Assembly: GCF_026151205.1 (NCBI RefSeq)
Contig: NC_087084.1
Location: forward strand, 536,812 to 600,811
Direction of reading: 5' to 3'
From: Bolinopsis microptera
Lineage: Eukaryota; Ctenophora; Tentaculata; Lobata; Bolinopsidae
Length of the DNA stretch: 64,000 nt
Part shown: positions 1 through 64,000 of the stretch, one piece after another
How positions within the stretch are numbered: the first letter of the stretch is position 1
Layout of the letters: every line of letters starts with the position of its first letter
The notes under the pieces: model-generated
Seen by the model: only the letters and a program-made list of their open reading frames with translations
Told to the model about the DNA's origin: nothing
Database searches by the model: none
Position numbers and translations under genes: made by a program

Positions 1-128
1 GCGATGTCTTACAGTATAACAAGCTTAATTTTCAAATCTTTATTTTAAATATTTGAGTCACGTGGTGTAATTAAACCAATCAGAGCACAGTATTTAAATA
101 TGGTGCTCTGATTGGTTAGTTTACTTAC

Positions 129-341
129 GTTTCCTCTCAACGCTCTTGTCCCTCCGGCCCCTCCTCCTCTCCTCACTCTGGTCCCGTCTAGGTAACCTCT
201 GGGGAGGGGAGGGTTGCTCTGGTTCTCTGGATACTGCACCTGCTCTGGGTGCTGCTCCTGCTGCACCTGTTCTGGGTGCTGACTCAACAGGTCTTACTGT
301 GTCAGCTTCTATCATTGGGAGGTGTTCTAATTGGTCTCGTT
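129..341 (-). CDS. Unrecognised gene 2, coding exon 4 (partial gene, runs off left edge)
   Basis: Internal exon of 213 bases on the minus strand, bounded by a strong acceptor (tgtatctccccag) and a consensus donor (gtaagt). It starts with 2 codon bases, holds 70 full codons and leaves 1 base, which matches the exit phase of the exon at 436-533. The peptide is rich in Ala, Pro, Arg and Glu. It begins RDQLEHLPMIEADTV, continues through an Ala/Gly/Pro/Arg stretch, and ends in a basic run (RRDQSEERRRGRRDKSVERK) that resembles a nuclear-localisation or RNA-binding tail. I do not recognise the family. The next exon lies left of the window. A weak acceptor at about position 8 (ctgtaag) could start it, but too little sequence remains to judge. 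Confidence 0.72.
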
Positions 342-435
342 CTGGGGAGATACAGGTTACAGGTTACCATGGTAATATTACCTTAGATAATGTTACCATA
401 TAAGGCAGTGTAAGTGATATAAACTACTGATTTAC

Positions 436-533
436 CTGTAGGCTCAGGTAGAGTTAACCTCTTGCTACGTTTATTAATCTGAGACTCCCTCTCTCCTCCT
501 TTCGCTTTCTTGTGCGGAATATCTATCTCGCAC
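436..533 (-). CDS. Unrecognised gene 2, coding exon 3
   Basis: Exon of 98 bases (1 + 32 codons + 1). The acceptor is acatctcccaag and the donor is CTACAG|gtaaat. The peptide starts CEIDIPHKKAKGGERESQIN and goes on with a Lys/Arg-rich stretch ending LTLPEPT. The entry phase fits the 6691-6811 exon (AG + G = Arg) and the exit phase fits the 129-341 exon (G + AA = Glu). An alternative acceptor six bases further in (tgcgag) would break phase with the upstream exon, so the outer one was chosen. A further small exon could lie between this one and 6691. Function unknown; highly charged and probably disordered. Confidence 0.68.
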
Positions 534-540
534 CTTGGGA

Positions 541-690
541 GATGTAATGTTGCTATGGTAACACTACCATATAAGGTGATGTTGCTATGGTAACACTACC
601 ATATAAGGTAATGTTGTTAAGGTAATACTACCATATAAGGTAATGTTGCTATGGTAACACTACCATATTATAAGGTAATTTTGAGTGATT
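541..690. repeat. X-box-bearing dispersed repeat, four degenerate tandem copies
   Basis: About 32-bp units read roughly GTTGCTATGGTAAC, then actaccatataaggtaatg. Exact GTTGCTATGGTAAC occurs at 549-562, 581-594 and 645-658. The same family recurs at about 360-405, 1120-1190, 1455-1625, 6835-6965, 7262-7400, 8855-8915 and 55365-55420. The palindromic core fits the known RFX X-box form GTNRCC-N(0-3)-RGYAAC. The copies here lie just upstream of the acceptor of the 436-533 exon. Confidence 0.8.
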
Positions 691-2230
691 AGAATAGTTA
701 AACATGCGGTTTGCAGTCGAGTGTGCCGATTTCTCAAAATTTTACGTTGCTTTTAGTGGATGATATGTTACAATAAGATATGAGGAGTAGAACAGAGAGA
801 GAGAGAAGATATGAGCATAGTTTTATATTTTAATATTTAGCACAGTAAAAGAAATCAGTTTAGAAGTCGAGTCGGATCAAGCCGTTTTTTAAAGAGAAAA
901 TATCTTCATCCAAGAAAAAAGAAATAGCTATTTTTATAGAGAAAAACATGCACATCCTTCCTAACGAAAAGGCATCTGTACATAAATTTCTGAGAAAGAA
1001 GAAAGCGGTAATTTCAAATTCCCCGTTTCAAAACCCACCATTTCCTATACGGGAAATACAAATACCCCAAATCTCGTTCATCGTCTTCTTCAATATCTTC
1101 ACTAGTAAAAATATTATTTCCATATAAGGCAATGTTGATTAACAATTTATAACATGGTAGCAAAACCATATAAGGCAATGTTGGAGTTATCATAATCATA
1201 ATTACTAATATGTTTGTACTGTTGGTACTTGGTAGCGTTATTATTCGCTCCTCTGTATACAGTATGCACTATTCAGTATGCACTATTCAGTATGCACTAT
1301 ACAGTATGCACTATACAGTATGCATTATGCACATACGCAATTATATTAAAAACTAAACTTAATGCACTTACTCAAGGATAAATACCATAACGTTCAGCTA
1401 ACTACTGATTATCCCTAACAAGGCACTCTGGATTACATTTTATTAACAGCTTTAGTGTCACCATGGCAACAATACCATATAAGGTAATTTTACGAAGGTA
1501 ATGTTCGAGTAATGTCAGCGGTGGAGACATGATCCCTTGTTTAGAACTTTTATTTAATAATAATTTATTTAATAATAAGGTAATGTTACGAAGGTAACAC
1601 TACCATATTAGGTAATATTAGCATGCTAACACTAAAACTGTCAGACCTCTTGTTCGTTTTAGGAGCGCATGGCAGCCTTGTGAAGTTTACTCATTATCTA
1701 TAATCTGGCAGCTGGCTCATGTTTTACCCTATCGGCCTGTGAATACATAGTTATTTTGCAAACTTTCGTGTTTTAACTTAATTAATTTCTTTTTTCTCTT
1801 GTTCTTTTTGCGTGAACTCATCGATATAATATGCGTGGTGTATGTTTGGTGGCCATTGCATGGTACTATAAACTTGAAAATTTTAGCTGCATTTCATCTC
1901 ATCTCATTCCATTATTTTCATAATTCATAAATATCATATGATTTGATTATTAATTGACTGGATTGGTAATTTATTTTATTGATGATTAACTTGATTAGTA
2001 ATTAATTGTGGGGTTATATCTGATTTCGGGTGGGCCCATGCTTGTACAGGAGTTGCATCTGCACTCGATATCAAGTCATTTGATTACATACATTTTAAGT
2101 ATTTTGCATAATAAACTAGCTTGCAAATCCACACTTTCTCCCAAAGTACATATATTTTGTAGTTTATTCCATTGTGTTATTTGTATGTAATTGATCGATT
2201 TAAAAGATTTCAATACAAAATTTAAAAACA
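690..2230. other. AT-rich intronic sequence of gene 2 with scattered small repeats
   Basis: Between two gene 2 exons I see no confirmed exon here. The stretch holds copies of the X-box repeat near 1120-1190 and 1455-1625, and a tandem cagtatgcactatt/a motif at about 1258-1325. Around 1014-1130 the minus strand has an acidic open frame (SEDIEEDDERDLGYLYFP) after an acceptor-like ttactag, but no donor that I trust. Confidence 0.5.
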
Positions 2231-2234
2231 AATA

Positions 2235-5200
2235 CTCTTAAACCCAGAGGTTTAATGTTAGCTAACCTCTTAAACCCAGACATTATTAGCTAACCTCTTA
2301 AACCCGGACATTATAAGCTAACCTCTTAAACCCGGACATTATTAGCTAACCTCTTAAACCCGGACACTATTAGCTAACTTCTTAAACCCGGACACTATTA
2401 ACTAACCTCTTAAACCCGGACATTATAAGCTAACCTCTTAAACCCGGACATTATTAGCTAACCTCTTAAACCCGGACACTATTAGCTAACCTCTTAAACC
2501 CGGACACTATTAACTAACCTCTTAAACCCGGACATTATAAGCTAACCTCTTAAACCCGGACATTATTAGCTAACCTCTTAAACCCGGACACTATTAGCTA
2601 ACCTCTTAAACCCGGACACTATTAGCTAACTTCTTAAACCCGGACACTATTAACTAACCTCTTAAACCCGGACATTATTAGCTAACCTCTTAAACCCGGA
2701 CATTATAAGCTAACCTCTTAAACCCGGACATTATTAGCTAACCTCTTAAACCCGGACACTATTAGCTAACTTCTTAAACCTGGACACTATTAGCTAACCT
2801 CTTAAACCCGGACATTATTAGCTAACCTCTTAAACCCGGACACTATTAGCTAACCTCTTAAACCCGGACATTATTAGCTAACCTCTTAAACCCGGACACT
2901 ATTAGCTAACTTCTTAAACCCGGACACTATTAACTAACCTCTTAAACCCGGACATTATTAGCTAACCTCTTAAACCCGGACATTATAAGCTAACCTCTTA
3001 AACCCGGACACTATTAGCTAACCTCTTAAACCCGGACATTATTAGCTAACCTCTTAAACCCGGACACTATTAGCTAACCTTTTAAACCCGGACACTATTA
3101 GCTAACCTCTTAAACCCGGACACTATTAGCTAACCTCTTAAACCCGGACACTATTAGCTAACCTCTTAAACCCGGACATTATTAACTAACCTCTTAAACC
3201 CGGACATTATTAGCTAACCTCTTAAACCCGGACATTATTAGCTAACTTCTTAAACCTGGACACTATTAGCTAACCTCTTAAACCCGGACATTATTAGCTA
3301 ACCTCTTAAACCCGGACATTATTAGCTTACCTCTTAAACCCGGACATTATTAACTAACCTCTTAAACCCGGACATTATTAACTAACCTCTTAAACCCGGA
3401 CACTATTAACTAACCTCTTAAACCCGGACATTATTAGCTAACCTCTTAAACCCGGACACTATTAGCTAACCTCTTAAACCCGGACATTATTAACTAACCT
3501 CTTAAACCTGGACACTATTAGCTAACCTCTTAAACTCGGACACTATTAGCTAACCTCTTAAACCCGGACATTATTAGCTTACCTCTTAAACCCGGACATT
3601 ATTAGCTAACCTCTTAAACCCGGACATTATTAGCTAACCTCTTAAACCCGGACACTATTAGCTAACCTCTTAAACCCGGACATTATTAGCTAACCTCTTA
3701 AACCCGGACATTATTAACTAACCTCTTAAACCCGGGCACTATTAGCTAACCTCTTAAGCCCGGACACTATTAGCTAACCTCTTAAACCCGGACACTATTA
3801 GCTAACCTCTTAAACCCGGACACTATTAGCTAACCTCTTAAACCCGGACACTATTAGCTAACCTCTTAAACCCGGACATTATTAACTAACCTCTTAAACC
3901 CGGACACTATTAGCTAACCTCTTAAACCCGGACACTATTAGCTAACCTCTTAAACCCGGACACTATTAGCTAACCTCTTAAACCCGGACACTATTAGCTA
4001 ACCTCTTAAACCCGGACATTATTGACTAACTTCTTAAACCCGGGCACTATTAACTAACCTCTTAAACCCGGACACTATTAGCTAACCTCTTAAACCTGGA
4101 CATTATTAGCTAACCTCTTAAACCCGGACACTATTAGCTAACCTCTTAAACCCGGACACTATTAGCTAACCTCTTAAACCCGGACACTATTAGCTAACCT
4201 CTTAAACCCGGACATTATTAGCTAACCTCTTAAACCCGGACACTATTAGCTAACCTCTTAAACCCGGACACTATTAGCTAACCTCTTAAACCCGGACATT
4301 ATTAACTAACCTCTTAAACCTGGACACTATTAGCTAACCTCTTAAACCTGGACATTATTAGCTAACCTCTTAAACCCGGACACTATTAGCTAACCTCTTA
4401 AGCCCGGACACTATTAGCTAACCTCTTAAACCCGGACATTATTAGCTAACCTCTTAAACCCAGACATTATTAGCTAACCTCTTAAACCCGGACACTATTA
4501 GCTAACCTCTTAAACCCGGACACTATTAGCTAACCTCTTAAACCCGGACACTATTAGCTAACCTCTTAAACCCGGACATTATTGACTAACCTCTTAAACC
4601 CGGACACTATTAACTAACCTCTTAAACCCGGACACTATTAGCTAACCTCTTAAACCTGGACATTATTAGCTAACCTCTTAAACCCGGACACTATTAGCTA
4701 ACCTCTTAAGCCCGGACACTATTAGCTAACCTCTTAAACCCGGACATTATTAGCTAACCTCTTAAACCCGGACACTATTATCTAACCTCTGAAACCCGGA
4801 CATTATTAACTAACCTCTTAAACCCGGACATTATTAACTAACCTCTTAAACCCGGACACTATTAGCTAACTTCTTAAACCCGGACATTATTAGCTAACCT
4901 CTTAAACCCGGACATTATTAGCTAACCTCTTAAACCCGGACATTATTAGCTAACTTCTTAAACCTGGACACTATTAGCTAACCTCTTAAACCCGGACATT
5001 ATTAGCTAACCTCTTAAACCCGGACATTATTAGCTTACCTCTTAAACCCGGACATTATTAACTAACCTCTTAAACCCGGACATTATTAACTAACCTCTTA
5101 AACCCGGACACTACTAACTAACCTCTTAAACCCGGACATTATTAGCTAACCTCTTAAACCCGGACACTATTAGCTAACCTCTTAAACCCGGACATTATTA

Positions 5201-6710
5201 ACTAACCTCTTAAACCTGGACACTATTAGCTAACCTCTTAAACTCGGACACTATTAGCTAACCTCTTAAACCCGGACATTATTAGCTTACCTCTTAAACC
5301 CGGACATTATTAGCTAACCTCTTAAACCCGGACATTATTAGCTAACCTCTTAAACCCGGACACTATTAGCTAACCTCTTAAACCCGGACATTATTAGCTA
5401 ACCTCTTAAACCCGGACATTATTAACTAACCTCTTAAACCCGGGCACTATTAGCTAACCTCTTAAGCCCGGACACTATTAGCTAACCTCTTAAACCCGGA
5501 CACTATTAGCTAACCTCTTAAACCCGGACACTATTAGCTAACCTCTTAAACCCGGACACTATTAGCTAACCTCTTAAACCCGGACATTATTAACTAACCT
5601 CTTAAACCCGGACACTATTAGCTAACCTCTTAAACCCGGACACTATTAGCTAACCTCTTAAACCCGGACACTATTAGCTAACCTCTTAAACCCGGACACT
5701 ATTAGCTAACCTCTTAAACCCGGACATTATTGACTAACTTCTTAAACCCGGACACTATTAACTAACCTCTTAAACCCGGACACTATTAGCTAACCTCTTA
5801 AACCTGGACATTATTAGCTAACCTCTTAAACCCGGACACTATTAGCTAACCTCTTAAACCCGGACACTATTAGCTAACCTCTTAAACCCGGACACTATTA
5901 GCTAACCTCTTAAACCCGGACATTATTAGCTAACCTCTTAAACCCGGACACTATTAGCTAACCTCTTAAACCCGGACACTATTAGCTAACCTCTTAAACC
6001 CGGACATTATTAACTAACCTCTTAAACCTGGACACTATTAGCTAACCTCTTAAACCTGGACATTATTAGCTAACCTCTTAAACCCGGACACTATTAGCTA
6101 ACCTCTTAAGCCCGGACACTATTAGCTAACCTCTTAAACCCGGACATTATTAGCTAACCTCTTAAACCCAGACATTATTAGCTAACCTCTTAAACCCGGA
6201 CACTATTAGCTAACCTCTTAAACCCGGACACTATTAGCTAACCTCTTAAACCCGGACACTATTAGCTAACCTCTTAAACCCGGACATTATTGACTAACCT
6301 CTTAAACCCGGACACTATTAACTAACCTCTTAAACCCGGACACTATTAGCTAACCTCTTAAACCTGGACATTATTAGCTAACCTCTTAAACCCGGACACT
6401 ATTAGCTAACCTCTTAAGCCCGGACACTATTAGCTAACCTCTTAAACCCGGACATTATTAGCTAACCTCTTAAACCCGGACACTATTATCTAACCTCTGA
6501 AACCCGGACATTATTAACTAACCTCTTAAACCCGGACATTATTAACTAACCTCTTAAACCCGGACACTATTAGCTAACTTCTTAAACCCGGACATTATTA
6601 GCTAACCTCTTAAACCCGGACATTATTAGCTAACCTCTTAAACCCGGACATTATTAACTAACCTCTTAAACCCGGACATTATTAACTAACCTCTTAAACC
6701 CGGACACTAC
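2235..6710. repeat. 28-bp minisatellite, about 160 copies, starting at a gene 2 splice donor
   Basis: Unit length is 28 bp, measured between successive cctcttaaacccgg starts. On the minus strand each unit reads GTCCGGGTTTAAGAG|GTTAGC followed by taataat. The 3' end of the coding exon at 6691-6811 is exactly this exon|donor sequence, so the array is made of copies of a 5' splice site and its flanks. Units vary at a few positions (cattatt/cactatt, agc/aac). Rare variants such as tctaacctctgaaa at 4781 and 6489, and ctaacttcttaaacctgg at 3242 and 4950, recur exactly 1708 bp apart (61 units), showing a tandem higher-order duplication inside the array. Confidence 0.97.
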
Positions 6711-6811
6711 AGATGGGATATCAACCCTCGTCTTAACTTTGGAAGTTTCCTCATTCTTCTGTTTTATTGCTTTTAGTCCATCTAGTGTTTCTTTGTTGCC
6801 GTGTACTATAC
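6691..6811 (-). CDS. Unrecognised gene 2, coding exon 2, with array-embedded donor
   Basis: Exon of 121 bases (2 + 39 codons + 2). The acceptor is gtgtatataccag and the donor is TTTAAGAG|gttagt. The peptide starts IVHGNKETLDGLKAIKQKNE, a likely amphipathic helix, and ends VDIPSVVSGFKR. Entry phase fits exon 1 (G + GT) and exit phase fits the exon at 436-533. The last 15 exon bases and the donor are also the repeat unit of the 4.5 kb array that follows, so about 160 near-identical 5' splice sites lie downstream in the same intron. Correct splicing needs the first of them or skipping over the rest. Confidence 0.72.
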
Positions 6812-6834
6812 CTGGTATATACACAAGATGGTTA

Positions 6835-6965
6835 ACAGTGACACTACCATATAAGGTAATGCTACCATGGTAACACTATCATAATAATAAGGTAATGCTA
6901 CCATGGTAACACTACCATATAAGGTAATGCTACCCTGGTAACACTACCATATAAGGTAATGTGCA
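6835..6965. repeat. X-box-bearing dispersed repeat, three to four copies
   Basis: Tandem 30-36 bp copies of the gctaccatggtaacactacc / atataaggtaat family, lying in gene 2 intron 1 between the acceptor of exon 2 and the 20-bp array at 6971. The palindrome CCATGG sits at the centre of each copy. Confidence 0.8.
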
Positions 6966-6970
6966 GATAA

Positions 6971-7070
6971 CTTACAGCCAGTAACTGACCCTTACAGCCA
7001 GTAACTGACCCTTACAGCCAGTAACTGACCCTTACAGCCAGTAACTGACCCTTACAGCCAGTAACTGACC
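6971..7070. repeat. 20-bp minisatellite, five exact copies
   Basis: Five identical tandem copies of cttacagccagtaactgacc. They lie in gene 2 intron 1 and are followed by a run of 20 C at 7095-7114 that starts 16 bases inside the intron from the donor at 7129. Confidence 0.97.
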
Positions 7071-7129
7071 CTTTGATAGCGGTTTAAGTAAACTCCCCCC
7101 CCCCCCCCCCCCCCTTAAAGTAAACTCAC

Positions 7130-7193
7130 CTCGTATATCATCTAGTATCTTGCTGATATCACCTTTAGAATCAGATCTCTTAACTTCACCCAT
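7130..7193 (-). CDS. Unrecognised gene 2, first coding exon with start codon
   Basis: ATG at 7193-7191 in a good context (A at -3, G at +4: ctacaATGGG), then 21 codons and one base before the donor ATACGAG|gtgagt. The peptide is MGEVKRSDSKGDISKILDDI plus Arg. The exit base G joins GT of the next exon to give Gly. This start was chosen because phase is kept through all four exons. The translated N-terminus looks helical and charged, with no signal peptide or membrane segment. The 250 bases upstream on the coding strand hold several CCATGG-centred repeat copies, so the promoter probably includes this repeat. I do not recognise the protein. Confidence 0.7.
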
Positions 7194-7261
7194 TGTAGAA
7201 CATTACCATGTTAACACACACTCTCACTTCATCCTACCTAACTGTAGTTACAAGTTAGATG

Positions 7262-7400
7262 TGGCAATATCACCATGGTAACACCACCATATTAGGTAAT
7301 ATCACCATGGTAACACTACCATATAAGGCAATATTACCATGTTAAAACTACCATACAAGGCAATATTACCATGGTAACAGTACCATAAAAACAGTTCCAT
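7262..7400. repeat. X-box-like repeats in the presumed gene 2 promoter
   Basis: Four copies of an approximately 35-bp unit, atcaccatggtaac / attaccatggtaac followed by accatataaggcaatatt, 70-200 bases upstream of the gene 2 start codon. Three keep the CCATGGTAAC half of the RFX X-box, but the first base of the left half is A instead of G, so binding is uncertain. Confidence 0.6.
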
Positions 7401-7555
7401 AAAAACCATATTACCACGGTAATACTTTCCGTTATCGTCGTTAATTTCGTGAAAATAAAAGAGCTCCGCAATTAATTTTTAAATTTGTAAAACAAACTTA
7501 TATGTTGAAGCTTTTACACTCGTGTGTTAGACGTGTGTTGCACGAGTGTGGGTTC

Positions 7556-8430
7556 TTTTGCGATAGTCAAAACGCGACAACTAGCGCTGGATAGCGACAA
7601 CTAGCGCTGGCCAGCGCTGGCCAGCGCTAAGCGATAGCCAGCGCAAAATTTTTGCGATATTACTCGTCAGCTAGCGCTAGCTAGCGCTAGCCAGCGCTGG
7701 CCAGCGCAATGTATCAAAATCATATACTTGCGATATTACTATATACTTGCGATATTACTATTAGAATAGAAATTCGGTGGAATGACAGGCTGAGCGCCGC
7801 CCAGTAAGTTGAGCTCCGCCCAGCTAGTAGTAGTAAGCCAACGCTAACGATTGTAAATGTAAATGTAGGTTTATAACCGTACCTTTAGTTTTACAAATAT
7901 TTGCTCACCGAGTTGGACTTGGATTTGAAAAAATATTTCCAATTTTACGAGTATCACCCGTTAAGCTGACAAGAAATATTGCAAATATATTGCGCTGGTC
8001 AGTCAGCGTCAGCTGACGATTAATAATTTCGCAAATATTTGATTTTGAGTTATTGGCATTGCGCTGGCTAGCGCTAGCTGACGAATAATATTATTATTGC
8101 AACTATATTGCGCTGGCCAGTGCTGGCTGACGAGCTTAATATCGCAAATATTTGATTTTCATATTTTGCGCTGGCCAGCGCTGGCTGACGAGTAATATCG
8201 CAAGTATATGATGTTGATACATTGTGCTGGCTGGTTAGCGCTGGTTAGCGCTGGTTAGCGCTGGCTAGCGCTGGCTAGCGCTGGCCAGCGCTAGCTGACG
8301 AGTAATATCGCAAACATTTTGCGCTGGCAATCGATGGCCAGCGCTGGCTATCGCTTAGCGCTGGCCAGCGCTAGTTGTCGCTATCCAGCGCTAGTTGTCG
8401 CTATCCAGCGCTAGTTATCGAACTGTTTTC
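7556..8430. mobile_element. Foldback-type element built of gcgctggcc subrepeats
   Basis: The left arm (about 7556-7720: gcgatag, gcgacaactagcgctgg twice, then gatattactcgtcagc) is mirrored by the right arm (about 8150-8430: gctgacgagtaatatcgc, then ccagcgctagttgtcgc repeated). The interior alternates copies of the palindrome tagcgctggccagcgcta with AT-rich spacers that also face both ways. This is the layout of a foldback or MITE-like element with internally repeated arms. No ORF is present. A segment at 7850-7975 (gtaggtttataacc ... tacgagtatcacccgttaa) is shared with 16080-16180 (reversed) and 16440-16530. Confidence 0.65.
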
Positions 8431-9383
8431 TGCGATGGCCAGTTGCGCTGCACAAACTGTTACACGACACTACTACACGACAAGCAAAGAAATTCACACA
8501 CAAAACTTAGAATAAACACATCAAATAACAACAAATGTATTGATAACCTAAAATAGTAACAATGGATATAACATAACATAACATATAACATAACATAATA
8601 ACATTAACAGTGGTACAAACAAAGCTTTTACACAGAGCGAGTAACCCACATCACATTGAACTAGTGACAGATAGTGTACAACTGTTTATATTTTATTTCA
8701 CTGATACACATCTTATAAACATATTGGATGGTGTTTATTAGGTTTATGTTATGTTTTGTTAGATAATAATATCATGTAGTTATATATAACAATACTACTG
8801 TTGCTCGCGTTATATAGTAACTAAATAAATAGTAAGCCTACTAGGATATTTAGTGTTACCATGGTAACACTACCTTATATAGTAATGTTACCGATACCTT
8901 ATATGGTAGTGTTACATAAATGTAGATTAACCAATCAGCTTACAGCAAATCAGTTTGACACTGTCAAAAATCAGTCTAAAAACTGAGAGCTTGAAAAACA
9001 ATGTTCTGTGAGAACTCTTTAAAAAAAATATAACGAAAGATAAACTACGCAGTTATATATTATGTACAAAGAAACACCACAACATAACAATTCTCTCTCG
9101 CGCAAGAACTACAAACTACTACTACTACAGAACTACAAACTACAGCAACAGAACTACAAACTACAGCAACACAGCTACTACTATTGCTACTACAAAGCTC
9201 TTTAACTAAGAGCTACATGGACCAGGAAATGATGTTATCATACAAGCTTGGAGCGTTTAGTATTATATAGCATTATTATATAGTATTATATAGTATTATA
9301 TAGTATTGTAATATAGTATAAAATAGTGTTATATGGTATTATATGGTATTATATAGCAATATATTATACATTTGTTATAGTAT
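8430..9383. other. AT-rich intergenic sequence with small tandem repeats
   Basis: Nothing coding is seen. It contains an acataacataac run (8565-8600), a perfect GTTACCATGGTAAC X-box palindrome at 8855-8868, an actacaaactac repeat (9105-9190) and a tagtattata repeat (9258-9360). Confidence 0.5.
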
Positions 9384-10230
<847 letters not shown>

Positions 10231-10460
10231 CGAAGAGTCAATTTAACAGTAAGTGGCAATAATCAAACAGCGAATATGAGGGTATTAGGTGCATGTTATT
10301 ACAACAAACACACCTAATACCTTTACAAAAGCGATGTTTTGCAAACAAAATCTAATGTTCGTAATGGGACTATTATATTATATACTAGTGTTCTATTTGT
10401 AATGATGTTTACAAGGGTTCAGTTTCTAGAGAATGTGTATTTTGTGATTTAGGGGTTCTC

Positions 10461-10893
10461 ACAGACTCAGCAGACTTTAACAGACTCTGCGGACTTTAAC
10501 AGACTCTGCGGACTTTAACAGACTCTGCGGACTTTAACAGACTCTGCGGACTTTAACAGACTCTGCGGACTTTAACAGACTCTGCGGACTTTAACAGACT
10601 CTGCGGACTTTAACAGACTCTGCGGACTTTAACAGACTCTGCGGACTTTAACAGACTCTGCGGACTTTAACAGACTCTGCGGACTTTAACAGAATCTACG
10701 GACTTTAACAGACTCTGCGGACTTTAACAGACTCTGCGGACTTTAACAGACTCTGCGGACTTTAACAGACTCTGCGGACTTTAACAGACTCTGCGGACTT
10801 TAACAGACTCTGCGGACTTTAACAGACTCTGCGGACTTTAACAGACTCTGCGGACTTTAACAGACTCTGCGGACTTTAACAGACTCTGCGGAC
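10461..10893. repeat. 19-bp minisatellite, about 23 copies
   Basis: Tandem copies of agactctgcggactttaac with a 19-bp period. Only one clearly variant unit is seen (aatctacgg near 10692), plus divergent edge units. Intergenic. Confidence 0.97.
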
Positions 10894-11620
10894 TTTTATA
10901 ACACTTTAACAGACTAATATTCTAATACTACTACTACTACTACTATATATCACTAGTACTGTAGTCATCATTGTGATAAACCACAGATTCCTACTATTTT
11001 ATATAATATATACATATATTTTTATATATTATTACTACTTATTATAATGTGCCAATAATAATACGCTAGAACAGTTCACAAGGTTCATTGCAGTGAATAT
11101 TGATTAATAACTTTATAAATAGAGCTGATTTGTAAGTAGCAGGATTTGAGTGTACCTCATAACCTTATAAGTTTAGTAACCAAAACTCTTGACATATTTC
11201 GGCGAGAGGCGAATCATATTAATCAGTTTGATTCGCTAATTGGCCCTTTAGAAAATGAGTAATGATTGAGTGTGATACCCAGATCTTTGCTAAACCACAT
11301 TGGTCAAATGTAGTACACATACAATACAACGTTAACTAGAAAGCTATACGCATATCCAATATCTGCAACCAGAATACTTAACTAGTATATCCAATATCCA
11401 TAGCATAGGTACAAATAAAAAATAACAATTATGATAATTACTAACAAAACTTTAACACAGAGCAACAATATAATTTAACAAGTGTGGAATAAGCGGGGCT
11501 TGCTATATTGGGTAATGGTAACGATCAGAGAATCTTACCTCTGACAGCTAGTAACTTAGTAAAGGTTTCAGCGACAATTTGAAGACAAATGATCACTGCC
11601 CCACGTGGAGTGTAAAGTGG
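10894..11620. other. Intergenic AT-rich sequence, no feature recognised
   Basis: It contains a short (act)n run near 10928-10945 and AT-rich tracts. No exon with paired splice sites and no transposon ends were recognised. Confidence 0.4.
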
Positions 11621-11624
11621 TAAA

Positions 11625-12376
11625 ATAGAGGCTGACACGACGCCAAGTAAAATAGAGGCTGGCACGCCGCCAAGTAAAATAGAGGCTGACACGACGCCAG
11701 GTAAAATAGAGGCTGGCACGCCGCCAAGTAAAATAGAAGCTGGCACGACGCCGAGTAAAATAGAGGCTGACACGACGCCAAGTAAAATAGAGGCTGGCAC
11801 GCCGCCAAGTAAAATAGAGGCTGGCACGCCGCCAGGTAAAATAGAGGCTGGCACGCCGCCAAGTAAAATAGAAGCTGGCACGACGCCAAGTAAAATAGAG
11901 GCTGGCACGCCGCCAAGTAAAATAGAGGCTGGCACGCCGCCAAGTAAAATAGAGGCTGGCACGACGCCAAGTAAAATAGAGGCTGGCACGACGCCAAGTA
12001 AAATAGAGGCTGGCACGCCGCCAGGTAAATTAGAGGCTGGCACGCCGCCAGGTAAAATAGAGGCTGGCACGACGCCGAGTAAAATAGAGGCTGGCACGAC
12101 GCCAAGTAAAATAGAGGCTGGCACGCCGCCAGGTAAAATAGAGGCTGGCACGACGCCAAGTAAAATAGAGGCTGGCACGCCGCCAGGTAAAATAGAGGCT
12201 CACACGCTGCCAAGTAAAATAGAGGATGGCACGCCGCCAAGTAAAATAGAAGCTCACACGCCGCCAAGTAAAATAGAGGCTGGCACGCCGCCAGGTAAAA
12301 TAGAGGCTGGCACGCCGCCAGGTAAAATAGAGGCTGGCACGCCGCCAGGTAAAATAGAGGCTGGCATGCTGCCAGG
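11625..12376. repeat. 27-bp minisatellite, about 27 copies, open in all minus-strand frames
   Basis: Unit about 27 bp, aatagaggctggcacgccgc followed by caagtaa, with frequent single-base variants (acgacg/acgccg, aag/agg). Because 27 is divisible by three and the unit lacks minus-strand stops, three overlapping 117-224 codon frames stay open (for example a repeated ASILLGGVP). There is no codon-position bias in the variants, no splice sites at the ends and no homologous domain, so I treat it as non-coding. Confidence 0.93.
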
Positions 12377-12379
12377 TTA

Positions 12380-13455
12380 GCAACTAAACCACTGCATAAT
12401 TTATACTTTATGCGTGTACAGGCATTATTGGTTCCTGCAGGTAGCTGTATACTATACCCTATACAGTATACAGTGTATAGCCTATAGGATGGTTGTAACT
12501 TGTAAGAAGGTTGAATGGTGGCTGTAAATACTTAAATACAATACGAGGAACTGGAAGCAAGGCATATCTGATGGGAGAAACAAAAGAAGAGCATGATAAC
12601 TGGTGATGTTGTACTGGTGATGTCTAGAAACTAGACTAATCACTAATTGCCTTACTAAAACCGTGTACCTTAATCAATGTGTACAGTATCAAGTTAACGT
12701 AACGAATAACAATGAATTGGAGAACAATGGAGCTTATTCTCAGGTTTATGTAACTAATGTAAAGTAATATTGGATCAGGGCCTTCAGTGGAATTTGATAT
12801 CATGGCCCAAACTACTGCATTCCACTAATAAGCTGATCTGTGGAAATCATTACGACACACATTCCTTCAGCTCCAGGCTCTAGTAATAACATTCCTCTCT
12901 GATCTCATTTGAATAAGTGTTCAGCCTGTGGTTGTAGGATGGCTGTAGGGTATTCACAACACTATTGATAACACCGGGCCTCCTGGACATACCGGGCTGT
13001 AATAGTACAGACAGATATGCAGAGTACAAGGTTGACAGTCATGGTTTCTAAGCTATAATCGTGAATCATTGAACAGTTGAAGCACAAACAAATAAATAAC
13101 TCTCATCCATGTAAACAGGTATATAGTGGTACACAAGAAAAACCACAAAATCAAAATAAAATAAAAAACAGTAACTTTAATTGTTTGGACGACGAACTTG
13201 GATGCTGGTTCATGTTACAACCACAAAAGGAGCGCTAAATAGAAACACAAGTAATAGTGTGTTAGTATCTGTATAATAAAAACACCGAGCAATTTGGCTG
13301 ATCTCCAAAAATGGTAAGTTTTTTGCACATAAGCCATTGTGAAAGTCATAGAGGTGGATCCCAGCAAACCAATTACAACATGAAATTCTATATTTCTATA
13401 GTCGTATGATATGAAGTATTAGCAGTGTGTTCTGTAATTTGATCGCTCCGTTTTA
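12380..13455. other. Intergenic sequence without recognised features
   Basis: Unique-looking AT-moderate sequence between two arrays. I found no exon, RNA gene or transposon end. A short tatacagtatac palindromic stretch lies near 12450-12480. Confidence 0.4.
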
Positions 13456-13464
13456 GAGCACCTG

Positions 13465-14243
<779 letters not shown>

Positions 14244-15061
14244 AACATAGGTGAAAGGCAGACCCACAGCTTGGAGGACTTCGCCGCTTCGACGCGCCGC
14301 GCTAACTATCATTATTGCTTCGCATCGAAGCAAAGCAAAGCAACGATCTGAAAAGGTTGACGTGAGACGTCGTCAATCAAGCCCACAGCGAGAGAAAAAT
14401 CGGTCCCGGCACTAAATCTCTCTCCTAAGATTTTTAATTTTAACTGATAGGCGCAGTTTATATCTCCGCCAAAAGCATCACATTTTAGCATTAATGCGCG
14501 TAGTTTTCTCAACTATTTTCACAGTCGCGCCTTCCTGAAGTTACATTAAACAGCCTCTTTTGCTTCCTAACATACCAGTTTACAGGAAGCAAAATATTAT
14601 ATATAAGTAAAGTGCAAGAAACCAAATTCGAACTTGGCACATTAATAGCATGGGAGACGATATTATACATGAGCGATATTTAGTAGAGAATAAACCAGTA
14701 CCTATAACGGTGTACCGGTACCGGTATACCTACGGGGGTGATATTAGTACAATTTTGTAAGAACACCTCCTCCCGTATTATTGAGAATAAATTTACTTTT
14801 CCATACAATTGTGCACTTCAGTCGTATAGTAAACCGGCAGTAAAGCATGATTTGCTTTTGATGATAAAAGATTCGTTTGTTACATAATCATGCTTTTTTT
14901 GAGTCGAGAAATACAAAATATGATGTTAACAAAACACAACTTTAAAGAACGATCAAAATTCTTACAAAGTTTTATTATAAAACTCTGTGACTGTTAAAAA
15001 GTATTAGGTAAATGATTCTTTTAATTCTACCTTGATGGTCTGTAGCTTTTTCTCCTGTTTC

Positions 15062-15243
15062 CCTATTCCTAGTCCTTGCTATGACAGTATTAAAACTGTA
15101 ATAATTCTCACGAGATGTTTGATCTAGTTGTTAGAGTTGAGCTATTCCTAGTCCTTGTTATGACAGTATTAAAACTGTAATAATTGTCACGAGATGTTTG
15201 ATCTAGTTATTAGAGTTGAGCTATTCCTAGTCACTGCTATGAC
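15062..15243. repeat. 79-bp tandem duplication, about 2.3 copies
   Basis: ctattcctagtccttgctat recurs at 15063, 15142 and 15221 with a few substitutions. AT-rich, no coding sign. Confidence 0.9.
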
Positions 15244-15289
15244 AGTAAGAATATAAGGTAAGAATGTAATGGTTTTAAATTTAAACATA

Positions 15290-17080
15290 TATTAGTTGTA
15301 GCGCAATGCGTTCATGGGCCGGGCCGCGCACTCAATTATGCTTCTCGTAACCACACCTCGCTAGATAGGCGAAATGCGCTACTGGCGTCGCCGAGCTGCG
15401 ATAAATTGTGTATCACGTTGCGACCCCCACGGTCGTTTCACTATGGTGACGATACAGGGGGAGCCGCGCACTCATATAACAACGTATGACAAAATAAATT
15501 GACATCGTAAATTAAATATATTATGTATTGGCAATATTTATATACATAAATATACTTTACGAAAATCTGTTGCAAAACAGATTCACATAGCCATGAGTTT
15601 GTAGCGCGATGCGTTACTGTGCCACGCCGCGCACTCAATGAGGCTTCTCACCTCTCTAGATCGGCGAGATGCGCTACTGTGCCACGCCGAGCTGAGATGA
15701 ATTGACATCGTCAATTAACCATGAATCTAAGCGTACGTGATGCAATGGAGGTAATCGTTGAAGAAAAAAAAGCCGTTCTAACGAACGCTTCTCAAACACA
15801 AGGATATATTTTGTGAACTTGGCTAGTATATATGAAACATTTGACATGACATGGAGTTGTAGAGTGAGTTATGTGCCTCGCCGGGCTAAAGTAGTGGATG
15901 TCCTTGCTGTACGGCAAGTTAAACAAGGAACTGAAACTACTAGGTTCCGTACAGACTCAACTCTGCACCCGTGTCAATATGTTCATTATATGCAAGCCTC
16001 TTGATTTGTAATACGTTGTATACAAGTGCGCGGCTGTATCGTGGCCACGATACTGGTAAAACGACATTTGTTTCAAATATGACCGTCCGCGTCGACGAGT
16101 CCAACTCGGCGCGCGTCCTGGTAGGTTATAAACATACAACTTTGACTTAACGGATGTTACTCGTCTAAATTTCTTCGAAGTAGCGCGCGTGCCGCTTTCT
16201 TCTCGAAATGCCCGAGGCAAGTGCTACGAAGTAGCGCGCGACGGGCTAGTTCATTAAAAATGGTTGAGCTGCCACTAAATGAAAATCACTTGTCATACGT
16301 TGTATGACCCGCCGCGCACGAGTGCGCGGCTCCCCTGTATCGTCAAGACGATATAGGGGGGTCACAACGACCGTGGGGGTCGCAACGTGATACAATAAAT
16401 CAACCGCCCAAATTTAAAAAATTTTTTTGTGAAAAGGCCCTTGTAGGTTTATAAGTTATAACCTACTAGGACGCGCGCCGAGTTGGACTCGTCGAAACAA
16501 ATATTTTAAATTTACGAGTATCACCCGTTAAAAAGGCCCTGGCTGAAGGTATGAAAGTAATTTTGTTCGGAGTATTTTTGGACGCTGATTTCGAATCACC
16601 CCCGGCCCCCACACAGGGAGACTACAGTGCAAAGAAATTGCTGCTGACTGCCGCTCCTACTAAATTGTGCACCCCCTAGTCTTAATGCCAGCACTGTGAT
16701 GTACGGGTTTTACCCGTTAATTTTCTGACCTCAAGCTCAGGAGTTATTTATAAGCAAAATCGTTTTGTTCATATCATTATCAGGACAGGCTAGTAAAACA
16801 CGAACTCGATTGTTTAGGGCTTGACTTGACACACGCTGCATGCAACCCCTTTTGATAGCGCGCGAAGCGTGCGGCGGCCGGCCGGCCGCAAAAGGCTTTC
16901 TCGCTGGCCGAAGTGCACGAGAGGTTTACTGGGCCGCTTGATGTCAATCCTTCGCATCTCGCCGATCTGCATCTGTGGTTGCGAGAAGCATTATTTGATG
17001 CGCGCGCGACCCAGTAGTGCATCGCGCTACAACTGGGCCGCACTCAGCCTGTCATTCCGCCGAATAGAGATTATGAAAAT
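15290..17080. mobile_element. Cluster of CG-rich nested inverted repeats (degenerate transposons)
   Basis: Several blocks face each other. The block around 15405-15490 (tatcacgttgcgacccccac, ggtcgt, agccgcgcactc, acaacgtatgacaa) recurs reversed at 16285-16395. The block 16080-16180 (cgacgagtccaactcggcgc ... taggttataaac) recurs reversed at 16440-16530 and, in the same sense as the latter, at 7850-7975. The end gcctgtcattccgccgaata at 17048-17068 matches, reversed, a stretch near 7780-7800. Open frames here are short and uncharacteristic. This looks like overlapping non-autonomous elements with CpG-rich arms. Confidence 0.6.
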
Positions 17081-17950
17081 AAATATAATAGCCTGAGGTC
17101 CCCAGGTAAGAGAGAGGTATGCAACGTGTAGCAAGGCTTGACCGGTTAGAGTTAGAGTCTCAATGCTCACAGTGAGACCGTTTCTTTTGTTTACAAATCG
17201 GTCACAAAAAGGGGCTTTTACTGGATTTGCTATCGTTAGGAGGCGCAGTAACGATAACCGCGGATCTGTTTTTATCTCTTGACTCCCATGATTCACGAAT
17301 GACCGTTAATGACTATGTTAGTATTGCAAAAATATTTAATAGTTGCAAAATAAATAATTACACCCCCTCCCCTCCCCCAAAAAAGTTTGGCAAAAAACTC
17401 TTCGAGTAATCGAAATCAAATTCGCACTTTCAAAGAAAAATAATCAAATTGCGTATTTCTGTATAAGTACAACTACAACTCCATATCTAAACAGATTTAT
17501 TAAAAATATTGATCCCAACTCTAATAATAAACTTTCTACAAAACTGAAATTACAAGTATGCAGGTTGTACCACTAATAAATATAGATGTAAACTGATAAA
17601 TAGAGAAGTGCAGAGATGAGAGAAATCTCAAAATAAATTATGCGACTATATTACACTATACTATAGTATAGTAGTATAGTCTATAGCACAGCTTCCCAAG
17701 ACAGAACCAGCGAGAAAATTAAAAACATGCACAGTATTATCAATGTTAAATCAGCGTTCAATGTTAACACAGCATTATCAATGTTAATTCAACGTTCAAT
17801 GTTAACTCAGCGTTCAATGTTAACTCAGTATTATGAATGTTAACTCATCGTTACATTTAATACAATCCGTATTTATTATCCGTTTATTTGAGTCGTTGAA
17901 AACAGACTCTGAAAATCATCTTAACAAGTCTGCAAAAATTCTGGAATAAG
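17081..17950. other. Sequence downstream of VPS13B with possible polyadenylation signals
   Basis: No exon is seen. On the minus strand, AATAAA occurs twice close together at 17872-17877 and 17883-17888, about 300 bases past the original VPS13B stop codon near 18195. A short repeat of tcaatgttaactcagcg lies at 17735-17850. Use of these signals is inferred only from position. Confidence 0.35.
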
Positions 17951-18027
17951 TTGAAAAATCTGTATCACGTGTCAAACCAGAGTCCATTATACACGTTACT
18001 AATACACTACTACTACAACTACTCCAG

Positions 18028-18188
18028 CAGTTACCATAGCAACTACTCCAGCAGTTACCATAGCAACTACTCCAGCAGTTACCATAGCAACTACTCCAGC
18101 AGTTACCATAGCAACTACTCTAGCAGTTACTATAGCAACTACTCCAGCAGTTACCATAGCAACTACTCCAGCAGTTACCATAGCAACA
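18028..18188. repeat. 24-bp tandem array with seven X-box motifs
   Basis: 24-bp units cagttaccatagcaactact + cca. GTTACCATAGCAAC occurs at 18030, 18054, 18078, 18102, 18150 and 18174, with a variant gttactatagcaac at 18126. Each fits the RFX X-box form GTNRCC-N2-RGYAAC. The array lies a few bases past the ancestral VPS13B stop, in the presumed 3' UTR. Confidence 0.93.
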
Positions 18189-18201
18189 CTCTAATATTTT
18201 G

Positions 18202-19848
18202 AGAGCAGGTTGTTGAGTAGCACGCTCTTAGGAAAGTCTAAAGGTAAGGTAGCTATCAGATCACTGCTGCTATCCGAGGGAGCCCCCTCACTTGGTAGAG
18301 AGCAGGTTGTTGAGCAGCACACTCTTAGGAAAGTCTAGAGGTAAGGTAGCTATAAGATCACTGCTGCTATCTGAGGGAGCCGCCTCACTTGGTAGAGAGC
18401 AGGTTGTTGAGTAGCACGCTCTTAGGAAAGTCTAGAGGTAAGGTAGCTATAAGATCACTGCTGCTATCTGAGGGAGCCCCCTCACTTGGTAGAGAGCAGG
18501 TTGTTGAGTAGCACACTCTTAGGAAAGTCTAGAGGTAAGGTAGCTATAAGATCACTGCTGCTATCTGAGGGAGCCGCCTCACTTGGTAGTGAGCAGGTTG
18601 TTGAGCAGCACACTCTTAGGAAAGTCTAGAGGTAAGGTAGCTATAAGATCACTGCTGCTATCTGAGGGAGCCGCCTCACTTGGTAGAGAGCAGGTTGTTG
18701 AGCAGCACACTCTTAGGAAAGTCTAGAGGTAAGGTAGCTATAAGATCACTGCTGCTATCTGAGGGAGCCGCCTCACTTGGTAGAGAGCAGGTTGTTGAGC
18801 AGCACACTCTTAGGAAAGTCTAGAGGTAAGGTAGCTATAAGATCACTGCTGCTATCTGAGGGAGCCGCCTCACTTGGTAGAGAGCAGGTTGTTGAGCAGC
18901 ACACTCTTAGGAAAGTCTAGAGGTAAGGTAGCTATAAGATCACTGCTGCTATCTGAGGGAGCCGCCTCACTTGGTAGAGAGCAGGTTGTTGAGCAGCACA
19001 CTCTTAGGAAAGTCTAGAGGTAAGGTAGCTATAAGATCACTGCTGCTATCTGAGGGAGCCGCCTCACTTGGTAGAGAGCAGGTTGTTGAGCAGCACACTC
19101 TTAGGAAAGTCTAGAGGTAAGGTAGCTATAAGATCACTGCTGCTATCTGAGGGAGCCGCCTCACTTGGTAGAGAGCAGGTTGTTGAGCAGCACACTCTTA
19201 GGAAAGTCTAGAGGTAAGGTAGCTATAAGATCACTGCTGCTATCTGAGGGAGCCGCCTCACTTGGTAGAGAGCAGGTTGTTGAGCAGCACACTCTTAGGA
19301 AAGTCTAGAGGTAAGGTAGCTATAAGATCACTGCTGCTATCCGAGGGAGCCCCCTCACTTGGTAGTGAGCAGGTTGTTGAGCAGCACACTCTTAGGAAAG
19401 TCTAGAGGTAAGGTAGCTATAAGATCACTGCTGCTATCTGAGGGAGCCGCCTCACTTGGTAGAGAGCAGGTTGTTGAGCAGCACACTCTTAGGAAAGTCT
19501 AGAGGTAAGGTAGCTATAAGATCACTGCTGCTATCTGAGGGAGCCGCCTCACTTGGTAGAGAGCAGGTTGTTGAGTAGCACGCTCTTAGGAAAGTCTAGA
19601 GGTAAGGTAGCTATAAGATCACTGCTGCTATCTGAGGGAGCCCCCTCACTTGGTAGAGAGCAGGTTGTTGAGCAGCACACTCTTAGGAAAGTCTAGAGGT
19701 AAGGTAGCTATAAGATCACTGCTGCTATCTGAGGGAGCCGCCTCACTTGGTAGAGAGCAGGTTGTTGAGCAGCACACTCTTAGGAAAGTCTAGAGGTAAT
19801 GTAGCTATAAGATCACTGCTGCTATCTGAGGGAGCCGCCTCACTTGGT
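18202..19848 (-). repeat. 97-bp array: amplified coding segment of the VPS13B terminal exon, about 17 copies
   Basis: The period is 97 bp (for example aggttgttga at 18304 and 18401). Each unit on the minus strand encodes part of the VPS13B C-terminal tail (LPSEAAPSDSSSDLIATLPL, then DFPKSVLLNNLLS). Since 97 is not a multiple of three, the frame closes at the first junction with STK-stop. The far copy at 18202 ends with SKY-stop, which looks like the original end of the gene. Units differ by a handful of shared substitutions (agtagcacgct/agcagcacact, gccgcc/gccccc). Confidence 0.95.
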
Positions 19849-19909
19849 AGGTTGTACATCTTGTTTATCTTAGCCAGCAGTGACTTGTCCAGCTTACTCG
19901 CCTCATCCT
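19743..19909 (-). CDS. VPS13B: VPS13B terminal coding exon (C-terminal tail and stop)
   Basis: The acceptor is aaacgtcccacag. The exon has 167 bases (2 + 54 codons + TGA) and completes residues 850-904 of the 904-codon rebuilt fragment. The peptide begins EDEASKLDKSLLAKINKMYN and continues into an acidic, Ser-rich tail ending LLNNLLSTK. The final TK and the stop are formed at the first junction of the 97-bp repeat array, so the stop is a product of the duplication. The ancestral end, SKY-stop, sits 1.5 kb downstream at the far end of the array. Splicing within the array cannot be excluded. Confidence 0.78.
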
Positions 19910-20083
19910 CTGTGGGACGTTTATTTGTTAGATAGCTGATCAACATTAATCAAACAATCTGATATTATTTTAAATCAATTTCCAACTTATTCATCAACAA
20001 AATGATTAATCGACCAATCTATTAAGTAATTAATTAAGGGCCCCCCCCCCTTAACACACCGTTACCATAGTAACGTAACATAC

Positions 20084-20184
20084 CTTTGTTTTCAGGACAG
20101 TAGATTGCCACATTGGACTGCCCGAACACGAAGCGTACAGAGGACCGGTTAAAACATTGAATAATAGAATCTAGCAACAGGAAT
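20084..20184 (-). CDS. VPS13B: VPS13B exon: C-terminal PH-like region, part 2
   Basis: 101 bases (1 + 33 codons + 1); acceptor ctgtttcag region, donor AAACAAAG|gtatgt. The peptide is FLLLDSIIQCFNRSSVRFVF followed by GQSNVAIYCPENK. Alternating hydrophobic residues fit beta strands of the PH-like fold known at the C-terminus of VPS13 proteins. Phase fits both neighbours. Confidence 0.82.
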
Positions 20185-20401
20185 CTGAAACACAACAAGT
20201 TAATTATTAATCATTAATAACTAGGTAATTATTGATATTCAACATTTTCAAATTAATGGTAACGCTTCCTGGTAAGTTGTTTATAATTTCAACTAGATAA
20301 TAAATGTATAGAAGTTATATAAAACAATCTTACTTCCAAAGTTTCATGCTTAGCTTACGTAAGTTTAAAATTCATGAAATATTAAATAATAAGTTACTTA
20401 C

Positions 20402-20506
20402 ATTTTATCAGGGCTAATAACGACGTATATAAGAATAGGGGTGACAGTACACTGTACAAGGTGAATATCATCTCCTGTCTTCAGCTGCAGTAACTCTAGT
20501 GCCACC
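20402..20506 (-). CDS. VPS13B: VPS13B exon: C-terminal PH-like region, part 1
   Basis: 105 bases (1 + 34 codons + 2); acceptor ccccatttttcag, donor GATAAAAT|gtaagt. The peptide runs VALELLQLKTGDDIHLVQCT then VTPILIYVVISPDK. In human VPS13B as I recall it, this position has a similar strand-rich stretch directly after the VPS13_C domain. The upstream intron is filled by an 11-copy 41-bp array. Confidence 0.83.
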
Positions 20507-20539
20507 CTGAAAAATGGGGCGGTTATAAACTAGCCAATC

Positions 20540-21004
20540 AGAGCGCTGTATTCACAGCACGTGACACAAACCAACCAATGAGAGCACAGTATTAACACCA
20601 CGTGACACAAACCAACCAATGAGAGCACAGTTTTCACACCACGTGATTCAAACCAGCCAATCAGAGCACAGTATACACACCACGTGACACAAACCAACCA
20701 ATGAGAGCACAGTTTTCACACCACGTGATTCAAACCAGCCAATCAGAGCACAGTATACACACCACGTGACACACACCAGCCAATCAGAACACAGTATTCA
20801 CACCACGTGATTCAAACCAGCCAATCAGAGCACAGTATTCACACCACGTGATTCAAACCAGCCAATCAGAGCACAGTATACACACCACGTGACACAAACC
20901 AGCCAATGAGAGCACAGTATACACACCACGTGACACAAACCAACCAATCAGAGCACAGTATTCACACCACGTGACACAAACCAACCAATCAGAGCACAGT
21001 ATAC
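20540..21004. repeat. 41-bp intronic array with paired E-box and CCAAT motifs, 11 copies
   Basis: CACGTG occurs every 41 bp from 20558 to 20968 (20558, 20599, 20640, 20681, 20722 and on). Each is followed by gacacaaaccaaccaatcag with an inverted-CCAAT/CCAAT context. The last unit ends at the donor of the 21005-21222 exon (CTCAG|gtatactgtgctctgattgg on the minus strand). CACGTG is the bHLH E-box core; CCAAT is the NF-Y box. Sister copies lie at 60-117, 22205-22350, about 38300-38330 and 52265-52505. Confidence 0.93.
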
Positions 21005-21222
21005 CTGAGTCTGGTATCTGATTTGAGAAGCTGGTTGAGGTCTGGTACTAGAGGGCTGGGAGCTAAAGTCCAGCCAGCTCCAGTTAACAATCCCTCTCCT
21101 GTATTAGCTACCAACTCTGCTGCTCCTCCCAGTGGTTTGGTTACCATGCCAACCAGGCCCTTAGATACACCCGTTACTAATCCCCTGGTAGCTCCCACTA
21201 TCCCATCTGATGCTCCGATATC
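21005..21222 (-). CDS. VPS13B: VPS13B exon: core of VPS13_C domain
   Basis: 218 bases (72 codons + 2); acceptor aatgttcag, donor CTCAG|gtatac. The peptide contains GVSKGLVGMVTKPLGGAAEL followed by VANTGEGLLTGAGW. This is the family-diagnostic Gly-rich helix motif of VPS13_C, and human VPS13B has the near-identical order TKPIGGAAELVSQTG, then HGAG (from memory). The domain helps membrane and Golgi targeting in known VPS13 proteins. It ends in a Pro/Leu linker and LRYT-like frame continuing into the next exon. One of the two exons that fix the identification. Confidence 0.9.
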
Positions 21223-21342
21223 CTGAACATTTGTAAATGTGAACTAACAATGATAATATAATAATAATTACAATACTTGTTACTTATTTACTCATCTAAA
21301 CCTGCCAAACATTACTAACACTAGCAATTAACACTACATTAC

Positions 21343-21472
21343 CTGTATAGGTTGGTGAACTAGACCGGCTACAGCAGATAACAAGTGTAACCCCAGTCCT
21401 GTGAGACCTTTAGACAGGCCCGAACCAAAGTGAGAGGCTTTGTAACTCCTCCTGTGTATCGCACACAGGGAC
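21343..21472 (-). CDS. VPS13B: VPS13B exon: VPS13_C domain, middle part
   Basis: 130 bases (1 + 43 codons); acceptor gttcccagacacag, donor ATACAG|gtaatg. The peptide contains LSKGLTGLGLHLLSAVAGLV then HQPIQ, which matches in order the human VPS13B segment GLSRLGISLLGAIAGIV, DQPMQ as I recall it. Phase 0 exit joins the exon at 21222. Confidence 0.88.
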
Positions 21473-21590
21473 CTGTGTCTGGGAACAGAGGTGTTATTAG
21501 GTAACTTATAATGTTATAATAACAGGGGTGTTATTGGTTAACTTATAATGTTATAATGATAATCAGGATTACAAGATCATAGGGTAATGA

Positions 21591-21745
21591 TGACGTCATA
21601 TCAGATAATGATGACGTCATATAGGGTAACGATGACGTCATATTAAATAATAATGACGTCATTTAGGGTAATAATGACGTCATTTAGGGTTATGATTACG
21701 TCATATAGGATAACGATGACGTTATATTAGATAATGATGACGTCA
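21591..21745. repeat. 21-bp intronic array with eight CRE-like motifs
   Basis: TGACGTCA or a one-base variant occurs at 21591, 21612, 21633, 21654, 21675, 21696 (ttacgtca), 21717 (tgacgtta) and 21738, exactly 21 bp apart. Spacers are AT-rich (tatagggtaacga, tattagataatga). The array ends nine bases from the donor of the 21754-21826 exon. TGACGTCA is the canonical CREB/ATF site. Confidence 0.92.
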
Positions 21746-21753
21746 CAACTCAC

Positions 21754-21826
21754 CCCTCGTCCAGAGACATTCTGTCCATATTTCTACTGATACTGACCGC
21801 CAGATTAGTGACACTCGTTATTACTC
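21754..21826 (-). CDS. VPS13B: VPS13B exon: VPS13_C domain, RNMDR motif
   Basis: 73 bases (2 + 23 codons + 2); acceptor aattgtaggaacag, donor GACGAGGG|gtgagt. The peptide VITSVTNLAVSISRNMDRMS then LDEG aligns with the human VPS13B sequence ending SLARNMDRLSLDEE (from memory). That motif is typical of the family. Confidence 0.88.
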
Positions 21827-21899
21827 CTGTTCCTACAATTAGACACGGTTATTTTTTAATAAATATTAAACAGGGGTACAATTTGGGTCTGTTGGTAGG

Positions 21900-21985
21900 G
21901 AGTGTGTTAACTAAACGTTAACAGTGTGTTAACAGTGCGTTAACAGTGTTAACTGTGCGTTAACAGTGTGTTAACAGTTAAATAC
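21900..21985. repeat. Short GTTAAC-centred tandem repeat
   Basis: About seven copies of gttaacagtgtgt/gcgttaacagt with a period of roughly 10-11 bp, in the intron upstream of the 21826 acceptor. The palindrome GTTAAC recurs. Confidence 0.8.
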
Positions 21986-22124
21986 TTATTTGGTTGATCT
22001 GCTTAACTAAGTAATTTAAACAATACAACCGCAGTTCAGCTTATGTAAGTTTGGAAAATGTTTATTATCAGACAGTTGTAAAACCTGATAAAACAAAATT
22101 ATATTAAAGAGAGAAATAACCAAC

Positions 22125-22196
22125 CTATATTTCTGGCAAGAGAAGCGGATCCGGCAGCAATACCACTCACAAACGCAGTGGGACCTCTTGTCAGAC
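22125..22196 (-). CDS. VPS13B: VPS13B exon: VPS13_C domain, LTRGP motif
   Basis: 72 bases (2 + 23 codons + 1); acceptor ggttactttctccccag, donor AATATAG|gttggt. The peptide LTRGPTAFVSGIAAGSASLA then RNI follows directly on LPYEG of the previous exon. LPYEGLTRGPGAFVSG is the corresponding human VPS13B segment as I recall it. The pyrimidine tract lies next to CCAAT/E-box repeats at 22205-22350. Confidence 0.9.
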
Positions 22197-22204
22197 CTGG
22201 GGAG

Positions 22205-22350
22205 AAAGTAACCAATCAGAGCACTGTATTCACACCATGTGACACGAACCAAGCAATCAGAGCACTGTAATCACACCACGTGACACAAACTAACCAATCA
22301 GAACACAGTAATCACATCACGTGACATAAACTGACCAATTCACACCACGT
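22205..22350. repeat. E-box/CCAAT 41-bp repeat, three to four copies
   Basis: Units with aaccaatcagagcactgta and cacgtgaca, the same family as 20540-21004, starting about 14 bases upstream of the acceptor of the exon at 22125-22196. Confidence 0.85.
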
Positions 22351-22444
22351 GACATACAGTTTGTTTTGGATGCTTCTTGATACAGTAAACATGTTGTTAT
22401 GAAGTGAAGATACACGTATAGTATTATATAGATACAGTACTGAC

Positions 22445-22586
22445 CCTCGTAAGGCAGGAACACCAGATCTCTAACTCCAGTTAGTGTGCTCCTAATCATG
22501 AGACCAGGCGAGCCGAGCAGGTCCAGGGAGGCTAGTGCCCACCCTGCCTGGAGGATGGTATCACTGGCGTACTTAGCTAGAATAAC
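22445..22586 (-). CDS. VPS13B: VPS13B exon: start of VPS13_C domain; 5' half shared with the 98-bp array
   Basis: 142 bases (47 codons + 1); acceptor cacatccctcccccag, donor TACGAGG|gtcagt. The peptide runs VILAKYASDTILQAGWALAS, LDLLGSPGLMIRSTLTGVRD, LVFLPYE. The GW ... GSLxLLGSP ... LPYEG pattern marks the entry to VPS13_C. The first 73 exon bases and the acceptor are repeated about 30 times upstream. This copy, nearest the donor, is the only one followed by the complete exon. Confidence 0.9.
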
Positions 22587-25443
22587 CTGGGGGAGGGATG
22601 TGTTTACTATACGAGCAGGTCCAGGGAGGCTAGTGCCCACCCTGCCTGGAGGATGGTATCACTGGCGTACTTAGCTAGAATAACCTGGGAGAGGGATGTG
22701 TTTACTATACGAGCAGGTCCAGGGAGGCTAGTGCCCACCCTGCCTGGAGGATGGTATCACTGGCGTACTTAGCTAGAATAACCTGGGGGAGGGATGTGTT
22801 TACTATACGAGCAGGTCCAGGGAGGCTAGTGCCCACCCTGCCTGGAGGATGGTATCACTGGCGTACTTAGCTAGAATAACCTGGGGGAGGGATGTGTTTA
22901 CTATACGAGCAGGTCCAGGGAGGCTAGTGCCCACCCTGCCTGGAGGATGGTATCACTGGCGTACTTAGCTAGAATAACCTGGGGGAGGGATGTGTTTACT
23001 ATACGAGCAGGTCCAGGGAGGCTAGTGCCCACCCTGCCTGGAGGATGGTATCACTGGCGTACTTAGCTAGAATAACCTGGGGGAGGGATGTGTTTACTAT
23101 ACGAGCAGGTCCAGGGAGGCTAGTGCCCACCCTGCCTGGAGGATGGTATCACTGGCGTACTTAGCTAGAATAACCTGGGGGAGGGATGTGTTTACTATAC
23201 GAGCAGGTCCAGGGAGGCTAGTGCCCACCCTGCCTGGAGGATGGTATCACTGGCGTACTTAGCTAGAATAACCTGGGGGAGGGATGTGTTTACTATACGA
23301 GCAGGTCCAGGGAGGCTAGTGCCCACCCTGCCTGGAGGATGGTATCACTGGCGTACTTAGCTAGAATAACCTGGGGGAGGGATGTGTTTACTATACGAGC
23401 AGGTCCAGGGAGGCTAGTGCCCACCCTGCCTGGAGGATGGTATCACTGGCGTACTTAGCTAGAATAACCTGGGGGAGGGATGTGTTTACTATACGAGCAG
23501 GTCCAGGGAGGCTAGTGCCCACCCTGCCTGGAGGATGGTATCACTGGCGTACTTAGCTAGAATAACCTGGGGGAGGGATGTGTTTACTATACGAGCAGGT
23601 CCAGGGAGGCTAGTGCCCACCCTGCCTGGAGGATGGTATCACTGGCGTACTTAGCTAGAATAACCTGGGGGAGGGATGTGTTTACTATACGAGCAGGTCC
23701 AGGGAGGCTAGTGCCCACCCTGCCTGGAGGATGGTATCACTGGCGTACTTAGCTAGAATAACCTGGGGGAGGGATGTGTTTACTATACGAGCAGGTCCAG
23801 GGAGGCTAGTGCCCACCCTGCCTGGAGGATGGTATCACTGGCGTACTTAGCTAGAATAACCTGGGGGAGGGATGTGTTTACTATACGAGCAGGTCCAGGG
23901 AGGCTAGTGCCCACCCTGCCTGGAGGATGGTATCACTGGCGTACTTAGCTAGAATAACCTGGGGGAGGGATGTGTTTACTATACGAGCAGGTCCAGGGAG
24001 GCTAGTGCCCACCCTGCCTGGAGGATGGTATCACTGGCGTACTTAGCTAGAATAACCTGGGGGAGGGATGTGTTTACTATACGAGCAGGTCCAGGGAGGC
24101 TAGTGCCCACCCTGCCTGGAGGATGGTATCACTGGCGTACTTAGCTAGAATAACCTGGGGGAGGGATGTGTTTACTATACGAGCAGGTCCAGGGAGGCTA
24201 GTGCCCACCCTGCCTGGAGGATGGTATCACTGGCGTACTTAGCTAGAATAACCTGGGGGAGGGATGTGTTTACTATACGAGCAGGTCCAGGGAGGCTAGT
24301 GCCCACCCTGCCTGGAGGATGGTATCACTGGCGTACTTAGCTAGAATAACCTGGGGGAGGGATGTGTTTACTATACGAGCAGGTCCAGGGAGGCTAGTGC
24401 CCACCCTGCCTGGAGGATGGTATCACTGGCGTACTTAGCTAGAATAACCTGGGGGAGGGATGTGTTTACTATACGAGCAGGTCCAGGGAGGCTAGTGCCC
24501 ACCCTGCCTGGAGGATGGTATCACTGGCGTACTTAGCTAGAATAACCTGGGGGAGGGATGTGTTTACTATACGAGCAGGTCCAGGGAGGCTAGTGCCCAC
24601 CCTGCCTGGAGGATGGTATCACTGGCGTACTTAGCTAGAATAACCTGGGGGAGGGATGTGTTTACTATACGAGCAGGTCCAGGGAGGCTAGTGCCCACCC
24701 TGCCTGGAGGATGGTATCACTGGCGTACTTAGCTAGAATAACCTGGGGGAGGGATGTGTTTACTATACGAGCAGGTCCAGGGAGGCTAGTGCCCACCCTG
24801 CCTGGAGGATGGTATCACTGGCGTACTTAGCTAGAATAACCTGGGGGAGGGATGTGTTTACTATACGAGCAGGTCCAGGGAGGCTAGTGCCCACCCTGCC
24901 TGGAGGATGGTATCACTGGCGTACTTAGCTAGAATAACCTGGGGGAGGGATGTGTTTACTATACGAGCAGGTCCAGGGAGGCTAGTGCCCACCCTGCCTG
25001 GAGGATGGTATCACTGGCGTACTTAGCTAGAATAACCTGGGGGAGGGATGTGTTTACTATACGAGCAGGTCCAGGGAGGCTAGTGCCCACCCTGCCTGGA
25101 GGATGGTATCACTGGCGTACTTAGCTAGAATAACCTGGGGGAGGGATGTGTTTACTATACGAGCAGGTCCAGGGAGGCTAGTGCCCACCCTGCCTGGAGG
25201 ATGGTATCACTGGCGTACTTAGCTAGAATAACCTGGGGGAGGGATTAGTTTACTATACGAGCAGGTCCAGGGAGGCTAGTGCCCACCCTGCCTGGAGGAT
25301 GGTATCACTGGCGTACTTAGCTAGAATAACCTGGGGGAGGGATGTGTTTACTATACGAGCAGGTCCAGGGAGGCTAGTGCCCACCCTACCTGGAGGATGG
25401 TATCACTGGCGTACTTAGCTAGAATAACCTGGGGGAGGGATGT
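22514..25443 (-). repeat. 98-bp array: 3' splice site plus 73 exon bases of VPS13B, about 30 copies
   Basis: The period is 98 bp (gagcag at 22515, 22613, 22711 and on). On the minus strand each unit holds 25 intronic bases ending ACATCCCTCCCCCAG, then GTTATTCTAGCTAAGTACGC and the rest of 73 coding bases. All but the last copy run from CTGGACCTGCTC into GTATAGTAA, so using an upstream acceptor without another splice adds VILAKYASDTIL... LDLLV and then a stop. Copies are almost identical; the few variants include ggattag at about 25245. Confidence 0.97.
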
Positions 25444-25588
25444 GTTTAATAAGAATACTCACAGTGAGAGTAAGTGCAGCAACTAGAACGCACTATTACT
25501 ATTATTATTATTAGAACGCACTACTACTACTACTACTACTAAGAGTTGGGAAGTATATTAATGAACATATGAAATGGTGTTTAATGGT

Positions 25589-25840
25589 GGGTAACCTCGC
25601 AACTGGTAACCTCATTATATTTAGTTTTTATAGGGTAACCTCGCAACTGGTAACCTCATTATATTTAGTTTTTATAGGGTAACCTCGCAACTGGTAACCT
25701 CATTATATTTAGTTTTTATAGGGTAACCTCGCAACTGGTAACCTCATTATATTTAGTTTTTATAGGGTAACCTCGCAACTGGTAACCTCATTATATTTAG
25801 TTTTTATAGGGTAACCTCGCAACTGGTAACCTCATTATAT
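25589..25840. repeat. 44-bp minisatellite, left part (about 6 copies)
   Basis: Units gggtaacctcgcaactggta, acctcattatatttag, tttttata. This is the same array as 29085-36199, split by the inserted element at 25841-29084. On the minus strand the unit contains TGAG|GTTACC and CGAG|GTTACC. Confidence 0.96.
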
Positions 25841-26336
25841 GGGGGGGGGGGGGGGGGGGGGTGTAACCCAAAAAAACCCAACCCCTACCCAAGAAAAGGT
25901 AATACTGGGATTGGGTTTTTTTGGGTTTTTTAAACAAAATTTAAACAAAATTCTAGCCATTTCATTAATTGTATTGAATGTGAATTATTTCCCACTGAGT
26001 CTTACCTACGTGTTGTTCTCATGTCTTAACTTAATAGATAGTTTACATAGTATATGAGTGTGTTTATATTGATAGTATGTTATCACGATAGCAAACAGGA
26101 TGTCTCGATCATCGAGATATAATCCATATTAATGCACAAAGTGGAAATGTGGCAAATGTGTTCTCCTGTCATGGAAGGAGGCTATGACGAAGGTCAAGGG
26201 CAAGTCAAAGCACATGACTTAAATTACTTGACTTAAGGCGGCTTCAGAGTCCGAGTCTCAATGATGTGTCTCCAAAGCTTTCTGTCCGCCATAAGCTCCT
26301 TAATCTCCCCAGTGTTCTTGAGTACGGTGTCACTTA

Positions 26337-26895
26337 TTAGGTTATCGACGAAAGTGAGCGGTGGTCTGCCCCTCCCTCTGGTCCCATGGCTAGGTTCCCG
26401 AAGGAGAAGTTGGTGTACTGCCAGGTCATCACATCGCTGGATCTCTGGATGTGCCCAGCCGACCTCATTCTTCTGGCCTGTATCTTCGAACTATCTCTTG
26501 GGAGTGATTTAAAGACCTCTTTGTTGGTGCGATGTTCTCTCCAGTCCACGTTTAGGGCCATCCAAAGCATTTTACTGTAACATCCGTCTATTCTTTTCAA
26601 AGATTCTGTCATTGTCCACGTTTCCGTTCCATACAGGAAGATTGATTCAACTGTAGCCTTGAAACAGACGGATCTTTAAATCTCGGCGCAAATTGGACCT
26701 CCATATAGCCTTCATTTTGTGGTAGGCAGCCCATGCCTTGGCCTTGCGTACCCTAAAGTCGTGCTCTGTTGTACTTATCCAGGCTCCTGGGTAGAAAAAA
26801 TCCTCAACTTCCTCTAAGGCATGTCCGTCCTTAGAAGTTATTGTGTGTGGCTCCTCTTCTACTAAATTAACAGTAAGATGCTTGGTTTTAGACAA
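26337..26895 (-). pseudogene. Non-LTR retrotransposon reverse transcriptase, C-terminal fragment, frameshifted
   Basis: Two adjoining minus-strand frames. The first reads KHLTVNL ... DGHALEEVEDFFYPGAWI ... VRKAKAWAAYHKMKAIW, then RDLKIRLF. After a shift near 26650 the second reads MTESLKRIDGCYSKMLWMAL, then NVDWREHRTN and RRMRSAGHI. This order is typical of the region after the RT palm in animal LINEs (EEP-RT type). Stops and the frameshift make it inactive. Most of the RT catalytic core is missing between here and the endonuclease fragment. Confidence 0.8.
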
Positions 26896-27009
26896 AAGAG
26901 ATTTTCTGCCTCCTCATCAGATGAGGCTTCTGTAGGACTGTAGCATGTGATGACAGTGAGCCTGCGCTTTCCATTGAAAGACATGGTGAGGATCCTTGCG
27001 CTGTAAGAT

Positions 27010-27290
27010 TTTATAAGACTTAAATAGCCTCATATGCTGTCCTCGTCAAGATGATTCCTACTCTCCCATTAGAAGCGCCAGCTGCGTTTCTCCACACAGA
27101 TGAGGTCACTAGATGAATCCCTTTGTTCATCTTTTCTATCCTGGTAGGCTCAGAATGCACTACATGATGTTCTTGCAGGCCAAGGATGTGCAGTTTGATT
27201 CGAGAAAATAGTTCTGCAAGTTCTTAGTTCGATGCGTTTGTGCTGTTCTCTGGCTGTTCTTATGTTAAATGTGCTAACCTTAGCAGTCCT
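27010..27290 (-). pseudogene. Non-LTR retrotransposon endonuclease (EEP) fragment
   Basis: Minus-strand reading KVSTFNIRTAREQHKRIEL, then after a small frame change ELFSRIKLHILGLQEHHVVH and VTSSVWRNAAGASNGRVGII, ending at a stop. The GLQEH block carries the conserved Glu of exonuclease-endonuclease-phosphatase domains, and the N-terminal FNIRT fits the start of such domains. It lies in the same sense and order as the RT fragment but only about 110 bp away, so an internal deletion removed the RT core. Confidence 0.75.
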
Positions 27291-28389
27291 TTTACATGAT
27301 ACAATACAATTAATGTTCATATTTTTTTGATGTTTTCTTGTTTGACTTTCTGTAGAAATAGGTTGTCGTGTTGTGGAGACCGAGTTATCAGCTTCTGTAA
27401 TAGCAGCGTAATTACCCCGGCAACCACTTCCACTAGAAAAATAAGGGGCTTTAACCCTTAAGCTGTTGATAAGATTCATATTGACTTTTCAGTTGGCTCA
27501 CAATCCTGTGCAGTCCCCCTGCACATTGGCAGTGGATTGTGTTCTTAACTCTTGCGCCACTAAAAGAGTAAAAGGTTAAGGCAATCCGCTTGAACAAAAG
27601 CCATCTTTAACTCTCGCCATAATATCTTGGGTATCTTGAGCATGTAATTGCACGAACATATGCTATACAAGACAAATGTGACACTTCCTTTTTCTACCAA
27701 ACAGCATCAGTTGTAATCCTTACCCAATCGTCACCTGCTCCAGTGTGGGACTTTCCGATTTTATCCCAAAAGCATAAGGAGGTTAGAGTGAGAAACAGAG
27801 CTACACTTTAGCGGGGACTAACCCTTCCCCTGACTACCTCGTTACCCGGTACCCCGGGCATAGGGAGCCGTAATCCTGACTACCAGAGTGTGGTCCAGTC
27901 TAGCTGGGTCATAGTAGACTAGGTTGAACAGGGTAACAGCCAACACCTCTTTAGCTACTGTGCAATCCACAGTAAAGATTTACGAGTCTCAAAGCCTCTT
28001 GTAGACCAAGAGTTAAGGAGTCAATAGATCAAATTATTGAACTTCCGGGGCTCCCGTCTCCCGTCGACCGTCCTGCCTTTAGCCTGGACCCCCTGTCCAG
28101 TATCCAGTCTTCACCACGTGGAGGTAGTGGCTTTCATCATGCTGTCCGATGAGTGTCTGGAAGAGGGCACCAGCAGGATACCCCTTTTCAAAGTTCTGGG
28201 AGCCTCACATCAGACCAGGGCTTCCACCCAGCTTCTATCCAGCGGTGACGCCTTGGGCCACCTAAGCTTCACACAACCATTGAAAGACCACCTGCCTACT
28301 TGTAAAAATGTTTATGATGCGATAAGGACACTGTAACTTTGAAGGAGAGGCTTTCCAACCATCTTCTGACGGAGCAGAGAGTGACGAAG

Positions 28390-28665
28390 CGGAAACAGAT
28401 GATGAAGAATAGATGTGGAGGATATTGACTCATCAGAGGAATGGGCGAAAATAGTAACTGTGTATGGTGATGCTCTGCATCATGATACGGCTGTTGAGGT
28501 TTGCCTCAATGGAGGGCGAGATCGAATGCCATCCCAATCAAGATTTTAGCGACTCCAGGGCTATAAACAAGCGAAGATATCACTTAATATCACATGTGAT
28601 CACGCAGCTGATGGTAACTGCAAGATTCTTTCAGTTGGAGATAGAGCATTTGTTTCTCGTTAAGC
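28390..28665 (+). pseudogene. Possible degenerate OTU-like peptidase fragment in the element
   Basis: One plus-strand frame reads DVEDIDSSEEWAKIVTVYGD ..., then, past one stop, QGYKQAKISLNITCDHA and ADGNCKILSVGDRAF before another stop. DGNC is the catalytic-Cys motif of OTU-type peptidases, often carried by transposable elements. Similarity rests on this motif and its spacing only, so it is a weak assignment. Confidence 0.3.
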
Positions 28666-29084
28666 GGATGATCAGGAAAACGGAAACAGAGATCGTGAAG
28701 GTGAGAAGAAAAGGCTTTATTCCTCTCGTACCGGTTGCGGTCAGGGTTGGGGTCATCAGTGAGTTGCGTCCCTACTAACTCAATTTGCCATGGCCATCGA
28801 AGTGAGCATTACATATGGCTGATATCATATCTGGATGGCCAACTTCTTCTGAGCACATCAGTGAATAAAATAACTGCTTTTGGGTGATATTTAAGCGATT
28901 ATATCTATTTGATGATGTTTGTAGTGATGAACACCAACAGTGATGTTGTACTAGATAATTGTTTTGCTAGGTGCCTAAATGATTTATTTCCTTCAAATGA
29001 AAAATTTGTAAAAAACCCAAAAAAACCCAACTCCTACCCTAGAAAAGGTCATACTGGGATTGGGTTTTTTTGGGTTACTCCCCC

Positions 29085-32000
29085 TTATATTTAGTTTTTA
29101 TAGGGTAACCTCGCAACTGGTAACCTCATTATATTTAGTTTTTATATGGGTAACCTCGCAACTGGTAACCTCATTATATTTAGTTTTTATAGGGTAACCT
29201 CGCAACTGGTAACCTCATTATATTTAGTTTTATAGGGTAACCTCGCAACTGGTAACCTCATTATATTTAGTTTCTATAGGGTAACCTCGCAACTGGTAAC
29301 CTCATTATATTTAGTTTCTATAGGGTAACCTCGCAACTGGTAACCTCATTATATTTAGTTTCTATAGGGTAACCTCGCAACTGGTAACCTCATTATATTT
29401 AGTTTCTATAGGTAACCTCGCAACTGGTAACCTCATTATATTTAGTTTTAATAGGGTAACCTCGCAACTGGTAACCTCATTATATTTAGTTTTTATAGGG
29501 TAACCTCGCAACTGGTAACCTCATTATATTTAGTTTTTATAGGGTAACCTCGCAACTGGTAACCTCATTATATTTAGTATTTTATAGGGTAACCTCGCAA
29601 CTGGTAACCTCATTATATTTAGTTTTTATAGGGTAACCTCGCAACTGGTAACCTCATTATATTTAGTTTTTATTAGGGTAACCTCGCAACTGGTAACCTC
29701 ATTATATTTAGTTTTTATAGGGTAACCTCGCAACTGGTAACCTCATTATATTTAGTTTTTATAGGGTAACCTCGCAACTGGTAACCTCATTATATTTAGT
29801 TTTTATAGGGTAACCCTCGCAAACTGGTAACCTCCATTATATTTAGTTTTTATAGGGTAACCTCGCAACTGGTAACCTCATTATATTTAGTTTCTATAGG
29901 GTAACCTCGCAACTGGTAACCTCATTATATTTAGTTTTTATAGGGTAAACCTCGCAACTGGTAACCTCATTATATTTAGTTTTTACAGGGTAACCTCGCA
30001 ACTGGTAACCTCATTATATTTAGTTTATATAGGGTAACCTCGCAACTGGTAACCTCATTATATTTAGTTTTTATAGGGTAACCTCGCAACTGGTAACCTC
30101 ATTATATTTAGTTTCTATAGGGTAACCTCGCAACTGGTAACCTCATTATATTTAGTTTTTATAGGGTAACCTCGCAACTGATAACCTCATTATATTTAGT
30201 TTTTATAGGGTAACCTCGCAACTGGTAACCTCATTATATTTAGTTTTTATAGGGTAACCTCGCAACTGGTAACCTCATTATATTTAGTTTTTATAGGGTA
30301 ACCTCGCAACTGGTAACCTCATTATATTTAGTTTCTATAGGGTAACCTCGCAACTGGTAACCTCATTATATTTAGGTTTCTATAGGGTTACCTCGCAATG
30401 GTAACCTCATTATATTTAGTTTCTATAGGGTAACCTCGAACTGGTAACCTCATTATATTAGTTTCTATAGGGTAACCTCGGCAACTGGTAACCTCCATTA
30501 TATTTAGTTTTTATAGGGTAACCTCGCAACTGGTAACCTCATTATATTTAGTTTTTATAGGGTAACCTCGCAACTGGTAACCTCATTATATTTAGTTTTT
30601 ATAGGGTAACCTCGCAACTGGTAACCTCATTATATTTAGTTTTTATAGGGTAACCTCGCAAACTGGTAACCTCATTATATTTAGTTTTTTATAGGGTAAC
30701 CTCGCAACTGGTAACCTCATTATATTTAGTTTCTATAGGGTAACCTCGCAACTGGTAACCTCATTATATTTAGTTTTTATAGGGTTACCTCGCAACTGGT
30801 AACCTCATTATATTTAGTTTTTATAGGGTAACCTCGCAACTGGTAACCTCATTATATTTAGTTTTTTATAGGGTAACCTCGCAACTGGTAACCTCATCAT
30901 ATTTAGTTTTTATAGGGTAACTCGCAACTGGTAACCTCATTATATTTAGTTTTTACAGGGTACCTCGCAAACTGGTAACCTCATTATATTTAGTTTATAT
31001 AGGGTAACCTCGCAACTGTAACCTCATTATATTTAGTTTTTTATAGGGTAACCTCGCAACTGGTAACCTCATATATTTAGTTTCTATAGGGTAACCTCGC
31101 AACTGGTAACCTCATTATATTTAGTTTTTATAGGGTAACTCGCAACTGATAACCTCATTATATTTAGTTTTTATAGGGTAACCTCGCAACTGGTAACCTC
31201 ATTATATTTAGTTTTTATAGGGTAACCTCGCAACTGGTAACCTCATTATATTTAGTTTTATAGGGTAACCTCGCAACTGGTAACCTCATTATATTTAGTT
31301 TTTATAGGGTAACCTCGCAACTGGTAACCTCATTATATTTAGTTTCTATAGGGTAACCTCGCAACTGGTAACCTCATTATATTTAGTTTCTATAGGGTTA
31401 CCTCGCAACTGGTAACCTCATTATATTTAGTTTCTATAGGGTAACCTCGCAACTGGTAACCTCATTATATTTAGTTTTTATAGGGTAACCTCGCAACTGG
31501 TAACCTCATTATATTTAGTTTTTATAGGGTAACCTCGCAACTGGTAACCTCATTATATTTAGTTTTTATAGGGTAACCTCGCAACTGGTAACCTCATTAT
31601 ATTTAGTTTTTATAGGGTAACCTCGCAACTGGTAACCTCATTATATTTAGTTTTTATAGGGTAACCTCGCAACTGGTAACCTCATTATATTTAGTTTTTA
31701 TAGGGTAACCTCGCAACTGGTAACCTCATTATATTTAGTTTCTATAGGGTAACCTCGCAACTGGTAACCTCATTATATTTAGTTTTTATAGGGTTACCTC
31801 GCAACTGGTAACCTCATTATATTTAGTTTTTATAGGGTAACCTCGCAACTGGTAACCTCATTATATTTAGTTTTTATAGGGTAACCTCGCAACTGGTAAC
31901 CTCATTATATTTAGTTTTTATAGGGTAACCTCGCAACTGGTAACCTCATTATATTTAGTTTTATAGGGTAACCTCGCAACTGGTAACCTCATTATATTTA

Positions 32001-35000
32001 GTTTTTATAGGGTAACCTCGCAACTGGTAACCTCATTATATTTAGTTTTTATAGGGTAACCTCGCAACTGGTAACCTCATTATATTTAGTTTTTATAGGG
32101 TAACCTCGCAACTGCTAACCTCATTATATTCAGTTTTTATAGGGTAACCTCGCAACTGGTAACCTCATTATATTTAGTTTTTATAGGGTAACCTCGCAAC
32201 TGGTAACCTCATTATATTTAGTTTTTATAGGGTAACCTCGCAACTGGTAACCTCATTATATTCAGTTTTTATAGGGTAACCTCGCAACTGGTAACCTCAT
32301 TATATTCAGTTTTTATAGGGTAACCTCGCAACTGGTAACCTCATTATATTTAGTTTTTATAGGGTAACCTCGCAACTGGTAACCTCATTATATTTAGTTT
32401 TATAGGGTAACCTCGCAACTGGTAACCTCATTATATTTAGTTTTTATAGGGTACCTCGCAACTGGTAACCTCATTATATTTAGTTTTTATAGGGTAACCT
32501 CGCAACTGGTAACCTCATTATATTTAGTTTTTATAGGGTAACCTCGCAACTGGTAACCTCATTATATTTAGTTTTTATAGGGTAACCTCGCAACTGGTAA
32601 CCTCATTATATTTAGTTTTTATAGGGTAACCTCGCAACTGGTAACCTCATTATATTTAGTTTTTATAGGGTAACCTCGCAACTGGTAACCTCATTATATT
32701 TAGTTTTTATAGGGTAACCTCGCAACTGGTAACCTCATTATATTTAGTTTTTATAGGGTAACCTCGCAACTGCTAACCTCATTATATTTAGTTTTTATAG
32801 GGTAACCTCGCAACTGGTAACCTCATTATATTTAGTTTTTATAGGGTAACCTCGCAACTGGTAACCTCATTATATTTAGTTTTTATAGGGTAACCTCGCA
32901 ACTGGTAACCTCATTATATTTAGTTTTTATAGGGTAACCTCGCAACTGGTAACCTCATTATATTTAGTTTTTATAGGGTAACCTCGCAACTGGTAACCTC
33001 ATTATATTTAGTTTTTATAGGGTAACCTCGCAACTGGTAACCTCATTATATTTAGTTTTTATAGGGTAACCTCGCAACTGGTAACCTCATTATATTTAGT
33101 TTTTATAGGGTAACCTCGCAACTGGTAACCTCATTATATTTAGTTTTTATAGGGTAACCTCGCAACTGGTAACCTCATTATATTTAGTTTTTATAGGGTA
33201 ACCTCGCAACTGGTAACCTCATTATATTTAGTTTTTATAGGGTAACCTCGCAACTGGTAACCTCATTATATTTAGTTTTTATAGGGTAACCTCGCAACTG
33301 GTAACCTCATTATATTTAGTTTTTATAGGGTAACCTCGCAACTGGTAACCTCATTATATTTAGTTTTTATAGGGTAACCTCGCAACTGGTAACCTCATTA
33401 TATTTAGTTTTTATAGGGTAACCTCGCAACTGGTAACCTCATTATATTTAGTTTTTATAGGGTAACCTCGCAACTGGTAACCTCATTATATTTAGTTTTT
33501 ATAGGGTAACCTCGCAACTGGTAACCTCATTATATTTAGTTTTTATAGGGTAACCTCGCAACTGGTAACCTCATTATATTAGTTTTTATAGGGTAACCTC
33601 GCAACTGGTAACCTCATTTTATTTAGTTTTTATAGGGTAACCTCGCAACTGGTAACCTCATTATATTTAGTTTCTATAGGGTAACCTCGCAACTGGTAAC
33701 CTCATTATATTTAGTTTCTATAGGGTAACCTCGCAACTGGTAACCTCATTATATTTAGTTTTTACAGGGTAACCTCGCAACTGGTAACCTCATTATATTT
33801 AGTTTATACAGGGTAACCTCGCAACTGGTAACCTCATTATATTTAGTTTTTATAGGGTAACCTCGCAACTGGTAACCTCATTATATTTAGTTTCTATAGG
33901 GTAACCTCGCAACTGGTAACCTCATTATATTTAGTTTCTATAGGGTAACCTCGCAACTGGTAACCTCATTATATTTAGTTTTTATAGGGTAACCTCGCAA
34001 CTGGTAACCTCATTATATTTAGTTTTTATAGGGTAACCTCGCAACTGGTAACCTCATTATATTTAGTTTTTATAGGGTAACCTCGCAACTGGTAACTTCA
34101 TTATATTTAGTTTTTATAGGGTAACCTCGCAACTGGTAACCTCATTATATTTAGTTTTTATAGGGTAACCTCGCAACTGGTAACCTCATTATATTTAGTT
34201 TTTATAGGGTAACCTCGCAACTGGTAACCTCATTATATTTAGTTTTTATAGGGTAACCTCGCAACTGGTAACCTCATTATATTTAGTTTTTATAGGGTAA
34301 CCTCGCAACTGGTAACCTCATTATATTTAGTTTTTATAGGGTAACCTCGCAACTGGTAACCTCATTATATTAGTTTTTATAGGGTAACCTCGCAACTGGT
34401 AACCTCATTATATTTAGTTTTTATAGGGTAACCTCGCAACTGGTAACCTCATTATATTTAGTTTTTATAGGGTAACCTCGCAACTGGTAACCTCATTATA
34501 TTTAGTTTTTATAGGGTAACCTCGCAACTGGTAACCTCATTATATTTAGTTTTTATAGGGTAACCTCGCAACTGGTAACCTCATTATATTTAGTTTTTAT
34601 AGGGTAACCTCGCAACTGGTAACCTCATTTTATTTAGTTTTTATAGGGTAACCTCGCAACTGGTAACCTCATTATATTTAGTTTCTATAGGGTAACCTCG
34701 CAACTGGTAACCTCATTATATTTAGTTTCTATAGGGTAACCTCGCAACTGGTAACCTCATTATATTTAGTTTTTACAGGGTAACCTCGCAACTGGTAACC
34801 TCATTATATTTAGTTTATACAGGGTAACCTCGCAACTGGTAACCTCATTATATTTAGTTTTTATAGGGTAACCTCGCAACTGGTAACCTCATTATATTTA
34901 GTTTCTATAGGGTAACCTCGCAACTGGTAACCTCATTATATTTAGTTTCTATAGGGTAACCTCGCAACTGGTAACCTCATTATATTTAGTTTTTATAGGG

Positions 35001-36199
35001 TAACCTCGCAACTGGTAACCTCATTATATTTAGTTTTTATAGGGTAACCTCGCAACTGGTAACCTCATTATATTTAGTTTTTATAGGGTAACCTCGCAAC
35101 TGGTAACCTCATTATATTTAGTTTTTATAGGGTAACCTCGCAACTGGTAACCTCATTATATTTAGTTTTTATAGGGTAACCTCGCAACTGGTAACCTCAT
35201 TATATTTAGTTTTTATAGGGTAACCTCGCAACTGGTAACCTCATTATATTTAGTTTTTATAGGGTAACCTCGCAACTGGTAACCTCATTATATTTAGTTT
35301 TTATAGGGTAACCTCGCAACTGGTAACCTCATTATATTTAGTTTTTATAGGGTAACCTCGCAACTGGTAACCTCATTATATTTAGTTTTTATAGGGTAAC
35401 CTCGCAACTGGTAACCTCATTATATTTAGTTTCTATAGGGTAACCTCGCAACTGGTAACCTCATTATATTTAGTTTTTATAGGGTAACCTCGCAACTGGT
35501 AACCTCATTATATTTAGTTTTTATAGGGTAACCTCGCAACTGGTAACCTCATTATATTTAGTTTCTATAGGGTAACCTCGCAACTGGTAACCTCATTATA
35601 TTTAGTTTCTATAGGGTAACCTCGCAACTGGTAACCTCATTATATTTAGTTTCTATAGGGTAACCTCGCAACTGGTAACCTCATTATATTTAGTTTTTAT
35701 AGGGTAACCTCGCAACTGGTAACCTCATTATATTTAGTTTTTATAGGGTAACCTCGCAACTGGTAACCTCATTATATTTAGTTTCTATAGGGTAACCTCG
35801 CAACTGGTAACCTCATTATATTTAGTTTCTATAGGGTAACCTCGCAACTGGTAACCTCATTATATTTAGTTTTTATAGGGTAACCTCGCAACTGGTAACC
35901 TCATTATATTTAGTTTCTATAGGGTAACCTCGCAACTGGTAACCTCATTATATTTAGTTTCTATAGGGTAACCTCGCAACTGGTAACCTCATTATATTTA
36001 GTTTCTATAGGGTAACCTCGCAACTGGTAACCTCATTATATTTAGTTTCTATAGGGTAACCTCGCAACTGGTAACCTCATTATATTTAGTTTCTATAGGG
36101 TAACCTCGCAACTGGTAACCTCATTATATTTAGTTTTTATAGGGTAACCTCGCAACTGGTAACCTCATTATATTTAGTTTTTATAGGGTAACCTCGCAA
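29085..36199. repeat. 44-bp minisatellite, right part, about 160 copies
   Basis: The period is 44 bp. The units match the left part, with recurrent variants (tttttata/tttctata/tttttaca/tttataca). The last full unit ends near 36190-36199. Variants recur in blocks: cattttattt at 33615 and 34626, and the tttttacaggg/tttatacaggg pair near 33760-33815 and 34771-34825. This shows a tandem duplication of about 1.01 kb (23 units). Between 29100 and 31150 the units carry many one-base insertions and deletions, unlike the rest. Confidence 0.97.
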
Positions 36200-36887
36200 T
36201 ACCCGGTTATGTCATGTATTAGTTCTCTACTAGAGTGAACTTAAGTAGCTCTGGAGCTGATCACGTGTTATTTCTCTTGTTCCTCGTTGGAGGGTTGCAG
36301 CAATCCACAGCTTCTAATTGGAGGACTAAATCTAATATTCTCCTAATCCACAGTGCTAATACAGTACTAGTACCACTAGCTCACTATTGTAGTAATTAGG
36401 AACCTACAGTTGTTGTAGTGTTCGTGTAATAACTTGGTCTACGCACAGTACATTTCAGCAGTAATAGTAATCAGTTCAGTGTTGGGGTATTGTCAGAGAG
36501 TTTGTTTAGAATAGTAAGATTAAGGAGAGTTAACCACACAACTCTTAAATAACAAAACTATCATTATGCTATAAAGAACAGTAGCAACGTTGATATTACT
36601 ACTACTATTCAGCTGGGTTATTATCTTAATTATTAATATAATATTCTCTTGCCCCGACCTATTGATGATAGCTTTGGTGAGATCATGTCGTTAGAACCTG
36701 AAGAACCTGCAAAACTTGCAACTATTCCTGTGCTGTGGGACCAATTATTGTAGAATGAAGTACTGTTTGATAGATCTGTTTATTTGTTTATTTGACTCTT
36801 TCGTAAGATAAGAACAGTCAGAAGTATGTGAACAAGTTAGGAATAAAATTAAGAATAAAAGATACAAATTAATTGTTATAAGTTACT
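36200..36887. other. Unique intronic spacer of VPS13B
   Basis: AT-rich sequence between the 44-bp and 41-bp arrays. I see no exon that would keep phase between the exons at 38180 and 22586, which already join in phase 0. Confidence 0.5.
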
Positions 36888-38217
36888 CCTAATATTTACC
36901 TGAGAGAAGTGCTCAGTAAGAGTGAAGAGTTTCTATTTACCTGAGAGAAGTGCTCAGTAAGAGTGAAGAGTTTCTATTTACCTGAGAGAAGTGCTCAGTA
37001 AGAGTGAAGAGTTTCTATTTACCTGAGAGAAGTGCTCAGTAAGAGTGAAAAGTTTCTATTTACCTGGGAGAAGTGCTCAGTAAGAGTGAAGAGTTTCTAT
37101 TTACCTGGGAGAAGTGCTCAGTAAGAGTGAAGAGTTTCTATTTACCTGGGAGAAGTGCTCAGTAAGAGTGAAGAGTTTCTATTTACCTGAGAGAAGTGCT
37201 CAGTAAGAGTGAAGAGTTTCTATTTACCTGAGAGAAGTGCTCAGTAAGAGTGAAGAGTTTCTAATATTTACCTGAGAGAAGTGCTCAGTAAGAGTGAAAA
37301 GTTTCTATTTACCTGGGAGAAGTGCTCAGTAAGAGTGAAGAGTTTCTATTTACCTGGGAGAAGTGCTCAGTAAGAGTGAAGAGTTTCTATTTACCTGGGA
37401 GAAGTGCTCAGTAAGAGTGAAGAGTTTCTATTTACCTGAGAGAAGTGCTCAGTAAGAGTGAAGAGTTTCTATTTACCTGAGAGAAGTGCTCAGTAAGAGT
37501 GAAGAGTTTCTATTTACCTGGGAGAAGTGCTCAGTAAGAGTGAAGAGTTTCTATTTACCTGAGAGAAGTGCTCAGTAAGAGTGAAGAGTTTCTATTTACC
37601 TGAGAGAAGTGCTCAGTAAGAGTGAAGAGTTTCTAATATTTACCTGAGAGAAGTGCTCAGTAAGAGTGAAAAGTTTCTATTTACCTGGGAGAAGTGCTCA
37701 GTAAGAGTGAAGAGTTTCTATTTACCTGGGAGAAATGCTCAGTAAGAGTGAAGAGTTTCTATTTACCTGGGAGAAGTGCTCAGTAAGAGTGAAGAGTTTC
37801 TATTTACCTGAGAGAAGTGCTCAGTAAGAGTGAAGAGTTTCTATTTACCTGAGAGAAGTGCTCAGTAAGAGTGAAGAGTTTCTATTTACCTGAGAGAAGT
37901 GCTCAGTAAGAGTGAAGAGTTTCTATTTACCTGGGAGAAGTGCTCAGTAAGAGTGAAGAGTTTATATTTACCTGAGAGAAGTGCTCAGTAAGAGTGAAGA
38001 GTTTCTAATATTTACCTGAGAGAAGTGCTCAGTAAGAGTGAAGAGTTTCTATTTACCTGAGAGAAGTGCTCAGTAAGAGTGAAGAGTTTCTATTTACCTG
38101 AGAGAAGTGCTCAGTAAGAGTGAAGAGTTTCTATTTACCTGGGAGAAGTGCTCAGTAAGAGTGAAGAGTTTCTATTTACCTGAGAGAAGTGCTCAGTAAG
38201 AGTGAAGAGTTTCTTTA
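36888..38217 (-). repeat. 41-bp array: 5' splice site and 30 exon bases of VPS13B, about 32 copies
   Basis: The period is 41 bp. The minus-strand unit is CTCTTCACTCTTACTGAGC, ACTTCTCTCAG|GTAAATAG and aaa. The first copy forms the end and donor of the coding exon at 38180-38292. Each copy keeps a strong donor CAG|GTAAAT, a preceding pyrimidine-rich tract and a branchpoint-like CTTACTGAG. Every ninth unit has four extra bases (ctaatatttacc near 36889, 37262, 37635 and 38008), giving a 373-bp higher-order repeat. Confidence 0.97.
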
Positions 38218-38292
38218 CGCGGAACTGTTTGAACTTTAGAGGGATCTGATCCGCAGCCAGGAACAGCTTCACACTAGCGTGTACTCCTAGTT
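38180..38292 (-). CDS. VPS13B: VPS13B exon before VPS13_C; 3' end captured by the 41-bp array
   Basis: 113 bases (2 + 37 codons); acceptor ggttaatgtttcag, donor TTCTCTCAG|gtaaat. The peptide LGVHASVKLFLAADQIPLKF, KQFRVKKLFTLTEHFSQ runs without a break into VILAKYASDT of the next coding exon 15.6 kb downstream. A donor eight codons... earlier in the exon (CCGC|gtaaag) would drop part of this segment and also stay in phase, but it is weaker and gives a shorter match to the family pattern. Entry phase fits G of the exon ending at 40125. Confidence 0.85.
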
Positions 38293-38329
38293 CTGAAACA
38301 TTAACCAATCAGAGCACAGTATTCAAATG

Positions 38330-38475
38330 TGTAAAAAAGTGTATTTTACACTTTTTTACACTTTTAATTACACTTAACTAAATTATCTTCTAAAAATCTT
38401 CTTTTTTCCTATTATTTTCTAATCAGTCTTCACATAGTAAATTTGCGGTAAAACATACCTTTGGTGAGAAAAAAA
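38330..38475. repeat. Dispersed repeat (tttttacactttt ... aaaacatacctttggtg), copy 1
   Basis: Contains runs of ttttttacactttt, cttaactaaatta, ctattattttctaatcagtc, ttcaca and aaaacatacctttggtg. A close copy lies at about 52005-52160 in the same orientation. Both sit near copies of the CCAAT/E-box repeat, so they may belong to one larger element. Confidence 0.75.
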
Positions 38476-38479
38476 CCAC

Positions 38480-40120
38480 GTTATACGTACTAGCCTATCA
38501 GAATCATTTGTGTTCTTCAGAAAGCAAGCAGCTTAATAAGGCTGCGCCGTAATAACAATTTTACCGGCACTTCATAAATAAACCTCATCAGTGATACAGT
38601 GACTACTACTACTATAATAGATACAGTGGAGATGGTAGTCTAATAATACTACTATCCCCCTCAGTGAAAGCAGGATTAATGAACGAATAGTGTGACATTG
38701 GGTTCTCAACCATGGTTCTGGGTGCCAGGAATGAGGTTATTAAAGCGGCGAAAATGACCGATTTTGGACTATTTATGAGCTTTTTTGCCCATTTTCATGA
38801 GATAAAGAATCAGGAAAGCTGCTCTAGATGATTGAAATGGTTGATACACCCAAATATTCGTGATATATGTGATTTTAATGAGAAAAATATGATCTCAGGG
38901 CCCATTTTATACCAAAATTTGCCAAAACCACTCGCACTTGTCAAAGCTTCCTCATTTTAGACACATTTAATGATTAATATGGTATCTAACTTATGGTGGA
39001 TCTGATAGGAGTATGTCTTAGCTTCATTTTAAGCTATCAATGAGCATGCTGGTGTGTATGAAAGTACTTTAATCCTCCCGTCCATTGATATAGTCTGGGC
39101 CATGCGCGCGCGCGTGTTACAAGCATGAATTTTTTCCCTCAGTATCTATCTAAGCTTTTAAAGACATGATTTGAATGCTATCCTACTCAGCACATGAGTG
39201 CTACAGGATGGTGAAAGAATTTCCATGAAAAATCATTAAATGTGGAAGATATGAGGTCATCTCTATGCGCGCGCGCGCGCGTGTTACAAACACGATATCC
39301 TCAGTCCTTTCACATATAATGATATTTTGTTTAAAACTTAATCGATTCTGAACCAAAATTGCCAGAGGAAACAGATAGTGTAACTCAGAAAGACCACAAT
39401 ATAGTTTGTGAGATATCAAGGTTATACTCCAAAAATGTCACACCAGAAAACCCCTATTTTTGGTATATTTAACCTCATATCTCGAACGCGCAGTACTGGA
39501 TTGAGCTAAACTTGGTCAGGTTTTGTAGCCCTGACTATCCTCGATCATATGGAACAGGAATAAAACTGTTTGGATGATATATCTTTATTATATTAGGCAC
39601 TTAGTTATGAAAAGTCAGAATGTCATTAATACTGCTTTCACTGCCCTTTATAATCCCCCTGTTTTGTTGATTAATTTATTGAAGTTTTAATATCGGTGAT
39701 CCGAATCACAAGGATTTTATTCCTTGTGTGAGAATCACAGCTATACACTTGTTAAGTTTGTGTGGTACTTATCACAGACTTGTCAAAATACTATATATTA
39801 CCTCATCATATTAACCTAATCCCAGACTTATTGAAAGGAAAGGAATATCAAAAGTTATCTCGGCAACAAATCCAGTTGTCATGACAACATGACAAGTTGT
39901 CATGGCAACATGAGAAGTTGTCATGGCAATTTGCTATCAGCACTGGCATGCTCCAGTCTGATAAAGTTTATAATTTGTTATTGGTCCCAAATCAAATGTC
40001 ACTTTCACCACAAACCACTATATTATTATAATGGGATATCTCCCGTGTTTTGACATATATAAAATACATGTCACCCACCTAGTCACGTGTCGGCACTTGT
40101 CCTGTAATATTAATAATAAC
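38480..40120. other. VPS13B intron, mostly unique sequence
   Basis: No exon is needed: the exon ending at 40125 (phase 1) joins 38292 directly. The intron includes two (GC)n tracts (about 39100-39114 and 39266-39281) and, at 39868-39925, three X-box-like palindromes: gttgtcatgacaac and gttgtcatggcaac (twice). Confidence 0.55.
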
Positions 40121-40124
40121 TTAC

Positions 40125-41205
40125 CGATATCGATGTCTGAAATAGAGAACAGGTTCACTGCTAGCGGCTCGTAAAGTTCTGACATCAAGGAGAGCACGAG
40201 GGCAGGCATTAGCGAGGGAGAGGGAGCTGTACCTCTCTCTGTATTGCTGTGTTGTTCCAGTTCAGGGGTGGTCACGTGACTTGTGTTCAGGTCACGTGAT
40301 GCTACACGTGCAGTGTATTGTGAGAAAACATCTACCAGCTGATAGAGGAACAGGTCCTCTAAGTGCACGTGTATTTTACCCATGTGGAAGAGGAACTGGT
40401 GGACTGAGTTTTTAGCGTGGGTGTTATTGAAGGTGACAGTAGTTTTAAGGAAGGGTTCAGGACTGGCAATGGGGCCTACACGTACTGCTTTATCAGTAAA
40501 TAACACAACTAAGTAATCGTAAGTCTGATCACGCAGGGAGTTATCTATCTGGATATCATCTATGAGGAATGTAAGTGATTGGTGGGCTGTATCCTCACTA
40601 TCAGTTGTGGGAACTGTCGCGCTATCACTTGATTTGTCTACTGCACGTGCATGCGCGCTATCACGTGATTTGTCTGCTGCACGTGCATGCACGCAGTCAG
40701 GAGCGAGACTGCACGCCACGTTGCTGAGCCTGATCTGAGAAGCGAGAATGCTGTGCTCTGTGAAGAGGAACATATCCATCTGACTGACATTGAGGGAATA
40801 CGACCAGTCTGATGACGTCACGTTTGATGACGTCACGTCACGTGGGGAGCCCGCTCCGTCACGTGACCTCTTGGTAGTCCGTCTACTCTCCACCATGAAC
40901 TCTGACATGATACTCACTGTTACTAGGTTATCTTCGTTTCTCACGCAGATACCCACGTTATTGTCCTCGTCTATCTTTATTATTTCCAGCCTATCTGAAC
41001 CACAAGATGACAAGTCGTGTGACTCTTCTAAATCATCTGATTGGTCACGTGTAGTGTGTGTAGTGTCACGTGTAGAGTGTGTAGTGTGTGAAGTGTCACG
41101 TGACCGAGGGTCCAGCTCTATTTTATGTGAGTTTATCAGGGCCTCCTGGGAACGCCTGTAGAACGCGAATGAGAGTTGAGGGATGAAGTCGTTTTCGTTG
41201 ATGTC
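40125..41205 (-). CDS. VPS13B: VPS13B large exon: conserved region between SHR-BD and VPS13_C
   Basis: 1081 bases (360 codons + 1); acceptor atataacttcag, donor ATATCG|gtaagt. It covers residues 172-531 of the rebuilt fragment. Recognisable parts are RLEIIKIDEDNNVGICVRNE near the start, LTFLIDDIQIDNSLRDQTYD (the family's 'xQIDNQL' strand), and HVHLEDLFLYQLVDVF with VNLFSISDIDI near the end. Two Ser/Thr/Asp-rich insertions break the conserved parts. One is a THTT/HSTRDT repeat near 41040-41100; the other is a duplicated HARA-DKS-RDSA repeat near 40600-40690. Both are encoded by CACGTG-rich simple sequence. Expected role: part of the groove and adaptor-binding region of the lipid-transfer rod. 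Confidence 0.88.
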
Positions 41206-41232
41206 CTGAAGTTATATTATAGTATTATAGAG

Positions 41233-41665
41233 ACATTTTAAAGCAGGGGCGTAACACTGGGTTAAAGCAGTGGTGTAACAATGGGTTAAAGCAGTGGTGT
41301 AACACTGGGTTAGAGCAGTGGCGTAACACTGGGTTAAAGCAGTGGCGTAACACTGGGTTAAAGCAGTGGCGTAACACTGGGTTAAAGCAGTGGCGTAACA
41401 CTGGGTTAAAGCAGTGGCGTAACACTGGGTTAAAGCAGTGGCGTAACACTGGGTTAAAGCAGGGGCGTAACACTGGGTTAAAGCAGTGGCGTAACACTGG
41501 GTTAAAGCAGTGGCGTAACACTGGGTTAAAGCAGTGGCGTAACACTGGGTTAAAGCAGTGGCGTAACACTGTGTTAAAGCAGTGGCGTAACACTGTGTTA
41601 AAGTGCAGTGGCGTAACACTGGGTTAAAGCAGTGGCGTAACACTGGGTTAAAGCAGTGGCGTAAC
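41233..41665. repeat. 24-bp minisatellite, about 18 copies
   Basis: Units agcagtggcgtaacactggg + ttaa, period 24 bp, starting about 28 bases upstream of the acceptor of the exon at 41205. The open minus-strand frames arise because the period is a multiple of three. Confidence 0.97.
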
Positions 41666-42480
41666 GAAGGGCCCCGCTGACCCCGCTGTGCGAGGGGGCA
41701 GTATTAGAGGGGGGGGGGGGGGGGGGGGGGAGGGGGGCAAAATCGTCGTTTGAATGTGGGACAATTTTGAAAAACTTAACTGAGGTTTTGCTCTAGAAAC
41801 ACACTTTTATAGAGATTTTGCCGGCGTATCCTCTAAAATTACCTAACCTGCCAACTGGGTTAATGTAGTGGTGTAGCACTTAAAGGTTAAAGGTCGCAAG
41901 CTTGTCAGCAATTTATTCGCAAAAGCTGCTGGCATTTAAAATCGCATTATTTTAATCGTTCTTCAAACTGTGTTTCAAAATAACCTCTATTGCCTAATTG
42001 CTTCTAGGCCTTTTGTACGAGCAAAATCCTCGAATGAATTTTCCTACTGCTATCCAGTATCCTTACTCATCCTGCAGGCACATTTGACACTAAATGTTTT
42101 GTCACTTTAATGTAACTAGCAGGAACCCGTATAACCATAAAATGGTTTCAAGACTCAAGAGACTAAAATAATCATTACCTATTTAATTCGCGTTTTTGAC
42201 ACCACTTTGGGGTCCAAATTTTGGACTATAAAACTCCTATTTCTTGGCCTATTTTTTATTTTTTTCATGCTGATTTGGAGGCCATTAAAGCATTTGACCC
42301 AGTCAAAAAAGTTTCAGTTGTATGTCCATTACGGCTTTTGCAGAAAGTCGCGCTAAAGTTTATGGTAAAAAGTTCTGGTAAGAGTAGTATACATTACATA
42401 ACATTAGATTAGTATAATACTATAATAGTATAAGCTCCTCATTTCTATGGAGCTCTCTGACCAACTGACTGATATCTCAT
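41666..42480. other. VPS13B intron, unique part with a poly(G) tract
   Basis: G-tract at about 41710-41741, otherwise unique AT-rich sequence. No exon seen; the flanking exons (46658 and 41205) join in phase 0. Confidence 0.5.
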
Positions 42481-42481
42481 G

Positions 42482-45400
42482 CCCTCTGTGAGAGCTACTT
42501 CCAGCAGCGCTCTGTGAGAGCTACTCCCAGCAGCGCTCTGTGAGAGCTACTCCCAGCAGCGCTCTGTGAGAGCTACTTCCAGCAGTGCTCTGTGAGAGCT
42601 ACTTCCAGCAGCGCTCTGTGAGAGCTACTTCCAGCAGCCCTCTGAGAGAGCTACTTCCAGCAGCGCTCTGTGAGAGCTACTTCCAGCAGCGCTCTGTGAG
42701 AGCTACTTCCAGCAGCGCTCTGTGAGAGCTACTTCCAGCAGCGCTCTGTGAGAGCTACTTCCAGCAGCGCTCTGTGAGAGCTACTTCCAGCAGCGCTCTG
42801 TGAGAGCTACTCCCAGCAGCGCTCTGTGAGAGCTACTTCCAGCAGCGCTCTGTGAGAGCTACTTCCAGCAGCGCTCTGTGAGAGCTACTTCCAGCAGCGC
42901 TCTGTGAGAGCTACTTCCAGCAGCGCTCTGTGAGAGCTACTTCCAGCAGCGCTCTGTGAGAGCTACTTCCAGCAGCGCTCTGTGAGAGCTACTTCCAGCA
43001 GCGCTCTGTGAGAGCTACTTCCAGCAGCGCTCTGTGAGAGCTACTTCCAGCAGCGCTCTGTGAGAGCTACTCCAGCAGCGCTCTGTGAGAGCTACTTCCA
43101 GCAGCGCTCTGTGAGAGCTACTTCCAGCAGCGCTCTGTGAGAGCTACTTCCAGCAGCGCTCTGTGAGAGCTACTTCCAGCAGCGCTCTGTGAGAGCTACT
43201 TCCAGCAGCGCTCTGTGAGAGCTACTTCCAGCAGCGCTCTGTGAGAGCTACTTCCAGCAGCGCTCTGTGAGAGCTACTTCCAGCAGCGCTCTGTGAGAGC
43301 TACTTCCAGCAGCGCTCTGTGAGAGCTACTTCCAGCAGCGCTCTGTGAGAGCTACTTCCAGCAGCGCTCTGTGAGAGCTACTTCCAGCAGCGCTCTGTGA
43401 GAGCTACTTCCAGCAGCGCTCTGTGAGAGCTACTTCCAGCAGCGCTCTGTGAGAGCTACTTCCAGCAGCGCTCTGTGAGAGCTACTTCCAGCAGCGCTCT
43501 GTGAGAGCTACTTCCAGCAGCGCTCTGTGAGAGCTACTTCCAGCAGCGCTCTGTGAGAGCTACTTCCAGCAGCGCTCTGTGAGAGCTACTTCCAGCAGCG
43601 CTCTGTGAGAGCTACTTCCAGCAGCGCTCTGTGAGAGCTACTTCCAGCAGCGCTCTGTGAGAGCTACTTCCAGCAGCGCTCTGTGAGAGCTACTTCCAGC
43701 AGCGCTCTGTGAGAGCTACTTCCAGCAGCGCTCTGTGAGAGCTACTTCCAGCAGCGCTCTGTGAGAGCTACTTCCAGCAGCGCTCTGTGAGAGCTACTTC
43801 CAGCAGCGCTCTGTGAGAGCTACTTCCAGCAGCGCTCTGTGAGAGCTACTTCCAGCAGCGCTCTGTGAGAGCTACTTCCAGCAGCGCTCTGTGAGAGCTA
43901 CTTCCAGCAGCGCTCTGTGAGAGCTACTTCCAGCAGCGCTCTGTGAGAGCTACTTCCAGCAGCGCTCTGTGAGAGCTACTTCCAGCAGCGCTCTGTGAGA
44001 GCTACTTCCAGCAGCGCTCTGTGAGAGCTACTTCCAGCAGCGCTCTGTGAGAGCTACTTCCAGCAGCGCTCTGTGAGAGCTACTTCCAGCAGCGCTCTGT
44101 GAGAGCTACTTCCAGCAGCGCTCTGTGAGAGCTACTTCCAGCAGCGCTCTGTGAGAGCTACTTCCAGCAGCGCTCTGTGAGAGCTACTTCCAGCAGCGCT
44201 CTGTGAGAGCTACTTCCAGCAGCGCTCTGTGAGAGCTACTTCCAGCAGCGCTCTGTGAGAGCTACTTCCAGCAGCGCTCTGTGAGAGCTACTTCCAGCAG
44301 CGCTCTGTGAGAGCTACTTCCAGCAGCGCTCTGTGAGAGCTACTTCCAGCAGCGCTCTGTGAGAGCTACTTCCAGCAGCGCTCTGTGAGAGCTACTTCCA
44401 GCAGCGCTCTGTGAGAGCTACTTCCAGCAGCGCTCTGTGAGAGCTACTTCCAGCAGCGCTCTGTGAGAGCTACTTCCAGCAGCGCTCTGTGAGAGCTACT
44501 TCCAGCAGCGCTCTGTGAGAGCTACTTCCAGCAGCGCTCTGTGAGAGCTACTTCCAGCAGCGCTCTGTGAGAGCTACTTCCAGCAGCGCTCTGTGAGAGC
44601 TACTTCCAGCAGCGCTCTGTGAGAGCTACTTCCAGCAGCGCTCTGTGAGAGCTACTTCCAGCAGCGCTCTGTGAGAGCTACTTCCAGCAGCGCTCTGTGA
44701 GAGCTACTTCCAGCAGCGCTCTGTGAGAGCTACTTCCAGCAGCGCTCTGTGAGAGCTACTTCCAGCAGCGCTCTGTGAGAGCTACTTCCAGCAGCGCTCT
44801 GTGAGAGCTACTTCCAGCAGCGCTCTGTGAGAGCTACTTCCAGCAGCGCTCTGTGAGAGCTACTTCCAGCAGCGCTCTGTGAGAGCTACTTCCAGCAGCG
44901 CTCTGTGAGAGCTACTTCCAGCAGCGCTCTGTGAGAGCTACTTCCAGCAGCGCTCTGTGAGAGCTACTCCCAGCAGCGCTCTGTGAGAGCTACTTCCAGC
45001 AGCGCTCTGTGAGAGCTACTTCCAGCAGCGCTCTGTGAGAGCTACTTCCAGCAGCGCTCTGTGAGAGCTACTTCCAGCAGCGCTCTGTGAGAGCTACTTC
45101 CAGCAGCGCTCTGTGGGAGCTACTTCCAGCAGCGCTCTGTGAGAGCTACTTCCAGCAGCGCTCTGTGAGAGCTACTTCCAGCAGCGCTCTGTGAGAGCTA
45201 CTTCCAGCAGCGCTCTGTGAGAGCTACTTCCAGCAGCGCTCTGTGAGAGCTACTTCCAGCAGCGCTCTGTGAGAGCTACTTCCAGCAGCGCTCTGTGAGA
45301 GCTACTTCCAGCAGCGCTCTGTGGGAGCTACTTCCAGCAGCGCTCTGTGAGAGCTACTCCCAGCAGCGCTCTGTGAGAGCTACTTCCAGCAGCGCTCTGT

Positions 45401-46386
45401 GAGAGCTACTTCCAGCAGCGCTCTGTGAGAGCTACTTCCAGCAGCGCTCTGTGAGAGCTACTTCCAGCAGCGCTCTGTGAGAGCTACTTCCAGCAGCGCT
45501 CTGTGAGAGCTACTTCCAGCAGCGCTCTGTGAGAGCTACTTCCAGCAGCGCTCTGTGAGAGCTACTTCCAGCAGCGCTCTGTGAGAGCTACTTCCAGCAG
45601 CGCTCTGTGAGAGCTACTTCCAGCAGCGCTCTGTGAGAGCTACTTCCAGCAGCGCTCTGTGAGAGCTACTTCCAGCAGCGCTCTGTGAGAGCTACTTCCA
45701 GCAGCGCTCTGTGAGAGCTACTTCCAGCAGCGCTCTGTGAGAGCTACTTCCAGCAGCGCTCTGTGAGAGCTACTTCCAGCAGTGCTCTGTGAGAGCTACT
45801 TCCAGCAGTGCTCTGTGAGAGCTACTTCCAGCAGCGCTCTGTGAGAGCTACTTCCAGCAGCGCTCTGTGAGAGCTACTTCCAGCAGCGCTCTGTGGGAGC
45901 TACTTCCAGCAGCGCTCTGTGAGAGCTACTTCCAGCAGCGCTCTGTGAGAGCTACTTCCAGCAGCGCTCTGTGAGAGCTACTTCCAGCAGCGCTCTGTGA
46001 GAGCTACTTCCAGCAGCGCTCTGTGAGAGCTACTTCCAGCAGCCCTCTGTGAGAGCTACTTCCAGCAGCGCTCTGTGAGAGCTACTTCCAGCAGCCCTCT
46101 GTGAGAGCTACTTCCAGCAGCGCTCTGTGAGAGCTACTTCCAGCAGTGCTCTGTGAGAGCTACTTCCAGCAGCACTCTGTGAGAGCTACTTCCAGCAGCC
46201 CTCTGTGAGAGCTACTTCCAGCAGCGCTCTGTGAGAGCTACTTCCAGCAGCGCTCTGTGAGAGCTACTTCCAGCAGCGCTCTGTGAGAGCTACTTCCAGC
46301 AGCGCTCTGTGAGAGCTACTTCCAGCAGCGCTCTGTGAGAGCTACTTCCAGCAGCGCTCTGTGAGAGCTACTTCCAGCAGCGCTCT
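42482..46386. repeat. 26-bp minisatellite, about 150 copies
   Basis: Unit gctctgtgagagctacttcc + agcagc, period 26 bp, with very few variants (cttcc/ctccc, gcgct/gtgct/gccct, gtgaga/gtggga) concentrated at both ends and the core nearly uniform. It fills the VPS13B intron between 46658 and 41205. On the minus strand each unit contains an acceptor-like tagctctcacag but no AG|GT. Confidence 0.98.
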
Positions 46387-46449
46387 TCACGCAGGCATGC
46401 GATATAAATTCTGCTTTCTAGTCACATTTGGCTCAAATTGTGATAATAA

Positions 46450-46654
46450 CAGTTAATGGTTAATTAGTTAATTAATTAGTTAATTAATAAGCTAATTAAT
46501 AAGCTAATTAATAAGATTATTAATAAGCTAATTAATAAACTAATTAATAAGCTAATTAATAAGCTAATTAATAAGCTAATTAATAAGATTATTAATAAGC
46601 TAATTAATAAACTAATTAATAAGCTAATTAATAAGCTAATTAATAAGCTAATTA
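46450..46654. repeat. 12-bp AT-rich array next to a VPS13B donor
   Basis: Units taattaataagc with variants taataagattat and taataaac. It ends a few bases from the donor of the exon at 46658-46825 (ATCCAG|gtataattag). Confidence 0.92.
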
Positions 46655-46657
46655 TAC

Positions 46658-46825
46658 CTGGATAAATAGTTTATCAGTTGTAGAGTAAGGGTCGAAGTAG
46701 CAGGATCTGAAAGGTTTGAGGAGAAGAGTCTTATGACCGTCCACTACGACACTGGTGGGAGTTAGGGTGGGGGGCAGTCTCTCACTCACTAGAAACTCAA
46801 ACTCACTGTTATTCGTCAAGTAGAT
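46658..46825 (-). CDS. VPS13B: VPS13B exon: SHR-BD-like region, part 2
   Basis: 168 bases (56 codons, phase 0 at both ends); acceptor ttatacacccctgcag, donor ATCCAG|gtataa. The peptide IYLTNNSEFEFLVSERLPPT ... GHKTLLLKPFRSCYFDPYST ... KLFIQ is strand-rich with short loops, as in the beta-propeller-like VAB/SHR-BD region. The (GTTT)n tract of the preceding intron supplies part of the pyrimidine stretch. Confidence 0.83.
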
Positions 46826-46845
46826 CTGCAGGGGTGTATAAGGTT

Positions 46846-47262
46846 AACAAACAAACAAACAAACAAACAAACAAACAAACAAACAAACAAACAAACAAAC
46901 AAACAAACAAACAAACGAACAAACAAACAAACAAACAAACGAACGAACGAACGAACGAACGAACGAACGAACGAACAAACAAACAAACAAACAAACAAAC
47001 AAACGAACGAACGAACGAACGAACGAACGAACGAACGAACGAACGAACGAACGAACAAACAAACAAACAAACAAACAAACAAACAAACAAACAAACAAAC
47101 AAACAAACAAACTAACAAACAAACAAACAAACAAACAAACAAACAAACAAACAAACAAACAAACAAACAAACAAACAAACAAACAAACAAACAAACAAAC
47201 AAACAAACAAACAAACAAACAAACAAACAAACAAACAAACAAACAAACAAAAAACAAACAAA
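46846..47262. repeat. (AAAC)n / (GAAC)n tetranucleotide array
   Basis: About 104 repeats, mostly AAAC, with two GAAC blocks at about 46940-46972 and 47004-47052. It lies 20 bases upstream of the acceptor at 46825. Open frames of Phe-Val-Cys-Leu or Asn-Lys-Gln-Thr type are artefacts of the repeat. Confidence 0.98.
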
Positions 47263-47263
47263 A

Positions 47264-47266
47264 AAC

Positions 47267-47300
<34 letters not shown>

Positions 47301-47301
47301 G

Positions 47302-47341
<40 letters not shown>
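47264..47341. repeat. (TAAC)n array beginning at a VPS13B donor
   Basis: About 19 TAAC repeats. On the minus strand they read gttagttagtta directly from the donor CCACAG|gttagt of the exon at 47342, so the splice donor is the first repeat unit. Confidence 0.96.
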
Positions 47342-47456
47342 CTGTGGACTGGTATTATAAGTGACTGTAACGTAGGTAGTAGCAGTGTGGTCCACACTAC
47401 ACACAACTACAGGTACTGGATTGCAAGGTTTATCTGACATCACGTTCACCCCTTTC
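47342..47456 (-). CDS. VPS13B: VPS13B exon: SHR-BD-like region, part 1
   Basis: 115 bases (1 + 38 codons); acceptor gagtttagcccctag, donor CCACAG|gttagt. The peptide KGVNVMSDKPCNPVPVVVCS then VDHTATTYVTVTYNTSPQ runs in phase into IYLTNNSE. Pairs of conserved-type strands separated by Pro/Asn loops fit the domain. Confidence 0.8.
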
Positions 47457-48404
47457 CTAGGGGCTAAACTCCTGTAACAGTTTCACTTTCACTATTAGTT
47501 ATAAACTCCTGTAACAGTTTCACTTTCACTTTTACAAATTAGACATGATTTCACAAAATAATATCAATCGAATTAACAAGCATTGCGCCCGTTGTTTCGT
47601 TTTGGTGGACGCTAGATTTTGATTCACTATAACTATAAGTATAAGCTCTAATCAGCTCGCTTCATAATAATAATATTGATAGATTATGCTTTAAATACGG
47701 GAAACACTTGAAATTCAATTCAATTGCCGTAGAACTTAACTTGTATCTGTAATTCAAGAAATTGTAAGCAAAAGTAAACTATACTCATGTTTTATACTTT
47801 CATACACATCAGTATTTAGTACACTACGCGTGCCACGTACAAATTGGGCTTATTACCTAATACTATACATTACATAGTATACATTAAAATACACTTGCGC
47901 CGCGCATTCATTGACCAAGACTAGCTATATACATCACATCTCCGCAAGCAATCGTCGCGCGGTGCGCGCGGCAAGTTGACATAGTAACGAACGGAATGAC
48001 AACATATTTGAACCCACCGACCTCGTTCTCCAAAATCCACGTTTTTCTGCAAAAACGACCATTCGTAACCTTTCACTATTGCTTTTTTACAAAAGCGTGC
48101 GAATGGAAAAATTGCCTGGTAACTACTACACATTAACACTTAACAGTTAACGCATATTATCTTGCTTTTGATTTGATTTGATGTTTTGATTTCTATATTA
48201 CACTAGTCACTATTCTACTCTTCAAACTTTACTATTTTACTAAGTTGGAATTATTATCTAACTGCAAGTTATATTTGAAATTTTGTTTTCATTTGGAGAT
48301 AATGCAATTGAGGCGGGATGGGTACTCTATGCAACATGAAACACCGTCTGGTCCCAGTATTCCGTATATTACGTGAAAAGAGCTGTAAACTGTTATTAAC
48401 AACT
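47457..48404. other. VPS13B intron, unique part
   Basis: A 31-base direct repeat (taaactcctgtaacagtttc, actttcact) lies at 47464-47530, next to the acceptor of the 47342 exon. Otherwise AT-rich with no exon found; the neighbouring exons are phase-compatible without one. Confidence 0.5.
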
Positions 48405-48848
48405 GTAACTAAATAAACTGTAACGAACTAAACTGCAACTAACTAAACTATAACCAGTTAAACTATAACTAACTTAAATATAACTAACTAAACTATAACT
48501 AACTAAACTATAAATAACTAAACTATAACTAACTTAAATATAACTAACTAAACTATAACTAACTTAAATATAACTAACTTAAATATAACCAACTTAAATA
48601 TAACTAACTAAACTATAACTAACTTAAATATAACTAACTTAACTATAACTAACTTAAATATAACTAACTAGACTATAACTAACTAAACTATAACTAACTT
48701 AAATATAACTAACTTAAATATAACTAACTTAAATATAACTAGATAAACTATAACTAACTAAACTATAACTAACTTAAATATAACTAACTTAAATATAACT
48801 AACTTAAATATAACTAACTTAAATATAACTAAATAAACTATAACTAAC
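48405..48848. repeat. 15-bp AT-rich array beginning at a VPS13B donor
   Basis: Units taactaactaaacta and taactaacttaaata alternate over about 29 copies. On the minus strand the array starts with the donor of the exon at 48849 (CTTAC|gttagttatagtt), so the donor lies inside the first unit. Confidence 0.95.
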
Positions 48849-48951
48849 GTAAGGTTTAAGGGAGAAGACCAGTTAGTAGATTGCTTGTAAGCCATTTCCA
48901 GCTCCATTTCACTACCCCACCAGTATAGGTCTGTACTGTACTCCTCTTCAA
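48849..48951 (-). CDS. VPS13B: VPS13B exon upstream of SHR-BD core
   Basis: 103 bases (2 + 33 codons + 2); acceptor ctaaccctcctcctcag, donor AACCTTAC|gttagt. The peptide EEEYSTDLYWWGSEMELEMA then YKQSTNWSSPLNL contains a Tyr-Trp-Trp element. Phases fit both neighbours. Confidence 0.78.
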
Positions 48952-49017
48952 CTGAGGAGGAGGGTTAGTTAATGATTGTAAAGGTATCTGTATGATGAGA
49001 TCAGGTGAGTGTTTCAT

Positions 49018-49853
49018 TGACTAATGTATATTGTATAATGTATATTGTATAATGTATAATGTATAATGTATATTGTATAATGTATAATGTATAATGTATA
49101 TTGTATAATGTATAATGTATATTGTATAATGTATAATGTATAATGTATATTGTATAATGTATATTGTATAATATATAATGTATAATGTATAATGCATAAT
49201 GTATAATATATAATGTATAATGTATATTGTATAATGTATAATGTATATTGTATAATGTATAATGTATAATGTATATTGTATAATGTATAATGTATATTGT
49301 ATAATGTATAATGTATAATGTATAATATATATTGTATAATGTATAATGTATAATGTATAATGTATATTGTATAATATATAATGTATAATATATATTGTAT
49401 AATGTATAATATATAATGTATAATGTATAATGTATAATGTATAATGTATAATGTATAATGTATAATGTATATTGTATAATGTATATTGTATAATATATAA
49501 TGTATAATGTATAATGTATAATGTATATTGTATAATATATAATGTATAATGTATAATGTATAATGTATAATGTATAATATATATTGTATAATGTATAATG
49601 TATAATGTATAATGTATAATGTATAATATATAATGTATAATGTGTAATGTATAATGTATATTGTATAATGTATATTGTATAATATATAATGTATAATGTA
49701 TAATGTATAATGCATAATGTATAATATATAATGTATATTGTATAATGTATAATGTATAATGTATAATGTATAATGTATAATGTATATTGTATATTGTATA
49801 ATATATAATGTATAATGTATAATGTATAATGTATAATGTATAATGTATAATGT
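49018..49853. repeat. TATAATG/TATTG AT-rich array
   Basis: About 830 bp of tataatgta and ttgtataatgta units of 5-10 bp in irregular order, with occasional atata variants. It starts 14 bases inside the intron from the donor at 49867. The 233-codon Tyr/Ile/His frame on the minus strand is an artefact of the repeat. Confidence 0.95.
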
Positions 49854-49866
49854 TTATCTGACTAAC

Positions 49867-49993
49867 CTAAAACCACTTTCTCTCCAAGCTTGATATAAAG
49901 TTGAGGTAATTTGACAGAGAGGACGAGAGAGGGCTTTATTGTTACCATGGTAACGTTACCCTTATACTCACAGTGTACAATCACGTGGCAACT
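49867..49993 (-). CDS. VPS13B: VPS13B exon, most upstream one identified
   Basis: 127 bases (42 codons + 1); acceptor cagataatttcag, donor GGTTTTAG|gttagt. The peptide SCHVIVHCEYKGNVTMVTIK then PSLVLSVKLPQLYIKLGEKV resembles the entry strands of the VPS13 adaptor-binding region ('IKP.LVL'). It contains the palindrome GTTACCATGGTAAC (49941-49954), here coding VTMVT, which is otherwise a hallmark of the local dispersed repeat. It begins in phase 0; the preceding exon was not found. Confidence 0.75.
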
Positions 49994-50608
49994 CTGAAAT
50001 TATCTGTATTATTATAAAATAATAATAATATGTAATAATTTTAGTAATCATCTTAGTAATAATGTTAGTCATAGTTATAATTTTTCTTATAATTTTAGTA
50101 ATGATTTTACAGAATAGTCTGTTGTATTTGAATTGGACAGCATTTCGCAGTTGTGGAAATGATTAAACTGAGGTAGTAAATCTATCTTTTTAATATTAGG
50201 CCGGTAGTATAAACTTGTAGTATATACTGAGCTAGTAAAGCTATATAATATTGTAGTAACACTACTAGTATAATATATAATAGAGTTATTATGAAATAAT
50301 GAAATGCAGGATCGCAATAACAGATAAACAGGAATTTTAGTTGAAATTAAAACATTTCCTTCTACCGCGGAGAAACGGTAAATCAAACACAATATTTATT
50401 TAATATATACTATAGTAACTATAGTAATAACTATAGTTACTTTGATTCTTCTAAGTGCTTGCACACAGAAGGCGTGGTTCACATTAAAGTTTTGTAACTT
50501 ATATCATTAATTTAAAAGCGGGGCTGACTGTAGCTCGTCTGGTAAGTAGGTACTGCAGTTTATCATAACGTCACCTTGGTAAGTAGGTACCCTGGTGGTG
50601 CTGTAACT
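49994..50608. other. AT-rich intronic or upstream sequence
   Basis: No supported exon. The plus strand shows a repeated ggtaagtaggtac at 50540 and 50577. The minus-strand stretch NCSTYLPDELQS near 50520-50560 is open but has no donor. Confidence 0.4.
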
Positions 50609-50609
50609 T

Positions 50610-51372
50610 ACTAACCTGCTGCGCTGTTCAGCTTGCTAACCCGCTGCACTGTTCAGCTTGCTAACCCGCTCCACTGTTCAGCTTGCTAACCCGCTCCACT
50701 GTTCAGCTTGCTAACCCGCTCCACTGTTCAGCTTGCTAACCCGCTGCACTGTTCAGCTTGCTAACCCGCTGCACTGTTCAGCTTGCTTACCCGCTGCACT
50801 GTTCAGCTTGATAACCCGCTGCACTGTTCAGCTTGCTAACCCGCTGCACTGTTCAGCTTGCTAACCCGCTGCACTGTTCAGCTCGCTAACCCGCTGCACT
50901 GTTCAGCTTGCTAACCCGCTGCACTGTTCAGCTTGCTAACCCGCTGCACTGTTCAGCTTGCTAACCCGCTGCACTGTTCAGCTTGCTAACCCGCTTCACT
51001 GTTCAGCTTGCTAACCCGCTGCACTGTTCAGCTTGCTAACCCGCTGCACTGTTCAGGTTGCTAACCCGCTGCACTGTTCAGCTTGCTAACCCGCTGCGCT
51101 GTTCAGCTTGCTAACCCGCTGCGCTGTTCAGCTTGCTAACCCGCTGCACTGTTCAGCTTGCTAAACCGCTGCACTGTTCAGCTTGCTAACCCGCTGCACT
51201 GTTCAGCTTGCTAACCCGCTGCACTGTTCAGCTTGCCAACCCGCTGCACTGTTCAGCTTGCTAACCCGCTGCACTGTTCAGCTTGCTAACCCGCTGCACT
51301 GTTCAGCTTGCTAACCCGCTGCACTGTTCAGCTTGCTAACCCGCTGCACTGTTCAGCTTGCTAACCCGCTGT
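50610..51372. repeat. 25-bp minisatellite, about 30 copies
   Basis: Units gctaacccgctgcactgttc + agctt, period 25 bp, with a few variants (tccact, tgcgct, gataac). The minus-strand unit contains GCAGCGG|GTTAGC, which is donor-like, but no in-phase exon ends here. Confidence 0.97.
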
Positions 51373-52004
51373 ATGTCTTGCACTCATTAATATAATGATA
51401 GAAACCTTTCGCATGTCATTCAACCAGTAGTTTGTGGGAATATTTCGTTTTTAATTTGTCTATCGTGGGAAGTAGCCGGCTTCATTAAGGAAACCCTTGG
51501 GTCACAAAATTTAAACCTTTGGTGAAGCCAGCTACTTGGGTCACTAAAGCAGCTACTTCATTTGTTCCTGTGTTTAGATTAACATTGCTTCAACTCAGCT
51601 GGGCCATTCTGAAGTTGAACACAGTCCTTATGTTTTCATGATTGAAATCCAATCTGTATCTAATATTAACGCATGATCTTTCCAGTATATCCATGAGTAA
51701 TACAGTTGAGATGTGTTTCATATCCTGACTATGAGCAGTACTAGGTATTATACGTTAAATACGTTATATATATATATTATTAACCACAGTAAACAGACTC
51801 CGTTAGTAATGGTCAACCCATTGCTTGTGAAGATTTGAAGCCAATCCAATTGTCTCGAGCCTTGTTATCTGCACTGTTATTAGTGTTAGGATGCTAGTGT
51901 GGAAGTGTTAACTACTGCCAAGTGTTATCACTGCTACACTTTTTTACACTATTTTATACTACACTTTTGCCTTTTTTTGTGCGGTGTGTAATAAAAAGGG
52001 TAGT

Positions 52005-52160
52005 AAAAGAGATACACTTTTTTACACTTTTAATTATTATATATGTTACACTTAACCAAATTATTTTTTGAAAATCTATTTTTTTCTATTATTTTCCAAT
52101 CAGTCTTCACAAAGTACATTTCCAAAGGTAAAACATACCTTTGGTGGGGAAAAATGTCAC
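52005..52160. repeat. Dispersed repeat (tttttacactttt ... aaaacatacctttggtg), copy 2
   Basis: Shares the ordered blocks of the copy at 38330-38475, in the same orientation, with scattered substitutions. Open frames crossing it are not genes. Confidence 0.75.
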
Positions 52161-52264
52161 TTTTTTACACTTTTTAAGGCTATTTTACGCTACACTTTTT
52201 TACACTACACTAGTTACAACCACTTTCCAGCATTCTTGGCAATTTACCAAGTTATTTGTAGTTG

Positions 52265-52505
52265 CCTGGTACTAACTAACCAATCAAAGAGCTGTATTCT
52301 AGTCACGCGATACAAACTAACCAATCAGAGAGCTGTATTCTAGTCATGTGATGCAAACTAACCAGTCAAAGAGCTGTATTCTAGTCACGTGATACAAACT
52401 AACCAATCAGAGAGCTGTATTCTAGTCACGTGATACAAACTAACCAATCAGAGAGCTGTATTCTAGTCACGTGATACTAACTAACCAATCAGAGAGCTGT
52501 ATTTT
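52265..52505. repeat. 41-bp E-box/CCAAT array, five to six copies
   Basis: Units aactaaccaatcagagagct, gtattctagtcacgtgatac with a 41-bp period (ccaatc at 52321, ccagtc at 52362). Same design and same period as the intronic array at 20540-21004 but with a different spacer sequence. Some CACGTG cores are mutated (cacgcg, catgtg). Confidence 0.92.
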
Positions 52506-52849
52506 TGCAGAGCTATCCCACCCGTACCGCTGTCTGTCTATTTGACTGGTTTTAATCGGACAGGTGTATATAAGAGAGGGTTTGCTATTTAAAATGTCAG
52601 AAACTGTTTAGTTCTGTTAGCTACCAGCCAATCAGCGCAGAGATCCCAGCCAATCAGCACACAGATCCCTGTTAATCTCATACAAATCTTTAAACAACCG
52701 ACAACCTTCTGACAACCTTCTAACATTTCGACTGGTGCATTTCTACTGGTGCATTTCGACTGGTTCAACATGAACGATACGACCAGTGAAATTTGAATTT
52801 TCAAAATTCGTTTTAAGTTTACTACAATTCCTTAATAATATTATAAACA

Positions 52850-53045
52850 TCTTAACAACACCTTAACAACACCTTAACAACACCCTAACAACACCTTAAC
52901 AACACCTTAACAACACCTTAACAACACCTTTATAAGACCTTTTAATAACTGTACTGTTTGTGGCTTATTGTTCCTCTACTAAAACACCTTAACACCTTTA
53001 TAAGACCTTTTAATGACTGTACTGTTTGTCGCTTATTGTTCCTCT
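52850..53045. repeat. Short aacaccttaac array followed by a 63-bp duplication
   Basis: Seven copies of acaccttaacaa (12 bp), then aagaccttttaataactgta, ctgtttg and the following bases are repeated once about 63 bp later. Confidence 0.85.
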
Positions 53046-53374
53046 ACTTCATTACTACACCAGTCACGTGACTTTCTCACTGTCACGTGACCACTATCAG
53101 AGAGATATTTCATCACATTTAGATTATATACTCCAACTACAAAGCAAAACTACTCGCACACTCTCAGAAACCTTACATTGGGCCCACTTCTTGTGTACTA
53201 GGTTGCATCTTTTTACAGCAAGTACAGGTTACAATTGCTCATATTATACTACTGCTACTACTACTAATATGTCTCATATTATGATCCTTAAAATAAATTA
53301 ACTGTTATTTGCTTTCACAAGAAAATCATAAATTGCCTACTACTAGGTCGGAACTTCGTCCGATCTACGACATA

Positions 53375-53610
53375 TTTCCCTCTGATCCATATATCCCTAT
53401 CCCTATCCCTCATCAGGGTTCGCAGTTCCTCTTTAGATTTCCCTCTCCATATATCCCTATCCCGCATCAGGGTTCGCAGTTCCTCTTTAGATTTCCCTCT
53501 CCATATATCCCTATCCCGCATCAGGGTTCGCAGTTCCTCTTTAGATTTCCCTCTCCATATATCCCTCTCCCGCATTTGGGTTCGCAGTTCCTCTTTAGAT
53601 TTTGTCCAAG
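53375..53610. repeat. 54-bp tandem repeat, four copies, open on both strands
   Basis: Period 54 bp (gttcct at 53425, 53479 and on). Being a multiple of three it keeps 104-codon (plus) and 103-codon (minus) frames open. The minus frame repeats KSKEELRTLMRDRDIWRG and the plus frame repeats IPIPHQGSQFLFRFPSPY. No splice sites or homology settle whether either is translated. Confidence 0.85.
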
Positions 53611-53626
53611 GTTCCTTCAGTAACAA

Positions 53627-56600
53627 ATAGCTCTGTCCTAGTGAGCCTTGTTGTGCTCTATACCATGTTCCCTTACCCTGTAGGGTACTCTAATTACCGA
53701 ATGGTCCGGATGACTCTTTCGAGCTGGGCACGTTAGAGACACTGGTTACTATGGGAAGTAATTACAGTTACTATGGGAAGTAACTCACTCTAACTATGAG
53801 TATGGGAAGTAACTGATCACTCTAACTAATTTTTTCCGTACCATTGCCGAAGGAAAAAAGGCCATAGGGAATAAGTAATCAGGTTTGGATATATGAGGTG
53901 GCCTAACGGCACTACGATGTCGAAAAAGTCTACTCCTTCGAAATATATAAATTATGTGTATATATAAGAGACGTCTATATTGCTGCGCACGAAACCGGTC
54001 ATGAGTTAATTACACCTGAAGTTTCCTCCTTCGCAAAGTTATTTTCCGTGATTTTTTCCATCGACTTATTTTTCTTAAAAAATCATAAGATGGTTAGAAG
54101 TGGTAGGATTTGAGAATGGGTATAGTGGGTAGGTAGCTTTTTCGTTTCGTGTCACAAAGGAAAACATGCATAACTCTCCGCATAACCATTTAAATGTATC
54201 TTCTCTGCTCGCGGAGCAGTAAAGGTGTCGTCGCCACGGTTACCCTCCGCATACGTTTGCGACAATTGAATTACACTTTCGAATGCGCGGCGCCAAGGCT
54301 GACTGGAAGTTTTCATAACAGTTACAAGTTATGGTCAGCGTATGTAATTACAATGATTTATTCTGTTGTTTTAATCTGAAATGGATTTTAATATATATTC
54401 ATTCCCGTTTTACGTAGGTTTGATGTTTAGTGTTAAATTTTAAAGTCATGTCAAACATTGTTAGGCTCTGGGCGGGGGCCTGGCCTTTGGGTTTTAAATT
54501 TTGCACAACCTTGAGGCTTGATATAATAGTGATAAGTCCGCAGATTTGTGATTTGGTCTTTTAATTCCACAAAAATTGATTACTTTGCGAATAGGAAAGC
54601 ATATCGAATAAATTTGAATTGATTTGAATAACAAGCGATTTCCCGGATCTTATACATGTGTTAAGTAGTTTTTAGTTCAAGCTTTTTTTAACTTGATCAT
54701 TAATGCGCTACAACATCAAGCATACTAACTTCTCGTTTTGTTGTGAGTGCTCGGTGCAACCACCGACTTGGCTCCCGATATTAGTAATCCGTTATTATAA
54801 TGTTGTATAAACCATGATGTTGATTTTATGTTGTTGTTGTTGTTGTTTGATACTCGAGAGATTGATTTATTATACGGTATGGACGGTAGATTTTATTATT
54901 ATTAACATTATAACGGTCGATGGAAATCTAGCGTCCGCTAACCGCGGCGCAATTCTTGTTTTGATTTATTTATTGTTGGTGCGCGACGCTACATTGGTTA
55001 AATAAATCGTCAATTTTTACCATGCACGGATCCCAGATTCCCACTCATTTATGGAAAATATAGTATGTAAATATTCTGCACTTTTTAAAAGTTAATCTGC
55101 TCGCCTAAAAAGAAAATACGATTGTCACGTGCGCCACACTTTTCACTTAAAACTATTTACTGGAACATTAAGCAGGGAAAATTGATCGTGCGCGAAATTA
55201 GGAGAGTGAGTATAGACCACCTTCCCACCATAAAGTTAAATCTTTCTCCCTTCTTCTGTTATTTAGCTTTGAGCCGGGTGAAACTCCTCCTGTCATTTAG
55301 CTTTGAGCCGGGCGAAACTCCTCAAATTAGCCCACAATGGATTCCTTGGTGACCCGATTGATTGCACTACCATATAAGGTAATGTAACCATAGCAACACT
55401 ACCATATCAGGTAATGTAAACTGGAAGGCCCAATTAGCAAATGACTTTTAACAAAGGAACAATCTCACTAGGAATTCCAGCAATTTAACACGTGCTCTGT
55501 AAGCCCTACTGTAGTAGCCTCTTTTATTGGAGGTATATATGGAAGGGAGGAGGGGGTCTTGTTCATTATCTGTTTGAGTATTATTGGTCAGTCTTTAAAC
55601 ATTCGTCCGGGATACTGCTACAATTTACCGGAAAAGTGTAACCGTAAAATCAGTTTCTTCGCGGCCAATAATTTCTCGTTGGAAAATTAAAACTAGATAT
55701 CACTCAACAAACCAAACCGAGTTAAGTGAATAAGGGGTGAGATTGTTGGTGTTGCACTTTGCAGTATCCCGAAGGTGCTTATAAATGATAAACCCCACTG
55801 CTGCCCCCCCCCCCCCCCCCCCTTAGCAAACCCCACTGTAGAGAGGAGGGGTCTGGTTACTGCTGATGTAGAATGTAGGTGCACTTATCCTCCATGGTTA
55901 TATCAAACTGGGCTCTAACTGTTTTAATCATAGAACCATTAAGCAGTGCTCCCAAATACTAAGCAGAGCTTATATAATAGTGTTAATGAAGCTCAGCATA
56001 ATATTACACTCATATTAAATAACAAGAATGGAAGGATCATTACAATTTCAGGGCTAAGAAGGATAGCTCTGTGTACATCTCGTAGTGTATTTAAGGTGGT
56101 AGACCATGGTTTAGTTCATCTACAGTGGGGTATCTACCAGACCTGTGTCCAAGAAAGCCGACCTCTAAACATTAGGAACTTTAGAGCTGCGATTCAATTG
56201 AGACTAAGGGTTATATATATACTAGAAACCCGCTAGTCGAAAGCTTTGTTCGAGGAAATTTTAAAAATCAGTTATGTTTTAATTTCTCTTCATCATACAG
56301 CTCTGTTATACAGTAGACATAATGGAATTTATTTAACAATGGCGACAGCGTTGTTAGTATTCGGATTCCCAAAACGATACTTTTTACCGCATCGAAAAAT
56401 ACCAATCACAACCAAAGTTATGAATATAATACTCATAAGTCATAGCGTGAGCGTAAATGTGAGCTAGTTTTGAAGTTATGAAGTTATGACGTAGCATACA
56501 GCATAACAACGCGCGTAGTTAAGATGTTCTTGCTCGCGCACGTGCATTTTTATCGTTGCTACGCAACAGCGCAGTAAACCTTTGCTAAAATAACGACATT

Positions 56601-56957
56601 ATTCTAACGATTATTTAACCTCACTTCCGACGTTAATTATAAAAAATCTAAAGCCTAAATCAAAATTCTAAGAATGCTATAGCCTATTCCTATCCTTTTT
56701 CTACAACCCTGCTAAAAATGGCGAGGTTTCAACTCCATTTGCGAGCTGGGTTTGGCTTCACCAGAGGGTCATTTTGAGGTCGATTTTCGGTGTTTTTTCT
56801 TCTATGTCCCCGTTGCCGGGGAAATTTCGTCAAGTTTAAAATATAGTATAGATATTACGTTATATTATATTAGGTTAAGGACAGGGTAAGGGTTAGGGTT
56901 AGGGTAAAACATAATTTGAATAAGTATGTTCCATTAGTTTTATTTCCATATTATTTG
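53627..56957. other. Intergenic or far-upstream sequence, no confirmed gene
   Basis: Contains a 40-bp direct repeat (gctttgagccgggtgaaact) at 55265-55320, X-box repeat copies at 55365-55420 (gtaaccatagcaac at 55384-55397) and a poly(C) tract at about 55805-55822. A plus-strand 96-codon frame at 55946-56236 has no recognisable domain. A short ttagggttaggg stretch lies at about 56888-56908. Confidence 0.4.
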
Positions 56958-57500
56958 ATACTAGTGTAACCCGTGCCTACGGCCGGGACTTCACTATTGC
57001 AGTTGAAGTGCAAAAGTGTAATAAACCCGCCCATTATATTTGAAAACACGCATAACATTGTCGTATGAAAGTATGAACCCTCTCTACAGTCCAAACAGAC
57101 CGCAATGAGTGCCCCCTCCCCTAATAAACTTATAGTATTACAGGACAGTGAATCTTACGCGGCTAACCTAATTATGATTCATGTACCAACGCTACATATG
57201 CAGCTACATATGCAGTAATGGGAGAGAGAGAGCGAGGAGGGAGAAAAATAGAGGCATTTTATGTCACATTTGTGTTACAAAACCATTAATTAAACCACTT
57301 ACCACCGACCAATTTAAAAAACCTTCATCATTTGGCTTCGTCAGAGTTTTGTCGAAACTATACCAAAAAAACCAGTCCCATAACTCTTACCGTTTTCTTG
57401 ATTAAGCCGCTCGGAAATTACACGTGCACACACAGACAGACGCACAGACACACATACACACATTCTGAGATTATTATTTAAGATCCTTGAAATGCATTTA
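56958..57500. mobile_element. Dispersed element copy 2 (same family as 9384-10230)
   Basis: Begins tactagtgtaacccgtgcct, acggccgggacttc. It includes a short gagagagagagcgagga tract and ends ttttgtcgaaactata, ccagtcccataactcttacc, cttgattaagccgctcgg, aaattac and a (ca)n-like tail. The motif tactagtgtaa recurs at about 57498-57510, so the ends may carry a terminal repeat. No intact ORF. Confidence 0.75.
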
Positions 57501-57509
57501 CTAGTGTAA

Positions 57510-58600
57510 TCGAACAAGAGGCTGCATGTGTTGTTCTGCAGTAAATCTCCTAACTTTAGGGGATACTGGAGTGTGGATACGAGTACAATACCTCATACAG
57601 TCAAATAATTATTAGAGTACCCTGCTTAATTAAGAGTACAATATGTCTCGTTTGGCAACCACTATCTGCTGTGACACCATTCAATATTGTAATAGAGTAA
57701 TAGGGATCTTATGCAACAAAACTGCAAAATGGATTACTTAACCGAGTTAACCTGTCGGTAGTGAGGGGGAGGGGGTATGTAATATTAATAATATAGATAC
57801 CGGGGGAGCTGCAATATCTCCTGTTATTTCATAATCTTTACTAGAGTAGTAGTGGGGGAGGGGGTAGTAGGGAGAGGGGGGGGGGTAGTAGTGTGGGAGG
57901 GGGAGGGGGGGGGGTAGTAGCTACTACAGTACTTTATTCCGCCTAACCTTGCAGCGTCTTTTCCTTATTCTTCAATATCTATTTTTTTTTTTCTGAGATC
58001 GAAGACGATAATTTTGTATTTACTGCATCTGGAATTCTAAAATATCTATATTATATGTTGTAATGATTTATAACGTTATTTGTTTGTGTGTTATTTTGAG
58101 GCGATATTTTTTAAATAATAACATAATGCTAGACTTGGCCCCATTCTCTACTTATTTAACGGTTTTGTAATTGCTAGGTATGGCCAGGACTTACTCCTGT
58201 TGCCTCCAGTTCATTACATTCTTTGCTTTTTCATATTTCAGGTCACCGTGTGGTGTCTGTTTTTACCTCACATAGTTAAATACCATTTGTCCATGAGATC
58301 TCACATTTCACCACCGCGGTGAGCTATCCCCTAGCTCCCTAGTCCTACCGTAAGCTCTATAAGTATAATCAACTGGAATGTCAGGAAAGCTTTTTGTGTT
58401 TTTCCTCAAATCGTTAAATTGTGTATTCTGCAATAATAATATGCAATCTAGTGTGTTCTCAGCAATCTCATCGGCTGTGTGAAGAGCTAATACTCTAATA
58501 AGTAGTTGGTATTAATTCCACTTGTTCTGAACGTAATATCATTGTGTAGTGCACTAGGGTTACTAGGGTTACTAGGGTTACTACTTACTAAGCCCCCTCC
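57510..58600. other. Intergenic sequence with G-rich tracts
   Basis: G-rich stretches with gtagtagtgggggagggg at about 57760-57915 and a ggttactag repeat (four copies, 58555-58585). No gene recognised. Confidence 0.45.
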
Positions 58601-58619
58601 CGGGTTGCAACATTGCCAT

Positions 58620-59105
58620 GTTACGCAAATAATTGCCGCGCTAACGAAATATTTGCCATCTTAGCAAAATATGCGCCGTGTTATGATGTATTTGCCAGGC
58701 TGCGCGTGATGATGCAAATATTTCATAAGGAGGCGAATTTTACGTTAGGAAAATGCGCATTCTTAGCAAAATATTTGCCAAACGGTCTGACGCGCGCTGC
58801 ACGCTCCTTTTTAGTTTGTTTACGCGAGAATGATATCTTCGCATTCTTAGCAAAATATTCGCCTCCTTATAATTTATTTGCGCGAGAGTTAAATCTACGC
58901 TTTCTTAGCAAAATATTCGCCACCTTATAATTTATTTGCGCGAGAGTTAAATCTACGCTTTCTTAGCAAAATATTCGCCACCTTATAATTTATTTGCGGG
59001 AGAGTTAAATCTACGCTTTCTTAGCATAATATTTGCCGCCTTATAATTTATTTGCGGGAGAGTTAAATCTAGCTACGCTTTCTTAGAAAAATCTTTGCCA
59101 CCTTA
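58620..59105. repeat. 58-bp tandem repeat of a dispersed family, four copies plus degenerate edge
   Basis: ccttataatttatttgcg, cgagagttaaatctacgc, tttcttagcaaaatattcgc repeat with a 58-bp period (ccttat at 58865 and 58923). Single copies recur at 60700-60960 and 61660-61900. The frame reading FLAKYSPPYNLFAREL is a by-product of this repeat. Confidence 0.88.
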
Positions 59106-60127
59106 TATTTTACATAACTTCATTTGTGATAGGAATTAGGATCATATGCTGCTTACGACTCTGCAGTGGATCACATACTGTATACGTGGATTGAACTGAC
59201 CCGAAGGAATTATGATCAGTGGATCGAAATACATAACGTGACCGACGAATCGCGTCCACAAGATCACTTCGAAATAAGTAACGTGAACCGGCCTGACGAA
59301 TCACTTGATGAGTTTATGATCCAAAAGAATTGGATAGGATCTGACCTGAACTTGGAAATAAGATAGGATATTGTGTCGCACTGAATATAATAGAGTACGC
59401 TACCTGGATTGTAGTGCGACACATACTGTAGTCAGTGTAGTGCGAAAGATTACCTTTATAGTGTTAGCAGTTAAAAATCTAAACTTCATCCCGTTTTAAA
59501 TATCAAACCACAGTACGAATTATTGCACTAATGCCGGTTATAATGAGGTCTAAAACACACGCTCAAAGTTAAAGTGTGTCTGTATTTACCAATTAAACTT
59601 TAGTTGATGTTAACTTGTTAATTATAACTGTGTACGAGTACGACTACCTACCTAACAGTAACCGCTTCGATTTGTTTAACAAAACATCATTTTCCGAACT
59701 AGAGTGCGGTACCTATGACTTAGACTTTACTCCGCTAGAAACAACAAAATTTAAACAATTGGACAGTAGCGAATCTACCTAGCGAACTTTAGTGTTAGAA
59801 CTTAGCGGTGACCGACAACTAGGAACCTCTCATTCCGGCCTCCCACAGCTAGGTATCACATCACATGGCCCAATCAGTGACGTATCATTTGTGATGTGAA
59901 GTATTTGTGTTTGAGAAGTGTTTGAGCTCTCGGCATGTTTTCACATAACGGACGTGAGCCAGGTCCAAAAGGGGCTGGTTCTCGTATCCAAGGATGTGAG
60001 CCGAGCATGCACTGAAGCGAAAAGCTGCTGAACAGCCCAAGGCAGTAGAGCCAATTAGGCGTCCGGATCTGCACAGCACTCTGAAGCGAAGACCTCAGAA
60101 GAATTCCTCCTTCCTTCTACATGCACC

Positions 60128-60334
60128 TCCACGAGACGGGACGAGCCCTTTGTTATCTTTGGCGGGAAGACAGATCGGAATGTACGAGTCGTTGCCTTCT
60201 CTACAGCCCGGAACCTTGCTACGCTGGCATGGTAGCAACTGGATTGCAGACGGCACGTTTTACGTCGCCCCAAATATATTCACCCAGAGCTATACGATTC
60301 ATGCTGTTATTGACCAGAAATTTTTGCTGTGAAA
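60128..60334 (+). pseudogene. MULE transposase remnant, frameshifted
   Basis: One frame reads RDEPFVIFGGKTDRNVRVVA, FSTARNLATLAW. After a one-base shift near 60235 another reads HGSNWIADGTFYVAPNIFTQ, SYTIHAVIDQKF. The ADGTF ... P.lF.Q.YTIHA pattern is the start of the MULE (Mutator-like) transposase domain, and the Asp of ADGTF is usually its first catalytic acid. Only about 70 residues remain, cut by the shift and by a stop, so it is dead. It lies just left of the direct duplication at 60449-62065. Confidence 0.75.
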
Positions 60335-60448
60335 TCAGTGGATACCTGAAGATTGAGAGATGGACGCCTCGAGATTGTTCTACAAGGGCCCCGACTGTTT
60401 AAACCAACTTCAATCGGTGTATTTTCGAACGCTGATTCCGAATAACCC

Positions 60449-62065
60449 CTCATGACATCGATCACGTGATATAACCGTAAGTTGACCCGAACTTAAGTCA
60501 ACTACCTTCAGAACACGCACTGAAGTCCACCAGGGAAATATATTGAAAAATCTATTTTGTCAAATTCGAAGAAAACTTTTTGTGAATTACCTAAGTTATG
60601 TTTGTAAACAGTAAAATAATTAATTCGTCAATCATGGATATGCAGATGATCCAGTTTCTCTCTAAACTTAAAACTCCGTAATATTTTAAATCGATTTACT
60701 CGCGCATTCTTGGAAAAATAATTGCCAAACAGTTTGACGCGCGTTGCACGCCCCTTTTTGGTTTGTTTACGCGAGAATGCAATCTTCGCATTATTAGCAA
60801 AATATTCGCGTCCTTATAATTATTTGCGCGACGCAAATAAATCTTCGCTTCCTTAGGGAAATATTCGCCACCTTATAATTTATTTGCGAGAGGATTCAAT
60901 TTGTGTTTTTTATGTTCGCGCAGTTCTTAGCAAAATATTTATCTGAACGAAAGCTCAAAATTTACCGAGAAATTGACCGTCTAATTAATCTATTTTGATG
61001 ACTGTTTCTGACCTAAAATTGCACAAAAAATCGATTTAACTAGGTTTCAGAACCTATAAACAAATCCTTATTCCTCAAAATTTATGTTTTATAGTTAATA
61101 CGAGCAACAAGCAACGCCAGTACATGTAGGTATATTGTATTGATCCTTCGGTTCTACAGCTCTTGACCTAGGGCTGAAACCGTAAGATCGAGGCAATCCT
61201 CACCTCAACTGATCGAACTTGATCGGAGAGCAGAGTACGAAAAAACACAGCAGGTAAGCAATTCATTTTTGTGACTGTTCCTCACCTGTATAACGTTGCA
61301 CGAGAAATCGATTTAAATTGGTTTTACAGCCCTAATCATGACCTACGGAGTTGAACTTAAGCTGAGACCGAAAGATCGAGGCAATCCTCACCTTCAATGA
61401 TCGAATAGGTACTACTAACATCGATCACGTGATATGACCGTAAGTTGACCCGAACTAAAGTCAACTACCTTCTGAACACGCACTGAAGTCCACCAGGGAA
61501 ATATATTGAAAAATCTATTTTGTCAAACTCGAAGAAAACTTCTTGTGAATTACCTAAGTTATGTTTGTAAACAGTAAAATAACTAATTCGTCAATCATGG
61601 ATATGCAGATGATCCAGTTTCTCTCTAAACTTAAAACTTCGTGATATTTCAATCGATTTTACTCGAATTCTTTAAAAAATATTTGCCTAATAACGGTCTG
61701 ACGCGCGTTGCACGCTCCTTTTTAGTTTGTTTACACGAGAATGAAATCTTCGCATTGTTAGCAAAATATTCGCGTCCTTATAATTTATTTGCGCGAGAGT
61801 TAAATCTACGCTTTCTTAGCAAAATATTCGCCTCCTTATGATTTATTCGCGCGAGGATTGAATATGCGCGTTTTAAGTTCTTACTTCTTAGCAAAATATT
61901 TATTTGAACGAAAACTCAAAATTTACCGAGAAATCGACCTTTTTATTAACTCATTTTGATGACTGTTTCTGATCAGAAATTGCACGAAAAATCGATTTAA
62001 CTAGGTTTCAGAACCTATAAACAATTCCTTATCCGTCAAAATTGATTTTTTATAGTTAATACGAG
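60449..62065. repeat. Direct duplication of a 650-700 bp block, offset about 964 bp
   Basis: atcgatcacgtgatat, accgtaagttgacccgaact, gaacacgcactgaagtccac and gtcaatcatggatatgcaga all occur first at 60455-60660 and again at 61419-61620. The blocks after them (ttcttagcaaaatatt, caaaatttaccgagaaat, taatacgagcaacaagcaac) also repeat in order. The copies differ by substitutions and small indels. No coding sequence. Confidence 0.9.
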
Positions 62066-62093
62066 CAACAAGCAACATATATTTTGATCCTAT

Positions 62094-62605
62094 TATTTGA
62101 CCAAAACCCATAATCATGGGTAGAGTGGACCGCTGCCAGTGTCTCTCTTTCCCAAACAAAAGGAAATGATATTAATTTGATTGACCGTTCTCAAATGCAA
62201 AATGATACCGAGAATGAAATCGGTCGCTCGCTTTTCCCATTCATTCACGGCTTACGAATTGTGATAAGTTTCGATTGATTAGGTACATCAATCAGATGCT
62301 GTAAAAATCTCTTTGGGTTGCGTTCGGGTCGATACCTAGTATTTCGGGGTAAGGGTGGTAGTTATTACATATTGAATTAGCTGAAGTTTATTGAATCTTG
62401 ATTGCTGAGTACAGCTGCCTTTGGGTAGTTCTTCTTAATCTATTACAATTGTAAATGAATGGGAAAAGCGAGCGACCGATTTCATTCTCGGTATCATTTT
62501 GCATTTGAGAACGGTCAATCAAATTAATATCATTTCCTTTTGTTTGGGAAAGAGAGACACTGGCAGCGGTCCACTCTACCCATGATTATGGGTTTTGGTC
62601 AAATA
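62094..62605. mobile_element. Non-autonomous element with perfect 152-bp inverted repeats
   Basis: The left arm (62094-62246) starts tatttgaccaaaacccataa. The right arm (62454-62605) is its reverse complement over about 152 bases with no mismatch that I can find. About 207 bp of unrelated sequence lies between. No ORF. No clear target duplication. The arm identity suggests recent insertion or ongoing arm correction. Confidence 0.9.
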
Positions 62606-64000
62606 TCATCTCTTTTTGATTATAATGTCAGGGTACTTTATAAAGTCGAAATATAAACTGATATCTTCATTAATAAGGAGGAAGTTTCAACAATTTCGAA
62701 ATTTTTCCTTTAAAAACATTTCCTTGTGTTTAGGTAAGCATAGCGGTCGATCACTGACTGAATATGCCACTTAATACTCATTCAAGTTGGCATTAAATTC
62801 ATTTATAATGACATTAAACTGTCGTGGCAAAGCAGAATTTGTTGGAAATCACAAATGAGCAAAATTCTCACCTTTCGCACGTGCAAACTTTGAGCGGACG
62901 TTGCGTGCGCATCCAATATTGAATCACCGTAAAATTTTGCATGTAATTGTTGTATATATAGTTTGATAAGCATGCAAAGTTTTAAAGTATTTCAAGAAGA
63001 ACTGTTATCACAACGGCACTCTAAAGTTGACAGAAAATGACGAAAACAGCAATTTTCAGTGATTTTAGCAATTTTTTATTAATTTGGGCGTGTCCCCACG
63101 TGTGCAACTTTTCGATTTTTAACTTTAAAACTAGCCTAATGCACAATTTATATCTATAGGAAGCAGAACTGAGCTCCACAACCCAAGGCATGGCCCAACA
63201 CCAGAGAATACTAAATCGCAAAATTGACGTTTTTATAAAATAATTCTTCAAAAAAACACAAACTTCAATGACGAATATCTTTATGAAGGAGCAAGCTAGA
63301 AAAACTTTCCGGTAAATTTTCAGAATGCTTGAACAATTATCTAAGATGAAAATTTCCTCAGATTTTGAATAAAATTACTTTTTAATGGTGTAAAATCATT
63401 TTTAAAAGTTATTACTTTGTCAAAAATCAAGTTTTAAAAACGGTTAACTTGATGACGTCATCAAGGGGTGTTCATGACGTCAAATAATTTGTTTATACAA
63501 TGTAATCTAAAGTGTAAACAATTATTTTCAAGACCTGTGGTCGGAATTGGCTGTATCTTTTATACTTTTGAATCTACGGACAATTAAATACAGGCTACAA
63601 TTGACTGGCAAAGCGTCTATCCCTGAATATATATGTATGTATGTATATGTCCCGACAATCTGTCGTAAAACAGGGGTTCTAGAAAACCCACTTCCCGATG
63701 TTCCTGAAACCTGAAACTTTTTTTGCAGTCGATTTGGTCAACGTCTAGACGCCCTGAAAAATTTCAGATCTCTAACTCGATTTTAACATGGTTTTTAAGG
63801 CACCTGAATATGGCGATTTTGGGTTTTTTACCGAATTTCGTATAACAGTGCTGGCGAGTATTTTATGCAAATTTCTTAAAAATCTCAACATAACTATTTT
63901 TTATTCCTGTCATCTTTGACATCAAATTAGAATGTTTTGAACTAAAAATAAATCTGCTGAACGACTTCCGATGAGTCTTAATGCCTGAAAAACTCCGGCC
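62606..64000. other. AT-rich sequence without recognised features
   Basis: No exon, RNA gene or transposon end recognised. A short gtatgtatgtat run is at about 63630-63650. Two TGACGTCA-like sites lie close together at 63452 (gatgacgtcatc) and 63475 (catgacgtcaaa). Confidence 0.4.

Follow-up and report, generated by a model that had tools for sequence, protein, structure and literature searches.

Why do minisatellites begin at, and consist of, the splice sites of two neighboring genes, and how can the genes carry them? We addressed this question in the window (the whole 64,000-nucleotide stretch analyzed), its upstream flank, and control genes, and delineated arrays and their edges using Tandem Repeats Finder (TRF), reading of the sequence, and reconstruction of exons and phases. 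The splice sites named in the window, from 6691 to 49867, all lie on the minus strand (Table 1).

Table 1. Exons and tandem arrays of the two genes in the window
Feature	Position	Strand	Observation
Exon N2, second gene	6691..6811	-	Donor 6691; phase-consistent with N1 (ends 7130) and N3 (533-436)
28-bp array, 159 copies	2258..6709	-	Covers last 19 bp of N2; unit holds exon end, donor, and intron start
97-bp array, 17 copies	18201..19850	-	Apparently straddles the VPS13-like stop codon
41-bp array	20527..21002	-	Occupies 96% of the E11-E12 intron
Exon E11, VPS13-like	21005..21222	-	Homology; array begins 2 bp past donor
21/42-bp array	21579..21745	-	Begins 8 bp past donor 21754 (E9)
41-bp array	22210..22339	-	Ends 13 bp ahead of acceptor 22196 (E8)
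Exon E7, VPS13-like	22445..22586	-	Acceptor 22586; homology
98-bp array, 30 copies	22514..25448	-	Covers first 73 bp of E7; polypyrimidine tract and acceptor in unit
41-bp array, 32 copies	36889..38214	-	Covers last 35 bp of E6; donor GTAAAT in unit
Exon E6, VPS13-like	38180..38292	-	Donor 38180; VPS13A alignment spans E6/E7
Exon E5, 1081 bp	40125..41205	-	Array 41238-41665 ends 32 bp ahead of acceptor
12-bp array	46460..46654	-	Adjoins donor 46658 (E4)
Exon E4	46658..46825	-	Arrays 20 bp upstream of acceptor and 3 bp downstream of donor
GTTA/GTTT/GTTC tetranucleotide array	46846..47341	-	Starts at E3 donor GT; occupies most of 516-bp intron
Exon E3	47342..47471	-	Donor 47342; phase-consistent
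15-bp array, 30 copies	48401..48852	-	Covers 4 bp of E2; GTTAGT in 23 of 30 units
Exon E2	48849..48951	-	Donor 48849; phase-consistent, without homology support
Exon E1	Putative donor 49867	-	14/21-bp array 49022..49853 begins 13 bp past donor

Seven boundary arrays were checked, three at donors (6691, 38180, and 48849) and four at acceptors (22586, two in the upstream flank, and one in the control alpha-actinin gene). Each covers 4 to 73 bp of an exon, and its unit repeats that exon's own splice site. The two flank arrays have periods of 70 and 82 bp, and the latter spans at least 8.6 kb. The first-pass annotation had described the three donors as directly followed by arrays of their own donor, and the acceptor at 22586 as preceded by an array of its own acceptor, and all four descriptions agree with our data. 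It had also listed the donor at 47342, and a GTTA microsatellite indeed begins at the donor GT itself, the TRF row for this run starting 43 bp past the donor. Further arrays that it had placed close to seven splice sites (21005, 21754, 22196, 41205, 46658, 46825, and 49867) were recovered at the distances in Table 1. Likewise, the AG/GT that it had noted in the units occurs in 150 of 157 units of the 28-bp array and in all units of the 41-bp (32/32), 98-bp (29/29), and 44-bp (158/158) arrays, the last of which lies mid-intron, away from any recognized splice site.

Based on the reconstruction, a single open frame of 913 residues runs through all 14 exons of the larger gene, and over exons E6 to E11 it matches the C-terminal region of VPS13 (VPS13A E value, 4.2e-20; VPS13C, 7.5e-18). 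The VPS13A alignment runs unbroken across the 38180/22586 junction (E6/E7) and on into E11. Homology support is limited to E6 to E11; exons E1 to E5 are based on frame and splice consensus, with E1 the weakest, and E12 to E14 on frame. No Pfam family passed the cutoff in the 913-residue reconstruction, the N terminus of the gene being outside the window, and searches with E5 alone or with the part from E1 up to the beginning of E7 returned no solved relatives. Judging from these alignments, the gene appears to be VPS13-like, and a relation to VPS13 is all that we claim. In the smaller gene, the phases of the four exons agree (N1 ends at 7130, its upstream edge not being placed); a Pfam search with this gene gave no match, and both it and the flank exons are without homology support. 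In the control alpha-actinin gene, a 52-bp array of 16 copies straddles the acceptor of exon a6. The a5/a6 junction is backed by actinin homology, with an alignment to actinin chain 1sjj_A crossing it (E value, 1.3e-88). Nine arrays in three mid-chromosome blocks were inspected by eye for exons nearby, and none could be assigned to a known gene.

The first-pass annotation had proposed that repeat growth is tolerated or seeded where splicing removes whole units, and the tolerated half of this proposal is supported. The reading frame is continuous when the array copy nearest the exon is taken, and the protein is readable only then; in the 28- and 41-bp arrays, the units farther along contain stop codons in all frames. 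All periods are divisible by three in the six wholly exonic array rows, at four places, in the 18 annotated window exons (exons N2 and E14 being trimmed at the start of the boundary array for this count). Besides, if E14 is taken as the last exon, the first copy of the 97-bp array ends in LLNNLLSTK-stop and the last copy in LLNNLLSKY-stop. The logic of tolerance at this stop codon, a boundary with no need of splicing, seems to be like that at the splice sites. The tolerance of array copies probably reflects the ability of splicing to use the one adjoining the exon.

We consider it probable that the minisatellites were born as tandem duplications across an exon edge and then grew inside the intron with the mRNA unchanged. 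Such a duplication would start from a short segment comprising the last bases of an exon plus the donor, or the acceptor plus the first bases of an exon, and later growth might proceed by ordinary slippage or unequal exchange. Every duplication would keep one intact copy next to the exon (i.e., the first copy in a donor array and the last in an acceptor array). Use of this copy by the spliceosome would leave the mRNA the same for any unit length, so that the array would be free to expand in the intron. The arrays, their units, the splice-site positions within them, the frame continuity, and the recurrence in control genes were observed directly; we infer that splicing in the cell uses the exon-proximal copy, that growth was neutral, and that the mutational route was as outlined.

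It is unlikely, in our estimation, that splice-site sequence, or the transcription or splicing machinery at exon edges, makes tandem duplication begin there by preference. Compared with random placement in the 13 present-day introns of the larger gene, four array edges lay within 5 bp of a donor versus 0.86 expected (P = 0.003), and two lay within 5 bp of an acceptor versus 0.87 expected (P = 0.20). Array ends lying no more than 20 bp from a splice site numbered 14 of 42 in the window and flank (7.2 expected; P = 0.0001), 5 of 22 in the control genes with their own collapsed introns (2.1 expected; P = 0.017), and 19 of 64 in the pooled set with length-weighted introns (7.8 expected; P below 1e-4). 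However, the pooled expectation varies with the assumed length of the ancestral introns, between 7.8 and 18.9, and the excess is gone with introns of 150 to 200 bp (18.9 and 16.2 expected; P = 0.55 and 0.20), the median of the array-free introns here being 212 bp (n = 29). With introns drawn from the sample, the expectation for the controls, which are few and include an alpha-actinin block partly picked for its arrays, rises to 2.3 to 3.9 of 22 ends (P = 0.06 to 0.34). Furthermore, random placement predicts 4.1 to 9.6 straddling arrays, and the six observed are not a significant excess in any model; the window was chosen for its striking look, and the stop codon is apparently straddled as well. 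Thus, the seeded half of the earlier proposal is not established, as straddles are about as frequent as under random placement and the edge excess shrinks or vanishes with the assumed ancestral intron length. It is slightly more doubtful still that exon edges are hot spots of array birth, with many introns derived from their own amplified splice sites and with splicing influenced by the dozens to hundreds of surplus donors or acceptors next to an exon. These counts dropped TRF rows with a period under 4 or a score under 80, overlapping rows, loci L036 and L037 (without a usable exon set), and the 82-bp flank array, which lies in an unbounded intron; for the GTTA run at 47342, the TRF row alone was counted, the Cpn60 gene in L038 contributed a single intron, and a 2.1-kb gap in TCP1 was excluded from the array-free introns because of a possible hidden exon.

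Two points weigh against the preferred reading. Plain tolerance does not predict the pooled excess of edges near splice sites (19/64 versus 7.8) unless the ancestral introns measured about 200 bp at most. Moreover, the period is not divisible by three in 7 of 8 boundary arrays, a share near the chance expectation of two in three.

That the arrays are duplicated AGGT-bearing exon segments, with exon sequence turned into new introns, is very improbable, although nearly all units of the 28-, 41-, and 98-bp arrays carry AG/GT and tandem duplication is documented as a source of introns (PMC4974935). The 15-, 52-, 70-, and 82-bp units are free of AGGT, and the E6-E7 intron is one 15.6-kb intron with distinct arrays at its two ends. 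The intron-creating duplication that the first-pass annotation had offered as background is not needed, because the AG/GT that the units carry is simply the usual consensus of an existing splice site, copied along with it. Least probable of all is a misreading in which exon edges were fitted to the arrays by eye, or a stutter of the assembly. Exons E1 to E5, the flank exons, and the second gene lack homology support, and the 98-bp units are 99.9% alike, as this reading would have it; on the other side, the VPS13A and actinin alignments span junctions, 14 exons yield one open frame, and mean unit divergence is 2 to 10 percent in the 15-, 28-, and 41-bp arrays. Misreading of exons was rejected at the homology-backed junctions, and for exons E6 and E7 and alpha-actinin exon a6 this rival is already refuted in large part.

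With duplication across exon edges and growth within introns as the preferred reading, the arrays suggest a route by which introns of a few hundred bases may swell to many kilobases with the protein untouched. Besides, the large arrays present the spliceosome with roughly 30 to 160 nearly identical donors or acceptors at a single exon, which makes them a natural test of exon-proximal site choice.

Arrays that copy exon boundaries are an already described phenomenon, the "mirages," and not a new kind of thing; the window structures match the mirages of lancelets. The original mirage paper is reportedly that of Canestro in 2002. A human minisatellite containing a donor is known in IFI6 (6-16) (Turri, Cuin and Porter 1995; PMC4526556, PMC2572611), where, as here, units at an exon end provide splice donors; two downstream units are used there to give isoforms, whereas later 28- and 41-bp units here bring stops in every frame. 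In potato RdRp (PMC4974935), the duplicated segment likewise spans an intron-exon boundary, but a single duplication led to intron gain, whereas existing introns seem enlarged here. Internal tandem repeats also alter human gene structure (PMC2812944), minisatellite expansion lengthening introns or creating new ones, although that work concerns recent human paralogs rather than splice-boundary arrays as such.

The lancelet mirages are minisatellites spanning exon boundaries in Adh3, the globins BflGb6 and BflGb9, TnC, and PGBD5 (PMC3087553, PMC3902484), and searches of open-licence papers for mirages found these lancelet papers only; in such papers, searches for ctenophore intron minisatellites and for minisatellites at intron-exon boundaries found nothing related. 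If the host lies outside the lancelets, boundary-spanning minisatellites are no lancelet peculiarity. As in lancelets, the unit spans the exon-intron boundary (in seven arrays here, the 15-bp array at 48849 entering only 4 bp into the exon), donors and acceptors are both involved, and splice dinucleotides occur in many but not all units, as the AGGT and GTTAGT counts given above indicate. Adh3 data and globin RT-PCR suggested that mirages do not disturb splicing (PMC3087553); for the arrays described here, the continuity of frame and homology would agree with this. The arrays here differ from the lancelet mirages in lying in another genome and in their size, with up to 159 copies in the 28-bp array and a length of at least 8.6 kb in the flank array of 82-bp units.

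The first-pass annotation had described minisatellites that start at, and are made of, splice sites across two neighboring genes, and we found every splice-site array that it listed, at measured distances. Several of these are boundary arrays, in which the repeat unit spans the exon edge together with its splice site, and in the 28- and 41-bp arrays the later units contain stops in all frames. Besides, an acceptor in the upstream flank is straddled by a 70-bp array covering 26 bp of the exon, consistently with phase. At a second flank acceptor, an 82-bp array covers about 54 bp of exon and extends past the fetched DNA; confidence in this exon is lower, its phase being at odds with the initial model of the following exon.

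Coordinates of features (exon edges are on the minus strand; positions are those of the window, except for the last row)
Feature	Position	Detail
Donor of N2 (second gene)	6691	Array covers 19 bp of exon
Acceptor of E7 (VPS13-like gene)	22586	Array covers 73 bp of exon
Donor of E6 (VPS13-like gene)	38180	Array covers 35 bp of exon
Donor of E2 (VPS13-like gene)	48849	Array covers 4 bp of exon
Start of second gene	near 7193	Family unassigned
97-bp array	18201-19850	Spans apparent stop codon of VPS13-like gene
32-bp family arrays	544-668, 6841-6961, 7263-7387	Family found at many genome places
41-bp repeat with CCAATCAGAG	20527-21002, 22210-22339, 52270-52503	Separate arrays
AG dinucleotide run	9427-10123	697 bases, perfect in assembly
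LINE-like reverse-transcriptase fragments	26236-27200	Inside 15.6-kb E6-E7 intron; recognized by eye
TCP1 exon-like stretch	L037 (stretch outside the window), 2466-2579	35/38 residues match TCP1 exon on C1

The 3' part of the VPS13-like gene lies on the minus strand, and homology to VPS13A (E value, 4.2e-20) and VPS13C (7.5e-18) covers its exons E6 to E11; the VPS13A alignment crosses the E6-E7 junction without a gap. Exons before E6 and after E11 were drawn from frame and splice consensus only. The reconstructed protein reached no Pfam domain, and searches with E5 alone, with E1 to the start of E7, and with the flank exons yielded no solved relative.

The exonic repeat periods accord with repeat growth being tolerated where the coding sequence stays intact. 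In the 18 annotated exons of the window, all six wholly exonic array rows (at four places) have periods divisible by three, whereas seven of eight boundary arrays, including the array at the stop codon, have periods that are not, although chance alone would give two in three. The first copy of the 97-bp stop-codon array ends in LLNNLLSTK-stop and the last in LLNNLLSKY-stop, and the protein's final two residues were probably KY before the duplication and TK after it. An alternative reading takes AA|GTGAGG in the 97-bp unit as a donor, with further coding sequence downstream, rather than a stop-codon straddle. If the array does straddle the stop codon, splicing is not needed there; therefore, a common rule may cover any coding-sequence edge, by which a duplication passes if the copy beside the coding body is intact.

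We compared array ends with chance placement, using 13- and 20-bp thresholds set after the window, itself picked by eye, had been seen. In present-day VPS13-like introns, four array edges lay within 5 bp of a donor versus 0.86 expected (P = 0.003), and edges at acceptors showed no significant excess (2 versus 0.87; P = 0.20). When 32 arrays were each collapsed to one unit and pooled, 19 of the 64 ends had a splice site within 20 bp (9.3 expected). When intron lengths were sampled from 29 introns lacking arrays (median, 212 bp), the expectation was 12.8 unweighted (P = 0.019) and 7.8 length weighted (P < 1e-4). With collapsed introns capped at 150, 200, 300, and 500 bp, it was 18.9 (P = 0.55), 16.2 (P = 0.20), 13.6 (P = 0.028), and 11.6 (P = 0.002), respectively. 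Straddling arrays numbered 6 versus 4.1 to 9.6 expected, a significant excess in no placement model. The controls alone, which are few, gave 5 of 22 ends versus 2.1 to 3.9 expected (P = 0.017 to 0.34).

These controls comprised TCP1 and Cpn60 genes (the latter HSP60-like, recognized by eye), in seven stretches around places listed by a family search, and alpha-actinin, from one of four blocks at round coordinates; that block was annotated in preference to the other three partly for its arrays, so this control is not free of selection. In alpha-actinin, a 52-bp array (16 units) extends across the exon a6 acceptor, which was set by phase and lies, like an alternative position 2 bp away, within the unit. 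Besides, a 16-bp array begins 4 bp past the a12 donor, a 13-bp array stops 10 bp before the a10 acceptor, and four others lie further from splice sites. These junctions are spanned by an alignment to actinin chain 1sjj_A (E value, 1.3e-88). One TCP1 gene has two arrays that stop short of acceptors by 3 and 19 bp and a third in mid-intron; in the Cpn60 gene, one array stops 27 bp before an acceptor. No array over the threshold occurs in 17 of 19 TCP1 introns (approximate, counted as gaps between matches) and 7 of 11 actinin introns. The TCP1-like stretch in the table is probably a duplicated or decayed exon copy.

The animal genome totals 264.65 Mb, and the window occupies 0.54 to 0.60 Mb of its 16.35-Mb contig C13. 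Of the window's length, 49% falls within tandem arrays that exceed 60 bp. The window and its flanks together have 52% of their sequence in TRF rows; the corresponding range among four 50-kb blocks from mid-chromosome regions is 3.5 to 16%. This half-array stretch is near a chromosome end, the sample being one end only. Two of the three 32-bp family arrays lie 10 and 29 bp before second-gene acceptors, and two of the three 41-bp arrays sit in short VPS13-like introns. When two reading frames of the LINE-like fragments were scanned against Pfam, no reverse-transcriptase family came up.

The boundary arrays are a further instance of a described phenomenon. Lancelet examples, known as mirages, include Adh3 and globin genes (PMC3087553) as well as TnC and PGBD5 (PMC3902484), and human IFI6 has a minisatellite made of splice donors (PMC4526556). 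Copy numbers here exceed those given in the cited passages.
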